Assembly (NCBI GenBank): GCA_944326945.1
Contig: CALVFY010000001.1
Location: forward strand, 62,001 to 126,000
Length of the DNA: 64,000 nucleotides
Reading direction: 5' to 3'
Origin: an uncultured Rikenellaceae bacterium
GTDB lineage: Bacteria; Bacteroidota; Bacteroidia; Bacteroidales; Rikenellaceae
Numbering within the stretch: position 1 is the stretch's first letter; every line of letters begins with the position of its first letter. The translations under genes and the position numbers were made by a program. The notes under the pieces are model-generated. The model was not told the DNA's origin. It worked only from the letters and a program-made list of their open reading frames with translations, and made no database searches. Positions 1 through 64,000 of this stretch are shown one piece after another.

Positions 1-1
1 C

Positions 2-385
2 GGAGATTGGAAGGCATTGCATGAACAAGCTACCTCGGATATTGTGGTGGCGCATTCCTGGTTTCGTTCGCTCAGCGGGCTCGATTATGCGTCGGGCTTC
101 GATGCGGAACGAATATTACATGAGTATGAGGTGGCGCTCAATACCGTGATTCTTTCCGAACAGGAGGAGCTGATGGAACCTTTAAGACAGGCAATACGGC
201 AAGTCCTGGGGGTGGAGGCATCTTCTCTTCAGGTGGTGAATCGACCGCCGACCCGTTCCAAACCGCTGTATATGAAAGTATGGGAGGCCAGAAAAGCGGA
301 TGGACTCGATTATGATCCGGACGATCCTCTGCAACAACTCTTCGTAGCACAGATCACTAAATATGCATTACGTAATATAGACTGA
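2..385 (+). CDS. Phage portal-like protein, C-terminal part (truncated by window edge)
   Basis: The reading frame is open to the left edge of the window, with GDWKA before the TTG at 17, so this is the 3' end of a longer gene and not a complete small gene. The visible 127 residues have the pattern I associate with the C-terminal part of portal proteins in Bacteroidota phages: SDIVVAHSWFRSLSGL (bind/hinge-like), then a helix ending in LNTVILSEQEEL, then VVNRPP. The next gene starts 2 nt after the stop codon, as in tightly packed phage head modules. The family call rests on motif memory only; it could be another phage-derived or hypothetical protein. Confidence 0.4.
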   Translation, partial: GDWKALHEQATSDIVVAHSWFRSLSGLDYASGFDAERILHEYEVALNTVILSEQEELMEPLRQAIRQVLGVEASSLQVVNRPPTRSKPLYMKVWEARKADGLDYDPDDPLQQLFVAQITKYALRNID

Positions 386-386
386 G

Positions 387-854
387 ATGGGAAATTTATT
401 GGTGACACCGGGTGAAGTGGTCCAGATCGCTTTTCGGGGAGCGGAATCGGTTGATCCGAATTTGATCGGGGAGGCGATGATCGTGACGGCTCAGTATAAG
501 TTTATTCGTCCGGTGTTGGGCAAACTGTATGAGGCTTTGTCAGAAGGTAAGTACACTCAATTACTGGATGAATATATCAAGCCTCCGCTGGCTCATTATG
601 TCAAATGGTTGCTATTGCCTCGACTGAGTGTTCAATGCGGTACGATCGGGTTAGTCCAATTTAAAGGGGATAATTTTTCGGCCGCCGATGGCAAGGGGGT
701 GACACGATTGGCTAAACAGGTGCGTAGTGATGCCCAAGTATTGATGAAACGGGCTGTGGAACGAATTGAATCATCTTTGGAGGAATTCCCGGAGTATGAG
801 CCGGAACAGAATGTCTTGAACCGGATTGCCTTGATCGGGGATTGGGTGGTATAA
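387..854 (+). CDS. Hypothetical phage-type protein (possible head-tail adaptor, DUF6712-like)
   Basis: A 155-residue soluble protein with no signal peptide or membrane segment. It follows the portal-like gene after 2 nt. The N-terminus (LVTPGEVVQIAF) and the helical segments resemble the small DUF6712-type proteins found next to capsid or portal genes in Bacteroidales prophages. That resemblance is from memory and is not strong. The stop codon lies inside a long bidirectional terminator hairpin, and the next gene is an ordinary housekeeping gene on the other strand. This therefore looks like the right-hand end of an integrated phage or remnant. No integrase or attachment repeat is visible. 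Confidence 0.35.
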   Translation: MGNLLVTPGEVVQIAFRGAESVDPNLIGEAMIVTAQYKFIRPVLGKLYEALSEGKYTQLLDEYIKPPLAHYVKWLLLPRLSVQCGTIGLVQFKGDNFSAADGKGVTRLAKQVRSDAQVLMKRAVERIESSLEEFPEYEPEQNVLNRIALIGDWVV

Positions 855-892
855 ATAAACAAGCTCTCTGAAGTCAGAGAGCTTGTTTATTT
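853..892. terminator. Bidirectional terminator, 19-bp perfect stem
   Basis: Two perfectly complementary 19-nt arms (853-871 and 874-892) separated by 2 nt. The AT-rich outer ends supply a T-run in both directions. The hairpin overlaps the stop codons of both convergent genes (stop at 852-854 on + and 891-893 on -), so it ends both transcripts. Confidence 0.85.
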
Positions 893-1499
893 ATACATTT
901 TTCTTACGGGATTGGTTGAAGCAATGACGACAAATGGGTTCGTAGCTCTCTTTTTCGCCCAACATCACTAATTTATTATCCGATGCCAGACGATGTGAAT
1001 GGTGTGCCAAATTGCCACATCGTACACAGATGGCATGTACTTTCGTTACGTATTCCGCCGTAGCCATCAATTGAGGCATCGGACCGAAAGGATTCCCTTG
1101 AAAATCCATGTCAAGGCCCGCCACGATAACCCTTACTCCATTGTCGGCCAACTGTTTGCATACCTGTACAATGCTCGAATCGAAAAATTGAGCTTCGTCG
1201 ATACCTATCACGTCGACGTCGGAAGCAAGCAGTAATATATTGCCCGGAGAATCTACCGGGGTGGAACGAATGGCATTCGCATCATGAGAAACCACATCTT
1301 CGGCTGAATAACGGGTATCCATTTGGGGTTTGAATATTTCTACTTTTTGATTGGCGAATTTGGCTCGTTTTAATCGGCGGATCAACTCTTCGGTTTTTCC
1401 CGAAAACATGGAGCCACATATGACTTCGATCCAACCTGCCCGGCTGGCATTTTCCAAAAACATAGCTTTGTCGATTTTAATGGAAACAAAGATAGGCAT
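891..1499 (-). CDS. tdk: Thymidine kinase (type II)
   Basis: Phosphorylates thymidine to dTMP with ATP in the salvage pathway. The Walker A loop is [10 protein letters not shown], the DEAQFF segment supplies the Walker B/catalytic glutamate, and the lasso region carries a structural zinc site formed by CVRCG and CRHC. Length (about 190-200 aa) fits the family. The frame extends to a TTG at 1517, but ATG codons at 1499 and 1463 are better starts; the 1463 start (MFLENAS) is closest to the usual Bacteroidales N-terminus. Upstream lie two short RNA units transcribed in the same direction, the nearer of which ends about 70 nt before the start codon. No clear separate tdk promoter is visible. Confidence 0.93.
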
Positions 1500-1567
1500 C
1501 CCCTGCAGAATGGACAAGCAAGGTTGAAAGATTGTGGATAACTCATCGGAGATGCAGTCTGAAAGGC

Positions 1568-1659
1568 AAAAAAATAAGGAAATCCTGAGTGGCAGAACGC
1601 CTGACCCCTGATTTCCTCTACTAACCTAAAACTACTAACCTAAAATGAACCTTAAAACT
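1568..1659 (-). ncRNA. Short RNA unit, copy A (three-copy family)
   Basis: Predicted transcript of about 92 nt, read leftwards. Its promoter is complete: on the minus strand TATCTTTG at 1666-1673 and TTTG at 1694-1697, 20 nt apart. The RNA contains TTTTAGGTTAGTAG twice in tandem, then a hairpin with the apical sequence GGCGUUCUGCC (GGC/GCC stem, GUUCU loop). It ends in an outer stem (AGGAAAUC with GAUUUCCU) followed by a U-rich run at 1568-1574. Copies B and C share the same layout. The transcript could be a free sRNA or a leader of tdk with a terminator. Confidence 0.7.
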
Positions 1660-1665
1660 TCACTG

Positions 1666-1697
1666 CAAAGATAAGGTAAGTTTGGATATTATGCAAA
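1666..1697 (-). promoter_or_regulatory. Promoter of RNA unit A
   Basis: Bacteroidota housekeeping promoter on the minus strand: -33 TTTG at 1694-1697, 20-nt spacer, -7 TATCTTTG at 1666-1673. Transcription should start near 1659-1662. Confidence 0.75.
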
Positions 1698-1793
1698 TTT
1701 TTCAAGAAATTTTTAAAGATATTTAATATCTTGAAGTTTTTGTCGGACCTGAGGTCTGGAAAAAGACGTTGGTGGGGACAAAAAGGTATAGTA

Positions 1794-1889
1794 TAAAAAC
1801 AAAGCAAGGAAATGCGGAGTGGCAGAACGCCTCTTCTCCGATTTCCTCTACTAACCTAAAACTACTAACCTGAAATGAACCTTAAAACT
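1794..1889 (-). ncRNA. Short RNA unit, copy B (three-copy family)
   Basis: Second copy, in tandem with copy A and in the same orientation. The 5' half (the two TTTTAGGTTAGTAG-type repeats, one with a C for T change) is nearly identical. In the terminator stem, copy B has CGGAG facing CUCCG where copies A and C have other bases, while the apical GGCGUUCUGCC is unchanged, so pairing rather than sequence is kept. The 3' end runs into U-rich sequence at 1794-1803. Confidence 0.7.
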
Positions 1890-1895
1890 TCGTTG

Positions 1896-1927
1896 CAAAG
1901 ATAAGGTCGATTTTTGGCATTTCCAAA
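1896..1927 (-). promoter_or_regulatory. Promoter of RNA unit B
   Basis: Minus-strand TTTG at 1924-1927, 20-nt spacer, TATCTTTG at 1896-1903. Same geometry as the promoters of copies A and C although the spacer sequences differ. Confidence 0.75.
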
Positions 1928-2029
1928 TTTTTCTTAAAAAAATATTAAATATTTTGAAAAATTACTCCGTAATGGCGTCTCAGGAATGGAAAAACTACTT
2001 TTAATGATGTTTTTATAGAAAGTAATAGC

Positions 2030-2037
2030 TACCTTTA
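2030..2037 (+). promoter_or_regulatory. Probable -7 box for esterase gene
   Basis: TACCTTTA matches TAnnTTTG at 7 of 8 positions and lies 48 nt before the ATG at 2085. No good TTTG is seen 20 nt upstream, so the assignment is tentative. Confidence 0.4.
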
Positions 2038-2084
2038 CAAGGCTTTAACGATTTGTGGTGGAATCCAACTTAAAAAATAATAAC

Positions 2085-2912
2085 ATGAAACGAATCTTAT
2101 GTATGTTGGCGGTGCTTTTATTGACGGGTACCGCTCTGTTTGCTCAACGGGTTGATACGGTGATGGTGAAAAGCGCTGCAATGAAAACTGCGTTTAAATG
2201 TGTGGTTGTGTTGCCGGCCGGGTATGAGCAGAATACACAACAACGTTATCCGGTGGTTTATCTGTTACATGGTTATGGGGGGCGTTACGATAGCTGGATC
2301 AAGTTGAAACCGGAATTACCTGAAATCGCTTCGCAGCGGGGGATGATTTTTGTCTGCCCCGATGGGAAGAACAGTTGGTATTGGGATAGTCCGGTGAATC
2401 CGTCCAGCCGTTTCGAAACTTATGTGGCGAAGGAGATTCCTGCGTATATAGATAAGGCTTATCGTACAAAAGCCGATCCGAAAGGGAGAGCGATAGCCGG
2501 ATTGAGCATGGGTGGGCATGGCGCACTGTGGTTGGCATTCCGGCATCCCGATGTGTTTGGTGCTTGCGGTTCGATGAGCGGAGGCGTGGATATCCGGCCT
2601 TTCCCGGAGAATTGGTGTATGGCTGAGAGTTTGGGCAGCTATTATGAGAATCCTAAAGTATGGGATGATTATACGGTGATGGGGCAATTGTATCGGGTGA
2701 AGCCGGGTTCGCTGGCCATTATCGTGGATTGCGGAACGGAAGATTTCTTTTATGAAGTGAATCAGGAGCTTCATCGGCAGATGCTCTACCGGAATATCAA
2801 GCATGATTTCATTACGAGACCCGGTGCTCACAATTCGAAGTATTGGAAAAAGACTGTAATATATCAATTACTTTTCTTTGACGATTTCTTCAAGGGCGGT
2901 AAGGCTCTGTAA
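2085..2912 (+). CDS. Secreted esterase, CE1/esterase-D-like alpha/beta hydrolase
   Basis: A 275-residue exported serine esterase. A signal peptide (MKRILCMLAVLLLTGTALFA) ends near Gln21; I chose the ATG at 2085 for this reason, although the frame runs back to a GTG at 2055. The oxyanion segment is HGYGG (62-66) and the nucleophile is Ser141 in GLSMGG. The acid is probably in DCGTEDFF and the histidine in PGAHNSKYW. This is the putative-esterase family that includes feruloyl and acetyl esterases; the substrate cannot be read from sequence. It converges on the PL8 lyase gene and shares a terminator with it. Confidence 0.88.
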   Translation: MKRILCMLAVLLLTGTALFAQRVDTVMVKSAAMKTAFKCVVVLPAGYEQNTQQRYPVVYLLHGYGGRYDSWIKLKPELPEIASQRGMIFVCPDGKNSWYWDSPVNPSSRFETYVAKEIPAYIDKAYRTKADPKGRAIAGLSMGGHGALWLAFRHPDVFGACGSMSGGVDIRPFPENWCMAESLGSYYENPKVWDDYTVMGQLYRVKPGSLAIIVDCGTEDFFYEVNQELHRQMLYRNIKHDFITRPGAHNSKYWKKTVIYQLLFFDDFFKGGKAL

Positions 2913-2929
2913 CAATCATAAATAATAGG

Positions 2930-2973
2930 TCCGAAAAAAGGGTGCTCAAACAACAGGGCACCCTTTTTTCGGA
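2930..2973. terminator. Bidirectional terminator between esterase and PL8 genes
   Basis: 16-bp perfect stem (2930-2945 with 2958-2973) around a 12-nt loop. A-rich and T-rich stretches within the arms give U-runs on either strand. It lies between convergent stop codons at 2912 and 3013. Confidence 0.85.
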
Positions 2974-3012
2974 TGAGAACGACTTGTCGGAAATTGTTTT
3001 TCCTGTTTCAGA

Positions 3013-5043
3013 TTAGAAGGAAAGGTCTTGATTCAGATTGAGTGTTTCCGTCAGTCGTTTGTCCGTGGAGGGATCGAAACGGGTGACATGAAGTGTTGTG
3101 CCCTTGTGTTTGATGAGCAGCAGAGCGGGTTTGGTGAATTGGACGGAACGTTTGCCCCATGGCAGGGCAATCCGGCAGGGAGTGTAGGCAATGATCTGAA
3201 GTTGATCGCAAGTCCGGTTCCATACGGCTTGGGCATTCCGATCGTTGCACAGAATGCGGAAAGAGTTTATGCGAGCCGGAGAGACCTCCGTAGGTCCGGT
3301 GCCTGGTAGGATGAGATAGTGGAACGATCCGTTGGTGAAAGTGTGTCCTAAATCGAGTGCCAGCGAGAAGAGACGAGCCGAAACGGTATCCTGTGGCATG
3401 GATTGGTTGATACTGTACCAGGTGTTGCGTCGTTCTCCCGAAAAAACGATTGCTTCCCGATCGCCGGGCAGACAATAGGTGATCGAGTCATGCCACACGG
3501 TACGGTATTTTCCTCGGACTTCGGTTTCGGCCAACGGTTGCCCGTCAGTCAGAACAGCTCCCCGGGCGTAGCATTGATTGAGGGTTTGGTAGACTGGATG
3601 ACGGGTTTCGAAATCCATCCCAGAGACCAGGCACACGATTCCATTCTCCCCAAGGAACCATCCCCGACGTGCCGCGACACTATCCATATGGTAGTCGAAT
3701 GCAAAGCATCCGCTCAGACTGTCGCTTACGCCGTAGACAAAAGGCGTATTGCCCCAGGTTCCGATTCTCCATTTGAAGACGGGAAGAGGATTTCCGCTGT
3801 GGGTGTTGAGCGATCCGGGGAGCATTTCCCAATCCCAAAGAGGAAATATTCCCTCGTATTCGTCTCCGTGACGCGAGATGAATTGAGTCCCTTTGCTCAG
3901 ATAGTATCCCTTGAGGTTCTCTCTGTTGCCGGATTCGGTGCCGGCGATGCGGTCCGATACGCCCTTGATGCTGAAGAAAAATCCGGGCGTCTGTTGTACC
4001 ATCAGGTCGATACGAGGAAAGTAGCGATTGCCGACCAGCGGAGATGGACGACATCCGGTTTCGAGTTGGATAATAAATTCGTCGTATTCGGCAGCTCGTG
4101 ACGGATCGGCTTCCCTCATCAGACGGCAAGCGGTTAACAGATCACCTGTTTTCTCCTCCTGCCGGCTGATTTCGCGGCCCATGGCGGTGTATTCCAGCAG
4201 ACGGCCGCGAGTACACCATTGTTGTCCGTCGAGCAGGTAGTGGGAGAGAATACGGATTTTCTCTTCGGGCAGGGCGTAACGGGTTCCGGAGGCCGAGTAG
4301 ACGATCTGTGCGGCCGAGAGACTGAAATGCTTGCCATAGCCGAAGGCATAAGATTGGGCGTCGTGTTGGTGAAAACTGAAATCGGGTTGAATTCCCTCTC
4401 CGGTGGTGATGACGATCTCTCCGGCCGCCGTACGGTAGGCGCGTTCCAGTCCGGCACTATCGTCCGTAAGGGCCGAGGCATAAATGTGAATTGTGGTGAG
4501 CCACAACAGATTCTGTCCGGTAGCTTTCGTGTGGAAATAATAGGCATCGGGACGTACGCCGGGCAACATTCGTTCTTTGCACGAGGCGATCACTTCCTGA
4601 GGCAGTTCCTCGCGCATGAGGATGAATACCTTGCCCATTTCATAGGGAACTCCCATATAGTTCCACCAACGGTTGACGCATTCTACGGTATGATGCAGCC
4701 AGTAGTCGATGCCTTTCAGAATATAGCCGCGTATGCGGGAAGAGTTGTAATAGGGCGAATCGGGCAGACGGTATTGGCAAGCCAGTTCCGTGAGACGTCG
4801 CCAGTGGATGCCCGGATGCCAGAGAGCCCGGTCCTGATTGGTGTAATCCAGATCGGTGAACAGACCTTGTTGGGGATCGAATGCGGCGATAACTTCATCG
4901 ACCGAGCATGCAGGACGAGGTGTGTGATAAAGTGTAATTTCGTAAAGTTTTTCACGGATTTTTTCAAAATTGTCCGCTGTTGCGAAACCGGAACAGGCAG
5001 ACGATATGAACAGTATGGAAAACAGCAGTCGTAAGGTTCTCAT
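3013..5043 (-). CDS. Polysaccharide lyase family 8 (hyaluronate/chondroitin/xanthan lyase type)
   Basis: A 676-residue exported lyase that should cleave uronic-acid-containing polymers by beta-elimination. An N-terminal signal peptide precedes the alpha/alpha-toroid domain. The catalytic set of PL8 is visible: Asn178 in GQNLLW, His227 and Tyr236 in the HQHDAQSYAFGYG segment (nine residues apart, as in known PL8 enzymes), and a downstream Arg in RGRLLEYTAMGR. A later EN pair in SGNRENLKGYY matches the conserved C-terminal contact. The start is the ATG at 5043; the frame extends to 5103 but that part is not signal-like. It lies 79 nt downstream of an alpha/beta hydrolase gene on the same strand. 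Substrate (chondroitin, hyaluronan or xanthan-like) is undetermined. Confidence 0.88.
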   Translation of the reverse strand: MRTLRLLFSILFISSACSGFATADNFEKIREKLYEITLYHTPRPACSVDEVIAAFDPQQGLFTDLDYTNQDRALWHPGIHWRRLTELACQYRLPDSPYYNSSRIRGYILKGIDYWLHHTVECVNRWWNYMGVPYEMGKVFILMREELPQEVIASCKERMLPGVRPDAYYFHTKATGQNLLWLTTIHIYASALTDDSAGLERAYRTAAGEIVITTGEGIQPDFSFHQHDAQSYAFGYGKHFSLSAAQIVYSASGTRYALPEEKIRILSHYLLDGQQWCTRGRLLEYTAMGREISRQEEKTGDLLTACRLMREADPSRAAEYDEFIIQLETGCRPSPLVGNRYFPRIDLMVQQTPGFFFSIKGVSDRIAGTESGNRENLKGYYLSKGTQFISRHGDEYEGIFPLWDWEMLPGSLNTHSGNPLPVFKWRIGTWGNTPFVYGVSDSLSGCFAFDYHMDSVAARRGWFLGENGIVCLVSGMDFETRHPVYQTLNQCYARGAVLTDGQPLAETEVRGKYRTVWHDSITYCLPGDREAIVFSGERRNTWYSINQSMPQDTVSARLFSLALDLGHTFTNGSFHYLILPGTGPTEVSPARINSFRILCNDRNAQAVWNRTCDQLQIIAYTPCRIALPWGKRSVQFTKPALLLIKHKGTTLHVTRFDPSTDKRLTETLNLNQDLSF

Positions 5044-5122
5044 AATTCGAGGGAATGTTAGTTTTTCTTTGGTGTAAAGATACGGAAAAAACGAAAGACT
5101 CAAATTATGGAAATATGACGGA

Positions 5123-6274
5123 TTACCGTTGTGGTTTCAGAAAATATTCAAAAAACAGATAGATTATTTGATTTGATTCTGCGTTCGGGGCATGCAAGGG
5201 ACGATTGGTCATGGCTACTCGGTTGGAATAGCCTAAAAAGGTGTTGATCGCAATGGTGTGATTAAGTGGAATCCAGCGTTCTGCCGGATCGCATGATCCT
5301 CCTGATACGAGAAATGGTCTGGGTGCCATCAATGCGTGTAGTTCGTGCAGGTCGTATCCTTGTTGTATCAGTTGAGGGTAAAGTCCCGAGGCGGGATTAT
5401 CGGGAGAAATATTTCCCCGTTTACGCCATGGCGGTGAAGTATACCCCAAATAGTAAGGTTCCCAGTAGTTTACGGCAGGTTTTGATTCGTCAAAGACGAT
5501 GCCCGGATCGGACCATGCGGCACATGCGAAACGATCATACAGGCAAGAGGCGAACATGGCCCATTTGCCCCCAAAAGAGTGTCCCATGATGCCTATTCTG
5601 TGGGGATCGACTTCCGGCCTGGTTGCCAGGGTATTGAAGGCATTGGCCGCGGCACAGGCCAACATGGAGAGTGGTTCTACCGTGGCATTGTGTATGTCTG
5701 GGTAGAATATGGAATAGGTTTTTTCTTGAGAGGAACGTGTGGTGCCGATTGAAAGCACGATGAATCCTCGTTGGGCGAGTTGTTTTCCGAAATCACGATA
5801 GGGTTTCCCTCCGATTCCGATGGAGGTTTCCGGTTCATAAAATACGGTAATGATTGCAGGGGTGTTTTTATGGCTGCCTATACATGAATATGGAAGTAGT
5901 AGATATCCTTCCGTATCTTCGTTTGGGGCCCAACGAAATCGGACGCGGTGTCGTATATAAGAAGTTTCGTGGACCGTGTCGAGTATCCTCATTTCGTTTT
6001 TTTCTTCGAGAGGGGGCCAATTTCCCATTAACTCCATCCAGCGTCGGCGAATCTCTTTTCTGCGTAATTTCCAGTCTGATTTGTTTTTTACGGGAGTTCC
6101 GTCGTAAAATAAGAGTGGGTTTCGGTATTTTCCGAACAGGTTGGCATATTGGGATGGGGGTGTGAAATAGGGCGCCAATATGGTTTGAATAGAGTCTCTT
6201 CTGCTGTTTTCTGTTTTTCCATAAGCAGAGAGAGTCACGAATAGTGATAATACTATTAAGAAATGATGGTACAT
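5123..6274 (-). CDS. Secreted alpha/beta hydrolase (acetyl xylan esterase/CE15-like)
   Basis: A 383-residue exported hydrolase with a short signal peptide (first 19 residues). Nucleophile Ser233 sits in GHSFGGKWAM, followed by CAAWSDPGIVFDE and a C-terminal histidine in NRPLHAPN, giving a complete catalytic triad. The segment GHSFGGK recalls glucuronoyl esterase-type and S9-like hydrolases; an exact family cannot be fixed. It probably forms a two-gene operon with the PL8 lyase downstream, so it may remove ester groups or process oligosaccharides from the same polymer. A TATCTTTC box lies at 6317-6324, 43 nt before the ATG. Confidence 0.75.
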   Translation of the reverse strand: MYHHFLIVLSLFVTLSAYGKTENSRRDSIQTILAPYFTPPSQYANLFGKYRNPLLFYDGTPVKNKSDWKLRRKEIRRRWMELMGNWPPLEEKNEMRILDTVHETSYIRHRVRFRWAPNEDTEGYLLLPYSCIGSHKNTPAIITVFYEPETSIGIGGKPYRDFGKQLAQRGFIVLSIGTTRSSQEKTYSIFYPDIHNATVEPLSMLACAAANAFNTLATRPEVDPHRIGIMGHSFGGKWAMFASCLYDRFACAAWSDPGIVFDESKPAVNYWEPYYLGYTSPPWRKRGNISPDNPASGLYPQLIQQGYDLHELHALMAPRPFLVSGGSCDPAERWIPLNHTIAINTFLGYSNRVAMTNRPLHAPNAESNQIIYLFFEYFLKPQR

Positions 6275-6374
6275 TTTCCTCGCGCCGATTTAATAATGAC
6301 ATTTTATATGTGTTATGAAAGATAGGTAAAACGAGGAGTCTGTTTTCTTCAAAATGCGTCTATCGATTACGAAA

Positions 6375-6411
6375 ATACGACAAAAGCATCCTTAGGATGC
6401 TTTTGTCGTAT
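6375..6411. terminator. Terminator after SusD-like gene
   Basis: 17-bp perfect stem with a 3-nt loop (arms 6375-6391 and 6395-6411), 9 nt past the stop of the leftward SusD gene. It separates the SusC/SusD pair from the hydrolase-PL8 pair. Confidence 0.85.
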
Positions 6412-6419
6412 GTCTATTG

Positions 6420-8243
6420 TTAATATCCAGGAGTTTGACACATGTCTGGATTCGGATTGGATTCGAATTCTGAAGTGGGAATCGGCATGGCATAATTGGT
6501 GTCTTTCCATACGATGTTCGTTTTTGCAGCTCCCGGTCCGGAGACGGTTTTATAGTAATCGGCCTCTTTTTTCCCTAATCTCAGACGGCGGACGTCTTCC
6601 CACCAACGCATCTCGCCGAAGAATTCGGCCCAGCGTTCGTATAACAGAGGATCGTTGGCCAGGTGATCGTCGGCCGGGGCTTTGGTCCGATCGGAGAGAG
6701 ACGTGTAGTCGACCGGCGAAGGTGAATCGGGGGGATAATTATAGGCGCGACGTTTCACCTTGTTGACATATTCGAGGGCGGTTTGCGGATCGGAATCCTT
6801 CAGCAGTTCGGCATACATCAGGTAGAGATCCGGAAGCCGAATGAAATAGATGTTGTATCCGGCCACGTTACGTGTGGCATCTGCCAGGTGTCCGTCGAGA
6901 TAATTGTATTTGCGCACAGGCCAGCCGTAGAAAGTTTCCGGATCGTTTCCTGTGGTAGGACTCATTTCCCACCATTTGCCGAACTCTACCTGAGCCACTT
7001 TCCGGTAGGCATTTACACCGTCGATAGTCATCTGAACCTCATCCACGAAGGGCTGCAGGGCGCAGACGAACAACCGGGGATCGGGACCGTTTTCCTCGCG
7101 TCCGAGTTGATCGCGATGACGCTGCTGTTGTCGCATGTATTCCTCCGAAAGGTAGTAGCGAATAGAACCGTCGGCCCGAGCTTCCGATTTCAGGACGTTT
7201 TTCGACAGAGGGGTGGGGTCGGTATATCCGAATCGAGCCAGATTTCGGTCGTGCATATATTGGTTGCCGTAAGACATGGCGGTTCGAGTGCTGTCCGGAG
7301 CAATGCAGAATGGCGGATAGTAGAGTGAAAGTGTCGTACCTGTGTTGGGATTTCCATAGGCTGCTCCATTGGTGGGGTCGGCTTTGTTTCCCATTTCGTA
7401 GAACGATTCACTGTTGTATTCGTATTCGTCGTAGCCGTTGAACATCATGCGATAGCGGTCGAATGACTCCAGGGTCTTGCCGCTGTTGAGGATGCAATCT
7501 TCCAGATAGGTTTTGGCTTTGTCGGTCTGGCCGGCGAAGAAACAGGCTTTGGCAAGAAAGGCTTTGGCTGCCCAGATCGTTACCCGATGGTTGTCGGTTT
7601 GGGTAAGCAATCCCACGGCTTTGTCCAGATCGTCGATGATAGCCTGGTAACAGTCGCCGGTTTTTTCTCTGCCGACATACATCTCTTCCAGGGTTTTGGG
7701 AACTTTGCGGATGATCGGAATACCGACTCCATCCATCTGTGGCTGACCGTAGAGGGAGAGCATGTGCCACCAGTAGAATGCCCGGAAAAAGAGACATTCA
7801 CCTTCGTAATTATTCAATTGTTCGGTTTCGGAAGAGGGGGCTGTTTGACGGTAGGTGGCAATCTCCTCCATGGCGGTATTCGAATAATAGACGCCCATGC
7901 TCAGAGCAGTCCAGGGATCGGTGACTTTAGAATTTCCGGCTTTGACCTCACCGGCGAGAATATCCACCCACGATTGGTCTTCGTGGAACTGGAGGTCAAT
8001 GGTGTGGTCCAGGCAATACATGACATAGCCGGCCCAGTAATTGCCCAGAAAGAGCCAGTGATGTTGGGCTCCGTAGACCGAATTGACCAACAGGTCTATA
8101 TGGGCCAATTTGGTGGGGAAGTTGCCCGGAGAGAGCGAATTCGGGTCATTCAGATCGAGAAACGCATCGCCGCAGGCAGACATCAGAAGGGCGCTTCCGC
8201 AGGCTGCGATTGAAAGTCGGAGTTTTTTGAAATATGTTTTCAT
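6420..8243 (-). CDS. SusD/RagB-like outer-membrane lipoprotein
   Basis: 607-residue nutrient-binding lipoprotein that caps a SusC transporter. The lipobox LLMSAC is at the end of the signal peptide, followed by the usual AFLDLNDPNS start of the TPR-rich SusD fold. C-terminal features include RLPDLYLMYAELLKD and RAYNYPPDSP, then ERWAEFFGEMRWWEDVRRLR, all typical of SusD. It follows its SusC partner by 20 nt. No glycosidase is attached to this pair, so the ligand is unknown; a terminator follows directly. Confidence 0.93.
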   Translation of the reverse strand: MKTYFKKLRLSIAACGSALLMSACGDAFLDLNDPNSLSPGNFPTKLAHIDLLVNSVYGAQHHWLFLGNYWAGYVMYCLDHTIDLQFHEDQSWVDILAGEVKAGNSKVTDPWTALSMGVYYSNTAMEEIATYRQTAPSSETEQLNNYEGECLFFRAFYWWHMLSLYGQPQMDGVGIPIIRKVPKTLEEMYVGREKTGDCYQAIIDDLDKAVGLLTQTDNHRVTIWAAKAFLAKACFFAGQTDKAKTYLEDCILNSGKTLESFDRYRMMFNGYDEYEYNSESFYEMGNKADPTNGAAYGNPNTGTTLSLYYPPFCIAPDSTRTAMSYGNQYMHDRNLARFGYTDPTPLSKNVLKSEARADGSIRYYLSEEYMRQQQRHRDQLGREENGPDPRLFVCALQPFVDEVQMTIDGVNAYRKVAQVEFGKWWEMSPTTGNDPETFYGWPVRKYNYLDGHLADATRNVAGYNIYFIRLPDLYLMYAELLKDSDPQTALEYVNKVKRRAYNYPPDSPSPVDYTSLSDRTKAPADDHLANDPLLYERWAEFFGEMRWWEDVRRLRLGKKEADYYKTVSGPGAAKTNIVWKDTNYAMPIPTSEFESNPNPDMCQTPGY

Positions 8244-8263
8244 GGTTATTGGTCTGCTAAGGA

Positions 8264-11200
8264 TTAAAAGTTTATATCTACTCCGAAAGAGATCATTCGG
8301 GTTTGCGGATAGGTACTGTTGTAGTAGACTCCGTAAGCGGTTTTCGTCGTGGTGGAGAATTCGGGGTCAAGACCCGAGAATTTGGTGAAAGTAAGCAGGT
8401 TGCTGCCTGTTACGTAGACGCGTAACCGGTCTATTTTCAATTTTTGAGTCCATTTTTGGGGAAGGGTATATCCGAGGGTTACGTTTTTCAGCTTCAGATA
8501 CGAACCGTCCTCGATGAAATAATCGGAATAACGTTGGTAATTGTAGTTGGGGTCCTTCACGGGGGCGTTACCGTTTTCTTTGTCGATAGCCATGATACGA
8601 GGGCGATCGGTCAATCCGTTCCCGAGGAAATACGAGGCACGGAAGACTTCCGTGGAGGTGTTTGCTCCCTGCTGGACGCTTTGTGTGAAGGATTTTGCCA
8701 GATTCATCACGTCGTTTCCGGCGATGCCCGTAAAGTCGGCGGTGAAGTCTATGCCCTTGTATTCCAGTGAGATGTTGAATCCGTATTGGATGGTGGGCCA
8801 TGGGTTGCCGATGAAAGTGCAATCTTCGTCGTTGATGGTTCCGTCGCCGTTCAGATCGACATATTTCAAGTCGCCGACTCCGGTCAGACGTTGGTGATAG
8901 TAGTCGTGACCATGGGCCTGGGCATTCCGGTTGAGGGCGTCGATCTCTTCCTGGGAGGTGATCATACCATCGGTTTTCAGTCCCCAGAATTGGCTGATAG
9001 GTTGGCCGTTGACCGTCTTACAGGGGCTGAGTCCCGTGTTGGGCCAACCTCCTCCGCCGTAGATGTAGGCAGTGGGGAGTCCTAAATCGACCACCTGATT
9101 CCGGTTTTGGGAAATGTTGCCGCTGATGGCATAGTTGAAGTAACCGATATTGTTACGATAGGAGACCAACAGTTCCCATCCTTTGTTGTCGATGCGACCG
9201 ATGTTGACAGGCATCGTACTCATGGTGGTCAGCGAAGGCATCTGCGTGATCCCCGAAGAGTTGGGTGCCGACATGGCGTAGATCATGTTTTTGGTGATTC
9301 TTTGGTAGTAGTCCACCGAAAGTGAGAGTCTGTGCTGGAAGAATTCGAGATCGAGTCCGACATCGGTAGTGTAGATCGATTCCCATTTGATATTTTCGTT
9401 GACGACTTTGATATTGTTGTAGCCGCCCACGGAGGAAATGCCGTCGAACGAATGGTTTGTTACATTCTGGAAAGACATCAGATAGGAGTAGTTGTTCAGA
9501 GCCTGGTCGTTACCCAGGATACCCCAACTGAAACGGGGCTTGATCAGAGAGATCCAATTTTGATCCCAGTTTTTGAAGAAAGGCTCTTCGGTGACTTTCC
9601 ATCCTACGGAGACCGAAGGGAAGATACCCCAACGGTTCTTGGGACCGAATTTTGGCGAACCGTCGCGACGAACATTGACCGTCAGCAGGTAACGATTGTC
9701 GAAAGAGTAGTTCAGACGGCTGAACTGAGAAAGGAAACGGTCTTCGCTCAGTGCACCGGAAGCTGTTTTGTTTGAATTGGTGGAGAGGGCGAACGAGAGC
9801 GGATTGTCTACCGGGAAGTCGGTGGCGGTAGCACTCAGATCGGCATATTGTGAACTTTTGGCTTCATATCCCACCATGATTCTGAAATTATGTTTCTTGG
9901 CGAATATTTTGCCGTAGGAGAGTGTGGCGGTGAAAGTGTATTGCTCTGCGTAATTCAGCCCTTTGTTGTAGCTGTCTTTCGAGGGCGACCGACCCAGATC
10001 ATTCTCCTCGATATAGTAGTCGTCATATCCGCCACCTAATTGTGCCGCTCCGGTAACATTCAGTTTCAGTCCTTTCAGAATTTCCCAGTCGACATACAAA
10101 TCGGCATTGGTCATCAGATCGGAGACCTTTTGGTGGTTCTTTTCGATATTGGCCACCGGGTTTCCGCCCGAAAAATCGACTCCTTCCGGAACGGAGGCAA
10201 AGGAACCGTCCGGATTATAGACGCTCATATAGGGAATCGTGATCCAGGGATAGGATTCCGTGTAGGGATTACTGCGCAGGCGGGCCAAATAAATGCGTGT
10301 TCCTACGGTGAAATTCTTGCTCATTTTGTAATCCACATTCAATCGGGCAGAGATCCGTTCCCAGTAATTGTTTTTCTGGATTCCGTTTTCCCTTTCGTAT
10401 GCTCCGGAGAGGTAGTAACGGAATTTTTCGCTACCTCCGGTGATTGAGAGATTGTAACTCTGTTCTATTCCGTCGCGGTAGATCTCGTCGTACCAGTTGG
10501 TGTCGGGCAGTTTGGAGGGATCGCTCCAGATCGGATAATTTTCTCCGAGAGCCTGTTTGACCCGAATGTAGTCGGCTGTACCCAACAGGTCGTACCGATC
10601 CGTCATGCGGCGTATGCCGACTCTGCTGGTAAAGGCCACTTGGGCTTTTGAATTATAGTTTCCTTTTTTCGTGGTGATCAATACCACGCCACCAGCCGCT
10701 CTTGATCCGTAGATAGCTGCGGCACTGGCATCTTTGATGACCTCGATCGAGGCAATGTCATTCAGATTATAGTTGCTGTTGTTGTCCACGGCGACACCGT
10801 CGATGACGAACAGAGGATTCAGCCCGTTGATCGATCCCACACCGCGGATTACGATATCCGAACTGCTTCCCGGTTTTCCGTCGGTTTTGGAGACCATAAC
10901 ACCTGCCACTTTTCCTTGCAGGGCTTCGGCCACCGAACGTGCCGGGAGTTCTTTGATGTCATCGGCCTTGATCGATGCGATCGAACCCGTAAGATCGGAT
11001 TTTTCTTGAGTCCCATAGCCCACTACGATCACATCGTCCACCTGTTCGGATTCTTCTTCCAACACGATTTTCAGATGGTCTCGATTCAGTACGGGTATTT
11101 TCATGCTTTTGTAGCCGAGGAAGGAGACGAGCAGGGTGGAGCGGGCAGGTACTGTGAACCGGAAGGTGCCTTTTTCGTCGGAGAGTGTGCCGATCGAGGT

Positions 11201-11428
11201 GGAGTCGCTCACGACGATGGCGGCGCCGATGAGTGGATTGCCCTGGGCGTCCGTGACAGTTCCTGTGACGGTGTGTCGGGTCGGTTGGTTTTCTTTTGTC
11301 GAGTTAGATTCGGGGGTAATTCCGTCTGCCGGTGCGGGCAGTGACAGGCAGGCCAGCAGGAGCAGGACGAGTCCTGCCGTCCGTCGTGTCTGTCTGCCGA
11401 AAGAGATGAAAGTCGCTTCTTTTCTCAT
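8264..11428 (-). CDS. SusC/RagA-like TonB-dependent transporter
   Basis: 1054-residue outer-membrane importer. After a signal peptide comes a carboxypeptidase-regulatory-like domain (VTGTVTDAQGNPLIGAAI, about residues 53-130), a TonB box region (DDVIVVGYGTQEKSDLTGS), the plug domain (VIRGVGSINGLNPLFVIDG) and a C-terminal 22-strand barrel ending in an aromatic residue. No STN domain is present and no ECF sigma/anti-sigma pair is near, so classical trans-envelope signalling is unlikely. It pairs with the SusD gene downstream. Confidence 0.94.
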   Translation of the reverse strand: MRKEATFISFGRQTRRTAGLVLLLLACLSLPAPADGITPESNSTKENQPTRHTVTGTVTDAQGNPLIGAAIVVSDSTSIGTLSDEKGTFRFTVPARSTLLVSFLGYKSMKIPVLNRDHLKIVLEEESEQVDDVIVVGYGTQEKSDLTGSIASIKADDIKELPARSVAEALQGKVAGVMVSKTDGKPGSSSDIVIRGVGSINGLNPLFVIDGVAVDNNSNYNLNDIASIEVIKDASAAAIYGSRAAGGVVLITTKKGNYNSKAQVAFTSRVGIRRMTDRYDLLGTADYIRVKQALGENYPIWSDPSKLPDTNWYDEIYRDGIEQSYNLSITGGSEKFRYYLSGAYERENGIQKNNYWERISARLNVDYKMSKNFTVGTRIYLARLRSNPYTESYPWITIPYMSVYNPDGSFASVPEGVDFSGGNPVANIEKNHQKVSDLMTNADLYVDWEILKGLKLNVTGAAQLGGGYDDYYIEENDLGRSPSKDSYNKGLNYAEQYTFTATLSYGKIFAKKHNFRIMVGYEAKSSQYADLSATATDFPVDNPLSFALSTNSNKTASGALSEDRFLSQFSRLNYSFDNRYLLTVNVRRDGSPKFGPKNRWGIFPSVSVGWKVTEEPFFKNWDQNWISLIKPRFSWGILGNDQALNNYSYLMSFQNVTNHSFDGISSVGGYNNIKVVNENIKWESIYTTDVGLDLEFFQHRLSLSVDYYQRITKNMIYAMSAPNSSGITQMPSLTTMSTMPVNIGRIDNKGWELLVSYRNNIGYFNYAISGNISQNRNQVVDLGLPTAYIYGGGGWPNTGLSPCKTVNGQPISQFWGLKTDGMITSQEEIDALNRNAQAHGHDYYHQRLTGVGDLKYVDLNGDGTINDEDCTFIGNPWPTIQYGFNISLEYKGIDFTADFTGIAGNDVMNLAKSFTQSVQQGANTSTEVFRASYFLGNGLTDRPRIMAIDKENGNAPVKDPNYNYQRYSDYFIEDGSYLKLKNVTLGYTLPQKWTQKLKIDRLRVYVTGSNLLTFTKFSGLDPEFSTTTKTAYGVYYNSTYPQTRMISFGVDINF

Positions 11429-11910
11429 AAGGATCTGTTTGGATTTTTGAGTAGTGAGAAAAGGTAAGCAAGAGGAGTGCCAAAGAATGAACGGAGTATA
11501 AGATGTTGATTTTTAGTGGGAAATGTGGGTTCGGGGGTGGGGTGAGTGGTAGAATTTTTCCACACTTCTGTGGAAAAATTCTACATGCGGGGCCACGGAT
11601 GTCCGGGCCGGGCGACGGAGAAGAGCCACAGGCTGAGGGCGGTACCCGTGTAGATGACTTCGGCCGTCCTTTCTTCCGGTTGACCGACGAAACTTTTCAC
11701 CGGTAAGTTTATCTTGGACTATCCGAGGGCATAACTTCTTCTTGTCCAAGGCCGCACTGTCTTTTACTGGAGTACCATGCCGTCGTCGAAAATGACGGGT
11801 ATGGGTTTCTGCTTTTGCCGGGGGATTGCGAGGAGGGAAAGTCGCTATATGGTCAGAAAAAAGTGTTTGGCAGAAAGGTCATTGTGGCAGGACGTTTGAA
11901 AGAAATCGAG
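11429..11910. other. 482-bp intergenic region upstream of SusC
   Basis: No convincing gene. It contains one 16-bp perfect hairpin (11549-11584). ORFs on either strand here lack family resemblance. I found no exact TAnnTTTG promoter for the leftward SusC; the nearest is ATTCTTTG (minus strand) near 11482-11491, which is poor. The rest could be the 3' untranslated part of the long operon ending at 11911 plus the SusC control region. Confidence 0.5.
11549..11584. repeat. 16-bp inverted repeat with 4-nt loop
   Basis: Arms 11549-11564 and 11569-11584 are perfectly complementary, loop CTTC. It may be the terminator of the leftward operon that ends at 11911, but it lies 330 nt beyond the last stop codon and lacks a long T-run. 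A regulatory hairpin in the SusC upstream region is the alternative. Confidence 0.7.
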
Positions 11911-13236
11911 TTAAATGTGTTTGTGCTGCCAGCGTCCGTACTTGAGAAACAGGAAGGAGAGCGACAGCAGCATGAGAGCATAGATGTGTTCAGAAGTCCA
12001 GTACCATGCAATCTCTTTGCGCAGGAGGGGAAACAGACATAACAGATAACAGCCCGAAACGAGCAGAGAGGATAGTTTTAGCATCAGGGTCAGTCGTGTG
12101 TTTCCCGTGCCGAATACGGCGTAGAACAGAAGAAATCCGGGAACCAGGATTAGGTAGGATGAAAGCATGACCATAAGGGACGGAACGGAGGCTGCGATCA
12201 GTTCGGCATTGTTGGTATAGACGTGTAGTATCTGGGTCGGAAACAGGGTCATGACGAGTACGATAGGCAGGAGGAAAGCGTATGTCATCAAAATGGAGCG
12301 GATGACAAGGGACCGGAGACAGCGGGAGAGTCCAGCACCGATGAGGTTGCTGGTCAGGGAGCTGACGGCCAAGGCCGAACCGCTTACCACGATGAATAAT
12401 AGGGACGATGTGCAACGGATCATGTTGGTGACGGCAAGGGGACGTTCGCCCAGGCGTTCGACGATAACGAAAAATGACAGCCAGATGCCGGCTGACAGAA
12501 ACGATTGGAGCATGGTCCATCCCGAGATGTTCAGTATGTGCCTTAGGATTCCGAAATTTATTTTGCCCCGTAGGAAGAGCCCGTATCGGACGCGGTCGAC
12601 TTTCAGTGCCGTATAGATCAGGAAGAAGAGCATGGCGATCAGTTCCGATATGGAAGATGCTATGGCCGCTCCGGCAATACCCAAAGGGGGAAAACCTGCT
12701 TTCCCGAAAATGAGGATATAATTGAGCATGGCATTGGCAAAAACCTGTATGATGGAGTTGACGGTAAGTATCCGTGTTTGGGTGATGCCGATGAAGAACG
12801 ATCGGAACATTACGGATATGAAGGAAAAAAAGAATCCGTAAATGCGCCATCGGATATATTGATTCGTGGCGTTGTATACTGCATCCGCTTGAATCACTTT
12901 GCGGAGCAGCGGGGGGGCGCCGTACAGGGAGACAATGAACAGAACGGCCGCCAGGAATATCATGAAGAAAATGCCTTGTCTGAAAATGGGCCCGATTTCC
13001 TGGAGACGGTTTTCTCCGTTGCGTCTTCCGATAAGGATCTGGACACCCATCCCGAATCCGCAGGCCAGCATGAAAATGGTTTGGTAGTAATTTCCTGCCA
13101 AGGCAGAGGCTCCGAGCTCTATTTCACCTACACGACCCAGGTAGGCCGTATCGGTGAGACTGATGACATATTCGATCAACAGACTGAACAATACAGGATA
13201 AAAGGTCTTCCATATCTGTCCATAACTGATTTTCAT
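11911..13236 (-). CDS. MATE-family efflux transporter
   Basis: 441-residue integral membrane protein with about 12 hydrophobic segments in two homologous halves. The N-terminal segment (LTDTAYLGRVGEIELGASAL) is typical of MATE/NorM proteins. ATG 13236 is preferred; the frame runs back to a TTG at 13272. It is the last gene of the long leftward operon, 59 nt after the thioredoxin lipoprotein. The cargo is unknown; a sodium- or proton-driven export function is known for the family, and its role in a glycan operon is unclear. Confidence 0.88.
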   Translation of the reverse strand: MKISYGQIWKTFYPVLFSLLIEYVISLTDTAYLGRVGEIELGASALAGNYYQTIFMLACGFGMGVQILIGRRNGENRLQEIGPIFRQGIFFMIFLAAVLFIVSLYGAPPLLRKVIQADAVYNATNQYIRWRIYGFFFSFISVMFRSFFIGITQTRILTVNSIIQVFANAMLNYILIFGKAGFPPLGIAGAAIASSISELIAMLFFLIYTALKVDRVRYGLFLRGKINFGILRHILNISGWTMLQSFLSAGIWLSFFVIVERLGERPLAVTNMIRCTSSLLFIVVSGSALAVSSLTSNLIGAGLSRCLRSLVIRSILMTYAFLLPIVLVMTLFPTQILHVYTNNAELIAASVPSLMVMLSSYLILVPGFLLFYAVFGTGNTRLTLMLKLSSLLVSGCYLLCLFPLLRKEIAWYWTSEHIYALMLLSLSFLFLKYGRWQHKHI

Positions 13237-13295
13237 AGGTGGTGTGGTGCATACGGTCTGGTATCTTTTCAAGAGGTGTCGCCGGCAGGAAACAT

Positions 13296-14678
13296 TCAGC
13301 GGCGGATGGCTCCGTAGACGGAGAGAACGACATCCGGAGGAGGTATGTTCTTGAGTACGATTCGTTTTTCTTCATCCAGCAGATAAATGGCCGGCAGTCC
13401 GAATAGCGCATAGCGTTCCCTCGCCTGTTCGGTCTGACGTGGATCGTAAAGGTTGATCCAGTCGGACGGTAACTTTTCGGAAACGTATTGCCTCCATTTA
13501 TCGTATTCATATTCGGTATAGATCGATACGACTTTAAGTCCCTGGTTTCCGTAACGCTCTGAAAGGAGTTTCAGATTTTCGGTCGTTTCCCGGCAGACTC
13601 CACATTCGGTGTCGAAAAAATAGAGCAGAAGGTATTTGGCTTCGATGTCATGCAGGCGTGTTGGCCGATCGAGAACGTCTTCCAAAATCAGGTCGGCCGA
13701 GATTTCGCCTATGCGGTTCTTTTTCGATTCCTGCAGAAGCTCTTCGACCGCTATTCGTTTTTCCAGAGGCAGGCGGATGGAATCCTGTTTGAGCAAATGT
13801 TCTTCAGCCAGCATGATGATGACTTCGTCGTCGCGCAGCAGGGATTCGTCGCTGCCGTATATCTGGTAAAGATTGTCCAGCAGGTAGTTGTAAATGGAGG
13901 GACATTCCCGGGCTTTTTCCAAAAGTTCCCGAAGCAGAGAGACTCTTTCCTGGATCGGTTCTCCGTTTAACGCTTCGACGAACCGGATCAGGTACCGGGG
14001 AAGAACGGGGGTATTTGCCATGCGTTTGTCAGACAGGTCCACGTGATCCCAAAAGTGGGTTTTCACGAATGTCTCTTTGTCTTCGACTCGTTCCGGGATT
14101 GGAACGGGTACTTGGGCCTTGATGATCTTTGAAGACAGACGTCGTTTATGGCGTGAGGCCGTCAACAGCGTGTAATCGCTGACGATCCGGTCAATGGAAT
14201 CGGCTTTCCGGTGAATGGTGCGAACCGAATCCGGAATATCCTTTACGAAATCGTAAGCTGCGAACAAGTCATTGTATTCTCTGTTCCACAATTCGGTTTT
14301 TTTCAGGTAACGGACGTAGTCCGTATTTTCAGGGCTTCCCTCGAAAGTCAGACTCCATAAGATATTTTCAGGATTGAATGTGATAGAAAACCGTTGGGGT
14401 TCATTTTTTGATATAATGAATTGAAACAAGGGCGTCGTGTTCGTCGAGATTCTGTACACTCCTTCTTCGAGGGAGAGGGTGTCCTTGAAATGTGTCGGAA
14501 GTTCTCCTGTTTTGCTTTGCAGGGGAGTGAAGACGCCCTGGCGGCAAAATTCGAGATACAGCGTATCGGAGGGAAGTGTACCCTCCGATACGTGTATCTG
14601 GATGTCATATCCCGGCTTTTTTACTTCGCAGGCACAAAAAGATAGAGCGAGCAGAACGGCGAATGCAGTTCTTTTCAT
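13296..14678 (-). CDS. TlpA-like thioredoxin-fold lipoprotein (DUF5106-type)
   Basis: 460 residues. The signal peptide ends in a lipobox (LSFCAC). An N-terminal beta-rich region of DUF4369 type is followed by a helical linker region and a C-terminal thioredoxin-like domain (about 310-460) with the redox motif CGVC and the cis-proline segment GLPAIYLLD. Such lipoproteins are membrane-attached thiol-disulfide oxidoreductases common in Bacteroidota. It starts 12 nt after the GDPD-phosphatase fusion gene and may keep cysteines of the operon's exported proteins in the right state; that link is inference. Confidence 0.82.
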   Translation of the reverse strand: MKRTAFAVLLALSFCACEVKKPGYDIQIHVSEGTLPSDTLYLEFCRQGVFTPLQSKTGELPTHFKDTLSLEEGVYRISTNTTPLFQFIISKNEPQRFSITFNPENILWSLTFEGSPENTDYVRYLKKTELWNREYNDLFAAYDFVKDIPDSVRTIHRKADSIDRIVSDYTLLTASRHKRRLSSKIIKAQVPVPIPERVEDKETFVKTHFWDHVDLSDKRMANTPVLPRYLIRFVEALNGEPIQERVSLLRELLEKARECPSIYNYLLDNLYQIYGSDESLLRDDEVIIMLAEEHLLKQDSIRLPLEKRIAVEELLQESKKNRIGEISADLILEDVLDRPTRLHDIEAKYLLLYFFDTECGVCRETTENLKLLSERYGNQGLKVVSIYTEYEYDKWRQYVSEKLPSDWINLYDPRQTEQARERYALFGLPAIYLLDEEKRIVLKNIPPPDVVLSVYGAIRR

Positions 14679-14690
14679 GGTATTCCCGGA

Positions 14691-16520
14691 TTATTCCTGA
14701 AGGAAGAGTGAAAGAATTTTTTTCGGAATTTCGGTGTTGTCCATAAAGCCTCGGAATAGTCCGGAACGAGGACCGTAGGCCAGTACGGGAACGACTATTC
14801 CCGTGTGGTCGTCGGATTCGAAAGCTCCGGTGACATTCCGGCCATACTCGCCGTCGTGGAGGGTGATACCTCCCGTTTCATGGTCGGAAGTGATGATGAC
14901 CAGCGTGTTTTTATCCTGGTCTGCGAATTCGAGTGCCTGTGCAAGAGTCCGGTCGAAGTCGAGATACTCTCGGACTACATATTGCATGTCGTTGGCATGG
15001 GCCCCGGAATCGATCTTGGCCCCTTCCACCATCATGAAAAAGCCGTTTCCCGACTGTCGCATTCGGGCCAGAGATTGGGAGAAAGCCTTCTCCAGCATGG
15101 ATACTTTTTGGCCGGGGATATGTTCTGCCAGACAGAGGATGCGTTTGCCAGCCGGAATTTTTCCGATTTCCGGAAGCGAACGGCATACGGCTATATTCTG
15201 GTTTGTCATCCGCTGGAGTAACTCTTTGTTTTTTTGGTCGAGAACTTGGTCGTAGCCGCCGATCAGGAGTGAAACCGGGGAGGTGAGGAAATCGGATACG
15301 ATTTTTTCCGAATGATCCCGGTCGCTTTGGTGGGCGTAAAATGCGGAAGGGGTGGCTCCCGTAATCTTGTCTGTGGTAAGCAGGGCTGACGGGATATTTT
15401 TATCGGCAAGTCTTTCCGGGATATTGGCCAGTTTATTGCCTTGCGGATCCAGCCCGATATAGCGATTGCGCGTTTTCTTGCCGGTGGCGAGAGCGGTGCC
15501 GGCTGCGGCCGAATCGGTCGAATAGTTGTCGGCAGAGACCGTTCGGGCGTATCCCATGTTTTTCGGGGTCATGACATTCAGACGACCACCGTTGACTGTT
15601 GCCGCACTCCACAAATGAGCCAGGCCGGCTCCGTCGCTGATGAACAGGATAATGTTTTTCGGAGCCCGGTCGGCATTATCGCTGGCATAAGTGGGTTGAT
15701 AGGGGGGGTAAGCGGGAAAATCGGCTGTGGCGATTCCTTTTTTGTAATGATTCAGGAATACGGCCAGTTCTTCAGGTTTGTCGGTGTTGATGTAATCGAA
15801 ACCTAACTTGATGAATGTGTGGTAGGCTATTTTTGAGTCGGGAGTCGCCCAGAACCGTACGGGTTTGCCTAAGCGGTGGATGGAGTCCACGTAACGGGAT
15901 AGTGCATCGTATTCGGACTTTATGGGACGGCCCCGCCCGTTCCAATGGGAGAAGTCGAAGAACGGGGCGTTGTAGATGGCTACCCGTTCGAATTGTTCCG
16001 GCGTATAGTGCAGGTCTTTGTAACCGTCGAAAAAGAATATGTCGTCATAGAGACTGAACTGTTCCGGTTTTGGAATGGCTCCGCTCAGTACAATTTTGAC
16101 GGCATCGGGATTATGCCTGACATCGAAATATTCGCGTACTGGTCTTATCAGTTTGGTGAGGGCCGGAATACTGACCGTATGGTTCGTCTTCAGGTCGATG
16201 TAGAGTTGAAGTTTTTTCCCGTTGGGATAGATCTTTCCTTCGTGGAGATTCATCTGCTCCACGATGGGGTCGATATACAGTCTTTTCAATGTACGTTTAG
16301 GATCGACTCCCTTTTTGTCGTGGGCGACGATTACCTGGCCGTCTACGACCAGGATGTCTGCTTCGATGGAGCCGAAACCCAGAGAATAGGCTTTGTAGAA
16401 TGGTACGCTGCGGAAGTAGTCGTTATGGGAATGGGCCATGGAGACATTCACTTCCCGGGGTTGAGCTGGGGCATGGCCGCACCATGCGACCATGCCGAGC
16501 AGCCAGATGATTGTTTTCAT
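14691..16520 (-). CDS. Fusion of GDPD/PI-PLC-like domain and alkaline phosphatase
   Basis: 609-residue exported protein. After the signal peptide comes a phosphodiesterase TIM barrel (about 20-260) with the metal/catalytic set HSHNDY, SIEAD and VAHD, related to the GDPD/PI-PLC superfamily. A complete alkaline phosphatase follows (about 290-609): metal Asp in LFISDGAGLAH, nucleophile Ser337 in TDSAAAGTA, EGAKIDSGAHAND, TSDHETGG and DDHTG. One polypeptide could therefore cut a phosphodiester and then remove the remaining phosphomonoester. ATG 16520 gives a clean signal peptide; an in-frame ATG lies at 16538. Between GH92 and the thioredoxin lipoprotein gene, all in one operon. Confidence 0.88.
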   Translation of the reverse strand: MKTIIWLLGMVAWCGHAPAQPREVNVSMAHSHNDYFRSVPFYKAYSLGFGSIEADILVVDGQVIVAHDKKGVDPKRTLKRLYIDPIVEQMNLHEGKIYPNGKKLQLYIDLKTNHTVSIPALTKLIRPVREYFDVRHNPDAVKIVLSGAIPKPEQFSLYDDIFFFDGYKDLHYTPEQFERVAIYNAPFFDFSHWNGRGRPIKSEYDALSRYVDSIHRLGKPVRFWATPDSKIAYHTFIKLGFDYINTDKPEELAVFLNHYKKGIATADFPAYPPYQPTYASDNADRAPKNIILFISDGAGLAHLWSAATVNGGRLNVMTPKNMGYARTVSADNYSTDSAAAGTALATGKKTRNRYIGLDPQGNKLANIPERLADKNIPSALLTTDKITGATPSAFYAHQSDRDHSEKIVSDFLTSPVSLLIGGYDQVLDQKNKELLQRMTNQNIAVCRSLPEIGKIPAGKRILCLAEHIPGQKVSMLEKAFSQSLARMRQSGNGFFMMVEGAKIDSGAHANDMQYVVREYLDFDRTLAQALEFADQDKNTLVIITSDHETGGITLHDGEYGRNVTGAFESDDHTGIVVPVLAYGPRSGLFRGFMDNTEIPKKILSLFLQE

Positions 16521-16554
16521 ATTGACGAATGAGTGCATGTGTGTCGTTTTTTTA

Positions 16555-18942
16555 TTATTCCGGTTTGCTCATAGAGGGAGGGGCGGCCTCGGGGGCGGAA
16601 CCCCAGTTGCGATTGGGTTTTGGACCCATATTCAGGACTAATGTACCTCCGTTCACCAGTTCGGAGTGGTAGAACCATGGCTTGTTCAACGGTTTACCGT
16701 TGAGGGTGGCGGATTGAATGTAGATGTTCTGTTCCGAAATGTTTTTGGCTTCGATAGTAAAGGTACTTCCATTGTAGTAGTCGGGGTCGAGATGGATGGT
16801 GACCTTGTCGAATACAGGGGAGCCGATTTCATAGATCGGAGCGGTGGAACCTCCACCGTCCATTTGAAACAAGCCCATGGAACTCATTACATACCAGGCT
16901 CCCATCTGTCCTTGGTCTTCGTCGCCGAGCCAGCCGTGATCGGGTGTGGACCCATAGTATTCGTTCATGATGGCTTTCGCCCATTTTTGAGTGAGCCACG
17001 GGGCACCTGCGTAGTTGAACAGGTAGGCCACCTGCATGTTGGGTTGGTTACCGTGATTGATGGGGTAGTCCTTGAACATGTCATTGGGGGCGTTGAACTT
17101 ATAGCGGGCACTCTTTTCGAAGCCCTCGTTCAGACGGGAGACAAACTCTTTTCTTCCCAGTAGGCCGACTATCGCATTAACGTCGTGTGGAACGTACCAT
17201 GTATATTGCCATGCATTGCCTTCGATGAATCCGGTACCCATCCATGAGTTGGAGTGGGTGGCCCATTCGGGAGTGGACTGCAGTTTATCCATGTCGACGA
17301 ATGTGCCGTCGGCCAGGCGGGGACACATCATTTTTGTCTCCGGATTGAAAATGTTGCGGAAATTGTCAGCCCGTCGGATAAAGGTCTGATAATCCTGCTC
17401 CTTGCCGAGAGCTTTGGCCATCATGGCTACGTTCCAGTCGTCGAAAGCATAGTCGAGTGTATTGGAGGCTGGTCCTTCGTTGAAGTCTCCCATGAATTTA
17501 TAGTGGGATTTGCGGCCGAACGGGACATAGCCCAATTTCATGTAGGGGACGATTTGTCGGTTGCCTACCAGGCTTCCTCCGGGATGAGCTTCCGGGGCTG
17601 CAGTTTGAGAGTGTCGTATCGCTTTGTAGGCTTTCTGAACGTCATAGTTGCGGATGCCTTTCTGATAGGCACTGTTGATGATGGGGATTTCGTGCTGGGC
17701 GACCATGATGTCGCAGTATTCCAGTCCGGTGGTCCCGTTGGGCAGCCATCCGCCGCGGTCGTAGAAGTGCAGCAGGGATTTAACCCATGAATTCATGATG
17801 TCGGGAGTGGCCAGTGCCCATAGCTGGTTGAGATTCCAGAATGTATTCCAAAACGCATCGCTGCTGTATATAACTTCTCCGTCAGGCAACTGGGCCACCT
17901 GTTCGCACATATCCGTATATTTGCCGTTCACATCGTTGAAGATGCTGCGACCGCTGTAGGCCCGATAGAAATTGGTGTAGAATTTCTTTTTGTCTGTTTC
18001 GCTACCTTCGACTTCGATCGTGTTGAGGATGGTGCTCCATGCTTCACGTGCCTGCTGCTGTACTGCCTCGAAGTCCCAACCGAATGGGTCGCTTTCGAGT
18101 TGGAGGTTCAGACGGGCTTGTTCGATACTGACGAAGGAGATACCGGTTTTCATTTGAATGACTTCGTTTTCCCGGGTCTGGAAATTCAGAAATGCGCCGA
18201 TGTCTCCCTGTCCGAAGATACAATCGCTGTCCCATTCCACTTCGTCCGCCTCCCATGTCCCCATTGAGGAGAAAGGCTTGTCGAGTTTCACCACGAAGTA
18301 GACGGTGTAGTCATTGCTCAACTGGGAGTAGGAATCGAAGAGCCGGTGGCGGGAAAATCCCTCGATTTCCGTATCGCTCACTTTCCTGATGGAGGCCCAG
18401 TCCACTTCGTAAGGATATTCGCAGAACATATGGAGGGCCAGCATGATGCGAGCAGAGTCGCTTGCGGGAAACGTGTAACGTTGGAATCCTGTGCGTACAG
18501 TCGTCGTCAGTTCCGCCTTGATGCCGTAATCTTCCAATATGACGGAGTAGTATCCTGGAGAGGCCTGTTCAGTGGAGTGATCGATTCTGGAACGGAATCC
18601 CTTCTCGCTGACGTAGTCTTCCGATCCCGGACGGGTATAGAGTTTGCCGGTTACGGGCATGGTCATAAGACCCGCCATCGTCCAGTCGTGGATGTGGTTG
18701 AATCCGGCAATATTGTCGACCTGGTTGTCGTAACCCGCCTTCCAGGTGGTGTCGCTTTCATTGTCGGGACTCAGCTTCACCATTCCGAATGGCATGGTGG
18801 CGCCCGGGAAAAGCATCCAACGCGAATCGTGCATGCCCATAAGAGGGTCCACATAGTCGATCGGTGCTTTGGCCGTCGTGTGTGGAATGAACAGTCCGTT
18901 ACACAGCAAGCATAACAGTCCGATTAGATATGGCTTGTTCAT
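16555..18942 (-). CDS. GH92 alpha-mannosidase
   Basis: 795-residue exported calcium-dependent exo-alpha-mannosidase. After the signal peptide begins the N-terminal beta-sandwich (YVDPLMGM, PFGMVKLSPD), then the alpha/alpha barrel. The general acid is Glu574 in EGNAWQYTWYV and the base region is GDEDQGQMGAWY (Asp674/Asp676). Glu574 is kept, unlike in the mannose-phosphate uncapping GH92 enzymes I know of, where this residue is replaced by Gln. So ordinary alpha-mannoside hydrolysis is more likely. Start at 18942 gives the signal peptide; in-frame alternatives at 18951 and 18990 exist, the last overlapping the upstream gene. The linkage (1,2, 1,3, 1,4 or 1,6) is not readable. Confidence 0.93.
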   Translation of the reverse strand: MNKPYLIGLLCLLCNGLFIPHTTAKAPIDYVDPLMGMHDSRWMLFPGATMPFGMVKLSPDNESDTTWKAGYDNQVDNIAGFNHIHDWTMAGLMTMPVTGKLYTRPGSEDYVSEKGFRSRIDHSTEQASPGYYSVILEDYGIKAELTTTVRTGFQRYTFPASDSARIMLALHMFCEYPYEVDWASIRKVSDTEIEGFSRHRLFDSYSQLSNDYTVYFVVKLDKPFSSMGTWEADEVEWDSDCIFGQGDIGAFLNFQTRENEVIQMKTGISFVSIEQARLNLQLESDPFGWDFEAVQQQAREAWSTILNTIEVEGSETDKKKFYTNFYRAYSGRSIFNDVNGKYTDMCEQVAQLPDGEVIYSSDAFWNTFWNLNQLWALATPDIMNSWVKSLLHFYDRGGWLPNGTTGLEYCDIMVAQHEIPIINSAYQKGIRNYDVQKAYKAIRHSQTAAPEAHPGGSLVGNRQIVPYMKLGYVPFGRKSHYKFMGDFNEGPASNTLDYAFDDWNVAMMAKALGKEQDYQTFIRRADNFRNIFNPETKMMCPRLADGTFVDMDKLQSTPEWATHSNSWMGTGFIEGNAWQYTWYVPHDVNAIVGLLGRKEFVSRLNEGFEKSARYKFNAPNDMFKDYPINHGNQPNMQVAYLFNYAGAPWLTQKWAKAIMNEYYGSTPDHGWLGDEDQGQMGAWYVMSSMGLFQMDGGGSTAPIYEIGSPVFDKVTIHLDPDYYNGSTFTIEAKNISEQNIYIQSATLNGKPLNKPWFYHSELVNGGTLVLNMGPKPNRNWGSAPEAAPPSMSKPE

Positions 18943-18970
18943 AGGTGTCATGTTTTCTCCCGATGTGCTT

Positions 18971-20653
18971 TTATTTTGCGACTTTGACACACCTTACGTT
19001 GAAACTGTAATTGCCGATTTTGTCGATATAGACCTGATCGCAGAATTTGGGTTCGGGATAGTTCGGATTGCTGGCACTGCGATAACGGAATTCCCGCCAG
19101 TAGTGCTCGCTCTTATTGCCCGGAAATTCGCTCGAGGTCCACATTCCGCTTCGTGATTCGGCCGAGGCGTTGTTCCAGCTTCCGATATTGGCGTTGCCGT
19201 TCCCTGTAATACCTCCTACCGTAATGTCGAGACCCGAAAGGCTGGGGATACCGTCGGGGGCGTTGCAGGCTACCCGGCCGGCCAGATTTCCTTTCCAGCC
19301 CCGGACAACGGTGGTACTGGTGAAATCTCCGTTATGGGAGGGATAACCGGATGGGGCCCCGTAAGCCTCTTCCAGTGCATTGAGGATGTCTCCCCATTCG
19401 GTGGCGGAGGGAAGTTTCCAGGCCTCGCCTGTCTGTTCCGCAACATATTCGCAGGCCCGTTCCGCCTGAATGAACCGATAGAAACAGCCTACTTTTTCTC
19501 CGATACCCGGTTTCGTCGACTCTCCCGGGTGGGTGCATACTCTTGCCTGATTGATTTCCGTTCCGATGTTATCCTTGAATACCTGAAGGTTTTTAGCCAG
19601 GATGTCGTATCCGCCCCAGCGGATTACGGGGTAGGTGATACCGTCTACTTCGATCGGATTCTGAGGAGTCCCTTCGGCAGTCGTGGTATAGGTGATCTCC
19701 TCTCCATAGGAACTGCCGTACTGGTTTTCGGCATATACCCGGATGTAATAGGTGGTCGAGGGTTTGTTCATGGTGACGAAGTGCGGAGTGCCCGCTTCCG
19801 AAACATCGATTTCGGTGCCGGTTTCAGGAGCGCTTTCCTCTCCGACATACAGCATGATTTTGGTAAGTTTTTCACCTCCGTCGAAGATGTCGGTGGCGAT
19901 GAAGGCGCCACGGGCCCGTTTGTCGGACAGAATGGGGGTTCCGGCTTCGGGTTTGCCTGGAAGTGTGACGAACTCTTTCACTTCGCCATAATTTTCACCC
20001 TTGTCGTTGATGGCTGCTGCGACGTAGTAATAGGTTGTGTAAGAGCGTAACCCTTCGATATCGACGGTAAATTCTCCAGTTCCGGTGGTTGTGGATTCGT
20101 ATTTCGTCCAGGATTCCGTGTCGAATGGCAAATCGCGTCCTATGTAGATTATTCCTCTGGCTTCAGGATCGCCGCCTACGTCCGTGATAGTGCCGTGGAG
20201 CGTTACGCTGTTAGCGGCAAGATCGGTTCTTTCCGTTGAGGTCTCGACTTCGCAGACTCCCCGGGCAGCACGCAGGATGATGGGGTCGCTATAGACCAGT
20301 CCGGCCTGATTCCTGGCATAGATACGTGCGTAGTAATCGTTTTCCACTCCGAGGCCCGACAGGTTGACCGTATAGGTTCCGGTGCCGGTTCCGTCGCTTT
20401 TTATGCATCCGTCCGTTATGACGGGTAAATCATTTTCATCGCTGTAACATACTCCGTTTTCGACCGAAGGACTGCCTCCGTCGCTTTTAATCGTGTAAAC
20501 GATGCTTGCCTTGCCTTCCATGTTCACCTTTTGGAAAGAGTCGATGTTGATTACAGGAAGTGAGGTCTGATCGACCGTTGTTTTTTCGTCTTCGCAAGAG
20601 GAAATGGCAAATAGGCAAAGTGACAGACAGGTTAATAATGGTATTCTTTTCAT
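18971..20653 (-). CDS. Lipoprotein with repeated Fn3-like domains and C-terminal FISUMP domain
   Basis: 560 residues. Lipobox ISSC follows the signal peptide. Residues about 30-330 form three repeats of the type DxxNxLxxxTxYYxRxYAxNxxGxxY, that is, fibronectin/Ig-like sandwiches. The last 220 residues carry the FISUMP-type fold: GITYPVIRWGGYDILAKNLQ, then WKLPSATEWGDILNALEEAYG, and VRCVKVAK at the end. It is likely surface exposed and, from its place between SusD and GH92, a candidate glycan-binding protein (SusE/F-like role). Its C-terminal half is paralogous to the gene at 20673-21680. Confidence 0.72.
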   Translation of the reverse strand: MKRIPLLTCLSLCLFAISSCEDEKTTVDQTSLPVINIDSFQKVNMEGKASIVYTIKSDGGSPSVENGVCYSDENDLPVITDGCIKSDGTGTGTYTVNLSGLGVENDYYARIYARNQAGLVYSDPIILRAARGVCEVETSTERTDLAANSVTLHGTITDVGGDPEARGIIYIGRDLPFDTESWTKYESTTTGTGEFTVDIEGLRSYTTYYYVAAAINDKGENYGEVKEFVTLPGKPEAGTPILSDKRARGAFIATDIFDGGEKLTKIMLYVGEESAPETGTEIDVSEAGTPHFVTMNKPSTTYYIRVYAENQYGSSYGEEITYTTTAEGTPQNPIEVDGITYPVIRWGGYDILAKNLQVFKDNIGTEINQARVCTHPGESTKPGIGEKVGCFYRFIQAERACEYVAEQTGEAWKLPSATEWGDILNALEEAYGAPSGYPSHNGDFTSTTVVRGWKGNLAGRVACNAPDGIPSLSGLDITVGGITGNGNANIGSWNNASAESRSGMWTSSEFPGNKSEHYWREFRYRSASNPNYPEPKFCDQVYIDKIGNYSFNVRCVKVAK

Positions 20654-20672
20654 AACCGTTGTTTTATCGTTT

Positions 20673-21680
20673 TTATCTTACGCATCTGACTGCAAAACCG
20701 TAGTTGGCGGGGTTGTTCCCGTCGAGTTGGACATTATCCCAGTCCCGGCTCAGGATACGGACCATGCCTTCTCCGTTGGCGAAATTGGAGGCTGACCAGT
20801 ATAGGGCTCTTTGACCTACATGCTGGGCTGATGTGGCGACGTTTGCTCCGCCCGAAGTGTAGCCGCTGGGAACCGCATTGAAACCGGAACTGTTCGTGCC
20901 CGGTGTCGCCGACCCTGTCAGCCATCCTTCCGGACGTTTCATGGCGATGGCCGCTTTGATGCCGTAGCGCCCTTTGATTTCGGTCGCATGCCGCAGGTTA
21001 CCGCCGTTTTCCTCCTCGATATCGTTGAGAATATCACCCCATTCTGCATTGGTCGGCAGGTGCCAGCCTCCTCCCAACTCTTCACAGGCGAGTTTGGCCG
21101 CGCCTTGTAGCATCAGGCATCCGTATTCTTCCTGATCTCCGGAGAAACAATAAGTCGCCAATGCCTTGTCGGAAGTGTTGGAGAATACTCCTGTCGGGAC
21201 GTTCCGCAGGTTTTCGGCCAGAATCAGACGGCCGCCATAGAAAATGGTGGGGTAGGTGACACCGTTGAGAGTGACTTCTGTGACAGATTCCAAGGTAGAT
21301 TTCACGTTGGCGTAATGAGTACCGCGGTCGTTGGTGGCGAATGCGCGGATGTAGTAAGATTTAGCTGGGTCCAGTCCGGTGACCGTTACGTACTGGAGTC
21401 CGCTGGATACGTTGTCGGACTCGAATACGATGCCGGTCTCCTTGGTCGGCAAATAGTTGTCCGTGGCGAATACAGCTCCGACCGATGTGAGATGTACTCC
21501 TTCAACACGGATCTTGAGCGTGGCGGAGGTCATGGAGGGGTCGATAACCAATGACTCTGTATGGGCATAAGGAGGGGGAAGGAATTCGTCGTCACTCTGC
21601 AGATCCGAATCTTCACAGCCTGACAGCAGGAGCAGACAAATAGACAAAAGTCCGGGAATATATAATTTGTTCGTCTTCAT
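20673..21680 (-). CDS. FISUMP-domain lipoprotein
   Basis: 335 residues counted from ATG 21680 (frame runs back to 21716). Lipobox LLSGC, one Ig/Fn3-like domain (SYYIRAFATNDRGTHY), and a FISUMP-type C-terminal domain: GVTYPTIFYGGRLILAENLR, WHLPTNAEWGDILNDIEEENG, WSASNFANG and FAVRCVR. Paralogue of the neighbouring 560-residue protein; the pair arose by duplication with gain or loss of Ig-like repeats. Probably surface displayed and involved in binding the operon's glycan; this role is inferred from position only. Confidence 0.72.
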   Translation of the reverse strand: MKTNKLYIPGLLSICLLLLSGCEDSDLQSDDEFLPPPYAHTESLVIDPSMTSATLKIRVEGVHLTSVGAVFATDNYLPTKETGIVFESDNVSSGLQYVTVTGLDPAKSYYIRAFATNDRGTHYANVKSTLESVTEVTLNGVTYPTIFYGGRLILAENLRNVPTGVFSNTSDKALATYCFSGDQEEYGCLMLQGAAKLACEELGGGWHLPTNAEWGDILNDIEEENGGNLRHATEIKGRYGIKAAIAMKRPEGWLTGSATPGTNSSGFNAVPSGYTSGGANVATSAQHVGQRALYWSASNFANGEGMVRILSRDWDNVQLDGNNPANYGFAVRCVR

Positions 21681-21703
21681 GTCTCGAATGATTTTAGTTC
21701 CGG

Positions 21704-22228
21704 TTAATTGTAACATAAGTCATTGATCATATATATTTTTTTGTAAGAGAGCGGATCGACGAAAGAAAGCCATATACGCTTGCATTTCAGTCCGTTTTCT
21801 TCGGGAAGATCTTGGGTCTTCAGAATGTGGACCGTTTCGGTGATGACGAAGTAAATGTCGTATCCGGGCAGTTGGTATTCGATGGAGAACCCATTTTTTG
21901 TCCCTACGGAGAATATCTGTTCGATATCTTGGGGGGCAAATGCGGGAGTGGTGATCGAGACGTATTTTTCGTCTTCTTTGCCGAAAAACAATTGGGCCGT
22001 AACCAAACCCCTTTCCGCATTGCTGATTGTGGAGACAGTTTTTACTTGATCGTCGGTGAAATTGATGATGTCGGGACCGACGGAAAGGATGGGATAATCT
22101 TTGTCCAGAAATTCGCTTTCGGTGAAAGCGCTTCTGGAAAGTCCCGTGTCCGGATCATCCTTACATGCGGTGAAACCGACAGCCAAACACGAGATAAGCA
22201 GGATTCGGATATATATGAACTTTTTCAT
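21704..22228 (-). CDS. Small lipoprotein of unknown function
   Basis: 174 residues with a lipobox (GFTAC) after the signal peptide. The remainder is probably beta-rich; I recognise no family. It sits between the GDPD-like gene (14 nt upstream) and the FISUMP lipoprotein gene (start 24 nt downstream) in the long operon, where surface glycan-binding lipoproteins are normally found. Confidence 0.8.
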   Translation of the reverse strand: MKKFIYIRILLISCLAVGFTACKDDPDTGLSRSAFTESEFLDKDYPILSVGPDIINFTDDQVKTVSTISNAERGLVTAQLFFGKEDEKYVSITTPAFAPQDIEQIFSVGTKNGFSIEYQLPGYDIYFVITETVHILKTQDLPEENGLKCKRIWLSFVDPLSYKKIYMINDLCYN

Positions 22229-22242
22229 AAACCAATCGTTTT

Positions 22243-23286
22243 TTATTGAATTTGAAAATGGGTGCGTACGACGGTCAGTTCAGAGTCTGTTTGGACCGTG
22301 TATTCGACCGAATGCTTCCCCGATGAGATTGACGCGGGATCGAATGAAGGTACAGACTGGACTTGTCCGTCTAATTTCCATTGTTCAGAAATCGTTTCGG
22401 AGTAAGGGCGCAGTAACCGGAGCGGTTGTTCTCCTGCCTGCTTATCGTATATCGTCGCGATATCGATTGCAGGATAGCGCATCTGGTTGTAGTTGTCCAT
22501 GTATTCTGCCGCATTTGCTACCTGATCGCTGTTGATGAATGCCACACCGAGATTGGCAAGGGTCCACCACGTCAGTTTGACGTCGGGAGCTTCCCAAAAG
22601 CGGAGTGGTATTTTACCCGTACGGCCGATGACTCCCTTTACGGTAGCATATTCCAGAGGGGTCATGGGAGCGACCGAACTCCATTTTAGATAGGAGGAGG
22701 CCTGGAGGCTGATCATCCCTATCCGTGATTTTTGTTCTTCGGATAAAGTCGACAGGTCCGGAGAGGAGTAGTCAAACCAGATATATTTTGGAAAACTGCC
22801 CCAAACTGCGGGTGCCGGGCGGCCTCCGGTGAATATGAGTTTGATGGCATTCGGATTGGAAGAGGTGTCGAATACATCCAGATTATCAGCAATGAGTGTA
22901 ATCACTTTGTTGATTGCATTCACGCCTCCTGACTTGATGTCTAATACAAGTGCGTAGTTATAGTCCCGGTCGGGATAGGCCTTGTTGCCGTTTTCCCGGT
23001 AATTTGTCACGATCGGATCGAGATACAACTTTTTCAGTGTACGCTGTGTATTGGTGTTAGCGGGGTCGTGCGTGACGTAGAGTTCGTCTCCGACCAGGGC
23101 GATATCCGCTTCGATGGATCCGACACGGGCCGTGTAGGCTCCTGTGTAAGGAGATGACTGGGAATAGTCGTTGTGGGAATGAATCATTCCTGCATTGTAC
23201 GGTTTGTTTCCCCGCTGTGCCATGGAACTGGCGGACAAACATACGGACAAGGCTAAAGACAATATGATTTTACTGTCGATTTTCAT
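22243..23286 (-). CDS. GDPD/PI-PLC-like phosphodiesterase
   Basis: 347-residue exported protein. The signal peptide ends at SSMAQ. The catalytic barrel carries the same set as the fusion protein at 14691: MIHSHNDY, GSIEADI and THDP, with a matching later segment (LRFWEAPDVKLTWWTLANLG). The C-terminal 70 residues form a small beta domain. Likely role: hydrolysis of a phosphodiester on a lipid headgroup or glycan in the periplasm. It directly follows SusD (13 nt) in the long operon and is a paralogue of the N-terminal half of the GDPD-phosphatase fusion. Confidence 0.82.
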   Translation of the reverse strand: MKIDSKIILSLALSVCLSASSMAQRGNKPYNAGMIHSHNDYSQSSPYTGAYTARVGSIEADIALVGDELYVTHDPANTNTQRTLKKLYLDPIVTNYRENGNKAYPDRDYNYALVLDIKSGGVNAINKVITLIADNLDVFDTSSNPNAIKLIFTGGRPAPAVWGSFPKYIWFDYSSPDLSTLSEEQKSRIGMISLQASSYLKWSSVAPMTPLEYATVKGVIGRTGKIPLRFWEAPDVKLTWWTLANLGVAFINSDQVANAAEYMDNYNQMRYPAIDIATIYDKQAGEQPLRLLRPYSETISEQWKLDGQVQSVPSFDPASISSGKHSVEYTVQTDSELTVVRTHFQIQ

Positions 23287-23299
23287 GATCTGTGATTGA

Positions 23300-24877
23300 T
23301 TAATATCCGTAATTTTGTTTCCAACGCCCCTCCATCATTAGCAGCTGATTTTCGGGGAATGGATAAATGTGATGTATTTTGGGGTCGAAAGTGCGGCCGG
23401 GCCAAACCTGATTGCCCGTGAAGCCGTGTGCCGGCTTTGCATAAGTAGCTTGTGCGTCGCCCCAGCGGATCAGATCTCCGTGTCTGTCGGCAAATTCTGC
23501 GGCGAGCTCACAACGGCGTTCGTGTTTCAGATCTTCGAGAGAATAGGAACTTTTGGGTTCGAGTCCGGCCCGTTTGCGGATGGCATCGAGGTCTTCTTTG
23601 GCACTCTCGCCCAGCATGATTTTTGCTTCAGCCCGTATCAGAAGCACTTCGGCATAGCGGATAATGGGTACGTTCAGTGTCGTGGAGGGGGAATCTCCGT
23701 TGGGGTTGAGTTCAGAATAACCGATCGCGAACGGGTCCATGAATTTATTGAATTGCATTTTGGTCGTCGAAGACGATTTCGTGCCCTCTGCATCGTACAC
23801 TCGTTCTTCCCCGAAATAGGTGAAAGTATCGCCCGGAGCGAGAATGGTGACGGCTCTGCGCTGGTCACCGGGTTCGAATTCGTCATACAACTCTTTGGTA
23901 GGTTGGAAATACCCGAATCCGTTGTATTTGCCCCAACCTTTGTTTTCGAGCATCATGCCGGGAAGCATGCAGGGCCTACTTTGTGCGGTGGCATAATAGA
24001 CGCCTCCTACGGCGGAGAAGATGTATTCCGGCCCGTAGTTATTCTTCACCAGGAACACATCCTTGTATGTCGGGGCCAAATCATGACATTTTTTGCCACC
24101 GTATTGGGCTTCGATTACAAGGGTGGCGTATCTGACAGCTTCTTCGAAACTGGCTCTGGCACCTGCCTCATCTCCGGTATTGTGACAATTCCAGGCTTTG
24201 TAGAGGCATACCTTGGAGGCAACGGCCCATGCGGCTGTTTTTGTGGGACGTCCGTAGTCTTCCGCGGACAATTCTCCGAAATAGGGCAGGCGTTTTGCCG
24301 CTTCGTTGAGATCAGCGATGATATAATCGTAGTTTACGTTGACGTTTTTTGCCCGGGGAACTTCCAGATTCATCTGATTTTCCCGGTCAGGAATCGGGAA
24401 TCCCTGTCCTTCGACCATATCGGCATATCTTCTGGCAAGTTCAAAATGCATGAATGCTCCCAAAAAGTAGGCCTGTCCGATGTAAAAGTTATGCAGCCAT
24501 TCGTTGCTCATAGCGATTTTGTTTTCACTGCGGATGATCGCATTGGCCCGTGCCAGCAACCGGATGTGATAAAACCATTGCTTGGGTACTTCGGAGGTGT
24601 AGGTGAGTACGAAATTGCGAGTGTTGTCGGCATTTCCGTTCGAACGTCCGGGAATCATGTCGTCCGAAGCGCAAATCCACCACATAGGCCCCCTGGAGTA
24701 GCCCCAGTCGTCCCAGAGTCTGTAGTATAATCCGTTTACGGCCATTTTCAGATCGCTTTCTGTTTCCAAAAACGTACCTTCTCCGGGAGCTCCGTAAGGT
24801 TTCAGGTCAAGTATGGATTCGCTGCACGAGCAAAGCAGCAGGCAGGATGATATAACTGATAAAATAACCTTATTCAT
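23300..24877 (-). CDS. SusD/RagB-like outer-membrane lipoprotein
   Basis: 525 residues. Lipobox LLCSC, then the SusD start (SILDLKPYGAPGEGTFL) with the TPR scaffold; late motifs are IRYAEVLLIRAEAKIMLG, IRKRAGL and ERRCELAAEFADRHGDLIRW. It starts 13 nt before the end of its spacer to SusC, the usual tight SusC-SusD coupling. Ligand should be the substrate of the GH92/GDPD enzymes encoded downstream. Confidence 0.94.
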   Translation of the reverse strand: MNKVILSVISSCLLLCSCSESILDLKPYGAPGEGTFLETESDLKMAVNGLYYRLWDDWGYSRGPMWWICASDDMIPGRSNGNADNTRNFVLTYTSEVPKQWFYHIRLLARANAIIRSENKIAMSNEWLHNFYIGQAYFLGAFMHFELARRYADMVEGQGFPIPDRENQMNLEVPRAKNVNVNYDYIIADLNEAAKRLPYFGELSAEDYGRPTKTAAWAVASKVCLYKAWNCHNTGDEAGARASFEEAVRYATLVIEAQYGGKKCHDLAPTYKDVFLVKNNYGPEYIFSAVGGVYYATAQSRPCMLPGMMLENKGWGKYNGFGYFQPTKELYDEFEPGDQRRAVTILAPGDTFTYFGEERVYDAEGTKSSSTTKMQFNKFMDPFAIGYSELNPNGDSPSTTLNVPIIRYAEVLLIRAEAKIMLGESAKEDLDAIRKRAGLEPKSSYSLEDLKHERRCELAAEFADRHGDLIRWGDAQATYAKPAHGFTGNQVWPGRTFDPKIHHIYPFPENQLLMMEGRWKQNYGY

Positions 24878-24889
24878 AAACCTTGTGAT

Positions 24890-27800
24890 TTAAAATGTTA
24901 GATTGACGCCGAAGGTGAATGTTTTTGCGACGGGATAGACTCCGTCGTCAACTCCTTTGTTGCTGAATCCAACTTCGGGATCCAGCCCGCTGTATCCTGT
25001 GATTGTCAGTAGGTTTTGACAGGAGAACATGAGCCGGACATTTTCGATCGAAAGATGTTTCAGCCATTTGGACGGAAGCTTGTAGGCTAAGGACAGGTTG
25101 CGTAATTTGATGAAGTCTCCGCTTTCTGTGAAATAGTCCGAAACGCGGAAATTGTTGTTCATGCCCCCGGTTGTCAGACGCGGAATCGTGCAGTTCCGGC
25201 TTCCTTCGGGGTCTTCAGGATTCCATGCGTTCAGTATCTCTTTCGAGGCATTGAAGCCGGTGCCGGTATTGCTGTGCAGGTATATTTTCGAATTGTTGTA
25301 AATGGTCACGCCTGCGACTCCACTCCAAAACATGTTGAATTCAAAGTTCTTGTAAGCCAGGTTTACATTCAGTCCGAATGTGTATTTCGGGAAGGGATTG
25401 CCCAGATAAATCCGGTCGTCGTTGGAGAACTGTCCGTCGTCGTTCCGGTCGACAAATTTCACTTCACCCGGGCGGGCGTTGGGCTGCAGTATGGTTCCGT
25501 CGGACGAGGTATGGAGGAGTACTTCTTCATAGGACTGGAACAGCCCGTCTGTTTCATATCCCCAGAATGTGTAAATAGGATATCCTACTTTAGACCATAT
25601 CTTGTCGTTCACGGAGACGTAAGTCAGGTTGTCTACATATTTGACGAATGTATTTTTCAATGTGGCGAAGTTGGCATTGATATCGTAATGGAAATCACCC
25701 ACACTGTTTTTGTAGGCGACCATTAATTCGACACCGGTATTCTTTACCTGTCCGAAGTTGATCTCCGGTCCGCCGTCGTAGCCGGTAATCTGGCTTACGT
25801 CTTTGGTCGTAATCATGTCGTGGTTCATCTTTCGGAAATAATCCACACTGATCGACAAGTTGCTTTTGAATAGATTCATGTCCAGGCCGACATTGAACTG
25901 CTCCGAAGTTTCCCAGCGTAAATCCGGATTTGACGGACGGTTGTAGACATAGCCGTATTGCAGTTGTTGGGACTCTCCCAAGGAGGCCGTCGTCTGGGAC
26001 ATCAGTGCATTGAAGCCGTATCGGCCTAAGCCGGACAGGTTGCCCAGTTTACCCCAACTGACCCTTAATTTGGCATAATCGATCAGTTTGATGTTTTTCA
26101 TGAATTTTTCTTCGGATAGAACCCAGCCTCCAGATATGGAGGGATAGAGTCTCCAGCGGTTTTTCCCGATCAGTTTGGACGAACCGTCTCGGCGCAGGGT
26201 GAAACTGAACAGATATTTTGATGCGTAATTGTAGTTCAGACGTCCTACATAAGACAGCATCCGTTCCTGATCGAAACTGTCGGTCGGTCGGGGATATTCG
26301 TCCATGATGGCGTTGGCATACATCCGGTAATGCTCCTCTTCGGAGACGAAACCGTCGGCAGAGACGGAAAAGGCGTAGTTCTCATCGGCCTGGTAGGTAT
26401 ATCCCAAAAGTGCCGAAATGCTGTGTTGATTGAAGGTCCGGTCATATGTCAGAAGTTGCTCTGCCAATAGGCGGGTCGCCCTTCCATAACGAGATTTCAA
26501 TGTATTGGTGAATGTCTTTTTTCCTGGTTCGGGAACCATGAATGTGAAGGCCCTGGAGGGGTTTTGCAAATTCTCGTAGCTGAAATTGGACCGGAATTTA
26601 AGACCTTCGGTAAAAAGTTTGACTTCCACATAGGGATTGATCATCGTGCGGACATAGCTGTTGTTGTCGTCTCGTCGAAGTAAAGTCGCTACAGGGTTTT
26701 TCAGGTCGCCGAAGAAACTGGCGTATTCTTCGGGTGCCACACCGCCGAAACTTCCGTCGTCGTTGTAAACCCGGGCGCTCGGAGGGTAGGCGAGTGCCTG
26801 GCGGAGGACTCCTCCGATCCCTCCGACCGGAGCTCCGAGCGAATTGGTGTAGGCGAGTGAAAATGTCTCTCCTATTTTCAGCCAGGGAGTGATGTCGAAG
26901 TCCGAATTGACCCGAAAGGAGTAGGAGGTAGAATGGGAGTTGAGGATGATTCCTTCGTCGTTCCGATACTGGCCGCCCACATAGACCCTATGTTTCGCCC
27001 CTCCGGTCGAGATGCTTACATTGTAGTCCTGCACGATGCCGGTCTGAAACAGTTCATTGACCCAGTTGGTTCGGTTGATCTGACCGTCCCAGTAAAAATC
27101 TTCATGGGCCGGGTTAAAGGCGCTCGGCAGCTCTTTCCCGTCTCCCAGATACGAACGGCGCTGCATTTCCAGATATTCGGAGGCGGATAGTGGTTCGTAT
27201 AGTTTGCCGTGGGTGCGGATTCCTACCTTCGCGTCGAATTCTACCCGTATTTTGTCGCGGTTTCCTTTTTTCGTTGTTACCAGAATGACTCCTCCCGATG
27301 CTCTTGCTCCGTAAATGGAGGCCGAAGCATCTTTTAGGACGGAAATGGACTCTATGTCGTTGCTGTTTACGAAAGCCCCGTTATAGACGACTCCGTCCAC
27401 GACCCAGAGAGGACTTTCCGAGTTGAGTGAACCCATACCGCGGATTCTGACGAAGGGTTCACTGTTGGGGCTTCCTCCGTTGTTCAATACGGTGATACCG
27501 GGAGCCATTCCTTGGAGCAATTCGGCATTGCTGCCCACGGACATGGTATTCGTTTTCGATGGCTTGACATCCACTACGGCACCTGTCAGAGACTTTTTTG
27601 TTTGGGTACCATAACCTACGACCACCAGTTGATCTATGTCTACGGCATCGGGTTTCATGGAGAAATTGATGACGGTTTGGGCATTTACCGTGATTTCCTG
27701 AGTGATATAGCCCATGTAGGAACAAACCAGTATCGCATGCTTGTCGGGAACGGAGATACTGTATTCGCCTTTTATATCAGAGGATATTCCTGTCGTACTA

Positions 27801-28024
27801 CCTTTGATCACAATGCTCGCGCCGATGATGGGCGAACCTTTTTCGTCGGTTACTTTGCCGGATATGGGAATCGCCGATGCTGTCGTGGCTGAGGACACGG
27901 ACGATGCTGCGACATGGAGCGGAAAGTTTAACAAGGCTATGAACAGGAGGAAAAATGCAGTCGCTGTTACGAGATGGCCTTTCTTTTTCTTGCTCGAAAA
28001 CGATTGAAGAATTGTTTCTTCCAT
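24890..28024 (-). CDS. SusC/RagA-like TonB-dependent transporter
   Basis: 1044 residues from ATG 28024; the frame continues to 28072. Order of parts: signal/transmembrane start (MEETILQSF, then a hydrophobic stretch), regulatory-like domain (ISGKVTDEKGSPIIGASIVI), TonB box and plug (DQLVVVGYGTQTKKSLTGA, RIRGMGSLNSESPLWVVDG), and barrel. First gene of a ten-gene leftward operon that runs to 11911 with gaps of 12-60 nt. No promoter of the standard type is evident upstream; a 15-bp palindrome and a long inverted repeat are present there instead. Confidence 0.94.
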   Translation of the reverse strand: MEETILQSFSSKKKKGHLVTATAFFLLFIALLNFPLHVAASSVSSATTASAIPISGKVTDEKGSPIIGASIVIKGSTTGISSDIKGEYSISVPDKHAILVCSYMGYITQEITVNAQTVINFSMKPDAVDIDQLVVVGYGTQTKKSLTGAVVDVKPSKTNTMSVGSNAELLQGMAPGITVLNNGGSPNSEPFVRIRGMGSLNSESPLWVVDGVVYNGAFVNSNDIESISVLKDASASIYGARASGGVILVTTKKGNRDKIRVEFDAKVGIRTHGKLYEPLSASEYLEMQRRSYLGDGKELPSAFNPAHEDFYWDGQINRTNWVNELFQTGIVQDYNVSISTGGAKHRVYVGGQYRNDEGIILNSHSTSYSFRVNSDFDITPWLKIGETFSLAYTNSLGAPVGGIGGVLRQALAYPPSARVYNDDGSFGGVAPEEYASFFGDLKNPVATLLRRDDNNSYVRTMINPYVEVKLFTEGLKFRSNFSYENLQNPSRAFTFMVPEPGKKTFTNTLKSRYGRATRLLAEQLLTYDRTFNQHSISALLGYTYQADENYAFSVSADGFVSEEEHYRMYANAIMDEYPRPTDSFDQERMLSYVGRLNYNYASKYLFSFTLRRDGSSKLIGKNRWRLYPSISGGWVLSEEKFMKNIKLIDYAKLRVSWGKLGNLSGLGRYGFNALMSQTTASLGESQQLQYGYVYNRPSNPDLRWETSEQFNVGLDMNLFKSNLSISVDYFRKMNHDMITTKDVSQITGYDGGPEINFGQVKNTGVELMVAYKNSVGDFHYDINANFATLKNTFVKYVDNLTYVSVNDKIWSKVGYPIYTFWGYETDGLFQSYEEVLLHTSSDGTILQPNARPGEVKFVDRNDDGQFSNDDRIYLGNPFPKYTFGLNVNLAYKNFEFNMFWSGVAGVTIYNNSKIYLHSNTGTGFNASKEILNAWNPEDPEGSRNCTIPRLTTGGMNNNFRVSDYFTESGDFIKLRNLSLAYKLPSKWLKHLSIENVRLMFSCQNLLTITGYSGLDPEVGFSNKGVDDGVYPVAKTFTFGVNLTF

Positions 28025-28143
28025 AATAAATGCATGTTGAGTGAATGTCTTCGCGAAAGTGGACATATCCACATGGTTAGTAAAAATGGGACGATCGAGA
28101 TGTCAACATATTTGTATTTTTAACAACTGTTTGACTGGGTAGT

Positions 28144-28158
28144 GTTTCATGATGAAAC
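28144..28158. promoter_or_regulatory. 15-bp palindrome upstream of SusC operon
   Basis: GTTTCAT-G-ATGAAAC, 7-bp arms with a single central base, 120 nt upstream of the SusC start codon. It may be an operator; no other copy was found in the window. Confidence 0.35.
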
Positions 28159-28174
28159 TCGGGAGAGATGTATA

Positions 28175-28256
28175 ATTCCGGATTCGGATCGGTTCTCGGA
28201 AAAGATCGTCAGAAAGCTTTGGGCTGTTTCCTTATGGATCGTTCCGAATCCGGAAT
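28175..28256. repeat. 14-bp inverted repeat with 54-nt spacer
   Basis: Arms 28175-28188 and 28243-28256 are perfectly complementary (ATTCCGGATTCGGA and its complement). It lies just after the stop of the GH109 gene, so it could end that transcript, though the loop is long for a terminator. Alternatively it belongs to the SusC operon control region. Confidence 0.6.
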
Positions 28257-28278
28257 GAAAGGTATACGGGGCGGTTGA

Positions 28279-29727
28279 TTATTTTTTCAGGTATTCTGCG
28301 ATATCGGTGTCGCCTCCGCCTCTCAAGGACATGTCTACCTTTTTGTTCGTTTTCCAGGAGCCACAGGTGAAGTCGGGGAAATCTATCGAGTTCGACCTGT
28401 TGGCGCAGGACCATACGCTGAGCGGGCTGACACTACTCCATGCAGCCGCATCGTATACGTCCATGTCCATAGGCAAGCCGTTTCGCAGGCAGTCGATCAG
28501 TCTCCAGTCCATGATGAAGTCGGCTCCACCGTGTCCACCCACGATGTTTGCGGCGTGTTGCAGGTGTTTGAGCAACTCCGGCGAATATTGTTCTACGAGT
28601 TGGTCCACCTTTTCCTGTGGAAGGAATTCGTGTCCGAAAGCGATTTTCCCGGGCAGTGGGTATTTCTGAACGAAACCTTTCGTGCCGCTTAGGATGTGGA
28701 TGCGGCTGTACGGACGAGGTGAGGCCGCGTCGTGCTGAACCATGATGGTTTTTCCGTTGACTGTACGGATGATGGAGGTGTTGGTGTTACCCCGGAACTT
28801 CAATTTGGTGAATTGCTTGTAGTAGTCGTTTTCTTTGGCCAGCCGTTCGGCCAGAGGGCCGAGTCCGAAATCGTTACAAGACATGGAACTCATATAATCG
28901 AAACGATCTCCTCTGTTGATGCCCAATGCCATGCTGACCGGACCCAATCCGTGTGTGGGATAGAGGTTGCCGCTTTTTTGCTGTTCTTTGTATCTCCAGA
29001 CATGCTCTTCTTTTGGATCGGTGACGGGTTGTCCGAAGGCTCCTTCGAGGCAGTCGTGTATGTAGGCGCAGTCCGTATGGACCAGCTCCCCCAACAAGCC
29101 TGCCTGGACCATGGATAAAGTGGCCAGTTCGAAAAAGTCGTATACCATATTTTCCAACTGAACGCAGTGTTTGCGAGTACGCTCGGATGTCTCGATAAGT
29201 TGCCAAGCTCCTTCGAGCGTAGGTGCGGCAGGTACCTCCACTGCGGCATGCTTGCCACATTCCATGGCGTACGTTGCTACGGGAACGTGCCATTTCCATG
29301 GTGTGGCTATGTACACGAGATCTACGTCGTCTCGTTCGCACAGCCCTTTCCATGAGTAGTCGTCTCCGAAATATTCGGCAGCGGCGGGCAGTCCTTTGTC
29401 GGTCAGTTTTTTCTGGTTCTCTTTGACGGCTTTCTCGCGCAGGTCGCACAATGCGGTGATTTGTGTGTTTTTGATATTGAGAATACGTGTTACCGCTGCT
29501 CCGCCACGGGCACCGACTCCCACATAACCGATACGTACGGTGGGAATTTTGGGCGCAGCGTAGTTGCACATGTTGAATACCTGTTTACGGGTGGCGGATT
29601 TGCGAATAGACTCTTTGAGCTTGTCTTCTGCTTCGCGGATTGTTCCTGCACCGGTGAATCCTGTAAACAGAGCACCTGCGGCGCCTAAGGCGGATACCTC
29701 CAGGAATTTTCTTCTGTCCATTTTCAT
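28279..29727 (-). CDS. GH109-like NAD-dependent alpha-N-acetylgalactosaminidase / Gfo-Idh-MocA protein
   Basis: 482 residues. A Tat-type leader (DRRKFLE) is followed by a Rossmann domain (RIGYVGVGARGGAAVTRIL, EVPAAPT) and the C-terminal oxidoreductase fold. The segment YPTHGLGPVSMALGINRGD and the late HGGADFIMD are marks of GH109, which removes alpha-linked GalNAc by an NAD-assisted elimination. It is the second of two tandem paralogues (136 nt apart). Some members of this family do not act on GalNAc, so the exact sugar remains open. A weak partial copy of the GntR-type element is seen at 29785-29798. Confidence 0.82.
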   Translation of the reverse strand: MKMDRRKFLEVSALGAAGALFTGFTGAGTIREAEDKLKESIRKSATRKQVFNMCNYAAPKIPTVRIGYVGVGARGGAAVTRILNIKNTQITALCDLREKAVKENQKKLTDKGLPAAAEYFGDDYSWKGLCERDDVDLVYIATPWKWHVPVATYAMECGKHAAVEVPAAPTLEGAWQLIETSERTRKHCVQLENMVYDFFELATLSMVQAGLLGELVHTDCAYIHDCLEGAFGQPVTDPKEEHVWRYKEQQKSGNLYPTHGLGPVSMALGINRGDRFDYMSSMSCNDFGLGPLAERLAKENDYYKQFTKLKFRGNTNTSIIRTVNGKTIMVQHDAASPRPYSRIHILSGTKGFVQKYPLPGKIAFGHEFLPQEKVDQLVEQYSPELLKHLQHAANIVGGHGGADFIMDWRLIDCLRNGLPMDMDVYDAAAWSSVSPLSVWSCANRSNSIDFPDFTCGSWKTNKKVDMSLRGGGDTDIAEYLKK

Positions 29728-29863
29728 AATATTTAATTTTTAGGTTGATGTATTTTGTTTTTCGGTGTTTCGTTTCGAATGAAGAATGTTTATGCGGAAT
29801 TGTTATATATCTTAAAATAGCGGGTTGTCGACCTTTTCAAAACAGGAGAGGCATTTTCTGCGA

Positions 29864-31327
29864 TCAGTTTTTATCTGGTTGATTTGATTGTGGATTGCCT
29901 ATGATTTGAGTGTCGCCTCCGCCCCGAAGAGACATGTTTACGGGACGATTGGTCGTCCATGCTCCTCTGGTGAAATCCGGAAAGTCGATAGAATTGGACC
30001 GATTGGCACAGGACCATATACTGAGTGGTGTCACAGAACTCCATGCGGCTGCATCGTATACATCCATGTCGAGAGGTAATCCGTTGCGCAGACAGTCTAT
30101 AAGTCGCCAGTCCATGACGAAGTCAGCGCCTCCGTGTCCGTCGAGGGCCTGTCGGAATGATTGAACATGACGGATCAGCTCGGGTGAATAGCGCGTTGTC
30201 AGCCGGTCGGTCTCTTGCTGGGGCAGGAATTCGTGTCCGAAAGCGATTTTCCCGGGCAGTGGGTATTTCTGAACGAATCCTTTGGTGCCGCTGAGTAAAT
30301 AGATCCGGCTGTACGGACGGGGAGACGCTGCGTCGTGCTGGAGCATGATGGTTTTTCCGTTTGCCGTGCGGATAATGGAAGTGTTGGTATTGCCTCGGAA
30401 TTTCAGTTTGGTGAATTGACGGTAATAGTCGTTTTGTTTTGCTAATTCCTGTGCGAGCGGGGCCAGTGAAAAATCGTTACAGGACATGGAACTCATGTAA
30501 TCGAAACGGTCACCCCTGTTGATTTTCATGGCCATGCTGACCGGACCGAGTCCGTGGGTGGGGTAAAGATTTCCGCTTTTGAGTTGTTCCTTGTAGCGCC
30601 ACACGGAACTTTTCTCTCCATTGCGGGGCGGTTCTCCGAATGTATATTTCAGCACATCGTGAATATAGGCCCCTTCGCCGTGGATCAACTCTCCCAAGAG
30701 CCCGGATTGTACCATATTGAGTACGGACATTTCGAATGGATGATAGACCATGTTCTCCAGTTGGAAGCAGTGACGCCGGGTTTTTTCAGAAGTGTTTACG
30801 AGATGCCAGGCTTCCTCGATGGTTCGTGCGGCAGGGACTTCCAAGGCGACGTGTTTTCCGCATTGCATGGCGTATACGGCCATCGGAACGTGCCATTCCC
30901 AAGGCGTGGAGATATAAATCAGATCGAGATCTTGCCGTTCGCATAGTTTTTTCCAGCCATCCGGGTCGTTTGCATATTCAGTCGCGCGATAACCCCGATT
31001 TTCAAAAAGGATCTGCTGGCATTGCTTGACCTGTTTTTCAGACAGGTCGCACAGAGCCTTGACCTCGATTTGACCTATGTTTACAATGCGGCGTACGGCT
31101 TCCTTACCTCTGCTGCCAAGTCCGATGTATCCGATCCGTACAACGGGAATAGCCGGGGCAGCGTAATTGCACATATTGAAAGTCTGTTCTCCGGCAGATG
31201 TTTGCGGAGGAGTGTTGCTGATTGCCTCGATTTCTCGTAAAGTGTAGCCTGAGGCGAATCGGAAAGGTACTATTCCGGCCAGGCTCCATGCGGATATTTT
31301 GAGAAATTTACGTCTGTCGATGATCAT
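29864..31327 (-). CDS. GH109-like NAD-dependent glycosidase, tandem paralogue
   Basis: 487 residues with a Tat-type leader (DRRKFLK), nucleotide-binding loop RIGYIGLGSRGKEAVRRI and EVPAART, and the GH109 marks YPTHGLGPVSMAMKINRGD and HGGADFVMDWRLIDCLRNGL. Most of the sequence matches the neighbour at 28279-29727, with near identity over the THGLGP and RPYSRI regions, so the two genes come from a duplication. It is the first gene of the pair, with a promoter-like TAATTTTG at 31366-31373 and a GntR-type element right upstream. Confidence 0.83.
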   Translation of the reverse strand: MIIDRRKFLKISAWSLAGIVPFRFASGYTLREIEAISNTPPQTSAGEQTFNMCNYAAPAIPVVRIGYIGLGSRGKEAVRRIVNIGQIEVKALCDLSEKQVKQCQQILFENRGYRATEYANDPDGWKKLCERQDLDLIYISTPWEWHVPMAVYAMQCGKHVALEVPAARTIEEAWHLVNTSEKTRRHCFQLENMVYHPFEMSVLNMVQSGLLGELIHGEGAYIHDVLKYTFGEPPRNGEKSSVWRYKEQLKSGNLYPTHGLGPVSMAMKINRGDRFDYMSSMSCNDFSLAPLAQELAKQNDYYRQFTKLKFRGNTNTSIIRTANGKTIMLQHDAASPRPYSRIYLLSGTKGFVQKYPLPGKIAFGHEFLPQQETDRLTTRYSPELIRHVQSFRQALDGHGGADFVMDWRLIDCLRNGLPLDMDVYDAAAWSSVTPLSIWSCANRSNSIDFPDFTRGAWTTNRPVNMSLRGGGDTQIIGNPQSNQPDKN

Positions 31328-31365
31328 ATTCGGGAAGCTGATTGTATCGAATGAAATTTGTCTTT

Positions 31366-31373
31366 CAAAATTA
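31366..31373 (-). promoter_or_regulatory. Probable -7 box for the GH109 pair
   Basis: TAATTTTG on the minus strand, 39 nt before the ATG at 31327. The GntR-type element lies directly upstream (31379-31392), between the -7 and -33 positions. Confidence 0.5.
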
Positions 31374-31378
31374 GAAAA

Positions 31379-31392
31379 TATGTTTATACATA
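31379..31392. promoter_or_regulatory. Candidate GntR operator, site 1
   Basis: TATGTTTATACATA; one base different from the element at 36223-36236. On the minus strand it contains GTATAAAC, which fits the GTNTANAC core known for HutC-type GntR regulators. A further half-site (TATGTATG) is at 31401-31408. Confidence 0.55.
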
Positions 31393-31473
31393 CTGCTGTT
31401 TATGTATGACTTTTTGTGGGTAAATTCGAATTTTGGGGGAAGGGAGGCGTTCATACATTACAAAAACGGTGTG

Positions 31474-32640
31474 TCAGGTGGCGGTGGGAGGTGGAAATTT
31501 GTAAATACATATGTGGGTGTAAGTGTCTCCGGGATCCAGCCGGGCCGAAGGAAAATTCGGGTGATGAGGTGCGTCAGGAAAGTTTTGGGTTTCCAATGCG
31601 AAAGCTCCCCTGTATGTGTAGATATGTCCGGATTTTCCACGGACGGAATCGTCCAGAAAATTGCCCGAATAGAATTGGATTCCCGGCTGGTCCGACCATA
31701 CTTCCATGCGGCGGCCTTTGCTGGGCTCGTAGACGGAGGCCACCAGTTTTGTCTGACCGGGAACGAAATCCGTAATGACCCAGTTATGGTCGTATCCCTG
31801 GCCGTAAATTATTTGTTCATGACTGTTATCTATTTGGTCCGCGATACGTGTAGGAGTGCGGAAATCGAAGGGAGTGTTTTCTACCGGCATGATTTCGCCG
31901 GTGGGGATTTGAAGACGATCGGTTGGTGTGATATGGTCGGCATAAATCGTTAGGAAGTGGTCGGTTATATTGCCTTCGCCGGCTCCTTTGAGATTGAACA
32001 TGGCATGATGCGTCAGGTTGACGATCGTAGGACGGTCGGTGGTCGCCGAATATTTGATTATGAATTCATTTTCCTCTGTCAGTGTGTAATCTGCCGTGAT
32101 ATGGAGGGTGCCGGGAAAACCGTTGTCTCCGTTGGGGGATGTGTGTGAGAGCCGGATACTGTGTCCGGTCAGGCTGTCGACGTGCCATACTACCATATCC
32201 AGTCCGTTTCGACCTCCGTGAGAGGTGATGCCGTTTGGATTTGCGTTGAGGGAGTATTCGATTCCGTTCAGTGAAAATCCGCCTTGTGCGATGCGGTTGG
32301 CGTAGCGGCCGATAATCGGACCGAAAAAGCGGGTTTCGGAATCATTCAGGTATTGTCCGATATGGGAACATCCCAGAACGATGTCGTCGAGATGGCCTGA
32401 GCGGTCGGGTGTCCAAAGAGCCACTATTCGTCCGCCGAAATTGGTGACTTGGGCAATAAGACCGTTCCCGGAGCGGAGTGTGTATAGGTCGACATGAGCG
32501 CCATGGATCGTCGTGTCGAAATTTTTACAATCGAGCAGGATGATATTCTGACTCGGACGATGGCATGCTGATAATCCGGACAGGAGAATGAGGCAAAGGA
32601 GTCCTTGTCGAGGAATATACTTTATGGCGGAGAATTTCAT
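31474..32640 (-). CDS. Aldose 1-epimerase (mutarotase) lipoprotein
   Basis: 388 residues. A lipobox (LSGLSAC) marks it as a lipoprotein, so it would work in the periplasm or at the surface and not in the cytosol. GalM signatures: GRYANRI, SHGGRNGLD, NLTHHAMFNL with the acid histidine, YDHNW and ALETQNFPDAPHHPNFPS with the catalytic Glu. It interconverts alpha and beta anomers of sugars released by the glycosidases. It follows the second GH92 gene by 79 nt and probably shares its transcript. Confidence 0.9.
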   Translation of the reverse strand: MKFSAIKYIPRQGLLCLILLSGLSACHRPSQNIILLDCKNFDTTIHGAHVDLYTLRSGNGLIAQVTNFGGRIVALWTPDRSGHLDDIVLGCSHIGQYLNDSETRFFGPIIGRYANRIAQGGFSLNGIEYSLNANPNGITSHGGRNGLDMVVWHVDSLTGHSIRLSHTSPNGDNGFPGTLHITADYTLTEENEFIIKYSATTDRPTIVNLTHHAMFNLKGAGEGNITDHFLTIYADHITPTDRLQIPTGEIMPVENTPFDFRTPTRIADQIDNSHEQIIYGQGYDHNWVITDFVPGQTKLVASVYEPSKGRRMEVWSDQPGIQFYSGNFLDDSVRGKSGHIYTYRGAFALETQNFPDAPHHPNFPSARLDPGDTYTHICIYKFPPPTAT

Positions 32641-32719
32641 GGTCGCTTGTAGGTTGGATTCGTGGGGTTTGCTGCGGACGGCCGCAGGTGTGGTAGTTGG
32701 GATAAAAAAGGGGCGTTTT

Positions 32720-35068
32720 TCAATGATTTTCCGGAGGCTCCGGGCCCATTTCCAGCAGAAGGGTGCCGCCGGCCGTCAGGTCGGAGAAGGGTATGAACGG
32801 GGTCGGTAGCGGGCGTCCTTCGAATGAGGCTTTCTGGACGTAGCGGTTTTCCTCACTGCCGTTCGCCGTGCGGATTTCGAGCGTCTTGCCAGGGTAGTAC
32901 CGTGAGTCGAGCCGGATGCGGATGCGGTCGAAAAGCGGACTTCCGATGCCCAGTGTCGGATCCGGGCCGCTGAGACCCTTGACGTCGAACAGACCCATGG
33001 CCGAGATGACGTACCAGGCTCCGAGTTGTCCCTGGTCCTCGTCCTGTCCGTAGCCGTAGCCGTGAATGCCTTCCGTGCCGTAGAACTCGTCGAGGATGGT
33101 GCGCACCCATTTCTGGGTCAGCCAGGGTTTGGTGGTGTAGTTGAACAGCCACGGAATATGCAGCCAGGGTTGGTTGCCATGGTTGTAGGGTGCCTCCAGA
33201 CCGGCGAAAGCGTCGATCTTTTTCCCTCCGCCGAAGACCGAACGGCGAGAAAGGGTGAAGATGCTGTCCAGCCGCCGTTCGAATTCATGTACGTCCATTT
33301 TTTCAATCAGTTTGGGAGCATCATGAGGAACATAAAAGGTGTATTGATAGGCATTTCCCTCCTGAAAGCCTCGGGATGATTGTGTGGGATTGAAATTGGC
33401 TATGAATTGGCCGTCCAACCCACGGGGAACGATCAGTCCGGACAAACTGTCGTAAAGGCGTTCCCAGCCATGAGAAAGCCACATTAATTTTTCATAATCC
33501 TCTTCATGGCCGAGATCGCGGGCCATTTGGGCTACGGCATAGGCGCTGAACGAGTACTCGAGGGTATGGGAAGCGGTGAAGTGGGTCGTCCAGTGGGCTG
33601 TGTCGCCGGGATAAGGGATATAACCCCGTTCGATGAATGCGCGGATGTCGGCCTTTCCCGCTCCGGCAGGCCGGTCTTTCCATTCCAGTTCGTTTTTACG
33701 GGCTGCTTCATAGCCCAGGTCCACGTCGAAGTCGCGGATTCCGCAGTTGTAGGCCGCTGCGATGAGCAGTCCGATATAGTTCGTGCCAACGCCCGATACG
33801 AAACGGCTGCAGGCAATTCCGTCGCCGAGCCATCCGGCATCTCGGTAGACGAGCAGCTGGCTTTTGATGAAATCGGACAGGTATTCGGGGTAGGCCAGCG
33901 TCCAGAGTTGAGACAGGTTCCAGAAGCCGCCCCACATCGCATCGGTGTTGTAGTGGGCGTGGAGGGGACGTCCGTCCCGAAGTTCGATCTGTCCGACCGA
34001 TCCGTCGTTGCGGGGATAGGCACCGTTCACGTCGCTGCACAGACCGCGTCCGAGGGTGGCATGATACAGGCCCGTGTAGAATTTGACAAGGTCGTCATGG
34101 TTTTTCCCTTCCACATCAATTCGTCCCAGACAATCGTTCCAGGTGTCGTGGGCTGTTTGGGCGGCCCGGTCGAAATCTAAATTTTCGGCTTCTGCCTGAA
34201 AGTTATTCCGGGCATTTTCTATCGAAGTGTAAGAGAGTCCGATACGTACGTTTACCTGTTCTCCTTCCTGAGTCGGAAATTCTATCCACAGACCTGCTCC
34301 GGGACCTTTGCATTGGGCGGCTCCGGCTTGGATGGATGTTCCTCGGAAGGTTCCCCAGCCAGAGGGCTTTTTGTCGAGTACCGCGGAAAAGTACATTTTG
34401 ACGGAACCTCCCCGCTGGTAGGTCTTGACGTATTCGGGTTCGGTCTCCACGAAACCCTCCACGCGTCCTTCCGGCGTGAGACAGACGGCGGCGTCTTTCA
34501 CAGCCCCGCTCTCTCCCTGCCGGTTGCCGATGTCGAAAAGAATGCGCGACCGGTCCGAGGCGGGATAGGTGTAGCGGTGGAATGCCACCCGTTTTGTGGC
34601 GGTGAGTTCGACGCGGATGCCGTAGTCGGAGAGCAACACGGAGTAGTATCCGCAGCGTGCGGTCTCGTTTTCGCGACTGAATCTCGAACGGTAGCCTTCG
34701 TCGGGATCGGCGGCTTCGCCCGGTACGGTCTTCAGCGTGCCGTTGGTGGGCATCAGCACCACGCCGCCTATCTGAAATTCGTGGAAATTGGGGAATCCTT
34801 CAATGGAGGTGTCTCTGTAATCATAGCCTACGGCTTCCCAACCGCTGCGGTTGCCGAGGTGTCCGCTGGTGGAGGGTGCGGGTTTGGCCATTCCGAAAGG
34901 AAGGGCCCCCGGTGTGAAATGGAACCATCGGCAATGGGCTGTCCCGATCCACGGATCGACGTATTGGGTGTAGTCTTTATTTATGGTATCGGTCTCTCTT
35001 TGACAGGAGGTCCCTGCAAGGAGAGTAACTGTGGCCAAATACCATACGAAGAGTAGATGTTTCTTCAT
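32720..35068 (-). CDS. GH92 alpha-mannosidase, second copy
   Basis: 782 residues from ATG 35068, which begins a lipoprotein leader (LLAGTSC); the frame continues to 35104 but those residues are not leader-like and would overlap the operator. Domain layout as in the first GH92: YVDPWIGTAH and PFGMAKPAP in the N-terminal sandwich, general acid Glu in EGNAYQYTFYVPHD, and QDEDQGQLGAWYV. Both copies share the DEDQGQ variant of the base motif, so they belong to related subgroups. Its promoter carries a GntR-type element just after the transcription start, so it should be repressed without inducer. Confidence 0.93.
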   Translation of the reverse strand: MKKHLLFVWYLATVTLLAGTSCQRETDTINKDYTQYVDPWIGTAHCRWFHFTPGALPFGMAKPAPSTSGHLGNRSGWEAVGYDYRDTSIEGFPNFHEFQIGGVVLMPTNGTLKTVPGEAADPDEGYRSRFSRENETARCGYYSVLLSDYGIRVELTATKRVAFHRYTYPASDRSRILFDIGNRQGESGAVKDAAVCLTPEGRVEGFVETEPEYVKTYQRGGSVKMYFSAVLDKKPSGWGTFRGTSIQAGAAQCKGPGAGLWIEFPTQEGEQVNVRIGLSYTSIENARNNFQAEAENLDFDRAAQTAHDTWNDCLGRIDVEGKNHDDLVKFYTGLYHATLGRGLCSDVNGAYPRNDGSVGQIELRDGRPLHAHYNTDAMWGGFWNLSQLWTLAYPEYLSDFIKSQLLVYRDAGWLGDGIACSRFVSGVGTNYIGLLIAAAYNCGIRDFDVDLGYEAARKNELEWKDRPAGAGKADIRAFIERGYIPYPGDTAHWTTHFTASHTLEYSFSAYAVAQMARDLGHEEDYEKLMWLSHGWERLYDSLSGLIVPRGLDGQFIANFNPTQSSRGFQEGNAYQYTFYVPHDAPKLIEKMDVHEFERRLDSIFTLSRRSVFGGGKKIDAFAGLEAPYNHGNQPWLHIPWLFNYTTKPWLTQKWVRTILDEFYGTEGIHGYGYGQDEDQGQLGAWYVISAMGLFDVKGLSGPDPTLGIGSPLFDRIRIRLDSRYYPGKTLEIRTANGSEENRYVQKASFEGRPLPTPFIPFSDLTAGGTLLLEMGPEPPENH

Positions 35069-35078
35069 AGATTTTATT

Positions 35079-35090
35079 TGTATGAACATA
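35079..35090. promoter_or_regulatory. Candidate GntR operator, site 2
   Basis: TGTATGAACATA, the exact reverse complement of the first 12 bases of the element at 36223-36236. It lies 11 nt downstream of the -7 box of the GH92 promoter and 11 nt before the start codon, a position where a bound repressor would block initiation. Confidence 0.65.
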
Positions 35091-35101
35091 TCCTTCTTGT
35101 G

Positions 35102-35134
35102 CAAATATATAAATTAATTTTATAAAATGACAAG
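35102..35134 (-). promoter_or_regulatory. Promoter of the second GH92 gene
   Basis: Minus strand: TATATTTG at 35102-35109 (perfect TAnnTTTG) with CTTG at 35131-35134, 21 nt upstream. Predicted start near 35096. Confidence 0.65.
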
Positions 35135-35322
35135 TTTTGTTGAAATGGATGAAAAAAACGGATGTTTGAAAAACAAGAGAGGGTGTTTTGTGTAATTATT
35201 TTATTGTTTATCAGTATTTTATGTTGTTCGTATCGCTTGGTTAATTTTTGATTAATTAATTGTTTTCTCTGTGTAAACAAGCCATTTAATAAGAATGAAC
35301 AATTGTTGGAGTGAAAAAATAA

Positions 35323-35352
35323 AAAACCGATCTCGGTATTCGGATCGGTTTT
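35323..35352. terminator. Terminator after GntR gene
   Basis: 10-bp stem (35323-35332 with 35343-35352) around a 10-nt loop with A-run and T-run at its ends, 24 nt past the stop of the leftward GntR gene. Confidence 0.75.
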
Positions 35353-35375
35353 GAAAATGATGGGAGGAAAGTGTT

Positions 35376-36110
35376 TTATTCGCGCTTGAATTCGATGGTG
35401 TATGTGAAACTATCTGCTCGGTAGTAGCCTACGTTGTATTCGATGGGGCGGTCGTTGAGGTCGTACACGTAACGTTTGCGGACCAGAACGGGATCGCCTT
35501 CCTCGATGTTCAGTTTCTCGGCGGTGAATGCACTGGCTCCTTTGGCGCTGATGGCCTCTTTGGAGGTCCTTACGATTACTTTATATTGCTTTTCGAGAAC
35601 GTCGTACAGCGGTGCGCTGAAATCTTCGTCTCCGGTCATTCCGATTGATGGATTGAAATAGGAAATGAAATAGACGAAAGGAAGGTCCGGTTTTCCTCTT
35701 AGGCGTTCCAGACATAATAGGCGTTCTGTTGGAGGTACATTGAAAAATGTATTCACTTTCGGATTAGAGGCTTGTTTCCAGCTTACGTGTAACTCAAAAT
35801 TACGCACGGTAATGCCTTGAGCTTTCATCTCCTGGGAGAAACTTAGCCAATTGCGGGCATTGCTTAGAACGTTTATCGGGGCCACGTGAGTTCCATAGCC
35901 TTTTTTGCGGATCAGCAACCCTTCGAAAACCAGTCGGTTGATAGCTTGCCTGAGCGTGTTGCGCGAGATATGAAGTTGTTGAGAGAGTTCCACTTCGTTG
36001 GGCAATAACTTTCCGTTTTGGTATTCGGGTTGAGAGATCATGGTCCGGAGCAGCTCTTCTGCTTGTATGTGCAGAGGAATGGGGCTATGATGATCTAAGC
36101 TGATTTCCAT
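35376..36110 (-). CDS. GntR-family regulator, HutC/UTRA type
   Basis: 244 residues from ATG 36110. N-terminal winged helix (LHIQAEELLRTMISQ, LLPNEVELSQQLHISRNTLRQAINRL) and a C-terminal UTRA effector domain (VNTFFNVPPTERLLCLERLRG, ITGVRKRYV-type strand, DRPIEYNVGYYRADSFTYTIEF). The -7 box at 36135-36142 rules out the longer frame to 36173. It is divergent from the ROK kinase-isomerase operon and likely represses it and the GH92/GH109 promoters in response to a sugar phosphate. The effector is not known; mannose-6-phosphate or a GalNAc derivative would fit the targets. Confidence 0.9.
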   Translation of the reverse strand: MEISLDHHSPIPLHIQAEELLRTMISQPEYQNGKLLPNEVELSQQLHISRNTLRQAINRLVFEGLLIRKKGYGTHVAPINVLSNARNWLSFSQEMKAQGITVRNFELHVSWKQASNPKVNTFFNVPPTERLLCLERLRGKPDLPFVYFISYFNPSIGMTGDEDFSAPLYDVLEKQYKVIVRTSKEAISAKGASAFTAEKLNIEEGDPVLVRKRYVYDLNDRPIEYNVGYYRADSFTYTIEFKRE

Positions 36111-36134
36111 ATGTAACAACGATTTATCCTGTTG

Positions 36135-36142
36135 CAAATGTA
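36135..36142 (-). promoter_or_regulatory. -7 box of GntR gene
   Basis: TACATTTG on the minus strand, giving a start near 36128 and a leader of about 18 nt before ATG 36110. Confidence 0.6.
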
Positions 36143-36204
36143 TATTTTTTTTGAATAATAACATAAATTTCATGGAAAAAACGAGGTATTTTCAATTTAT
36201 TATC

Positions 36205-36212
36205 TATCTTTG
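36205..36212 (+). promoter_or_regulatory. -7 box of ROK kinase operon
   Basis: TATCTTTG, perfect match, with predicted start near 36217-36219. No TTTG at the -33 position, as expected for a promoter that is weak or regulated. Confidence 0.65.
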
Positions 36213-36222
36213 CCCTTGGTTT

Positions 36223-36236
36223 TATGTTCATACATA
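36223..36236. promoter_or_regulatory. Candidate GntR operator, site 3
   Basis: TATGTTCATACATA starts 10 nt after the -7 box, overlapping the first transcribed bases. The inner TATG-TT-CATA is an inverted repeat. Same spacing to the -7 box as site 2. Confidence 0.65.
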
Positions 36237-36253
36237 TATATGATTGTTAATAT

Positions 36254-37174
36254 ATGGAGCAGACAAAGCGTTATGCTATTGGGGTAGATATAGGGGGAAG
36301 TCATTTGGCGGCAGCAGTCGTGAATCTTTCTTCGGGGGAGGTGATCGAGGATTCGATGGTTGATTCGAGATTGAACACTCAGGCTTGTGCCGGAGAAATC
36401 CTCAGTGTTTGGGAGAAGACTATCTGTGGCTCTTTCCTGAAAGGTGCGGTGCCGGTCGAGGGGGTCGGAATTGCTATTCCCGGTCCATTTGACTATGAAA
36501 ACGGAAGCAGCACAATCTGCGGGGTGAATAAATATGATCAGATATTCGGCCTCAATTTGTCGCTTTCGTTGATGGCTCGTATTCCATGGATAACGGATAC
36601 GGCTCAGATACGTTATGTTAATGACGCCAGTGCGTTTGCCTTAGGCGAGAGTCTCGGCGGGGCATTAAACGGATGTCATCAAGGATTGGCTCTTACATTG
36701 GGGACAGGCCTTGGGTCGGGATTTTTGCGCGATGGCCGACTCGTGACCCAAGGAGATGAGGTCCCGCCAGAGGGGTGGGTGTATTGTTTACCCTACGAGG
36801 ATACGATCGCAGATGATGCTTTTACGACTCGGTGGTTTCTTCGTCGTTATAAAGACCTTACGGGCAATGAGATTGCCGGTGTGAGAGAAATAGTTTTCGA
36901 AGCGGATAAGAATCCTCGGATTGCGGATTTATTTGTGCAATATGGAGAACGGTTGGGCGATTTTACGGCTTCGTTGTGTGAAAAATTCCCTGTGGAAGTG
37001 ATTGTTTTGGGCGGAAATATATCCCGGGCATTCGATCGTTTTGCTTCGGCGATGAATAAGGTTCTTTTGGAAAGAGGGTGTTTTGCCCGAGTGTCGCCTT
37101 CGCAATTGCTGGACCGTGCAGCTCTTGTCGGGGCCGCTTCGTTGTTTCTTGAACCGATCAGAATTGGCCATTAA
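36254..37174 (+). CDS. ROK-family sugar kinase
   Basis: 306 residues, cytosolic. ATP-binding and sugar motifs: AIGVDIGGSHLAAAVV, IAIPGPFDYE, VNDASAFALGE and LTLGTGLGSGF, with VIVLGGNIS near the end. The usual zinc-binding CxCGxxGC stretch of ROK proteins is absent; this branch has PPEGWVYCLPYEDTIADD in its place. Coupled to the isomerase-like gene (17 nt gap) under a GntR-type operator, so the likely reaction is mannose (or glucose) to its 6-phosphate. Sugar preference cannot be read directly. Confidence 0.9.
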   Translation: MEQTKRYAIGVDIGGSHLAAAVVNLSSGEVIEDSMVDSRLNTQACAGEILSVWEKTICGSFLKGAVPVEGVGIAIPGPFDYENGSSTICGVNKYDQIFGLNLSLSLMARIPWITDTAQIRYVNDASAFALGESLGGALNGCHQGLALTLGTGLGSGFLRDGRLVTQGDEVPPEGWVYCLPYEDTIADDAFTTRWFLRRYKDLTGNEIAGVREIVFEADKNPRIADLFVQYGERLGDFTASLCEKFPVEVIVLGGNISRAFDRFASAMNKVLLERGCFARVSPSQLLDRAALVGAASLFLEPIRIGH

Positions 37175-37191
37175 AAATTGATATTATATTC

Positions 37192-38958
37192 ATGGAAGAA
37201 TTGAGAAAAACTACCCAAACTATTTTGCCGTTGAATAAGGATCGTTCGAGATCGGATAAGTATGACATTTATCCGGTACACTTGATAGGTGATGGACGGA
37301 TTTTCGTGGGATACGACACGTTGGCTCGGGCCATTTGCGCAGAGAAGCGGATTATTGTCGACGGCTATTCTCAGGCTCTTTTCCCCTCGTTTTGTGCCGG
37401 ATTGAATCGAGAGTTGAAAAAAATGGGGGTTCAGGCCATGTGGTGGGATGTCTCCACGGCATTCAAGCCCCAGAGTGAAATAGAGCGGATGACGGCGCCT
37501 TTTATAGGGGGAGATGATCCGTTGTTCGGAACACGTGCCACTCTGGAGATGACGGATTTCTTTGATGCGGACTTGTTGGCTCGGATACGTCCGGACGAAT
37601 CGGCAGCCGTCAATATTCTGTATGGTTGTGGAGCGTCTTGTGCCGGATGGGAAGGAACTACGATTTATATTGATTTGCCGAAGAATGAATTACAGTTTCG
37701 TGCACGGGCAGGTTCGGTGACAAATCTTGGATTCCGGCGGCCGGACAGCCCGAAAAAGATGTATAAGCGTTTCTATTTTATTGACTGGATTGTGCTTAAT
37801 CGGCTAAAGAAAGCGTTGTTGCCTCATATGGATTATATTGTGGATGGTCAACGGCCGGAGATGCCGGTTTGGGCTGAGGGAGAGGTGATTCGGCAGGGAT
37901 TGTCACATTTGGGGCGTACACCTTTCAGGGTTCGTCCGTGGTTTGAGCCGGGAGCCTGGGGAGGGCAGTGGATAAAAGAGCATATTCCGACATTGCCTCA
38001 AGATGCCACAAACTATGCTTGGTCGTTCGAGTTGATCGTTCCTGAAAATGGACTTATTTTTGAGAGTTCGGGGCGAATGCTTGAGGTCTCGTTTGATATG
38101 TTGATGTTTCAGGCAGGACGAGAGGTTGTCGGAGAGGCCTGTTATGCGGCATATGGAGATGAATTTCCGATTCGGATGGATTTCCTGGATAATTTCGACG
38201 GAGGCAACCTTTCCATTCAGTGCCACCCGCACAAGAAGTATGCCCAACAGAATTTCGGGGAGGTACTGACACAGGAGGAGACCTATTATATTCTGGATTG
38301 CAAGGATAATGCGGTGGTGTATCTGGGTTTTCAGGAAAATATCGTGCCGGAGGAATTTCAGCAGGCATTATTAACCAGTCACCAGGATAATACGCCTTTA
38401 GATGTGGAACGATATGTCAATGCGTTGCCTTCGCGTAAACATGGACTCTATCTGATTCCTCCCGGTACGCTTCATAGTTCGGGACGTAATAATTTGGTGT
38501 TGGAAATCAGTACGACTCCTTATATCTTTACATTTAAGATGTACGACTGGTTGGCCCGTGATTTAGATGGAATGCCGCGTCCGTTGAATATCGCACGGGG
38601 AATGGCGAATCTTTGTTTCGACCGGAAAGGGGCTAAAGTAGAGCAAGAGTTGGTTTCTAAGCCCTGCTTGATTGAAGAGACATCGGAATGGAGTTTGTAC
38701 CATTTGCCGACCCACCCCAATCATTCGTATGATGTGATGCGTTATCATATTAAAGGGAGTGCGGTGGTTGAAACCCGGGGTAAATGCCATGTGCTGAATT
38801 TGGTGGAAGGGGTACAGGCCGAGATCGAATCCGAATCCGGGGAACGTAGAACGATCCATTATGCGGAGACGGTTGTGGTACCGGCAGGATGTCCCCGTTA
38901 TAGGTTGATTAATCGTTCCGGACGGGAGATAATGGTGGTTGTCGCATTTATGAAATAA
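37192..38958 (+). CDS. Class I mannose-6-phosphate isomerase with extra N-terminal domain
   Basis: 588 residues, longer than the usual 300-420 of this family. The C-terminal part (about 230-588) has the cupin metal site: FDGGNLSIQCHPHKKYAQ and the ETYYILDCKDNAVVYLGF segment, then HGLYLIPPGTLHSSG and KMYDWLARDLDG. The first 230 residues are a separate domain; GYSQALFPSFCAGLNRELKK and RFYFIDWIVLNRLKK recall the uridine/phosphoribulokinase fold but no P-loop is present, so it is probably not an active kinase. Likely role: mannose-6-phosphate to fructose-6-phosphate, following the ROK kinase. Long versions of this enzyme occur in Bacteroidota. Confidence 0.85.
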   Translation: MEELRKTTQTILPLNKDRSRSDKYDIYPVHLIGDGRIFVGYDTLARAICAEKRIIVDGYSQALFPSFCAGLNRELKKMGVQAMWWDVSTAFKPQSEIERMTAPFIGGDDPLFGTRATLEMTDFFDADLLARIRPDESAAVNILYGCGASCAGWEGTTIYIDLPKNELQFRARAGSVTNLGFRRPDSPKKMYKRFYFIDWIVLNRLKKALLPHMDYIVDGQRPEMPVWAEGEVIRQGLSHLGRTPFRVRPWFEPGAWGGQWIKEHIPTLPQDATNYAWSFELIVPENGLIFESSGRMLEVSFDMLMFQAGREVVGEACYAAYGDEFPIRMDFLDNFDGGNLSIQCHPHKKYAQQNFGEVLTQEETYYILDCKDNAVVYLGFQENIVPEEFQQALLTSHQDNTPLDVERYVNALPSRKHGLYLIPPGTLHSSGRNNLVLEISTTPYIFTFKMYDWLARDLDGMPRPLNIARGMANLCFDRKGAKVEQELVSKPCLIEETSEWSLYHLPTHPNHSYDVMRYHIKGSAVVETRGKCHVLNLVEGVQAEIESESGERRTIHYAETVVVPAGCPRYRLINRSGREIMVVVAFMK

Positions 38959-38986
38959 GGAGAGAGTGATACTCTCGAATGACGAA

Positions 38987-39015
38987 AAAATCCCGGCTAT
39001 TATGGCCGGGATTTT
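38987..39015. terminator. Bidirectional terminator between isomerase and fimbrillin genes
   Basis: 11-bp stem (38987-38997 with 39005-39015), 7-nt loop, A-run and T-run outside. It serves the convergent genes ending at 38958 and 39022. Confidence 0.85.
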
Positions 39016-39021
39016 CGGTTT

Positions 39022-41286
39022 TTATTCTCCATAGATGTATTCTACCGGAGACTTTTTGAAGCGGAGAATGCGGGTGTCTTTGTTGCCGGCGCCGTTTTTG
39101 TGCATATAAAGTCCCGCCATGCTGCCATTGATATACCAACCTGATCCTTCGGGTGAGTATACGGAAAACAGGATGTTGTTGTAGTGGTTTGAATGCAGAA
39201 TTCCTTCCGCGTTCCATTGTGCACCCGGTCCGTACCAGGTGATGGGTTCCTGTTCGGGGAAATCCGGACTCCACATTTTGCAGTATAACAAATCTGTCGC
39301 CTGAATAGTCCCTACTTGTATGTCGTTGCGTCGTCGTTGCTCGCGCTTTACTTGATAATGGCCTTCCCAGGGCGACCGAAGATGATGTGTTCCGTTCCAC
39401 ATCATCCAGATGTAATCGGTTGCATCGAATACTCTGTTGAATTCTTCCATCGAGGGGAGTTCATATCCGTCTGGAGCTAAAGTGTTGGCCGGTAGTTTGT
39501 TGATATGGGCCGATACGTTGGTCGAAAATCCTTCCATGACGAGTATGCCATTCTTTTCCACAACCCGCATCCCGATGCCGCTGTCTCCTTGATAGGCCCA
39601 TCCCCATAGGTTGTAGAACTCTTCGGGAGAACAGTCTCTCAGATAATCGAATACACTTTTCCCGGCAGCTGCCGCAGGGTCGGCGGAGGAGAGTATTTGG
39701 TCGTCGAAAGAGCGGGAGTTGCCTCGGGCGTTGTATTTACACCACCATACTCCATGAAACCATGTGACGGGTAATCCATAGTTGCGCCGGGAGATACGAT
39801 ACTCTTCCCGGCCCGAACCGTCATTCGTGTTGCGGATGACGAGAGTTGCGGTTTGAGTTCTGCCGTTAGCCGAGGGATCATTCGGTTTCCATCCTCCCAA
39901 TACACGAATGGTTTGTGCCTCGTTTCCGATCGGAGAGAGTTGGACCCAGGGATCTTCTCCCTCTTCAAACTCTACCGCCAGTTCCTTGTCGGCGGGGAGA
40001 ATAAAACGACCCAATTCATTTTCAACATATCGGCCGAAATCGAAACTGTGGTTTTCCATATCGAAAGAAATGGGCCCTTCGAGTCGGACGGGGTTTGCCG
40101 AAAGATGCAAAACGATCTGGTCTTCCGGATAGGTTTCGTTCAATCCTTGGCGACGGAACTGCAGGATTATTTCGTCGGCGGGTTTCCCCGGAACATAAAG
40201 CGGTTTGCTCACTCGAAATCTGTTTTTTCCATCCACACCTCGGGTTGAGTTGTCCGGTTCGATTGTCAGAGGGTACCCCGTGACGGGAATCAGTTCGAGT
40301 TCGTCGTTGCAATCCAATACCAGTGTCAATTCTGTTGGGTCGTGAGGAAGCGTAAGCGTCGTTTTGTCATCGGAAACCACGGCCCCTGAAGGTAGTTCCG
40401 ATTGATCGGTGTCAACTATAATTTGTCCGTTCCAATCTGGAATCATGCCGATATCACCACCGTTTTCCCACGGTTCTACGGTCAATTGTACCTCTTGGTC
40501 GGCTACGTCTTTGAGAAGAGTTACTATATAAATACAGTTGCGGCGGATCGATTCGGGGAGTTTGGCCTCGAGTTCGTAACGTTTTCCATTCACGATGGCA
40601 TCTGCTCGGAGAACCAAATCGGAATTCGTCTGTTCATAGACATAGGCCACTCCGGGAGTGTCTTTCGTGTAGGGCGAATCGGGCCGGAAGGTAATATCTC
40701 CTCGGTCTGTGGCGACAGGATCCTTTCCGGCGATGATGCCCGTACGTAGTGCAGCTCCTTCCAGGGTGAGCTGCTCTATCTGTGCCGGACCGACCGTCCG
40801 GATATGCAGATCGAAACGAGCCACGCCTCGAGTTAGTTTTACCTTGGCCTCTTTGGATAATGTCGTGCTTCCCGAAAAGAATCGGATGGGAAGACCCTGG
40901 GCGGTTCCTGCCGTCATGGAGAGCCACTCTTGTTCGGAGATGCCCGTCTGGCAGAGACTTTTCAGATCGGAAATGGCGGTCGTATTGGTCAGTACGTAGA
41001 GGGTGCCCGTTTCGCGAGGGATGCGAAATCCATAACCGCTCGTACTTGCAACGGGTTGATCGTACACTTGGGTCATGCGTCCATTTTCGAACAGGCATGC
41101 TTGGAGATCATCCAGATCGTTTTCTCCCTGGATGTTCTCGCCGGAGGTTTCGTAATCGGCCAGTTGTACCGTTACAAAGGATTCTGCAGGAGTGATTTCG
41201 GTATCCGACTCGATCTGCGAGCAAGATGTTGCCATTGCACCCGAAGCGATGAGTGCCGCGAAGATCACATTTATTTTTATATTCAT
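39022..41286 (-). CDS. Fimbrillin-like lipoprotein (Mfa/FimA-type, DUF4906-like)
   Basis: 754 residues from ATG 41286; the frame runs on to 41526 but overlaps the upstream gene and is not leader-like. Lipobox ATSC follows the signal peptide. The N-terminal half has fimbrillin sandwich features (LTNTTAISDLKSLC, VARFDLHIRTV, NCIYIVTLL). The middle carries an Ig-like region with DFGRYVENELGRF, and the C-terminal half a FISUMP-like domain (GVWWCKYNARGNS, LAPDGYELPSMEEFNRVF) ending in KKSPVEYIYGE. Paralogue of the next gene; their ends are almost the same. Probable tip or surface adhesin of a Bacteroidales type V pilus. Confidence 0.72.
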   Translation of the reverse strand: MNIKINVIFAALIASGAMATSCSQIESDTEITPAESFVTVQLADYETSGENIQGENDLDDLQACLFENGRMTQVYDQPVASTSGYGFRIPRETGTLYVLTNTTAISDLKSLCQTGISEQEWLSMTAGTAQGLPIRFFSGSTTLSKEAKVKLTRGVARFDLHIRTVGPAQIEQLTLEGAALRTGIIAGKDPVATDRGDITFRPDSPYTKDTPGVAYVYEQTNSDLVLRADAIVNGKRYELEAKLPESIRRNCIYIVTLLKDVADQEVQLTVEPWENGGDIGMIPDWNGQIIVDTDQSELPSGAVVSDDKTTLTLPHDPTELTLVLDCNDELELIPVTGYPLTIEPDNSTRGVDGKNRFRVSKPLYVPGKPADEIILQFRRQGLNETYPEDQIVLHLSANPVRLEGPISFDMENHSFDFGRYVENELGRFILPADKELAVEFEEGEDPWVQLSPIGNEAQTIRVLGGWKPNDPSANGRTQTATLVIRNTNDGSGREEYRISRRNYGLPVTWFHGVWWCKYNARGNSRSFDDQILSSADPAAAAGKSVFDYLRDCSPEEFYNLWGWAYQGDSGIGMRVVEKNGILVMEGFSTNVSAHINKLPANTLAPDGYELPSMEEFNRVFDATDYIWMMWNGTHHLRSPWEGHYQVKREQRRRNDIQVGTIQATDLLYCKMWSPDFPEQEPITWYGPGAQWNAEGILHSNHYNNILFSVYSPEGSGWYINGSMAGLYMHKNGAGNKDTRILRFKKSPVEYIYGE

Positions 41287-41324
41287 GGTTTTCAAGTTTT
41301 TTTCGGTTTGTCGATGAAATATCC

Positions 41325-43586
41325 TTATTCGTAAATGTATTCCACCGGACTCTTGATGCATCGGATCAGGCGGGTTTTCGTCGAGTTCTGACTGGTGAAT
41401 TTCAGCCAGTTCTGGCCAGGTCGGCTGGCCTGGGAGTAACCCTCCATGATCCAGGTGCTTCCTTGACTTCCGTGGGTGGCCAGCAACATCACCATACGGG
41501 CGATATTGCCCGGTGTGGTATCCCATTGATGACCCAGTCCGTAGAGAACCCAGCAGTCGGTTCCGGATCGGAATTCGTAGAACGATACAGTGCCGTAGGG
41601 CTGACCCAGAAGGGTGGCTTCCCGTTCGATGATTCGGACGGAAATCTCATCTCCATTGCGGTTTTTGTAACTACGCGATCCTACGCCGCCTATGTTGTAG
41701 TTGTCGCTGGCACTGAAAAAGGCGTAGTCGTCATAGTCCGGAATTCGGTAGCCGTCGGGGGCCATGAGGGTCGGATCCAGGGTCCCGAAATTCTGACCCG
41801 AAGAGAACATCCCCTCGTGGTAGAAAGCCGAACCGTCGTGTCGTAGAGGGAGACCTTGCAGGTTCCCCGCTTGATATTGATCACCCATCAGGCGCAGCAG
41901 TTCCGTATCGTCGCACGAATTCAGATAGTCGGCCAGCTCGGTACTGGCTGCCGGATCGGACCGGATCGGAATCTGATCGCCAAATTCTTTAACATTCCCT
42001 CGTAGATTGTATTTGCACCACCAGGTTCCTCCGATTTCCACTACGGGAAGTCCCCAGTTGCGTCTGCGAACTGAATAGCTTTCCGGGTCGGAGCCGTCGC
42101 GATTGGAGATGACGATGTGTCCCTCCTGTTCACGGCCGTCAGCCGTCGGGTCGTTGGGCTTCCAACCTCCCAATATGCGCCATTGGCCGTTCTCCTCTAC
42201 CAGTTTCATCCAGGGGTCTTCGCCGGCATCGAATGCAAGACGTACGGTCTTCTCTTCGGGGAGTGAAATCCGGCCCAGTTCCCCGTCGACGTATTTCCCG
42301 AAATCGCAGACTCCGTTTTCATCCAGTTCGATTGATCCCGAAAAGTGGATCGGACTCGGTTCGAACATGATCACGACCCGTCCGGAATGGATATTGTTTT
42401 GGCGTACATTCAGATAGAGGACACCCCCCTTTTCATCGGGCATTCTCCGGGTGTTGGTGATGGCGACCGAAGCGACCGGTTGCAAAGACCGTGTCACGGC
42501 TTCTACCTGAGCCGTCACTCCGCGGACCATACCTTCGATTTCTACTTCCGAATTGGCTTCGGCGCGCAGTACCAACCGGAATGCATTTTCCGTATAGGCT
42601 ACATAGACCGAATCTTGCGAAGTGTTTACCCTCACGCCCTGAGGTAGTGTGGAGCCTGCTACGTCGACAATTCCTTTCAGGTCGGGGGTGGCTTCGGTAG
42701 AGGAGCCCTCGTCCCATCCGTCCGGGACAATCGTTACGGAAGCGTTTGCTCCTTTGCCATGGATGCGAAGAGTGTAAATTCGGTTGCGGTGGATCGGATT
42801 CGGGAAAGTGGCTGTCATGCGGTGGTCGCCTCCGCCGAAAGAGGCTATTACCTCGGCAGTTATCGGGTCTCCCGTTTGCTCACAAAGGTAGAGCAGGGTC
42901 TCGGTTTTGTTTTCCAGCGATTCCGGAGAGTATTCTTTTTTGAAATCGGTTCGGACAGCCGCGTTCGGAGTGGCGGGTGCCGAAGGCCCGATTACATAGC
43001 CTTGAGCGGCGATCCCCCGGATCGTTACCCGTTGAACCGTCACGCCCTGTTCTTCAGAGGCGATGTCTATGCGGGCTACACTGCGTTTCATGCGAATCGT
43101 GGTAGCTGTTTGGTGTGCGGATAGTTCCATGCGGCCGGTCATCATCAGCCGATTGCTTGCCATCGTGGCGGTCGGAGCGGATATATTCAGAAATTCTTCG
43201 AGAGAGGAACTCTCGGGTTGGAACGTTCCGAAAATTTCCGAAAAGTCGTTCGCTACGAAATAGATGACTCCCGATAGCTCGCGGGGATAAAACGTATAGG
43301 TTCCGTCCGTGTCCAGACGTTCTCCCTGAAGGGCTTCACGGAAGGTGCCCTGGATGAAGTGATATCCGGTCACCTGTTCGATGGCAGAGTCGTTGAGGTT
43401 GTCAGGGGGCGTGTTTGTTTGAGAAGAGTTTCGTCCGGAGACTAAACCGTCTGCCACCAACCGTACCGTGATTCTATTCTCGGTTCCGGAAACCGCCAGG
43501 TCGGTTTCGAGCGATTTGTTGCATCCCGTGGTCAGAAGCAGCCCGGGAAGCAGAAAGAGCAGATATTTTAAGCGATTCGTTTTCAT
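41325..43586 (-). CDS. Fimbrillin-like lipoprotein, tandem paralogue
   Basis: 753 residues. Lipobox TTGC. Same three-part build as the downstream gene: fimbrillin-like half (YFVANDFSEIFGTF, VARIDIASEEQGV, NRIYTLRIHGKG), middle domain with DFGKYVDGELGRI and GGWKPNDPTADGR, and C-terminal FISUMP-like half (GTWWCKYNLRGNV, MAPDGYRIPDYDDYAFF), ending in IKSPVEYIYE. The copies align along their full length, so they arose by duplication and then diverged. Probable surface-exposed fimbrial component. Confidence 0.72.
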   Translation of the reverse strand: MKTNRLKYLLFLLPGLLLTTGCNKSLETDLAVSGTENRITVRLVADGLVSGRNSSQTNTPPDNLNDSAIEQVTGYHFIQGTFREALQGERLDTDGTYTFYPRELSGVIYFVANDFSEIFGTFQPESSSLEEFLNISAPTATMASNRLMMTGRMELSAHQTATTIRMKRSVARIDIASEEQGVTVQRVTIRGIAAQGYVIGPSAPATPNAAVRTDFKKEYSPESLENKTETLLYLCEQTGDPITAEVIASFGGGDHRMTATFPNPIHRNRIYTLRIHGKGANASVTIVPDGWDEGSSTEATPDLKGIVDVAGSTLPQGVRVNTSQDSVYVAYTENAFRLVLRAEANSEVEIEGMVRGVTAQVEAVTRSLQPVASVAITNTRRMPDEKGGVLYLNVRQNNIHSGRVVIMFEPSPIHFSGSIELDENGVCDFGKYVDGELGRISLPEEKTVRLAFDAGEDPWMKLVEENGQWRILGGWKPNDPTADGREQEGHIVISNRDGSDPESYSVRRRNWGLPVVEIGGTWWCKYNLRGNVKEFGDQIPIRSDPAASTELADYLNSCDDTELLRLMGDQYQAGNLQGLPLRHDGSAFYHEGMFSSGQNFGTLDPTLMAPDGYRIPDYDDYAFFSASDNYNIGGVGSRSYKNRNGDEISVRIIEREATLLGQPYGTVSFYEFRSGTDCWVLYGLGHQWDTTPGNIARMVMLLATHGSQGSTWIMEGYSQASRPGQNWLKFTSQNSTKTRLIRCIKSPVEYIYE

Positions 43587-43600
43587 GGCAAGGGGGTGAT

Positions 43601-45457
43601 TTAATATTTGTTGGGATTTTGGGCGCTGTTCAGATAAGAAGGCGAGTCAATGGGCATTTCATGGATGTGAGATACATAAAACTTGTTCATCAATTCCTGA
43701 GCCCAAGGTCCATAAGTGAATGAACTGCTATGATTGTATCCCATCACGTGACCCAATTCGTGGAACATGATCTCGCAGGAGTAGGTGTCGGAATAGTGTT
43801 GGAACCAGGCCTGTTGATAGGCTCCGAATACGCTGCCTCCTCCCAGACCGATGACCCCGTTCCCGGGATAGACCAATCCTACACGTAGCGTACGTGGTTG
43901 GCGCATCTGTTTTAATACCACTTCGGCAGTTACCTTGTCGTCTACTCCGCCGTTTCCGTAGAGCCGGTCGGCATTCTCCCGGAGAATTTCTTCGTGTTCG
44001 GGCATGTCGATCATGTAGGTGAAGTTCAGAAAGAGGGCTACTGCTTCGCGGCAGTGTACGGGACGAATTCCCATCCAGTTGCCTGTGGGTCCTCCGTTCG
44101 GGAGTTCCGGATTGCCTCCGTACAGGGCGAAACTGATGTTCCAACCGTGTTCGATGGCCTCGAGTTTCTCCCAGAACGGGTCCTCCGATGAGGCACGGAA
44201 TTCGACTCCATTCAATTCCGAGACCGAGAGAGGTCCTATTTCCAGAATCCGTCCCGATTCCGTACGGCAAAAAGTTTTTCTTAAAACCAGAGGAGATTCT
44301 CCATAAAAATCGGCGAACGCGGGAATACAGTCGAAATAGGCCAGATCGAAGAATTCTCCACCGCTTATGGATGGAATTTTGGCTTGGATCAGTACTTCGT
44401 GCAGGTCGCGCGGAGAGTAGAATCGGACATGAAGTTTGCCCTCATCTGTGAAAGAAACCTGGAGAGGTTTGGAGGTGTTGAACGAACGTTGTGATTCGTC
44501 CGTGTAGATGTTGTGATGCTCGTCGTCTTGGAGGATGTAGGTCAATCCGGTTTTGTCGAACGTTTGTTCCGTAATGAAGGCCGTGCCCGATTGGTCATCG
44601 GGATGTACGACCGGAATATGAATGGTCTCGATACGATTGGGTGCCACTTCTTCCAGAGAAAAGTCGTATGTCCGGCGGATCGTGTGGCCCCGGTAGTTGC
44701 GCGAAGTCAATTCGATTTCACCTTGAATGGATCCCTCTTCGACGGTTGGAGGAAACAGGCAGGAGGTTCCCGAATTCAGATTCATGGCGAAAGAGGTGCC
44801 ATCGCTTTCTCCTGTAAAGGAACCGCTGCCCAGAAGCCGGGTATGAAAGCGGGGAGAATGCAGGGTGACATTTTTCGTGAGCAGGGCCGTTTCGACATAC
44901 AGATTATTGAATGCGAAAGAGAAATCCGTGCGGCCGATAATCCGATGTTGAATCAACTCGTCTGAGAGAACCGCTGAGATTTCGTTGCCCGAGGGTCCCG
45001 CCTGGGATATTACCGAAAACGGAGTTTGGGAATAGAAATATTCTGCTTTGAGAGGTCTTCGCAGATCTGAGGGAAATGTCAGCCACTCTTGGTCGATATG
45101 TTGCAGCGACCGGATCGATACTCCGTCGTCGGTCGGATTGCCTTTGATTCCCAGGATCAACAGACGATAGCTCCCTTCGCGAAGCCCTTCGATCCGTATT
45201 TGCGATGTGGCCGGGTCGAAAAGTCCTTTCAAGCCGCTGACTGCGACACCCGATTCGTCTACGACACAAAACTCCACCCGATCGTAATCGGCTTCGTGAG
45301 AGGTGTTGGACCGGGAGATTACCTCTTCATAATCATTGTATTGCAGTTTAAATGCGATTCCTTGAGTCGAGGGGGAGGGGATTTCCATCCATTCGTCGTT
45401 CCGACAAGCTGTCAATAGAACGATGCAACCCAATAAAACATACACTATTCTATTCAT
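43601..45457 (-). CDS. Lipoprotein with fimbrillin-like N-terminus and metzincin zinc-protease motif
   Basis: 618 residues from ATG 45457; the leader ends at LLTAC, a lipobox. Residues about 30-280 resemble Mfa2/FimB-type anchor proteins (VEFCVVDESGVAVSGLKG, GSYRLLILGIKGN). Near the C-terminus HELGHVMGYNH (about 566-576) is an exact metzincin signature HExxHxxGxxH. A methionine 28 residues later (HIHEMPID) could be the Met-turn. A membrane-anchored protease is thus likely. It is the first gene of a three-gene operon with two fimbrillin-like genes, whose proteins might be its targets or partners. Family assignment beyond the zinc motif is uncertain. Confidence 0.78.
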   Translation of the reverse strand: MNRIVYVLLGCIVLLTACRNDEWMEIPSPSTQGIAFKLQYNDYEEVISRSNTSHEADYDRVEFCVVDESGVAVSGLKGLFDPATSQIRIEGLREGSYRLLILGIKGNPTDDGVSIRSLQHIDQEWLTFPSDLRRPLKAEYFYSQTPFSVISQAGPSGNEISAVLSDELIQHRIIGRTDFSFAFNNLYVETALLTKNVTLHSPRFHTRLLGSGSFTGESDGTSFAMNLNSGTSCLFPPTVEEGSIQGEIELTSRNYRGHTIRRTYDFSLEEVAPNRIETIHIPVVHPDDQSGTAFITEQTFDKTGLTYILQDDEHHNIYTDESQRSFNTSKPLQVSFTDEGKLHVRFYSPRDLHEVLIQAKIPSISGGEFFDLAYFDCIPAFADFYGESPLVLRKTFCRTESGRILEIGPLSVSELNGVEFRASSEDPFWEKLEAIEHGWNISFALYGGNPELPNGGPTGNWMGIRPVHCREAVALFLNFTYMIDMPEHEEILRENADRLYGNGGVDDKVTAEVVLKQMRQPRTLRVGLVYPGNGVIGLGGGSVFGAYQQAWFQHYSDTYSCEIMFHELGHVMGYNHSSSFTYGPWAQELMNKFYVSHIHEMPIDSPSYLNSAQNPNKY

Positions 45458-45547
45458 TTGTCTTTTGTATTTATTATATTTGTGTTTCATAATCTGTTTT
45501 TGTCGGGATTTGTGCATAGTCTGAGGGTCCCGAATTTCAATCGGGCG

Positions 45548-45555
45548 CAAAAATA
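45548..45555 (-). promoter_or_regulatory. -7 box of the metzincin-fimbrillin operon
   Basis: Minus-strand TATTTTTG gives a start near 45544. No TTTG -33 box is present, but a 16-bp palindrome is centred about 41 bp upstream of that start. Confidence 0.5.
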
Positions 45556-45576
45556 CAATTGTGCATAATGAGTTGG

Positions 45577-45592
45577 CGTAACATTTGTTACG
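45577..45592. promoter_or_regulatory. 16-bp palindrome, candidate Crp/Fnr-family site
   Basis: CGTAACA-TT-TGTTACG, two perfect 7-bp arms around 2 bp. It lies between the divergent regulator and metzincin operon, centred near -41 for the latter, the position used by Crp-type class II activators. Confidence 0.6.
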
Positions 45593-45624
45593 GACTATGA
45601 TAAGAATTTATTAATCAGTGGGCT

Positions 45625-46236
45625 ATGGATTGCGAAATTTATGATATGCCTCTTTTTAAGGGGTGTGACCGGCTATTGTTGGACGAGGTGCTTGGAAAAT
45701 CCTCCAGCCGGTTTGCCTCTTATCGTAAAGGTGATTTTATTGCCATGCAGAACAGTGTCTGCCGGTCGTTATATCTGTTGTGTGAAGGGAGCGTCTATGC
45801 TCAGATGATCAGTGAAGAGGGCCGGGAATTTACACTCGACACGCTTTCCGCTCCGGATGTGCTTGCATCGGCCTTTCTTTTTGGAACAGAGAATGTGCTG
45901 CCTGTTACGATTGTGGCCAATTCGGATTGTGAGTTGTGGATTGTCAGCAAGGAGAGTATACAGTTGCTTATTGAACAGGATAAGGCAGTCCTCCGTAATT
46001 TTTTAGCTGTATTGTCAGATCACAGTCTGTTTTTGAGTCGCAAACTGGAGCAATTCGCTTTGCAGACCTTATCTTCTCGGTTACTTGGTTTTTTGGAAAA
46101 GGATGGAGCTATACAGAATCTGCAGGAGACGGCATTTATTCTTGGGGTGACGAGGCCGTCGTTGTCGCGGGTGATCTCGCAGTTGGTTCGCCAGGGCATG
46201 ATTCGGAAAACGGAAGCAGGGTATGTGTTAGCCTGA
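45625..46236 (+). CDS. Crp/Fnr-family transcription regulator
   Basis: 203 residues. N-terminal cyclic-nucleotide-binding-like barrel (YRKGDFIAMQNSVCRSLYLL, EGSVYAQMISEEGREFTLD), a long dimer helix, and a C-terminal winged helix (TLSSRLLGFL, TAFILGVTRPSLSRVISQL). No cysteine set of the Fnr iron-sulfur type is visible, and the cAMP-contact residues of Crp are not obvious. It is divergent from the metzincin-fimbrillin operon with a palindrome between them, so it probably controls that operon and itself. Its signal is unknown. Confidence 0.9.
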   Translation: MDCEIYDMPLFKGCDRLLLDEVLGKSSSRFASYRKGDFIAMQNSVCRSLYLLCEGSVYAQMISEEGREFTLDTLSAPDVLASAFLFGTENVLPVTIVANSDCELWIVSKESIQLLIEQDKAVLRNFLAVLSDHSLFLSRKLEQFALQTLSSRLLGFLEKDGAIQNLQETAFILGVTRPSLSRVISQLVRQGMIRKTEAGYVLA

Positions 46237-46251
46237 GGTTATGGAAAAGCA

Positions 46252-46283
46252 AAACCCCGTTGAACGCAAGTTCAACGGGGTTT
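46252..46283. terminator. Bidirectional terminator between regulator and tRNA-Leu
   Basis: 14-bp perfect stem (46252-46265 with 46270-46283), GCAA loop, 15 nt past the regulator stop and just beyond the tRNA 3' end. Confidence 0.85.
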
Positions 46284-46288
46284 CTCGG

Positions 46289-46370
46289 TGCCCAGGACAG
46301 GAATCGAACCTGCACGCCTTGCGGCACACGCACCTGAAACGTGCGCGTCTACCAGTTCCGCCACCTGGGC
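46289..46370 (-). tRNA. tRNA-Leu (CAG)
   Basis: 82-nt class II tRNA with acceptor arms GCCCAGG/CCTGGGC, long variable arm, T-arm GGTTCGATTCC and anticodon loop TTCAGGT. The CCA end is not encoded. Promoter with -7 TATATTTG at 46399-46406 on the minus strand. Confidence 0.93.
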
Positions 46371-46398
46371 ATGGGTGCCTTTTCTTCAAAAAGGTGTG

Positions 46399-46431
46399 CA
46401 AATATAAAGAAAATATGTCGTATCATGCAAA
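46399..46431 (-). promoter_or_regulatory. Promoter of tRNA-Leu (CAG)
   Basis: Minus strand TATATTTG at 46399-46406 with TTTG at 46428-46431, 21 nt spacing. Confidence 0.6.
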
Positions 46432-46500
46432 TTTTTTTGAAAAATAATGTGGTTTCTTGTCGAAAATATAGTGATGTTCAACAAGAATGGAATAAAAGAA

Positions 46501-46534
46501 AAAAACCTGTGACAAAAAATGTCGCAGGTTTTTT
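46501..46534. terminator. Terminator after tRNA-Leu (GAG)
   Basis: Stem of about 13 bp with one G-T pair around an A5 loop (46501-46514 with 46520-46534), A-run and T-run on its sides, directly after the tRNA 3' end. Confidence 0.75.
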
Positions 46535-46538
46535 CTTG

Positions 46539-46624
46539 TGCCCAAGATGAGACTCGAACTCACACGGACTAAAGCGTCCACTACCCCCTCAAAGTAGCGT
46601 GTCTACCAATTTCACCACCTGGGC
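46539..46624 (-). tRNA. tRNA-Leu (GAG)
   Basis: 86-nt class II tRNA with acceptor arms GCCCAGG/CTTGGGC, long variable arm, T-arm GAGTTCGAGTCTC and anticodon loop TTGAGGG. The CCA end is not encoded. A -7-like AACCTTTG lies at 46632-46639. Confidence 0.93.
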
Positions 46625-46662
46625 TTATGTCGCAAAGGTTCGGTTCTGTCGTTGTCCGTATT

Positions 46663-46754
46663 AAAAAAACAAGGAAACCATGAGCGGCAGAACGCCGGAC
46701 TCCTGATTTCCTCTACTAACCTAAAACTACTAACCTAAAATGAACCTTAAAACT
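46663..46754 (-). ncRNA. Short RNA unit, copy C (three-copy family)
   Basis: Same build as copies A and B, 45 kb away and in the same orientation: two TTTTAGGTTAGTAG repeats, hairpin with CGGC-GUUCU-GCCG, outer stem AGGAAAUCA pairing UGGUUUCCU (with a G-U pair), and a run of seven U at 46663-46669. It lies between the rplY promoter region and tRNA-Leu (GAG), 38 nt before the tRNA. Confidence 0.7.
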
Positions 46755-46760
46755 TCGTTG

Positions 46761-46792
46761 CAAAGATAAGTCGCAATTTTTGATTTCCCAAA
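46761..46792 (-). promoter_or_regulatory. Promoter of RNA unit C
   Basis: Minus strand TTTG at 46789-46792, 20-nt spacer, TATCTTTG at 46761-46768. Confidence 0.75.
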
Positions 46793-46916
46793 CATATTAA
46801 AAATTTTTAACAATTATTTAACATGCGAGGAGTATGAAAAGAACGTGTCATTGCGTAAAGCGTGACAAAGGTAATCAAAAAAATGAAAAAAAAATAGTAA
46901 ATCCGAAAATTATTCT

Positions 46917-46924
46917 TAATTTTG
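46917..46924 (+). promoter_or_regulatory. -7 box of rplY operon
   Basis: TAATTTTG, giving a start near 46929-46931 and a leader of about 83 nt that contains a 7-bp hairpin (CUCUUCG with CGGAGAG, 46947-46966). Confidence 0.55.
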
Positions 46925-47012
46925 TGCCCGCAAGCGTTTATGGGGGCTCTTCGGGCATACGGAGAGACTGAGTGACGCCCAAGGTTTTACTAATCGTTAA
47001 TATGTTTTAATT

Positions 47013-47591
47013 ATGCAAACACTGGAGATCAAAGCCGTTAAGCGTGAGGCTTTCGGTAAAAAAGAGAGTAAGGCCATTCGTGCCGCAGGACAGGTGCCTT
47101 GCGTTCTCTACGGAGAGGGTGAGACCACTCATTTTTCGGTAGATGAGAAGGCTCTGAAAGCACTGATTTACACTCCGAATTCTTTTATTGTTGAGTTTGA
47201 TATCGACGGTAAGAAGGAGAAGGGCGTGATGCGTGAAGTTCAGTTTCACCCTGTAAAGGATAATGTGATGCACATTGATTTTTATCGTGTGATCCCCGGT
47301 AAACCCGTGGCTATCGATATCCCGGTGAAGCTGACCGGTAACTCGGAAGGTGTAAAACAGGGTGGTAAACTGATTCTGAGCAAACGGAAAATCCGTGTGA
47401 GCGGAACGATCGAAAACTTGCCTGATGAATTGTCGGTAGATGTTTCTTCGTTGGGATTGGGCAAATCTATTTTCGTGGGAGATCTGAAATATGACAATCT
47501 TGACTTGCTGACTCCGGCAACGACTGCTGTATGTGCCGTTCGTATGACGCGTGCCGCACGTGGTGCTGCCGATGCTGCAGCCAAGGAATAA
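47013..47591 (+). CDS. rplY: 50S ribosomal protein L25 (Ctc type)
   Basis: 192 residues. N-terminal 5S rRNA-binding domain (AVKREAFGKKESKAIRAAG, VPCVLYG, HFSVDEKALKALIYTP) and C-terminal TL5/Ctc beta domain (VKLTGNSEGVKQGGKL, LPDELSVDVSSLGLGKSI), with an Ala-rich tail. First of three closely spaced translation-related genes (gaps 13 and 8 nt), read from a promoter with a structured leader. Confidence 0.96.
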   Translation: MQTLEIKAVKREAFGKKESKAIRAAGQVPCVLYGEGETTHFSVDEKALKALIYTPNSFIVEFDIDGKKEKGVMREVQFHPVKDNVMHIDFYRVIPGKPVAIDIPVKLTGNSEGVKQGGKLILSKRKIRVSGTIENLPDELSVDVSSLGLGKSIFVGDLKYDNLDLLTPATTAVCAVRMTRAARGAADAAAKE

Positions 47592-47604
47592 TTTCCGGTA
47601 AGCG

Positions 47605-48168
47605 TTGAAATATCTGATTGTCGGGCTGGGTAATATCGGTGCCGAGTATGCCGAAACCCGCCATAACATAGGATTTAAAGTATTGGACGCCTTCGCCGAG
47701 GCGTCCAATGCTGTTTTTAGTGCAGGACGTTACGGAGCTGTTGCCGAAACGAAATACAAGGGGCGGACTTTTTTGTTGCTGAAGCCCTCTACTTATATGA
47801 ATCTCAGTGGAAAGGCTGTCGGCTATTGGATGCAGGCCGAGAAGATTGAGCCGGAAAACTTGTTGGTGATAGTGGATGATATAGCACTTCCGTTTGGTTC
47901 GCTTCGTCTGAGGGCCAAGGGTAGCGATGGTGGTCATAATGGATTGAAAAACATTGCGTTGATGCTCGGGCATGAGAATTATGCACGTCTGCGCTTTGGG
48001 GTAGGGGGCGATTTCCCTCGGGGACATCAGGTGGATTATGTGTTGGGAGAGTGGACCGAACAGGAACGTAAGGAGATGGGGGCGCGTATTGAAACGGCCT
48101 GTGAGATTATTCGTTCGTTCGTTTTGCAGGGAGTAGAACGTACGATGAATGCGTATAATAAAAAGTAG
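47605..48168 (+). CDS. pth: Peptidyl-tRNA hydrolase
   Basis: 187 residues. Releases tRNA from stalled peptidyl-tRNA. Family motifs: [22 protein letters not shown] with the catalytic histidine, [27 protein letters not shown] and [12 protein letters not shown]. The start is TTG at 47605, since the conserved N-terminus begins right there and no ATG precedes it in frame after rplY. Confidence 0.97.
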
Positions 48169-48176
48169 AGGAATAT

Positions 48177-48581
48177 ATGTCTTCTGTGAGGTTGGATAAA
48201 TGGTTGTGGGCCGTGCGGATCTACAAGACTCGCAGCGATGCGGCCGAGGCCTGCAGGACCAATCGGGTGTTGGTGAACGGAGCCTATGTGAAGCCTTCGC
48301 GCGAGGTGAAGGTGGGTGAAGTGGTTTCGGTGAAGAAGATGCCTGTGACCTATACGTTTCGGGTTTTGAACCTGGTGTCGAGTCGGCAGCCGGCGAAGAA
48401 TGTCCCTGAGTATGCTCAGAATATTACGCCTCAGGAGGAACTCGATAAACTTAATATTCCTCGTGAGACGATCTTCATTGTGAGGGATCGTGGCGCGGGG
48501 CGTCCTACGAAAAAGGAGCGTAGAGAAATTGATGCTTTGATGGATGATCTGAGCTATTTGGAAGAGGACGACGACGAGTAG
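48177..48581 (+). CDS. S4-domain RNA-binding protein (Hsp15-like)
   Basis: 134 residues. N-terminal S4 domain (VRLDKWLWAVRIYKTRSDAA, NRVLVNGAYVKPSREVKVGE) followed by a charged tail ending in LEEDDDE. Hsp15 binds 50S subunits that still carry a nascent chain on tRNA, which fits its position 8 nt after pth. The Bacteroidota form differs in the tail. Confidence 0.92.
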   Translation: MSSVRLDKWLWAVRIYKTRSDAAEACRTNRVLVNGAYVKPSREVKVGEVVSVKKMPVTYTFRVLNLVSSRQPAKNVPEYAQNITPQEELDKLNIPRETIFIVRDRGAGRPTKKERREIDALMDDLSYLEEDDDE

Positions 48582-48757
48582 TTTGTTTTCGAAAGAGATA
48601 GAGAGAGTAGCCTGGCAGGAGGATGCCGGGCTATTTTTGTGCAGGAAAGTTCGGTTGATTTTAGCCTTTCGACGGCAAAATCGGCTCACTTGTTGGATTT
48701 GTTTTCTGAAAAGGGGTGAGGTTTGTATTTTGTCCTGTGTAAAACTAATACCAGTGA

Positions 48758-49333
48758 ATGATGAAAACAGTGAATTATGTATGGATGTGTGGTGTGTTGA
48801 TGCTTTTCTGTCTGGGAGGGTATGCTCAGCCTCATTCCGGTGAAGCACGTCCTGCGGAACCTCCCCAGAGGATGACTCCGGAGCAGATTGCCACGAGAAA
48901 AACCGAACATTTGAATCGGGAATTGGGCCTGACTGAAAAACAGTTTAAAAAGGTTTATAAGATCTATTTGAAGCAGGCGCAAACGTTGCAGGGCGAGATG
49001 GAGTCGCGATTTGCAGAGCGAATGGAGAGTGGAAGACCTCCGATGGGAGGGCCTGGAGGACCCGGCGGGGGAATGAGACCCGGGCCAGGGGGACCTGATA
49101 TGCGTGGAGAGCGTCCGGAGGGAATGCCTCGGGGCATGATGCCGGGTATTTCGATGGAGGAGTCGGAGAAAGATTTGGCTGCGCGAGACAAAAAGATGAA
49201 AAAGATTCTTTCTGAGGATCAATATGCCAAGTGGCGTAAATTGGAGAGTCAAATGGAGGAGCGTCGGATGCGGGGAATGAATGCTTTGCCCGAAGAGGAA
49301 AAGCGACCGGCTGCTTCCAAGGATTTAAAGTAA
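48758..49333 (+). CDS. Spy/CpxP-like exported protein (DUF4890-type)
   Basis: 191 residues; two adjacent ATG codons (48758, 48761) make the start ambiguous by one residue. Signal peptide ending GGYAQ. The mature part has the helical TPEQIATRKTEHLNRELGL and LTEKQFKKVYKIY repeat, a Gly/Pro/Met-rich stretch (about 88-128) and a second helical repeat (LAARDKKMKKILSEDQYAKW). Similar to periplasmic chaperone-like LTXXQ proteins. Function unproven. Confidence 0.8.
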   Translation: MMKTVNYVWMCGVLMLFCLGGYAQPHSGEARPAEPPQRMTPEQIATRKTEHLNRELGLTEKQFKKVYKIYLKQAQTLQGEMESRFAERMESGRPPMGGPGGPGGGMRPGPGGPDMRGERPEGMPRGMMPGISMEESEKDLAARDKKMKKILSEDQYAKWRKLESQMEERRMRGMNALPEEEKRPAASKDLK

Positions 49334-49360
49334 ATATTGATTTATTGGGTTTATTGAGTG

Positions 49361-49396
49361 AAAAAGGCTGTCTTCATTGAAAAGACAGCCTTTTTT
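49361..49396. terminator. Bidirectional terminator
   Basis: 14-bp stem (49361-49374 with 49382-49395) around a 7-nt loop, A-run and T-run outside, between convergent genes ending at 49333 and 49413. Confidence 0.9.
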
Positions 49397-49412
49397 GTTC
49401 CCGCGTTTTGCT

Positions 49413-50651
49413 TTATGCCGAAACTTGGCGCGTTTTGGATCTTGATTTCTTTTCTTCGAGTTGAGCGTAACGTTTTTCCACTTCGATTTTGAAGTCGCTT
49501 AAGACATTCATGTAATTGATGAATGCCTCATAGGCCGAATCGTATGGATTGAAATAGTTGTGCACATCCCCGTCGGAGAACCATTTGGTTGCCATGTAAT
49601 AGAAGTGGTCTGAGGTTTGCATGAAATTCCATACGTAATCGAAATCCGGATCGGCAATTGCCTTGATCTTTGGGCGCAAAGCGTAAAGTGTGTTGAATGC
49701 ATCGTTTTGGAGTTCATTGCCCACCCAAGCCGTTACGTCGCGCTCCTCGTCGGCCCACGACATGGCATGAGGAGAGGAGAGAACGGCTATCGGTTGGTGT
49801 TTGGCGGCTGTTTCGGACGCCGTAGCAAATTCGAGTTTGCCGGAAGCCAAAGCTGCTTTGGGAAGGGCGGCCATGAAATCGAAAATACCTGTTTCAGCCC
49901 ATTGGTGTTCTCCGAATGTTTCGTAGTCCATGAAAAGGTTAATGACCTCGCCGGGCATATCGGGGCTGGTGAGCCAACTTACATATTTCTCTACGGTCAA
50001 CGGCCATTGATCCCATCCTCGGTCGGAGAATCGGAAAGCGATATCGTCGCTCAGTTTGTAATTGCGTAACAACAGCCTGAGTTTTTGATTCAAACTGTTT
50101 GCATAGACGTAGTTAGGGCTTTTCCAACCCAAAATGTGTTTGGCTCCTTCTGCAAGCATCGCCTTGAAACCCATGTCGGCTACTCGTGCACCGATTTCAT
50201 CCGAGTAGATCAGTTCCGTATTGCGGAAAGTGGTGGGTTTTTGGCCGAACTCCTTTTTAATCATGGCCGAATGGGCTTTGACCTGGGCTGTAAATTCCTC
50301 CTGGTCGATCAGGGAGGCGAGGGAGTGGGCATAGGTTTCTCCCAGAAATTCCACACATCCTGTTTGAGCCAATGCTTTGAAACTCTCCAATACTTCGGGG
50401 GCGTAGGCTTTGAATTGTTCCACTACCAGGCCCGAGAGTGAGAAACTGACCTTGAAGGCGCCTTTGTTTTCCTCGATCAGTCGGAGCAACAACCGGTTCA
50501 TGGGCAGATAGCAACGAGAGGCCACTTTCTGGAGTATGGACCGATTGGTTATGTCGTCCAGATAGTTGTGGTCTTTCCCCATATTAAAGAACCGATATTT
50601 TTTGAGTCGCAACGGCTGATGCACCTGAAAATAGAAACAGACGGTCTTCAT
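49413..50651 (-). CDS. GH57 alpha-amylase/alpha-glucan enzyme
   Basis: 412 residues, no signal peptide, so cytosolic. GH57 marks: FYFQVHQPLR at the start, VEFLGETYAHSL, TTFRNTELIYSD with a probable catalytic Glu, and FMDYETFGEHQW with a catalytic Asp region. Likely acts on intracellular glycogen or maltodextrin. Forms a leftward cluster with the GT4 gene (45-nt gap) and the debranching gene. Confidence 0.9.
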   Translation of the reverse strand: MKTVCFYFQVHQPLRLKKYRFFNMGKDHNYLDDITNRSILQKVASRCYLPMNRLLLRLIEENKGAFKVSFSLSGLVVEQFKAYAPEVLESFKALAQTGCVEFLGETYAHSLASLIDQEEFTAQVKAHSAMIKKEFGQKPTTFRNTELIYSDEIGARVADMGFKAMLAEGAKHILGWKSPNYVYANSLNQKLRLLLRNYKLSDDIAFRFSDRGWDQWPLTVEKYVSWLTSPDMPGEVINLFMDYETFGEHQWAETGIFDFMAALPKAALASGKLEFATASETAAKHQPIAVLSSPHAMSWADEERDVTAWVGNELQNDAFNTLYALRPKIKAIADPDFDYVWNFMQTSDHFYYMATKWFSDGDVHNYFNPYDSAYEAFINYMNVLSDFKIEVEKRYAQLEEKKSRSKTRQVSA

Positions 50652-50696
50652 AATCTCTGCGTTTAAATTATACTTCTCTCGGAATCCGTTGCTGAT

Positions 50697-51980
50697 TTAC
50701 AGAACGGATTCGTACACTTTTTTCACTTCAGCGGCGGCGTTGTCCCATTTGAGTCCTGTTACCTCTTTCAGGCCTTTTTGGGCGAACATTTTGGCCAGTG
50801 CCGGGTATTGTACCAGCGCGTAGATGGCGTCGGCCATGGCATCCACATCCCAATAATCTACCTTCACGGCATAGTCCAATACTTCGGCCACTCCGGATTG
50901 TTTGGAGATGATCACCGGTACGTTCGATTTCATGGCCTCGAGCGGAGAGATACCGAATGGTTCCGACACCGAAGGCATGACGTAGACATCGCTCAGAGCG
51001 AACATTTTGTGTACGTCGTCGCCTTTGAGGAAGCCTGTGAAGTGGAATCGGTCTGCAATACCCAGTTTTGCCACACGGCGGATGATATGGTTCATCATGT
51101 CGCCGCTTCCGGCCATCACGAACCGCACATTCGGAAGACGTTTGAGCACTTTTGCGGCAGCTTCCACAAAATAGTCGGGGCCTTTCTGGTAGGTGATACG
51201 GCCCAAAAATGTAACGACTTTGTCTTTAACGCCTCGTTCCACCTCGGCAGAATGGGTTCCTGCGAACCGTACGGCATTGTGTACGGTTACAACCTTTTCT
51301 GGAGAGATGCCGTATTTTTCGATGACAATGTTGCGCGTCAGATTGCTCACGGCGATCACCTTGTCGGCAGCCTGCATTCCTGCGCGTTCAATGTTGTAGA
51401 CACTTTGGTTGATGTGTTCTCCGCTGCGATCGAATTCTGTGGCGTGAATATGTACCACCAAGGGTTTCCCTGATACTCGCTTGGCTGCGATTCCCGCGTA
51501 GTAGGTGAGCCAATCATGGGCATGAATCACGTCGAATTCACCCTCTCTCTGTTTGGCTACCTCGGCCGCTACCATGGCATATCTGGCTACCTCCTCCATG
51601 AGGTTTGCTCCGTATTTACCCGAGAAGGTATAGCGTTCTTTCCATACATCGCCTCGCTCCACGACGCCCGTTTTGCGATATTCCTCGCTTCGGGACTCGA
51701 ACTCTTCCGGAGAGATATAGGGCACCATATTCGAGTTGATGTGGATAAAAGTCATCTTTTCCCAGATATCGTCGTTTTGACCGCCTCCGTACAGGGCTTC
51801 CACGTCAGAGGCGTTGATCACTTTCACGAAACGTTGATCCTCGTCTCCATAGGCATGAGGCATAACGAATGTGACCTGCACATCCTGTTTGGCCAGTCCA
51901 CGTGTTAGACCGTAGCAAGCCGTTCCGAGACCTCCCGCAATATGCGGGGGAAACTCCCATCCGAACATCAATACTCTCAT
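50697..51980 (-). CDS. GT4 glycosyltransferase (glycogen synthase-like)
   Basis: 427 residues. N-terminal domain with GGLGTACYGLTRGLAKQ, and a C-terminal GT-B domain with GRITYQKGPDYFVEAAAKVL, GSGDM and the sugar-nucleotide site SVSEPFGISPLEAM. Overlaps the stop of the upstream debranching gene by 4 bases (ATGA), so the two are translationally coupled. Role in linear alpha-glucan or glycogen synthesis inferred from its neighbours. Confidence 0.88.
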   Translation of the reverse strand: MRVLMFGWEFPPHIAGGLGTACYGLTRGLAKQDVQVTFVMPHAYGDEDQRFVKVINASDVEALYGGGQNDDIWEKMTFIHINSNMVPYISPEEFESRSEEYRKTGVVERGDVWKERYTFSGKYGANLMEEVARYAMVAAEVAKQREGEFDVIHAHDWLTYYAGIAAKRVSGKPLVVHIHATEFDRSGEHINQSVYNIERAGMQAADKVIAVSNLTRNIVIEKYGISPEKVVTVHNAVRFAGTHSAEVERGVKDKVVTFLGRITYQKGPDYFVEAAAKVLKRLPNVRFVMAGSGDMMNHIIRRVAKLGIADRFHFTGFLKGDDVHKMFALSDVYVMPSVSEPFGISPLEAMKSNVPVIISKQSGVAEVLDYAVKVDYWDVDAMADAIYALVQYPALAKMFAQKGLKEVTGLKWDNAAAEVKKVYESVL

Positions 51981-53932
51981 TTCTGTCCTTTTTTATGCGA
52001 TTTTTTCTTTTTGTATGTTTCGATCATCTCGTTTATGCGTAATACGGATCCCACACTCCATGCCTGGGATATGGCGCCTTTGGGGGCATGGGGAGGATCT
52101 CCGTCACAGATTTCGGCAATCGAACCGATTCCGTAGACGCTAAGACATGCTTCGAAAGCCTCCAACATCTCTTCTGCAGCAGGAACAAAGGTCGAGCCAT
52201 ACACGTCGAAATTAGTCTTTACGTAGTGTTCCAACAGCCATGGCCATACCGTTCCCTGATGGTATTGACGGTCGCGTGTTGGTTGATTGCCTTCGTAGCG
52301 TCCCTGATAGAGCGGATTGCGCGGGGAGAGCGTTCGAAGTCCCTTCGAGGTCAGCAGGTGTTGGCGTACGATGTTTATGACTCCCAGAATCTGCCCCTGA
52401 TCGAGCATCGTGTAGGGCAGCGAACAGGCGATGATTTGATTGGGGCGGATGAACCAGTTGGGACCTTCCGGGCCTACGTAATCGGCCAGATATTGCTCTG
52501 TGGGGAACCAGAATGTTTTGATAAACGAGGCTTTGGTGATTTCCGGCTGGTCTTTCCACTCTTTTTCGAAAACCTTGTCTTTGAATTTGTGAGCCAAATG
52601 GAGCGTATAACACAGTGCGTTGTACCACAGTGCATTGATCTCTACCTGATATCCGTCGCGTCCCGTTACGGGTACTCCGTCCACTACGGCATCCATCCAC
52701 GTCAGAGCCTTGCCCGGTGCTGAAGCCCAAACCAGTCCGTTGCTGTGTAGGGCGATGACACCTCCGATTCCCCGACGGTAGGCCGAAAGAATGTCTTTCA
52801 TCTTGTCTCCGTATTTTTCCCAGATCTTTTCGGCTCCTATGTGTTTTTCGAGTTGTTGGAGGGTCCAGAAGAACCACAGCGGTGCATCGACCGAGTTGTA
52901 GGCCGTTCCCATGTTGGGGAAAAGTCCGTCTTCCATTTCGCGGGTCATCGTGTCGATCACATCGATGCAATCCTGTACATTGCCTTGGGTAAGGGTAATG
53001 CCGGGCAGTGCGATGAAAGTATCCCGTCCCCAGCGGCCGAACCATGGATAACCGGCCACTACTTCTGTCCGATCGCCACGACGAGCGATGAATTGGCGGG
53101 CCGAGTGACGTACGCAAGAGAGAAAATCTATCTTATTGGAACGACGGCTCAGTTCGTCGCTGAAATCTTTTTCGATACTTTCGGGCGTTACTTCTTCCAG
53201 GGAGCAGGAGAAGATAACGCTTTGGCCTTTGGCGATATCCATTTCAAAATAACCGGGAGTGAGCAAATCTTCCCGGAAGGGATAGCCCCGGCGGGCCTCT
53301 TCGGCATACTCGAAGTTGTAATACCAGTCGGGAGCGGCCACGAATTCAGCCTCCTGATTGGTTTGCATATAGAGCCACGGGAAATTTTCATACAGACGGC
53401 ACCTGACACCACTTGCGGCCGGATATGTATGTCCGTTGGCGAACATATTGGCATGACTCAATTCGTGCATATTCCGGAATGCGAGAAATGGTCTAAGCCG
53501 TAATCGCGTGGAGGAATGCGCGTCCATGAGCGTATAACGGATCAATAGTTGGGTACGGCGGTGTATCCACAGCATCTCTTTTTGCAATACGACTCCCCCT
53601 ACGCGATAGGTGATTGTGGGGGTAGGGGTATAGGCAAAATCGGTGATGTATTTGTGTCCTCTGGGTTCATAGATGCCCGGGAAGCGATGAATGGCCAGAT
53701 TGAAACTTTGATCGTGTTGGATAACCGTTTCGTCGAGATTGGAGAGCAGCACATAGTTTTGATCGTCCTGATCGTCGATCGGGCATACCATCAATCCGTG
53801 ATATTTTCGCGTATTGCAGCAAACGATCGTTGTACTCATGTAGCCGCCCGCCCGATTGGTGCTCAGCATCTCCCTTTGGAGCGAATACTCCAGATTGCCG
53901 AGACTGTCCTTGTCGAAACTTAATACTGACAT
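51977..53932 (-). CDS. Glycogen debranching enzyme (amylo-alpha-1,6-glucosidase)
   Basis: 651 residues. N-terminal beta-rich domain (EMLSTNRAGGYMSTTIVCCN, RKYHGLMV) and a C-terminal (alpha/alpha)6 barrel of GH133 type: GYPWFGRWGRDTFIALPGIT, NVDAPLWFFWTL-like segment, DGYQVEINALWYNAL and PRNPLYQGRYEG. Cleaves alpha-1,6 branch points of glycogen. First gene of the three-gene cluster with the GT4 and GH57 genes. Confidence 0.93.
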   Translation of the reverse strand: MSVLSFDKDSLGNLEYSLQREMLSTNRAGGYMSTTIVCCNTRKYHGLMVCPIDDQDDQNYVLLSNLDETVIQHDQSFNLAIHRFPGIYEPRGHKYITDFAYTPTPTITYRVGGVVLQKEMLWIHRRTQLLIRYTLMDAHSSTRLRLRPFLAFRNMHELSHANMFANGHTYPAASGVRCRLYENFPWLYMQTNQEAEFVAAPDWYYNFEYAEEARRGYPFREDLLTPGYFEMDIAKGQSVIFSCSLEEVTPESIEKDFSDELSRRSNKIDFLSCVRHSARQFIARRGDRTEVVAGYPWFGRWGRDTFIALPGITLTQGNVQDCIDVIDTMTREMEDGLFPNMGTAYNSVDAPLWFFWTLQQLEKHIGAEKIWEKYGDKMKDILSAYRRGIGGVIALHSNGLVWASAPGKALTWMDAVVDGVPVTGRDGYQVEINALWYNALCYTLHLAHKFKDKVFEKEWKDQPEITKASFIKTFWFPTEQYLADYVGPEGPNWFIRPNQIIACSLPYTMLDQGQILGVINIVRQHLLTSKGLRTLSPRNPLYQGRYEGNQPTRDRQYHQGTVWPWLLEHYVKTNFDVYGSTFVPAAEEMLEAFEACLSVYGIGSIAEICDGDPPHAPKGAISQAWSVGSVLRINEMIETYKKKKSHKKGQK

Positions 53933-54158
53933 AGTTTATTCTTTTATGAACACCCGTAAATTTAAGAAAACTTCTGTAAAATATCAAAAGTTGTCCATGA
54001 ATAAAATATTAGTTTTTTGTCGTTTTTTTAGCGGGAATAGTGCTGGAGTGTTATGTTTGGTTTGAAGAATAAGGGTTTCGTGTAAAATTTAAGTTTGTCG
54101 AAAAATAGGATTTCTTTCGGGAAATTTTGCGAATTTCAAGGCTCTCTTTTGGGATAAA

Positions 54159-54190
54159 GGAGACTCCGGAAAAATTTTTCCGGAGTCTCC
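54159..54190. terminator. 32-bp perfect palindrome, terminator
   Basis: Two 16-nt arms with no spacer (54159-54174 and 54175-54190), A5/T5 at the centre and a T-run beyond on the + strand. It lies 29 nt past the stop of the leftward GT3-GT35 gene. Confidence 0.8.
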
Positions 54191-54219
54191 CTGTTTTTAA
54201 CTGTTTTTCAGAGGATGGA

Positions 54220-57200
54220 TCAGGCCCATTTTACCAGGGCGAAATCCATACGATGAGGCAATTTTTCGTTGTTGGGGTAAACCCTGAGCGCCATGTCGAA
54301 TGTGCCGCTGCGATCGGGTACCGAATCCACGGCATAGGTGGCCAGGCTGCCTTCGTTGCTGATCAGCTGTAATTGTTTAGTCCCCAGGATTTTTACTTTC
54401 CCTTCGTCGATCTGGTTGGCTATGATCAACTCGACCCCGATGTCCTGTGGCCGCAGGCCGTCCACGTCTACCGTCACTTCGATGTGGTAGGGGTTGCCCA
54501 GTTTGATCGGTTCTTTACCCATGTCGAGTTGTTTGACGGAGACAATGTTGACTTTGTCCCACGAATTGCTGATTTTCCGTTTCCAGGCAGCTATCTCACG
54601 AGCCATGGTGAAGTCGTTAGAGACCATCAACCGATGCCGTTCGTAGAGTTTGTTGTAGAAACGATCCTCGTAGTCGCGCAGCATACGGTTGGTCGTGAAA
54701 TTGGAGGCAATCTCCGCAATACATTTCTTGATTGCCTGAACCCATTCGTAAGGGATGTTTTGTTCGTCCCGTTTGTAATACATGGGGGCGATTTCATCCT
54801 CGATGGTTGTATAGATCAATTCTGCATCCAAATCGTTCTGGTAGTTCTGGTCGGCGAAAGTCCGCTCCATGGGCAGCATCCAGCCGGCGCCTTTTCTGTA
54901 ACCTTCGACCCACCAGCCGTCCAGGACACTGAACTGCAATACGCCGTTCATGACGGCCTTTTCGCCGCTGGTTCCCGACGCTTCCAGCGGACGGGTCGGG
55001 GTATTGAGCCATACATCGACGCCTTGTACCATTCGACGGGCCAATTCCATGTCGTAGTTCTGCAGGAAAAGAATCTTTCCGGCGAAACGGGGCATGGCGG
55101 CTACTTCTACAACGCGTTTGATCAGATCCTGTCCCGGTTTGTCATTCGGATGAGCCTTGCCGGCGAATACGAATTGTACGGGACGTTCCGGATTGTTGAC
55201 GATGGCGTCCAGACGGTCGAGATTCGTGAAGAGCAGGTTGGCTCTTTTGTAGGTGGCGAACCGACGGGCGAAACCGATGGTCAGAACGTCGGGTTTGAAG
55301 GCCTCCATACTCCGGATCATTTGGCCCGGAGAGGTGAATACTGCCTGCGAGGGATCGGCCATCCGTTTACGGATATGTTTGATGAGTTTGTTTTTGAGGA
55401 TCATACGCTCGCCCCACAACTCTTCGTCCCGAATGTCGTAGACCTTTTGCCAGGCGGCGATGTCGTAGTCGTGCCGACGGAACCCTTCCGGGAAGTAACG
55501 GGAATACAGACGTCTCATGTTGGGGGCGGTCCAGGTGGGGAAGTGTACCCCGTTGGTTACATATCCGATATGGAGTTCGTCTTTGAAATAGCCCGGCCAC
55601 ATGCTGCCCAGGATATCCTTGCTCACTTCGCCATGCAACCAGCTGACGCCGTTGACCTCCTGGCAGAGGTTGCAGGCCAGGAAACTCATCGAGAATTTCT
55701 CGTTCGGATCGTTTGGTTTCGTTTTGCCCAGATTGATGAATTGATCCCAGGTTACGCCCAGCCGGTTGGGGTAATGGGACATATACTGGCGGATCATCGA
55801 TTCGGGGAAAGCATCGTGGCCGGCCGGAACTGGCGTATGGGTGGTGAAGAGCGACGAAGAGCGGACCACCTCCAGCGCTTCGCTGAAAGAGAGTTTGCGT
55901 TTGCCCACCAGATTGTTGATACGTTCGATTCCCATGAAAGCCGCATGACCTTCGTTGCAGTGGTAGACATCCTGGTGAATGCCCAATTCATTGAGGGCAC
56001 GGATACCGCCGATACCCAGCAGAATCTCCTGTTTGAGTCGGTTTTCCCAGTCGCCACCGTAGAGGTAATGGGTGATCTGACGGTCTTCGTCCAGATTCAG
56101 ATCGTGGTCCGTGTCGAGCAGGTAGAGGTCTGTACGTCCCACTTCGCATTTCCAGATACGGGCCGTGATGGTTCGTCCGGGAAAGGCAATGTGGATGCTG
56201 CACCAGTTCCCTTCGGCATCGCGGGCGGGAGAAATGGGGAGTTTGTAGAAATTCTGGGCCTCATAGCTGGCCTCCTGGGCTCCCTGGGCCGAAAGACGCT
56301 GGGTGAAATATCCGTAGCGGTAGAGCAACCCTACGGCCACCATCGGAACGTTTTTGTCACTGGCCTCTTTGAGGTAGTCGCCGGCCAGAATGCCCAATCC
56401 GCCCGAATAGATTTTCAGTATGTTGTTCAAACCGTATTCCATGCTGAAGTAGGCGATTTTGGGACTTTTGGCCTCTTTTTTCTCCTTCATGTAATTCTGG
56501 AATTCAGCATAGACGGCATCCAACTTGGCGAGGAATTCGTTGTCGGCTTCAAGCTCTTTAAGGCGTTTGTAGTCGAGTTGGTCGAGGAAATCGATCGGAT
56601 TGCGTTCGCAATTGCGCCATAGGTTATTGTCGATGTACTCGAATAACTCATGAGCCCCTAACGTCCATGACCACCAGAGATTGTGGGAAAGGATTTCCAG
56701 CGGATGTAATCGTGCCGGCAGGCTTTTGTCAACCATCAGACGGGTCCAGGTAGGCGTATTGCTTACCAACTGCTGCCGTACGAAGTTGATCTGTTCTGTA
56801 TAGTTGCCGCCGCCTTCGTATGCGATTCGGTTGGTGCGGGTAATGGCGTTTTTCAGAGCCAATTCGTAGGCTTTTTCGTAAAATTCGATCAGATTTTCCC
56901 AAAGAGCCGTTTTGGAGATAGCTTTGGCAGACTCTCTGTATCCTGCATAATCTTTGGCATTCATACCCACAAAACGGGACAATGAAGCGGCGATGGCATC
57001 CACTACTTCAGAATCGTTCGTGTCCGTACGGCGGATGACTTCTACTCCTTTGTGATCCTTGCCATGTCGGTCAACCCAGAGGCCGAATCCTGCCAGAGAG
57101 GTGGTGATGGTCGGAACGCCGAATGCTACGCTTTCCAGCGGAGTGTAACCCCACGGTTCGTAGTAGGATGCAAAGACGGTGACATCCATTCCTACGAGCA

Positions 57201-58479
57201 ACTCGTAGTAATGTTTATTGAAAATGCCGTCGTGTTCGTCCAGATAGGTCGGGACGAAGATCACCTTTACGCGACAAGCCGGATCGAGCAGTGCGCTGTT
57301 TTTCATCGAGTTGAGAATCGGATCCCACTCGGGTGAGGAGAGGTAATGGGTCGTGTGGGGGTTTTGGTTCCGGTCAACAGGATTGGCCGGATCGCTCAGG
57401 TGAGCTTGAAGATCTTTTCTGGGGCCCTCGTTTCCGGCCGGTACGGTGATGTAGGCCAATACGTCGCGATCGAGTTTGTCATTCTGGGCCAGTTTCTTGA
57501 GCGAATCCATGAATACGTCCAGCCCCTTGTTTTTGAACTCATATCGGCCGCTGGTACCCACGATCAGCGGATCTTTTTCGAATTTATGGTCCAGACAGGC
57601 CTCGGCCACACGAATCATCGTTTCGCGAGCCTCTTTCCGTTTCGCTTCCAGCAGGATGGGTTCCCATACGAAATCGTCTTCGAAACCGTTCGGGGTTACC
57701 AGGTGTACTTCTCTGCCTAACAGGTATTTGCATTCGCGGGCCGTGATGTCGCTCACGGTCAGGAAGGCATCGTAGTAGTTGGCGGCTGTCTTCTCGAGCG
57801 AATGTTTGGCCACTACGTTGAATTGACGGGCGTATTCGTCGGCGTTGAATCGGGCCAGGTTGCCGTACAGAGGCAGTCCGTTACCCGCCAGCGACCGTCC
57901 CATCACGGTGGCATGGGTAGTGAATACCGTGGCGATGTAGGGGGAGAATTTACGCAGGTAAAGTCCTCCGCTGCTGGTCATCCATTCATGGAAATGGGCC
58001 ACGACTTTGTCTGTCGAGGCGCAGAACGATTCCACATAGCTTTCGATCACTTTGGCGGCTGCATAACCGAACAGAACCGGTTCGATATAATCCCATTGTC
58101 CGCTGATCGAGTCTACCCGATAGGTCTCCCAGAGGAATTTCAGAATATCGTCTTTCTGGGGGATGAATGAGCTGAAATCCACGAGGACTACCAGCGGACT
58201 TCCTTTGACTTTCCAACGCCCCACTTTAATGCGGATACCGTCGTTGTAGACCATCTGCTTCCAGTTTTTGAGCAGATTGGTGTCTTCTTCGAATTCGGGA
58301 TTGGTCCCCTCGCGATGAATGTCGGGTCCGATCAGAATATAGTGGTCCCCCAGAGTCTGGGACATGGTCAGCGCCTTGGTAGCGACAACGGTGTGTATGC
58401 CACCTACCTTATTACACACTTCCCAACTTACTTCGAACAGGTAGTCGGGTTTTTCCTTGATTCTGTTACATGTGGTCAT
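54220..58479 (-). CDS. Glycogen synthase (GT3)-alpha-glucan phosphorylase (GT35) fusion
   Basis: 1419 residues, about the length of known Bacteroidota fusions. Residues 1-560 are a eukaryote-type GT3 glycogen synthase: YLFEVSWEVCNKVGGIHTVV, TTHATVMGRSLAG, VTPNGFE and ASYYEPWGYTPLESVAFGVP. A phosphorylase N-terminal DUF3417-type segment (LHPLEILSHNLWWSW) follows near 600, then GT35 (YGGDWENRLKQEILLGIGGI, FARRFATYKRANLL) and the PLP-lysine stretch EASGTSGEKAVMNG (about 1160-1175). The protein thus joins an enzyme that builds alpha-1,4-glucan with one that phosphorolyses it. It may work in balance control or as a scaffold. The end (1300-1419) is a beta domain of unknown role. Confidence 0.95.
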   Translation of the reverse strand: MTTCNRIKEKPDYLFEVSWEVCNKVGGIHTVVATKALTMSQTLGDHYILIGPDIHREGTNPEFEEDTNLLKNWKQMVYNDGIRIKVGRWKVKGSPLVVLVDFSSFIPQKDDILKFLWETYRVDSISGQWDYIEPVLFGYAAAKVIESYVESFCASTDKVVAHFHEWMTSSGGLYLRKFSPYIATVFTTHATVMGRSLAGNGLPLYGNLARFNADEYARQFNVVAKHSLEKTAANYYDAFLTVSDITARECKYLLGREVHLVTPNGFEDDFVWEPILLEAKRKEARETMIRVAEACLDHKFEKDPLIVGTSGRYEFKNKGLDVFMDSLKKLAQNDKLDRDVLAYITVPAGNEGPRKDLQAHLSDPANPVDRNQNPHTTHYLSSPEWDPILNSMKNSALLDPACRVKVIFVPTYLDEHDGIFNKHYYELLVGMDVTVFASYYEPWGYTPLESVAFGVPTITTSLAGFGLWVDRHGKDHKGVEVIRRTDTNDSEVVDAIAASLSRFVGMNAKDYAGYRESAKAISKTALWENLIEFYEKAYELALKNAITRTNRIAYEGGGNYTEQINFVRQQLVSNTPTWTRLMVDKSLPARLHPLEILSHNLWWSWTLGAHELFEYIDNNLWRNCERNPIDFLDQLDYKRLKELEADNEFLAKLDAVYAEFQNYMKEKKEAKSPKIAYFSMEYGLNNILKIYSGGLGILAGDYLKEASDKNVPMVAVGLLYRYGYFTQRLSAQGAQEASYEAQNFYKLPISPARDAEGNWCSIHIAFPGRTITARIWKCEVGRTDLYLLDTDHDLNLDEDRQITHYLYGGDWENRLKQEILLGIGGIRALNELGIHQDVYHCNEGHAAFMGIERINNLVGKRKLSFSEALEVVRSSSLFTTHTPVPAGHDAFPESMIRQYMSHYPNRLGVTWDQFINLGKTKPNDPNEKFSMSFLACNLCQEVNGVSWLHGEVSKDILGSMWPGYFKDELHIGYVTNGVHFPTWTAPNMRRLYSRYFPEGFRRHDYDIAAWQKVYDIRDEELWGERMILKNKLIKHIRKRMADPSQAVFTSPGQMIRSMEAFKPDVLTIGFARRFATYKRANLLFTNLDRLDAIVNNPERPVQFVFAGKAHPNDKPGQDLIKRVVEVAAMPRFAGKILFLQNYDMELARRMVQGVDVWLNTPTRPLEASGTSGEKAVMNGVLQFSVLDGWWVEGYRKGAGWMLPMERTFADQNYQNDLDAELIYTTIEDEIAPMYYKRDEQNIPYEWVQAIKKCIAEIASNFTTNRMLRDYEDRFYNKLYERHRLMVSNDFTMAREIAAWKRKISNSWDKVNIVSVKQLDMGKEPIKLGNPYHIEVTVDVDGLRPQDIGVELIIANQIDEGKVKILGTKQLQLISNEGSLATYAVDSVPDRSGTFDMALRVYPNNEKLPHRMDFALVKWA

Positions 58480-58554
58480 ATCTCACGTGTTTAGATGCAA
58501 ATGTTTGAGGGCGTAAAATTAGTTATTTTTTGGTTTTTTATCACGGTTTTCATA

Positions 58555-59703
58555 TTATATATGTGTAATGTTTTCGTGGATCGGCCAGAACAGCTCGCAG
58601 ATCACGCTGTCCGAGACGAGGAATTCTTCTGGTTTCAGCCGGTAGCGACGGCCGATATGTTCCAAAATGCCCGCTTCCACGAATCGACGGGCCGATTGTT
58701 CGAAGTAACGCAATTTACGTGCCCCGAAACGTCGTTCCAGCTCTTCGGTATCAATTCCTTCGGCCGTACGCAGGGAGACCATGACCAGTTCGTCATAGGC
58801 CTCTTCCGGGGAGAGGGTCTCTTGTTCGTAAATGTTCCCCTGGTCTACGTTTTCCAGATAACGGACCACTGATGAAACGCTCCATCGTCTGTGCCTTCCG
58901 TCGAAAGAGTGGGCCGAGGGGCCGATTCCCAGATAGGGTTCTCCGGTCCAGTAGGCGCTGTTGTGGCGTGAACGATAACCGGGACGGGCGAAGTTGGATA
59001 TCTCGTAGTGGTCGTATCCGGCTGCGGTGAGCATACGGTGCAGGGTGAGGTATTGACGTTGGCTGGTCTCCTCGTCCACGGATGAAAATTTTCCCTGAGC
59101 GGCTCGTTTACCGAATACCGTACGAGGTTCGATCGTCAGATGATAGGCCGAAATATGTTGGACATCGAGGGCAAGAGCCCGAGCCAGATTCTCTTCCCAT
59201 TCCCGGTCGCTCATGCCGGGAATGCCGTAGATCAGGTCGATCGAAATGTTGTCGAAACCGGCCTGCTGGGCCTCTCTGACCGCTTGTCCGGCACTGTTTG
59301 CCGTGTGTCGGCGATTCATCAGCTGCAGATCGCGGTCGATGAACGATTGGATGCCGATGCTCAACCGGTTGAAGCCTTCTGCCCGCAGTTGTTCGAGATA
59401 GCCGGGGGAAAGATCGTCGGGATTGACCTCTACGGTCGTCTCTTGGAGATCGGTACAGTCCCATAATTCCAGAGCCCGGTGTTTCAGGCGTCCCAGTTCT
59501 CGAGGAGAGTAGACCGAGGGAGTGCCGCCTCCGATGTAGAGGGTAGTGAGCGTGCCGGTAGGCAGAAAGTCTCGCTGGAGTCCCATCTCGCGTAGAAGAG
59601 CCTCTAACATGGGGCCTGTTTTGGCAAGAGATATGCAGGAGTAGAAGTCGCAATAGTGGCATAGTTGTTTGCAGAAAGGAATGTGTATGTAAAGTCCGGC
59701 CAT
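58555..59703 (-). CDS. hemW: Radical SAM heme chaperone HemW
   Basis: 382 residues. The radical SAM cluster motif is Cys11-x3-Cys15-x2-Cys18 (CKQLCHYCDF). IGGGTPS binds SAM, and the HNSAYW motif and the C-terminal winged-helix domain mark HemW-type proteins that carry heme to target proteins, as opposed to the oxygen-independent coproporphyrinogen oxidase HemN. Gap of 75 nt to the GT3-GT35 gene downstream. Confidence 0.92.
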   Translation of the reverse strand: MAGLYIHIPFCKQLCHYCDFYSCISLAKTGPMLEALLREMGLQRDFLPTGTLTTLYIGGGTPSVYSPRELGRLKHRALELWDCTDLQETTVEVNPDDLSPGYLEQLRAEGFNRLSIGIQSFIDRDLQLMNRRHTANSAGQAVREAQQAGFDNISIDLIYGIPGMSDREWEENLARALALDVQHISAYHLTIEPRTVFGKRAAQGKFSSVDEETSQRQYLTLHRMLTAAGYDHYEISNFARPGYRSRHNSAYWTGEPYLGIGPSAHSFDGRHRRWSVSSVVRYLENVDQGNIYEQETLSPEEAYDELVMVSLRTAEGIDTEELERRFGARKLRYFEQSARRFVEAGILEHIGRRYRLKPEEFLVSDSVICELFWPIHENITHI

Positions 59704-59875
59704 CTTATTTTGCGATTTATCGATCCAAAGAAAAGAAAATTTGAGGAAAATGGAGGTGCCGTCCGTCGTGAAAAACGAAATTTTCGTTCGGATGGTATGC
59801 CGCGTGACTCTTTTCTCCGCACGGAAAAATAACAGAAGGTGTCAGTTACGAAAAAAATTTAAAAAACCACTGTTA

Positions 59876-59909
59876 TTTGTGTAACAATATAAAACTTTTA
59901 CTACCTTTG
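59876..59909 (+). promoter_or_regulatory. Promoter of pckA
   Basis: TTTG at 59876-59879 and TACCTTTG at 59902-59909, 22 nt apart: both boxes perfect. Start near 59916 with a leader of about 37 nt. Confidence 0.7.
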
Positions 59910-59952
59910 CATCCGGAATAGAAGAAGTATTAACTAAAAATAGTGATTGATT

Positions 59953-61560
59953 ATGTCAAAGATTGATTTGAGCAAGTACGGAATCACGGGCGTGACCGAG
60001 ATCGTACACAATCCTTCCTATGAGCAACTGTTTAAGGAAGAGACCGCTCCGGGTCTGGAGGGTTACGAGAAGGGAGTGGTAACCAATATGGGTGCCGTAG
60101 ACGTGATGACCGGCGTATATACCGGCCGTTCGCCCAAGGACAAGTTCTTCGTGATGGACGACGTAACCCGCGACACGATCTGGTGGACCTCCGACGAGTA
60201 TAAGAACGATAACAAACCCGCTACGCAGGAGGCTTGGAAAGTGCTGAAGGATATCGCTTCGAAAGAGCTTTCCAACAAACGTCTTTATGTGGTGGATGCA
60301 TTCTGCGGTGCCAACGAGAACTCTCGTCTCAAAATTCGTTTTATCATGGAGGTGGCTTGGCAGGCTCACTTCGTGAAGAATATGTTCATTCGTCCCACGG
60401 AAGAAGAGCTGGCTAACTTCGGCGAACCCGATTTTGTGGTGCTGAACGCTTCGAAAGCCAAAGTGGAGAACTACAAAGAGTTGGGCCTGAATTCCGAAAC
60501 GGCTGTCGTGTTCAACCTGACCGAAAAGATGCAGGTGATCATCAATACCTGGTATGGCGGCGAGATGAAGAAAGGCATGTTCTCCTATATGAACTACCTG
60601 TTGCCGCTGAAAGGTATCGCTTCGATGCACTGCTCGGCCAATACGGATATGGAAGGTAAGAATACCGCCATTTTCTTCGGTCTGTCGGGTACGGGTAAAA
60701 CCACCCTGTCGACCGATCCGAAACGTCTGTTGATCGGTGACGACGAACATGGATGGGATGACGAGGGTGTCTTCAATTTCGAAGGCGGTTGCTACGCCAA
60801 GGTGATCAACCTGAGCAAAGAGAACGAGCCCGATATCTGGAATGCTATCAAACGCGACGCTCTGCTGGAGAACGTAACTGTAAACGCTCAGGGCGAAGTG
60901 GATTTCAATGACAAATCGGTGACCGAGAATACCCGTGTGTCGTACCCGATCAATTTCATCAACAACATCGTAAAACCCGTTTCGAAAGCTCCTGCAGCCA
61001 AGAAAGTGATCTTCCTGTCGGCGGATGCATTCGGCGTGCTGCCTCCGGTTTCGATCCTGACTCCGGAACAGACCAAATATTATTTCCTGTCGGGCTTTAC
61101 GGCTAAGTTGGCCGGTACGGAGCGTGGTATTACCGAGCCTACTCCGACCTTCTCGGCTTGCTTCGGTGCTGCCTTCCTGTCGCTGCACCCCACCAAGTAT
61201 GGAGAAGAACTGGTGAAGAAGATGCAGAAATCGGGGGCCAAAGCCTACCTGGTGAATACCGGATGGAACGGAACAGGCAAACGTATCTCGATCAAAGATA
61301 CCCGGGGTATTATCGATGCCATTCTGGACGGTTCGATCGACAAGGCTCCCACCAAGAAGATCCCGTACTTCGATTTCGAAGTGCCGACCGCTCTGCCGGG
61401 CGTAGATCCTAAGATCCTCGATCCTCGCGACACCTATGCCGATGCCGCACAATGGGACGAAAAGGCTAAAGATCTGGCAGGTCGCTTCATCAAGAACTTT
61501 GCTAAGTTCGAGGGTAACGAAGCCGGTAAGGCATTGGTAACAGCCGGTCCTAAATTGTAA
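59953..61560 (+). CDS. pckA: Phosphoenolpyruvate carboxykinase (ATP)
   Basis: 535 residues. Interconverts oxaloacetate + ATP and PEP + CO2; in succinate-forming Bacteroidota it often runs toward oxaloacetate. Motifs: [24 protein letters not shown]-loop [14 protein letters not shown] (about 243-256), GDDEHGWDD metal site and [16 protein letters not shown]. Start ATG 59953; a TTG lies two codons earlier. Codon use (many AAC, CTG, CGT, GGT) is more biased than the neighbours, as for a highly expressed gene, which fits its strong promoter. Confidence 0.98.
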
Positions 61561-61591
61561 TTAGTAATCTGGAATAAGTTTAAGGATGAGA

Positions 61592-61624
61592 CGTCCCGGT
61601 CGAGAGGCCGGGGCGTTTTGTTTT
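61592..61624 (+). terminator. Terminator after pckA
   Basis: 10-bp stem with two G-T pairs (61592-61601 with 61606-61615), GAGA loop, followed by TTTTGTTTT. Confidence 0.8.
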
Positions 61625-61632
61625 AGGGATGA

Positions 61633-62613
61633 TTATTTTTCCCGGGCATCCCGGGCAAGTCGTTGCTGGAGATTTTCCAATCCGCATCGAACCAACGGAG
61701 TAGAGCCCATCCTGGTCCCGAATGTTTCGGGCGAGAGGGTGAGCCAGGTTTCACGGGTCATCTCTTCGGGCCGGAAAAGAGGGGCAAATGCCGGGAGAGT
61801 GTAGAGGGGAGCGTGTTGATTGTGCGGGCAGACGCTTTGACAAAGGTCGCAGCCGAAAAGCCAACCATGGAGTCCGGGACCGGTGGAGTGGGAGGAGGAA
61901 TTGGAGATAGCTTCTGTACAGGTCGGGCGTTCGATGGTGAGTCTGGAGATACATTTTCGCAGGTCGAGTCGGCAGGGTGCTACGATGGCTCCGTTCGGGC
62001 AGGCATCCAGACAGCGTCTGCAGTTGCCGCATCGTTCTTCGGGGAAAGGGGTGGCGTAATGATCCATTGGAACATCGATGACGATTTCTCCCAACAGGAC
62101 GAACGATCCGAACCGAGGCGAAACGAGCAGTGAATTCTTGCCGATCCATCCCAGACCGGCCTCTGTCGCCCAACTTTTTTCCAACAGCGGCGCCGTGTCG
62201 GTAAAACAGCGTCCCGATACTTCGGGGTATCGTTGCCGAATGGTGCCCAGTAATGAAAACAGCATCTCTTTGATTGTTTGATGATAGTCTCGTGCCAGTG
62301 CGTAGGATGCTATGCGAGGAGCCGGCTTCCAGGGGGTTTGGGGGTCGGGAAGCGGTCGGCAGCTCTCTTTCCAGGTACCGTTGTTGTAAGAGACCAGGCA
62401 GACGATGACCGATTGTGCATTTTCTACCAGCAGAGAGGGATCGAGTCGTTTGTCGAGGTTGCGTTCCAGGTAGCTCAATCCGGCATGATTCCCCTCGGCC
62501 AGCCAGGCAACCAGATTTTCCTCTCTTTCGTGAAGTCGTCTGCAGCGGGCTATTCCGCAGTCGCTAAAGCCTGTCTCGAGAGCTTTTTGTCGTATCCAAT
62601 CCGCTTCGATCAT
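61633..62613 (-). CDS. queG: Epoxyqueuosine reductase
   Basis: 326 residues. Last step of queuosine tRNA-modification synthesis, a cobalamin-dependent iron-sulfur enzyme. Two ferredoxin-type [4Fe-4S] clusters: CGNCRRCLDACPNGAI (about 195-210) and CDLCQSVCPHN (about 253-263). N-terminal segment GFSDCGIA and GRCFTDTAPLLEKSWA, GWIGKNSLLVSPRFGSF fit the family. It converges on pckA and is divergent from the acyl-CoA ligase. Confidence 0.95.
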   Translation of the reverse strand: MIEADWIRQKALETGFSDCGIARCRRLHEREENLVAWLAEGNHAGLSYLERNLDKRLDPSLLVENAQSVIVCLVSYNNGTWKESCRPLPDPQTPWKPAPRIASYALARDYHQTIKEMLFSLLGTIRQRYPEVSGRCFTDTAPLLEKSWATEAGLGWIGKNSLLVSPRFGSFVLLGEIVIDVPMDHYATPFPEERCGNCRRCLDACPNGAIVAPCRLDLRKCISRLTIERPTCTEAISNSSSHSTGPGLHGWLFGCDLCQSVCPHNQHAPLYTLPAFAPLFRPEEMTRETWLTLSPETFGTRMGSTPLVRCGLENLQQRLARDAREK

Positions 62614-62656
62614 CGTATTATTTTTTGTAAAAGTAGCGTTTTCATAAAATAAAAGC

Positions 62657-62664
62657 TATTTTTG
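62657..62664 (+). promoter_or_regulatory. -7 box of acyl-CoA ligase gene
   Basis: TATTTTTG, perfect match to TAnnTTTG, 32 nt before the ATG at 62696. Predicted start near 62668-62671. Confidence 0.55.
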
Positions 62665-62695
62665 CGATTGAAATTGGGAGATATTTTTGTTGATT

Positions 62696-64000
62696 ATGGC
62701 TTTCAAGACATTGCGCGAACTCTATCTGACGAGTGTCGGTTCGTTCGCCGAAAGACCTTCGTTCTCGATGTACGAAGGAGGTTCCATGACCTACAAGGAG
62801 TTCGGGGAACGGGTTGAGTCTGTCCGGGAAATGTTGCTCGGGGCCGGCCTCAGTAGCGGCGACAAAGTGGCTCTTTTGAGCGGGAATATGCCTAATTGGC
62901 CGGTCTGCTATTTGACTGTCGTCTCTTCCGGAATGGTCGTGGTGCCGATTCTTCCCGACTTCTCGGGGCCGGAGTTGGATATGATTATCGAACATGCCGA
63001 TGCCAAGGCGTTGTTGGTTTCCGACAAACTTTTTACGAGAGTATCCAAAAGTGTTTTGGAGAAGTTGAACATCGTGATCCGTACTAAAAATCTGGGAATA
63101 CTTTCTCAGCGTTGTACGGAAAGAGGGACAATGACCGAGCCCCGAAGTGAAGATGTCGCCGCGATTATCTATACCTCGGGAACCACTTCCAAGCCTAAGG
63201 GTGTGATGTTGACCCATTACAATCTGTGTTCTCAGTTGGAAATGGCTCAGCGTCTTTATCCGGTTAACCCGGAAGATGTATTCCTGTCGATTCTTCCCTT
63301 GTCGCACACCTATGAATGTTCGTTCGGTATGCTGTTCCCGTTCATGCAGGGAGCATCGGTGGTGTATCTGGATCGTCCGCCTACGGCATCGACTCTCATG
63401 CCGGCCATGAGTGCCGTCCGTCCGACGATTATGTTGAGTGTGCCGCTCATTATTGAGAAAATATACAAGAGTCAGGTGCTCAGGCCTTTTTCGGAAAATG
63501 CCTTTAAGAAAAGGTTGTATGGCTGGCGTTGGTTCCGTGTGATGATCCATCGGGTAGCTGGGCGGAAGTTGGTGAAGATATTCGGCGGCCGTTTACGGTT
63601 TTTTGGAATCGGAGGAGCCAAACTCGATACTCAGACCGAACAGTTCCTGATCGATGCACGATTCCCGTATGCTATTGGATATGGTTTGACCGAAACGGCC
63701 CCGCTGATTGCCGGGGCTATTCCGGGTAAAACATCGCTCGGCTCGACAGGACCCGTGATGGAGGGGGTGTCGGCCCGGCTCGAAAATGTGAATCCACAGT
63801 CGGGTGAGGGAGAGATCGTGGTGAAGAGCCCCAGTACGATGATCGGTTATTATAAGAATCCGGAGGCGACACAGGAGGTGTTCACATCTGATGGGTGGTT
63901 CCGGACCAAGGATTTGGGAATTTTCGATGAGAGAGGGTATCTCTATATCAAGGGCCGTCTGAATAATATGATTGTGGGACCCAGCGGCGAAAATATCTAT
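62696..64000 (+). CDS. Long-chain acyl-CoA ligase (AMP-binding), cut by window edge
   Basis: 435 residues are visible and the frame is open at the right edge; this is the N-terminal three quarters of a protein of perhaps 550-600 residues. ATP/AMP motif YTSGTTSKPKGVMLTH near 160, the LPLSHTYE segment, IGYGLTETAP, and DGWFRTKDLG with KGRLNNMIV at the end. Activates fatty acids to acyl-CoA via an acyl-adenylate. Starts at ATG 62696 (MAFKTLREL). Confidence 0.93.
   Translation, partial: MAFKTLRELYLTSVGSFAERPSFSMYEGGSMTYKEFGERVESVREMLLGAGLSSGDKVALLSGNMPNWPVCYLTVVSSGMVVVPILPDFSGPELDMIIEHADAKALLVSDKLFTRVSKSVLEKLNIVIRTKNLGILSQRCTERGTMTEPRSEDVAAIIYTSGTTSKPKGVMLTHYNLCSQLEMAQRLYPVNPEDVFLSILPLSHTYECSFGMLFPFMQGASVVYLDRPPTASTLMPAMSAVRPTIMLSVPLIIEKIYKSQVLRPFSENAFKKRLYGWRWFRVMIHRVAGRKLVKIFGGRLRFFGIGGAKLDTQTEQFLIDARFPYAIGYGLTETAPLIAGAIPGKTSLGSTGPVMEGVSARLENVNPQSGEGEIVVKSPSTMIGYYKNPEATQEVFTSDGWFRTKDLGIFDERGYLYIKGRLNNMIVGPSGENIY

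Follow-up and report, generated by a model that had tools for sequence, protein, structure and literature searches.

Three near-identical loci in a 64-kb stretch of DNA from an uncultured Rikenellaceae bacterium (hereafter the window) are probably genes for a single trans-acting small RNA (sRNA) of ~95 nt. It would correspond, in Rikenellaceae, to the FopS sRNAs of Bacteroides and use its seed to repress susC. Each copy would be transcribed from its own Bacteroidota-type promoter. The 5' half of the RNA, GAAGUUUUAAGGUUCAUUUUAGGUUAGUAGUUUUAGGUUAGUAG, would act as the seed; it is roughly antisense to the translation-start region of the family's susC genes, in which a leader of the form ...ACUAACCUAAA... 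is followed by AUG. Pairing at the susC start would block ribosome entry on glycan-transporter mRNAs, and susC-like genes are typically the first in polysaccharide utilisation operons. The 3' hairpin and U-run would end transcription and protect the RNA. Because the 5' half is nearly antisense to the starts of sugar-import genes, the sRNA probably shuts those genes off.

What is the evidence that the three copies are genes? A sequence-only reading of the window had described three near-identical minus-strand copies, and sequence comparison within the window agrees that they are real. The ends it gave (1568–1659, 1794–1889 and 46663–46754) lie within 2 nt of those in Table 1, which are counted from GAAG, 4 nt downstream of the −7 box, through the whole U-run. 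It had also described a perfect promoter with an exact 20-nt spacer, and the window indeed contains exactly three instances of TTTG-N20-TATCTTTG, one for each copy, against an expectation of 0 (0 in 100 shuffles). The tandem repeat it noticed, TTTTAGGTTAGTAG, is present in all three copies, with one change (TTTCAGG) in the first unit of copy B; similarly, GGCGTTCTGCC is found once in each copy and nowhere else in the window, where 0.05 occurrences are expected. The computed fold of every copy is the hairpin followed by a U-rich tail that had been read from the letters. Compared with shuffled sequences, the folds have z-scores of −3.3 (A), −2.8 (C) and only −0.9 (B), such that copy B does not fold clearly better than its own shuffles. 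None of the copies' minus-strand hairpins was called by a simple terminator scan; interruptions in the stems are the probable cause. By calculation, more of the seed than of the hairpin is unpaired (0.53–0.64 vs 0.21–0.27). On their predicted ends, promoters and folds, A, B and C each resemble a stand-alone RNA gene that starts from a Bacteroidota promoter and ends at a terminator hairpin. No other strong match exists in the whole genome (2.55 Mb, 65 contigs); a fourth match is 20 nt long and chance-like (E = 0.9). The possibility that the copies encode a small protein was rejected: each of the three sense frames of every copy meets a stop inside the seed, where it has no ATG, and the sole ATG in the copies, in the hairpin of C, gives 6 codons.

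Table 1. Positions of the putative sRNA genes, their parts and their predicted targets in the window (64,000 nt).
Feature	Position	Strand	Basis or remark
Putative sRNA gene, copy A	1568..1661	−	Predicted 5' end GAAG, 3' end in U-run
Putative sRNA gene, copy B	1795..1891	−	Layout, fold, −7 box
Putative sRNA gene, copy C	46663..46756	−	Upstream of tRNA-Leu (46538–46624)
Promoter of copy A, TTTG-N20-TATCTTTG, Bacteroidota primary sigma type	1666..1697	−	Motif count
Promoter of copy B	1896..1927	−	Motif count
Promoter of copy C	46761..46792	−	Motif count
Copy A AAGGUUCAU, complementary to AUGAACCUU, putative anti-start-codon element	1645..1653	−	Sequence
Copy A tandem UUUUAGGUUAGUAG, main predicted seed for susC leaders	1618..1645	−	Repeat count, duplex energies
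Copy B tandem seed repeat, first unit with one change	1848..1875	−	Repeat count
Copy C tandem seed repeat	46713..46740	−	Repeat count
Copy A terminator hairpin GGAAA...UUUCC, tip GGCGUUCUGCC	1578..1616	−	Fold, arm pairing
Copy B terminator hairpin, lower stem CGGAG/CUCCG	1808..1846	−	Fold, arm pairing
Copy C terminator hairpin	46673..46711	−	Fold, arm pairing
Predicted target: leader and start codon of susC-like gene 8264–11428 (L116)	11427..11477	−	−28.8 kcal/mol
Predicted target, weaker: leader of susC-like gene 24890–28066 (L112)	28055..28100	−	−22.6 kcal/mol

The RNA is conserved well beyond this genome. Of 61 Rikenellaceae genomes, 42 have a match at E ≤ 0.01, in some cases a short one; family membership was assigned via named records, and relative genomes carry 1–3 matches each. 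Among the 165 distinct homologues listed, a set whose search pattern fixes part of the seed, 163 have the −7 box (TAnnTTTG, 4–5 nt before GAAG), and TTTG at a spacing of 17–23 nt is absent from 71. In 48 aligned sequences, it is the 5' half that is invariant; the hairpin sequence varies. The hairpin motif GGCGUUCUGCC, previously taken to be invariant, is common to these copies and their closest relatives but varies beyond them. The arms nonetheless pair with their own partners: across 50 distinct hairpins, own-partner pairing scores −8.43 vs −6.09 for swapped arms (sd 0.27). This agrees with the earlier suggestion of RNA structure under selection, although the three copies on which it was based could not alone prove covariation. 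RNAalifold on the alignment of type I sequences (defined below) missed the terminator hairpin because the arms were misaligned, and was replaced by the arm-swap test. This wider evidence supports a family of short RNAs that have promoters and terminators of their own and a hairpin under selection, and adds a point absent from the earlier reading, that conservation and likely function sit in the 5' half.

Could the copies be something other than free-standing genes? A spreading repetitive element of the MITE or REP type without RNA function would also be short and multicopy with inverted repeats, but it is very improbable given the low number of matches per genome, the conservation of two positions across genera, the recurrence of the same −7 box in nearly all listed homologues and the arm-specific pairing. 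It is also unlikely that the RNA is a cis-acting leader or by-product of the genes downstream, thymidine kinase for A and B and tRNA-Leu for C. As a cis role would have it, thymidine kinase lies nearby in 7 (3 genera) of the 157 loci inspected and tRNA-Leu lies downstream in 13; for many of the 157 the flank spans just 1.5 kb. However, the same RNA sits next to unrelated neighbors (tdk, tRNA-Leu, tRNA-Glu and others), every copy has a hairpin and U-run of its own at the end, and a separate TATCTTTG box (1487–1494) lies between copy A and the in-frame ATG at 1463 ahead of the thymidine kinase domain. Besides the ATG at 1463, the thymidine kinase frame has an earlier in-frame ATG at 1499.

At the gathering threshold, Rfam matches only two tRNAs in the window, and permissive Rfam scans gave only chance-like matches to unrelated families. 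The copies, which the earlier reading did not recognise as a named family, are thus unmatched in Rfam; a functional relative has been published (FopS, PMC11697453; RF04319). BLASTN of copy A gave short matches to phages, with E of at least 1 in the best 20 of 48 records, and only short matches to plasmids, with E of at least 1 in all 8 records. Searched across the order with the seed model, 3 of 295 genomes, all Rikenellaceae, gave strong matches, and six others gave weak ones (18–20 bits). By eye, L102/L375 among the weak matches is sRNA-like, L377 is possibly so, L378 has GTAGTTTTAGGTT ahead of a terminator beyond the end of a gene, and the remainder are chance-like.

A second architecture exists in Alistipes relatives, where this promoter and 5' half are also found joined to a three-way-junction RNA that covaries strongly. 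No Rfam match to this RNA was found, and the searches made turned up no description of it. A classifier assigned 73 of the 165 listed homologues to type II (with the junction), 54 to type I (with the terminator), 34 to other and 4 to short, and an earlier, narrower rule gave 60, 54, 47 and 4, respectively; since the search pattern fixes part of the seed and the counts are among the matches listed, these numbers are not frequencies. A type II model found 0 of 295 genomes across the order, which says little because no positive control genome was included. We tentatively propose that the antisense-to-susC-start 5' half is a portable module, joined to a terminator (type I) or to a ~95-nt three-way junction (type II), that works without an RRM_1 protein and whose seed co-diverged with its target leaders. 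The type II junction could control the seed by sensing a ligand or binding a protein. Co-divergence of seed and susC leaders would mean that each Bacteroidales lineage keeps a matched sRNA–leader pair.

How specific is the seed for susC? This genome has 29 susC-type matches, of which 19 were tested; fragments or weaker matches (L126–L134) and one locus with no long open frame (L135) were left out. Duplex energies with the seed are −23.4 kcal/mol for the 19 susC leaders vs −17.9 kcal/mol for 300 other genes (p = 4e-7), and 0 of 100 shuffled seeds matched the real difference. Shuffle comparisons used 150 of the 300 background genes for this genome's energies, and later 150 and 120. The best energy of the 19 belongs to the leader of gene 8264–11428; the other predicted target in the window, gene 24890–28066, is followed by susD (23300–24877), and SusC-type domains were found for both. 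The window seed also favors susC leaders of a sister genome (z = −2.08, p = 2e-4; z = −1.85, p = 3e-4 in the cross-test run), and p is about 1e-4 for own and sister genome over other genes. Within the same operons, susC leaders (z = −1.66) exceed the next gene, although the next genes lean the same way (z = −0.72; paired p = 0.003, 33 of 35 operons). AACCTAA, one of 8 motif sets tried in the cross-test, occurs in 10/33 susC vs 1/33 next genes; ACTAACC alone is not enriched (2/35 vs 5/300, p = 0.16). In a FopS-bearing genome, susC leaders are well matched by the FopS seed (z = −1.65, p = 1e-4) and less so by the window seed (z = −0.64, p = 0.055); the FopS seed gives no such fit to the susC leaders of this genome (z = −0.03, p = 0.93) or of the sister genome (z = −0.95, p = 0.31). 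The signal is weak in G022 (z = −0.78, p = 0.053). The susC matches tested were 16/36 in G001, 30/44 in G149 and 11/11 in G022, with three loci of G036/G044 unscored; this genome supplied all background genes, and the leftmost ATG was taken as the start codon.

The preference is one of degree: z is below −1 for 63% of susC leaders here, but also for 29% of the other genes sampled, and in duplex energy several genes outside the susC class reach equally high ranks. The 16-nt antisense site (≤3 mismatches) is not in excess in the genome (22 sites, copies included, vs 29 for the control), and the complement of the 14-mer repeat (≤3 mismatches) is rarer than its control (98 vs 384). Duplex energies with shuffled seeds were used instead because the full antisense site shows no excess. 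It is possible, if doubtful, that the RNA acts on a broader set of outer-membrane or carbohydrate genes, with susC as only one class; the top non-susC predictions include genes that by eye look transporter-like or lipoprotein-like.

What would repression of susC by this sRNA imply? If true, sRNA control of glycan import would be older and more general than its reported conservation in Bacteroidaceae, would not require RbpB (RRM_1 having gone unmatched in most of the checked Rikenellaceae genomes with the sRNA) and would evolve via matched change of sRNA and target leader. The Rikenellaceae counterpart would span Alistipes, Tidjanibacter and relatives, and type II adds a structured RNA with strong covariation.

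RNAs of the CsrB/RsmY type carry repeats that bind and titrate an RNA-binding protein, and the window RNA resembles them in having a repeated short motif in a small RNA. It differs in having two units and an mRNA-pairing signal; RRM_1 (PF00076) was the one protein family searched for, and this genome (G000, 99.9% complete) has none at E ≤ 1e-5. A protein sponge, in which tandem UUAGGUUAGUAG titrates an RNA-binding protein and mRNA pairing is secondary, is an improbable reading. Repeat number does vary, with two in the window and more in L025, L027, L029 and L227, and FopS, whose 5' part has AAGGUUAA, binds the RRM protein RbpB (PMC11697453). However, RRM_1 has no match at that threshold in 20 of 26 checked Rikenellaceae with an sRNA match (this genome included; some are incomplete), 155 of the 165 listed homologues have two units in a set biased by the search pattern, and a sponge does not predict seed–leader matching. 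A susC-repressing sRNA is the better account; without an RRM_1 protein in the genome, the FopS/RbpB circuit would not have been copied whole. GibS of Bacteroides thetaiotaomicron, in the passages of PMC7366714 that describe it, has a PM2 promoter and two seeds, R1 and R2; it is alike in 5' seed pairing around the start codons of target mRNAs. All three window copies have the canonical promoter.

The closest known system is FopS, which blocks translation of susC glycan-transporter mRNAs in Bacteroides; this control of glycan import is reported as conserved in Bacteroidaceae and tied to RbpB (PMC11697453). Induction by bile salts is a further trait of FopS. The FopS model (RF04319 BTncRNA_FopS; gathering threshold 56 bits) has no match at E ≤ 10 around A and B or in L001–L003 (all three copies), and a whole-genome search run with Infernal's stricter filters gave 0 matches at E ≤ 1; the score of relative L027 is 24.7 bits (E = 2.1). 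By these searches the window sRNA is outside RF04319 as modelled. Sub-threshold matches in 34 Rikenellaceae genomes (E ≤ 1, best 32.5 bits) were considered, and none of the four examined (L094, L098, L101 and L103) is the window sRNA; three are the antisense strand of ...AUGAAAAA... gene starts and hence not FopS genes. L101 has GGTTAGT before a terminator. The window seed is a different sequence with a tandem 14-nt repeat, unlike the FopS-type seed GUUUUUCAUGGUAUUAGAUUUAAGGUUAA (L077–L084, with small variants), and by comparison with those loci it lacks the conserved R1' seed. FopS has 12–15 paralogues per genome compared with three strong copies here (1–3 matches in relatives), and the window relatives carry a second, three-way-junction 3' domain. 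L102, from another family of the order, combines GAAGTTTTTCATAGTTTAAGTTTAGGTTAAGTAG with a hairpin and scores weakly with both models (19.6 bits with the model R2; 27.7 bits with RF04319), making it a possible intermediate between FopS-type and window seeds. Yet FopS and the putative window sRNA are both multicopy and of similar size, with a canonical sigma-ABfr promoter (so named in the relevant passages of PMC11697453 and PMC7366714), a single-stranded 5' seed followed by a terminator hairpin (predicted for the window copies), and a seed antisense to the susC start region, with CAU and AGGUUA elements in both. The best reading of these sequence comparisons is that the seed diverged together with its likely susC targets relative to Bacteroides FopS.

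The window carries three copies (A, B and C) of a small RNA (sRNA) gene, all on the minus strand as the sequence-only reading had claimed, and they are very probably real genes. The 5′ half, here termed the seed, contains the tandem repeat described in that reading and is nearly identical among the copies; the hairpin, with its tip as described, differs between them. A TTTG promoter at 20-nt spacing had also been claimed for each copy. Indeed, the window has exactly three instances of TTTG-N20-TATCTTTG, each copy being preceded by one, and 100 shuffles yielded none. The claimed hairpin and U-run are borne out by the predicted fold (a weakly structured 5′ half, a hairpin, then U's), but only A and C fold better than shuffled sequences, B not clearly so. 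A whole-genome search (2.55 Mb) returned A, B and C as the sole strong copies. A and B lie in tandem, with thymidine kinase encoded on one side and an esterase on the other, and C is located upstream of tRNA-Leu.

Coordinates of the sRNA copies, predicted target operons and related loci
Feature	Location	Strand	Description
Copy A	window 1568-1661	minus	sRNA gene
Copy B	window 1795-1891	minus	sRNA gene
Copy C	window 46663-46756	minus	sRNA gene
SusC/SusD-type operon	window 8264-11428, 6420-8243		leader in predicted target set
SusC/SusD-type operon	window 24890-28066, 23300-24877		leader in predicted target set
Type II domain	L223:922-1018, L245:2050-2146, L210:2242-2336		also about 70 other loci
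Type II, CCTC without U-run	L211:2203-2430, L174:7413-7640, L231:905-1120		may be longer RNAs
Extra seed units	L027:1450-1550		Rikenellaceae relative
Repeat run	L036 (G067:C78:74700-75600)		another family

The sequence-only reading had proposed searching other genomes, and the sRNA proves not to be limited to one strain: within the window's family, 42 of 61 genomes match at E ≤ 0.01 (a few over just 20-25 nt), as do, weakly, 2 of 40 other genomes from outside it. A scan of the GTDB genome collection found at least 118 matching stretches; the 80 listed are all Alistipes, Tidjanibacter or Rikenellaceae, and hence the window's family is Rikenellaceae. The best-conserved segment is GAAGTTTTAAGGTTCATTT(T)AGGTTAGTAGTTTTAGGTT. 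TAnnTTTG lies within 25 nt upstream, 4-5 nt before GAAG, in 163 of 165 distinct homologues; TTTG spacing is exactly 20 nt in 80 and 19-21 nt in 92, and 71 have no TTTG at 17-23 nt. Among 157 loci examined, thymidine kinase is near the copies in 7 (3 genera), and copies are upstream of tRNA-Leu in 13. Two Rikenellaceae relatives (L027 and L029) have more than two seed units, seemingly through slippage, and L027 has a second partial copy downstream. The three window copies alone are insufficient for the earlier claim that RNA structure is under selection, but the wider set supports it. In 50 distinct hairpins, own arms pair at a mean of −8.43 kcal/mol versus −6.09 kcal/mol when arms are swapped between sequences (200 shuffles; sd 0.27, lowest −6.67). 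This stronger pairing of own arms points to selection acting on the stem.

What does the sRNA do? Antisense control of susC (glycan-transporter) translation is predicted, with moderate confidence, to be its main role. First, the duplex energy of the seed, computed against −60 to +30 around the leftmost ATG, averages −23.4 kcal/mol for susC leaders (19 of the 29 susC-type matches of the window genome) versus −17.9 kcal/mol for 300 other genes from the window plus 400 kb of sampled stretches (p = 4e-7). The difference of −5.53 compares with −2.35 (sd 0.81) for dinucleotide-shuffled seeds, 0 of 100 being as large. For the repeat by itself p = 8e-6, with 1 of 100 shuffles reaching as large a difference; the initial 20 nt by themselves give p = 0.056 (5 of 100) and a seed of FopS, the Bacteroides sRNAs of RF04319, p = 0.42 (73 of 100). 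Second, the sister genome agrees (16 susC; z −2.08, p = 2e-4), and a more distant genome, G022, gives a weak signal (11 susC; z −0.78, p = 0.053). Third, in a cross-test the window seed scores z −1.39 on its own leaders, −1.85 on the sister's, −0.64 on FopS-genome leaders and −0.26 on other genes; the corresponding values for the FopS seed are −0.03, −0.95, −1.65 and −0.41. Fourth, AACCTAA, one among 8 motif sets tried, is present in 10 of the 35 susC leaders from the window and sister genomes, compared with 4 of 300 other genes and none of the 30 susC leaders from the FopS genome. Within operons, susC scores z −1.66 versus −0.72 for the next gene (paired p = 0.003), with AACCTAA in 10 of 33 versus 1 of 33. 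Against this role, certain non-susC genes score equal to susC leaders, and near-perfect antisense sites show no excess across the window's genome.

Many Alistipes-like loci carry a second form, type II, in which the same promoter and seed run into a different 3′ domain, a three-way junction fold of ~95 nt. The layout is ..GAGG..ATCGG.AGGTTG[P2]CTAAGAC[P3 with GGTGCTC]GTCGAATACCTCCGAT..CCTC, often followed by a U-run, with an invariant GGTGCTC region and joints CTAAGAC and GTCGAATACC. Over 25 pairs in 47 sequences, 97.0% of cells are paired versus 86.2 (sd 0.6) in shuffles, and 15 of the 25 pairs change on both sides. The covariation score is 0.418 versus 0.210 shuffled, a control inflated by relatedness of the sequences, and at most 0.129 when slid. 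The type II model matches 11 of 15 sources outside its training set (10 at E < 1e-4; L171 at 0.011), leaving L169, L247, L005 and the window unmatched. Five type II loci gave only tRNAs above the Rfam cut-off, with no low-scoring same-strand match over the domain. Apart from the window, 17 loci hold at least two homologues near each other, mostly at a distance of 220-620 bp, and type II sits beside type I (seed plus plain terminator, as in the window) in L206, L210, L218, L221 and L222. The RNAs of L211, L174 and L231 may be longer, because the closing CCTC has no U-run after it and leads instead into a further GGGGGTGGTTCCCC-like stretch, then another strong terminator. In a third variant (L019, L189, L242, L256 and L279), the same seed precedes a short hairpin (e.g., ACAGGG..CCCCTGT), which an A-rich linker separates from a strong terminator hairpin.

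Has this RNA been described before? The sequence-only reading recognized no named family, and the window copies indeed match none in Rfam, even with loose thresholds. Literature joining FopS with Alistipes yielded nothing but an unrelated review, and titles and abstract openings on Alistipes or Rikenellaceae small or structured RNAs do not name the family. In the accessible part of PMC8040213, the sole Alistipes mention is a 49-bp motif before L20; type I or type II may stand unnamed among the thousands of motifs in its supplement.

The closest known system is FopS. According to PMC11697453, Bacteroides thetaiotaomicron has 14 paralogous FopS sRNAs, bound to the RRM protein RbpB, which block susC mRNA translation by pairing near the start codon. 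RF04319 scores above cut-off in 9 of 150 relatives, each from another family of the order, and weakly matches one relative of the window copies (24.7 bits, E = 2.1); the window's genome itself yields no match at E ≤ 1. Sub-threshold matches occur in 34 other Rikenellaceae genomes (best 32.5 bits); the four inspected all lie elsewhere than the sRNA, three being antisense of gene starts. As for the protein partner, PF00076 (RRM_1) at E ≤ 1e-5 has no match in the window's genome (99.9% complete), so RbpB-type antagonism is unlikely there, barring a very divergent substitute protein. Only 8 of 37 Rikenellaceae checked have a match, and 20 of 26 with an sRNA match at E ≤ 0.01 have none, several of these assemblies being incomplete; RRM_1 matches elsewhere in the same search reach E 2e-18 or better.

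Two stretches from other families of the order bear a resemblance. In L378, GGTTTAGGATAGTAGTTTTAGGTTGTGAGG, similar to the window seed (18 bits), runs straight into a strong terminator past the end of a gene. L036 has, just past an apparent gene end, several AGTTTTAGGTTAGT-like repeats in a row and a terminator, possibly a related 3′-UTR-derived RNA.

FopS-type sequences consist of GUGUUUUUCAUGGUAUUAGAUUUAAGGUUAA plus a terminator, and the complement of their seed, UUAACCUUAAAUCUAAUACCAUGAAAAAC, has the shape of a leader and start codon. The complement of the window seed contains CUACUAACCUAAAAUGAACC: the same logic in other letters. L102, from another family, has GAAGTTTTTCATAGTTTAAGTTTAGGTTAAGTAG followed by a hairpin and gets a weak score from each of the two models, which makes common descent plausible but falls short of proof. 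The attached structured form, type II, appears to be new. The window sRNA itself is a variant of the known FopS-like kind, which is predicted to work like FopS but lies outside RF04319 as modelled.

What the first reader, a model, noticed from the sequence alone, without database searches (positions are those of the whole stretch)
39022..45457. Membrane-anchored metzincin encoded with two duplicated fimbrillin-like lipoproteins
The first gene has an exact HExxHxxGxxH zinc motif at the end of a lipoprotein with a pilus-anchor-like N-terminus. The next two genes are fimbrillin-like proteins with FISUMP-like ends. Bacteroidales pili normally depend on Rgp-type proteolysis; a protease built into the pilus operon would be a different solution or a surface attack system.
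Basis: partly seen in the sequence, partly recalled or inferred. Interest (0 to 1): 0.6.

Follow-up and report, generated by a model that had tools for sequence, protein, structure and literature searches.

The report
Pilin-protease fusion with two lectin-like pilins
Gut Bacteroidales carry a conserved, separately regulated gene set in which a zinc protease is built onto a pilus-subunit-like surface lipoprotein and made together with two adhesin-like pilus proteins, which suggests a cutting tool displayed on an adhesive surface structure.

Summary
The first gene (43601-45457, minus strand) encodes a lipoprotein with a type V pilin module (model residues 31-288; DALI-scale Z about 12 to Mfa4, Mfa2 and other anchors) followed by a metzincin-like catalytic domain (profile E 1e-15 to PDB 9tpb). 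HELGHVMGYxH is invariant in 65 homologues. The next two genes are paralogous pilin plus FISUMP-like lipoproteins. The genes stay together in Bacteroidales: 80 of 80 species loci keep the first pair, and in a 344-genome sample the fused metzincin and the third protein occur in the same 7 genomes. A divergent Crp/Fnr gene has an HcpR2-type recognition helix; its palindrome GTAACnnnnGTTAC lies exactly 29 bp from the -7 box in 63 of 63 loci. The likeliest reading is a protease displayed on an adhesive type V-pilus-like complex that cuts external proteins. Substrate, activity and anchor-versus-tip position are untested. The Met-turn methionine is Phe at the aligned position.

The parts
43601..45457 (-). 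Pilin-metzincin fusion lipoprotein, 618 aa: signal peptide and lipobox Cys18; type V pilin module about 31-288; metzincin-like domain about 290-618
   Evidence: AlphaFold pLDDT 89.6; pilin fold hits; 9tpb match; 65-sequence alignment
43730..43762 (-). Zinc motif HELGHVMGYNH (residues 566-576), invariant in 65 homologues at H, E, H, G, H
45311..45313 (-). Arg49 in the flexible beta1-beta2 loop (pLDDT under 50 at residues 47-50), like the clip site of shaft and tip pilins
   Evidence: comparison with PMC5789003
41325..43586 (-). Pilin plus FISUMP-like lipoprotein 1 (753 aa), FimD-like N-terminus
   Evidence: NCBIfam FimD_tip_adhes E 1.4e-6 for residues 1-218, below cut-off; PF09603 E 0.0034
39022..41286 (-). 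Pilin plus FISUMP-like lipoprotein 2 (755 aa): pilin module 33-276, Ig-like middle domains, C-terminal domain homologous to that of protein 1
   Evidence: AlphaFold pLDDT 89.4; 4rdb Z 15.1, Mfa3 Z 13.2; hhalign
45625..46236 (+). Divergent Crp/Fnr regulator with HcpR2-type recognition helix RPSLSR
   Evidence: PF00027 E 1.7e-14; helix RPSLSR in 60/60 loci regulators compared; published rule
45578..45591 (.). Regulator palindrome GTAACAAATGTTAC, the only copy in the genome that is not inside a long ORF
45548..45555 (-). Bacteroidota -7 box TATTTTTG, 29 bp from palindrome centre (63 of 63 loci)
38987..39015 (-). Terminator-like hairpin that closes the operon

Best explanation
This is a three-gene (in about half of relatives four-gene) surface operon of the type V pilus kind. 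Its first product carries a metzincin-like zinc protease on a pilin module, and its other products are pilin modules carrying FISUMP-like, probably lectin-like, C-terminal domains. Inferred working: all are exported as outer-membrane lipoproteins. The Arg loop of the metzincin subunit is clipped by the surface clostripain, its groove takes a strand from a partner, and the assembled short complex presents the protease beside two adhesive domains. There it cuts a target protein outside the cell (host, dietary or microbial). An HcpR2-like Crp/Fnr protein activates the operon from a class-II-like site. Shown here: sequences, predicted folds of two proteins, operon conservation, co-occurrence, regulator site. 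Inferred: assembly, clipping, protease activity, substrate, inducing signal.
For: Pilin fold of residues 31-288. Catalytic domain homologous to the structure 9tpb, which its depositors call a metzincin (E 9.9e-16). Invariant zinc site. Operon order kept in 80/80 species loci for genes 1-2, with the third gene in 77 (the other three contigs end first). Fused metzincin and third protein occur in the same 7 of 344 genomes. Palindrome in 61/61 loci with the regulator (window included) and missing in 18 of 20 without a detected one; spacing 29 bp in 63/63. Pilin module plus C-terminal effector is the layout of tip pilins (PMC12632263). [STAG]R[ASTQ] in the loop of 40/65 against 12.8 on average in shuffles (maximum 26), and 0/40 and 0/26 in the third and extra pilins. 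Catalytic-only relatives occur beside propeller-like lipoproteins and no pilins, so pilin clipping is not the general job of this protease family.
Against: No activity or substrate is known. The metzincin Met-turn residue is Phe580 in 65/65, and the zinc geometry could not be inspected. The pilin module resembles anchors more than tips by fold: known anchors take ranks 2-5 of the Z table, although the first row is the tip component Mfa4 and rows within 1 of each other are tied. No sequence-level homology of that module to Mfa2 or Mfa_like_1 was found. Assembly into one complex is not shown. Two structure predictions of monomers only.
Confidence: 0.5

Rival explanations
1. One reading: the metzincin is the dedicated maturation protease of the partner pilins and removes their first strand so that they can assemble, in place of Rgp or clostripain.
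For: Strict co-occurrence with the partners. The beta1-beta2 loops of partners are poor in Arg/Lys: third protein 32% against about 72% expected, extra pilin 23% against 68%, with no Arg at all in 26, so Arg-specific clipping there is unlikely.
Against: The partner loop is ordered in the model (block pLDDT 87-88) and need not be cut at all. The genome has a lipoprotein clostripain and other pilins with normal clip sites. Catalytic-only relatives have no pilin neighbours. The second protein's loop is neutral (49% with Arg).
Confidence: 0.22
2. Anchor version: the fusion keeps its lipid and is the basal anchor of the complex, so the protease works at the cell surface rather than at a tip.
For: The four known anchors (5nfi, 3gf8, 3pay, 4qdg as named in PMC5789003) stand at ranks 2-5 of the Z table, and 5nfi and 3pay fill the first four Foldseek rows for this module, but anchors stand at ranks 13-25 for the third protein.
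Against: Anchor Mfa2 has no clip site and a rigid loop. Here the loop is disordered and has Arg in 61/65. A 330-residue domain follows the module, which is the layout of tips.
Confidence: 0.35
3. The domain is a pseudo-protease used for binding only.
For: Phe at the Met-turn position.
Against: All zinc ligands and the catalytic Glu are invariant in 65 sequences down to about 50% identity. The Met-turn position is Met, Leu, Ile or Phe in relatives that keep the zinc motif.
Confidence: 0.06

Closest known systems
Type V (Bacteroidota) pili: P. gingivalis Mfa1-5 and FimA-E, gut Bacteroidales fimbrillins
   Same: Lipoprotein pilins with the two-domain fold; anchor, shaft and tip division of labour; C-terminal effector domain on tip pilins; FimD-like second protein
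   Different: One subunit carries a metzincin; no ordinary shaft pilin in the window operon; a tight HcpR2-like regulator site
Metzincin of PDB 9tpb/9tpc
   Same: Homologous catalytic domain over about 270 residues with HExxHxxGxxH
   Different: No pilin module in the 356-residue chain's matched part; has Met where this family has Phe580; biological role not found in the library
Gingipain Rgp (C25) and Bacteroidales clostripain (C11), the known pilin-clipping proteases
   Same: Surface proteases tied to pili
   Different: Cysteine proteases of unrelated fold, not part of the pilus subunit
FISUMP (Fib_succ_major) tip pilins
   Same: Pilin module with FISUMP-like C-terminal domain
   Different: Two paralogues with a conserved [S/T]xVEYIY tail and below-cut-off Pfam scores
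Mfa5 (von Willebrand A domain tip component of P. gingivalis)
   Same: A large effector domain on a fimbrial tip component
   Different: vWA domain and type IX export, not a protease lipoprotein
HcpR2 branch of Crp/Fnr regulators
   Same: Recognition helix with Pro181 and motif GTAACnnnnGTTAC
   Different: Sits beside a pilin-protease operon instead of hcp; heme or NO sensing untested

Membership tests
Type V pilus subunit (metzincin fusion protein) | Lipoprotein signal | tested here: met
   Lipobox Cys18 aligned in 64/65 homologues
Type V pilus subunit (metzincin fusion protein) | Two-domain pilin fold | tested here: met
   Residues 30-291: Z 12.7 to 4rdb (4.1 A over 231), 12.2 to Mfa2 5nfi (5.8 A over 231), 11.6 to Mfa4 5dhm (3.5 A over 205)
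Type V pilus subunit (metzincin fusion protein) | Flexible beta1-beta2 loop with exposed Arg/Lys | tested here: met
   Arg in 61/65, Arg/Lys in 63/65; pLDDT under 50 at 47-50
Type V pilus subunit (metzincin fusion protein) | Sequence family Mfa2, FimA or Mfa_like_1 | tested here: inconclusive
   No Pfam or hhalign match; fold only
Type V pilus subunit (metzincin fusion protein) | Strand exchange and polymerisation | not testable with these tools
   needs experiment
FimB/Mfa2 anchor | Closest fold to anchors | tested here: inconclusive
   Anchors at ranks 2-5 of the Z table and first in Foldseek, tied with the tip component Mfa4
FimB/Mfa2 anchor | No clip site and rigid loop | tested here: not met
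   Arg in 61/65, loop disordered in the model
Metzincin | HExxHxxGxxH | tested here: met
   65/65
Metzincin | Met in the Met-turn | tested here: inconclusive
   Phe580 in 65/65 where 9tpb has Met; Met590 is invariant nearby; geometry not seen
Metzincin | Homology to a solved metzincin | tested here: met
   9tpb E 9.9e-16; the name is the depositors'
FISUMP tip pilin (second and third proteins) | Fib_succ_major domain | tested here: inconclusive
   Protein 1 E 0.0034, below cut-off, 21/51 homologues; protein 2 only by homology to protein 1
FISUMP tip pilin (second and third proteins) | Pilin module | tested here: met
   Z 15.1 to 4rdb (3.4 A over 220), 13.2 to Mfa3 (3.6 A over 220) for protein 2; hhalign to Mfa_like_1 probability 91-93% for both
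HcpR2 regulator | Recognition helix with Pro181 and GTAACnnnnGTTAC site | tested here: met
HcpR2 regulator | Control of hcp, heme binding | not tested
   not examined here

The most novel reading that the evidence does not exclude
A type V pilus whose tip is a working metzincin: clipped free by clostripain, held by FISUMP adhesin pilins, and induced by an HcpR2-like sensor, perhaps of nitrosative stress. That would be an adhesive, inducible protease fibre of gut commensals.
Probability: 0.3. Interest if true: 0.8.

Novelty: new variant of a known kind. Interest (0 to 1): 0.55.

Why it matters
Pilus tips of Bacteroidota are known as binders. A subunit with an enzyme built in would make the pilus a targeted cutting device, and would give a defined, testable surface-protease system in common gut commensals (Alistipes, Phocaeicola, Barnesiella, Mediterranea). 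The fixed HcpR2-type site gives a prediction of when it is made.

Tried and rejected
Fragilysin, CpaA and archaemetzincin NCBIfam hits (E 0.06-0.4) were rejected as matches to the zinc motif only. PDB sequence hits for the second and third proteins (glutamine cyclotransferase, a nanobody) are chance. Papers: 9tpb/9tpc/9tpy were not found in the library, and no paper found describes the operon. The C25 gingipain search of the genome was empty, but its control was silent too, so absence is not shown. The two other GTAACnnnnGTTAC matches in the genome lie inside ORFs. The conserved VEYIY tail of the FISUMP-like proteins as a donor strand: considered, not supported, since it is ordered in the monomer model.

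Full report
Observation. The coordinates and the description are right. On the minus strand lie three genes: 43601-45457 (618 aa), 41325-43586 (753 aa) and 39022-41286 (755 aa), 14 and 38 bp apart, closed by a hairpin at 38987-39015. All three begin with a lipoprotein signal. The first has HELGHVMGYNH at residues 566-576 of 618. In 65 homologues down to about 50% identity both His of HExxH, the Glu, the Gly and the third His never change, and the lipobox Cys is kept in 64. The motif is therefore conserved under selection and not chance.

What the first protein is. An AlphaFold model from 65 sequences has mean pLDDT 89.6. Residues 31-288 fold like type V pilins: Z 12.7 to 4rdb, described as PG_0181 (which I take to be Mfa4), 12.2 to anchor Mfa2 and to 3gf8, 11.6 to Mfa4 5dhm; Foldseek puts Mfa2 first. 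No sequence profile sees this. Residues 312-583 match the solved chain 9tpb, named metallopeptidase/metzincin by its depositors, at E 9.9e-16. The alignment puts Phe580, invariant in 65, where 9tpb has the Met of HDGNMTY. Distant relatives have Met, Leu, Ile or Phe there. By sequence it is thus a metzincin homologue with a substituted Met-turn residue; the geometry of the site was not visible to me.

What the partners are. The second and third proteins are paralogues (28% identity), with homologous pilin modules and homologous C-terminal domains. The third has a confident model whose residues 33-276 match 4rdb (Z 15.1), Mfa3 (13.2) and FimA (12-13). The second matches the NCBIfam FimD tip adhesin over residues 1-218, below cut-off, and the FISUMP Pfam weakly. 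In about 37 of 80 species an extra pilin of about 300 aa, related to the N-terminus of the third protein, lies between them; in about ten the third protein lacks its pilin module.

A real unit. In 80 of 80 species loci the second gene follows the first, and the third follows in 77; the other three contigs end first. In one sample of 344 Bacteroidales genomes the pilin-fused metzincin occurs in 7 genomes and the third protein in the same 7, with one extra 45-residue fragment hit. A distant pair (23% identity) in G405 is still linked to a pilin-FISUMP-like gene.

Regulation. A divergent Crp/Fnr gene (45625-46236) accompanies the operon in 60 loci besides the window. The palindrome GTAAC-N4-GTTAC is present in 61 of 61 of these (window included) and absent in 18 of 20 loci without a detected regulator (two of those 18 have little upstream sequence). 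The distance from its centre to the TAnnTTTG box is 29 bp in 63 of 63. That places the site where a class II activator binds (inference). The regulator's recognition helix is RPSLSR in all 60 loci regulators that could be compared. A published comparative study gives GTAACnnnnGTTAC as the HcpR2 motif and ties it to Pro at position 181 of that helix (PMC1274295). In this genome the palindrome occurs three times, and only this copy is outside a long ORF. Whether the regulator senses heme or NO was not tested.

Anchor or tip. In P. gingivalis, clipped subunits have a flexible beta1-beta2 loop with an exposed Arg, while the anchor has a rigid loop and no site (PMC5789003). The fusion protein has Arg in this loop in 61 of 65 homologues, the motif [STAG]R[ASTQ] in 40 (12.8 in shuffles), and the loop is disordered in the model. 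The third protein and the extra pilin are depleted of Arg and Lys there, and the third protein's loop is ordered. The fold points the other way: known anchors stand at the top for the fusion but far down for the third protein. I cannot decide; the loop is the more direct criterion, so I lean to the fusion being a clipped, outward-facing subunit.

Does it replace Rgp? The genome has one lipoprotein clostripain (sequence), and a review names a surface clostripain as the pilin-clipping enzyme of gut Bacteroidales (PMC12632263). Another locus of the same genome has pilins with SRA, TRA and SRS sites and no metzincin. Catalytic-only relatives in other Bacteroidota stand beside propeller-like lipoproteins and no pilins. 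These facts make an external substrate more likely. Against this, the partners lack Arg sites, so a private maturation role is not excluded.

Verdict. Confirmed observation, partly supported interpretation. It is a new variant of the type V pilus kind: a pilin-metzincin fusion with FISUMP-like pilins under an HcpR2-like switch. Assembly, activity and substrate are inference.

Noticed in passing
window 45578-45591 and 45625-46236; loci L002-L081: HcpR2-type Crp/Fnr regulator and palindrome with a fixed 29 bp spacing to the -7 box in 63 of 63 loci; loci of Bacteroides/Phocaeicola type that lack the regulator also lack the site.
   Followed up: yes
L120-L130 (other Bacteroidales and other Bacteroidota genomes): Catalytic-only relatives of the metzincin sit next to, or are fused to, a propeller-like lipoprotein (DUF5074 E 2e-6 in L128). 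This looks like a second, separate metzincin-propeller pair.
   Followed up: partly
window 43601-45457, residues Cys469 and Cys561 of the first protein: Two Cys are invariant in the catalytic domain of 65 homologues, one five residues before the zinc motif; possible disulphide or latency device.
   Followed up: no
L050, L062 (second gene), L008, L063 (third gene), L043: The partner genes are split into two ORFs in some genomes; frameshift, phase variation or assembly error.
   Followed up: no
Genome-contig hits L002-L081: Many of the records with the operon have names that suggest poultry-gut metagenomes (gallinarum, pullorum, avium); may be sampling or a bird-gut link.
   Followed up: no
L133 (G000:C14): A separate locus with Mfa_like_1 pilins carrying SRA/TRA/SRS loop motifs, beside other lipoprotein genes.
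   Followed up: partly
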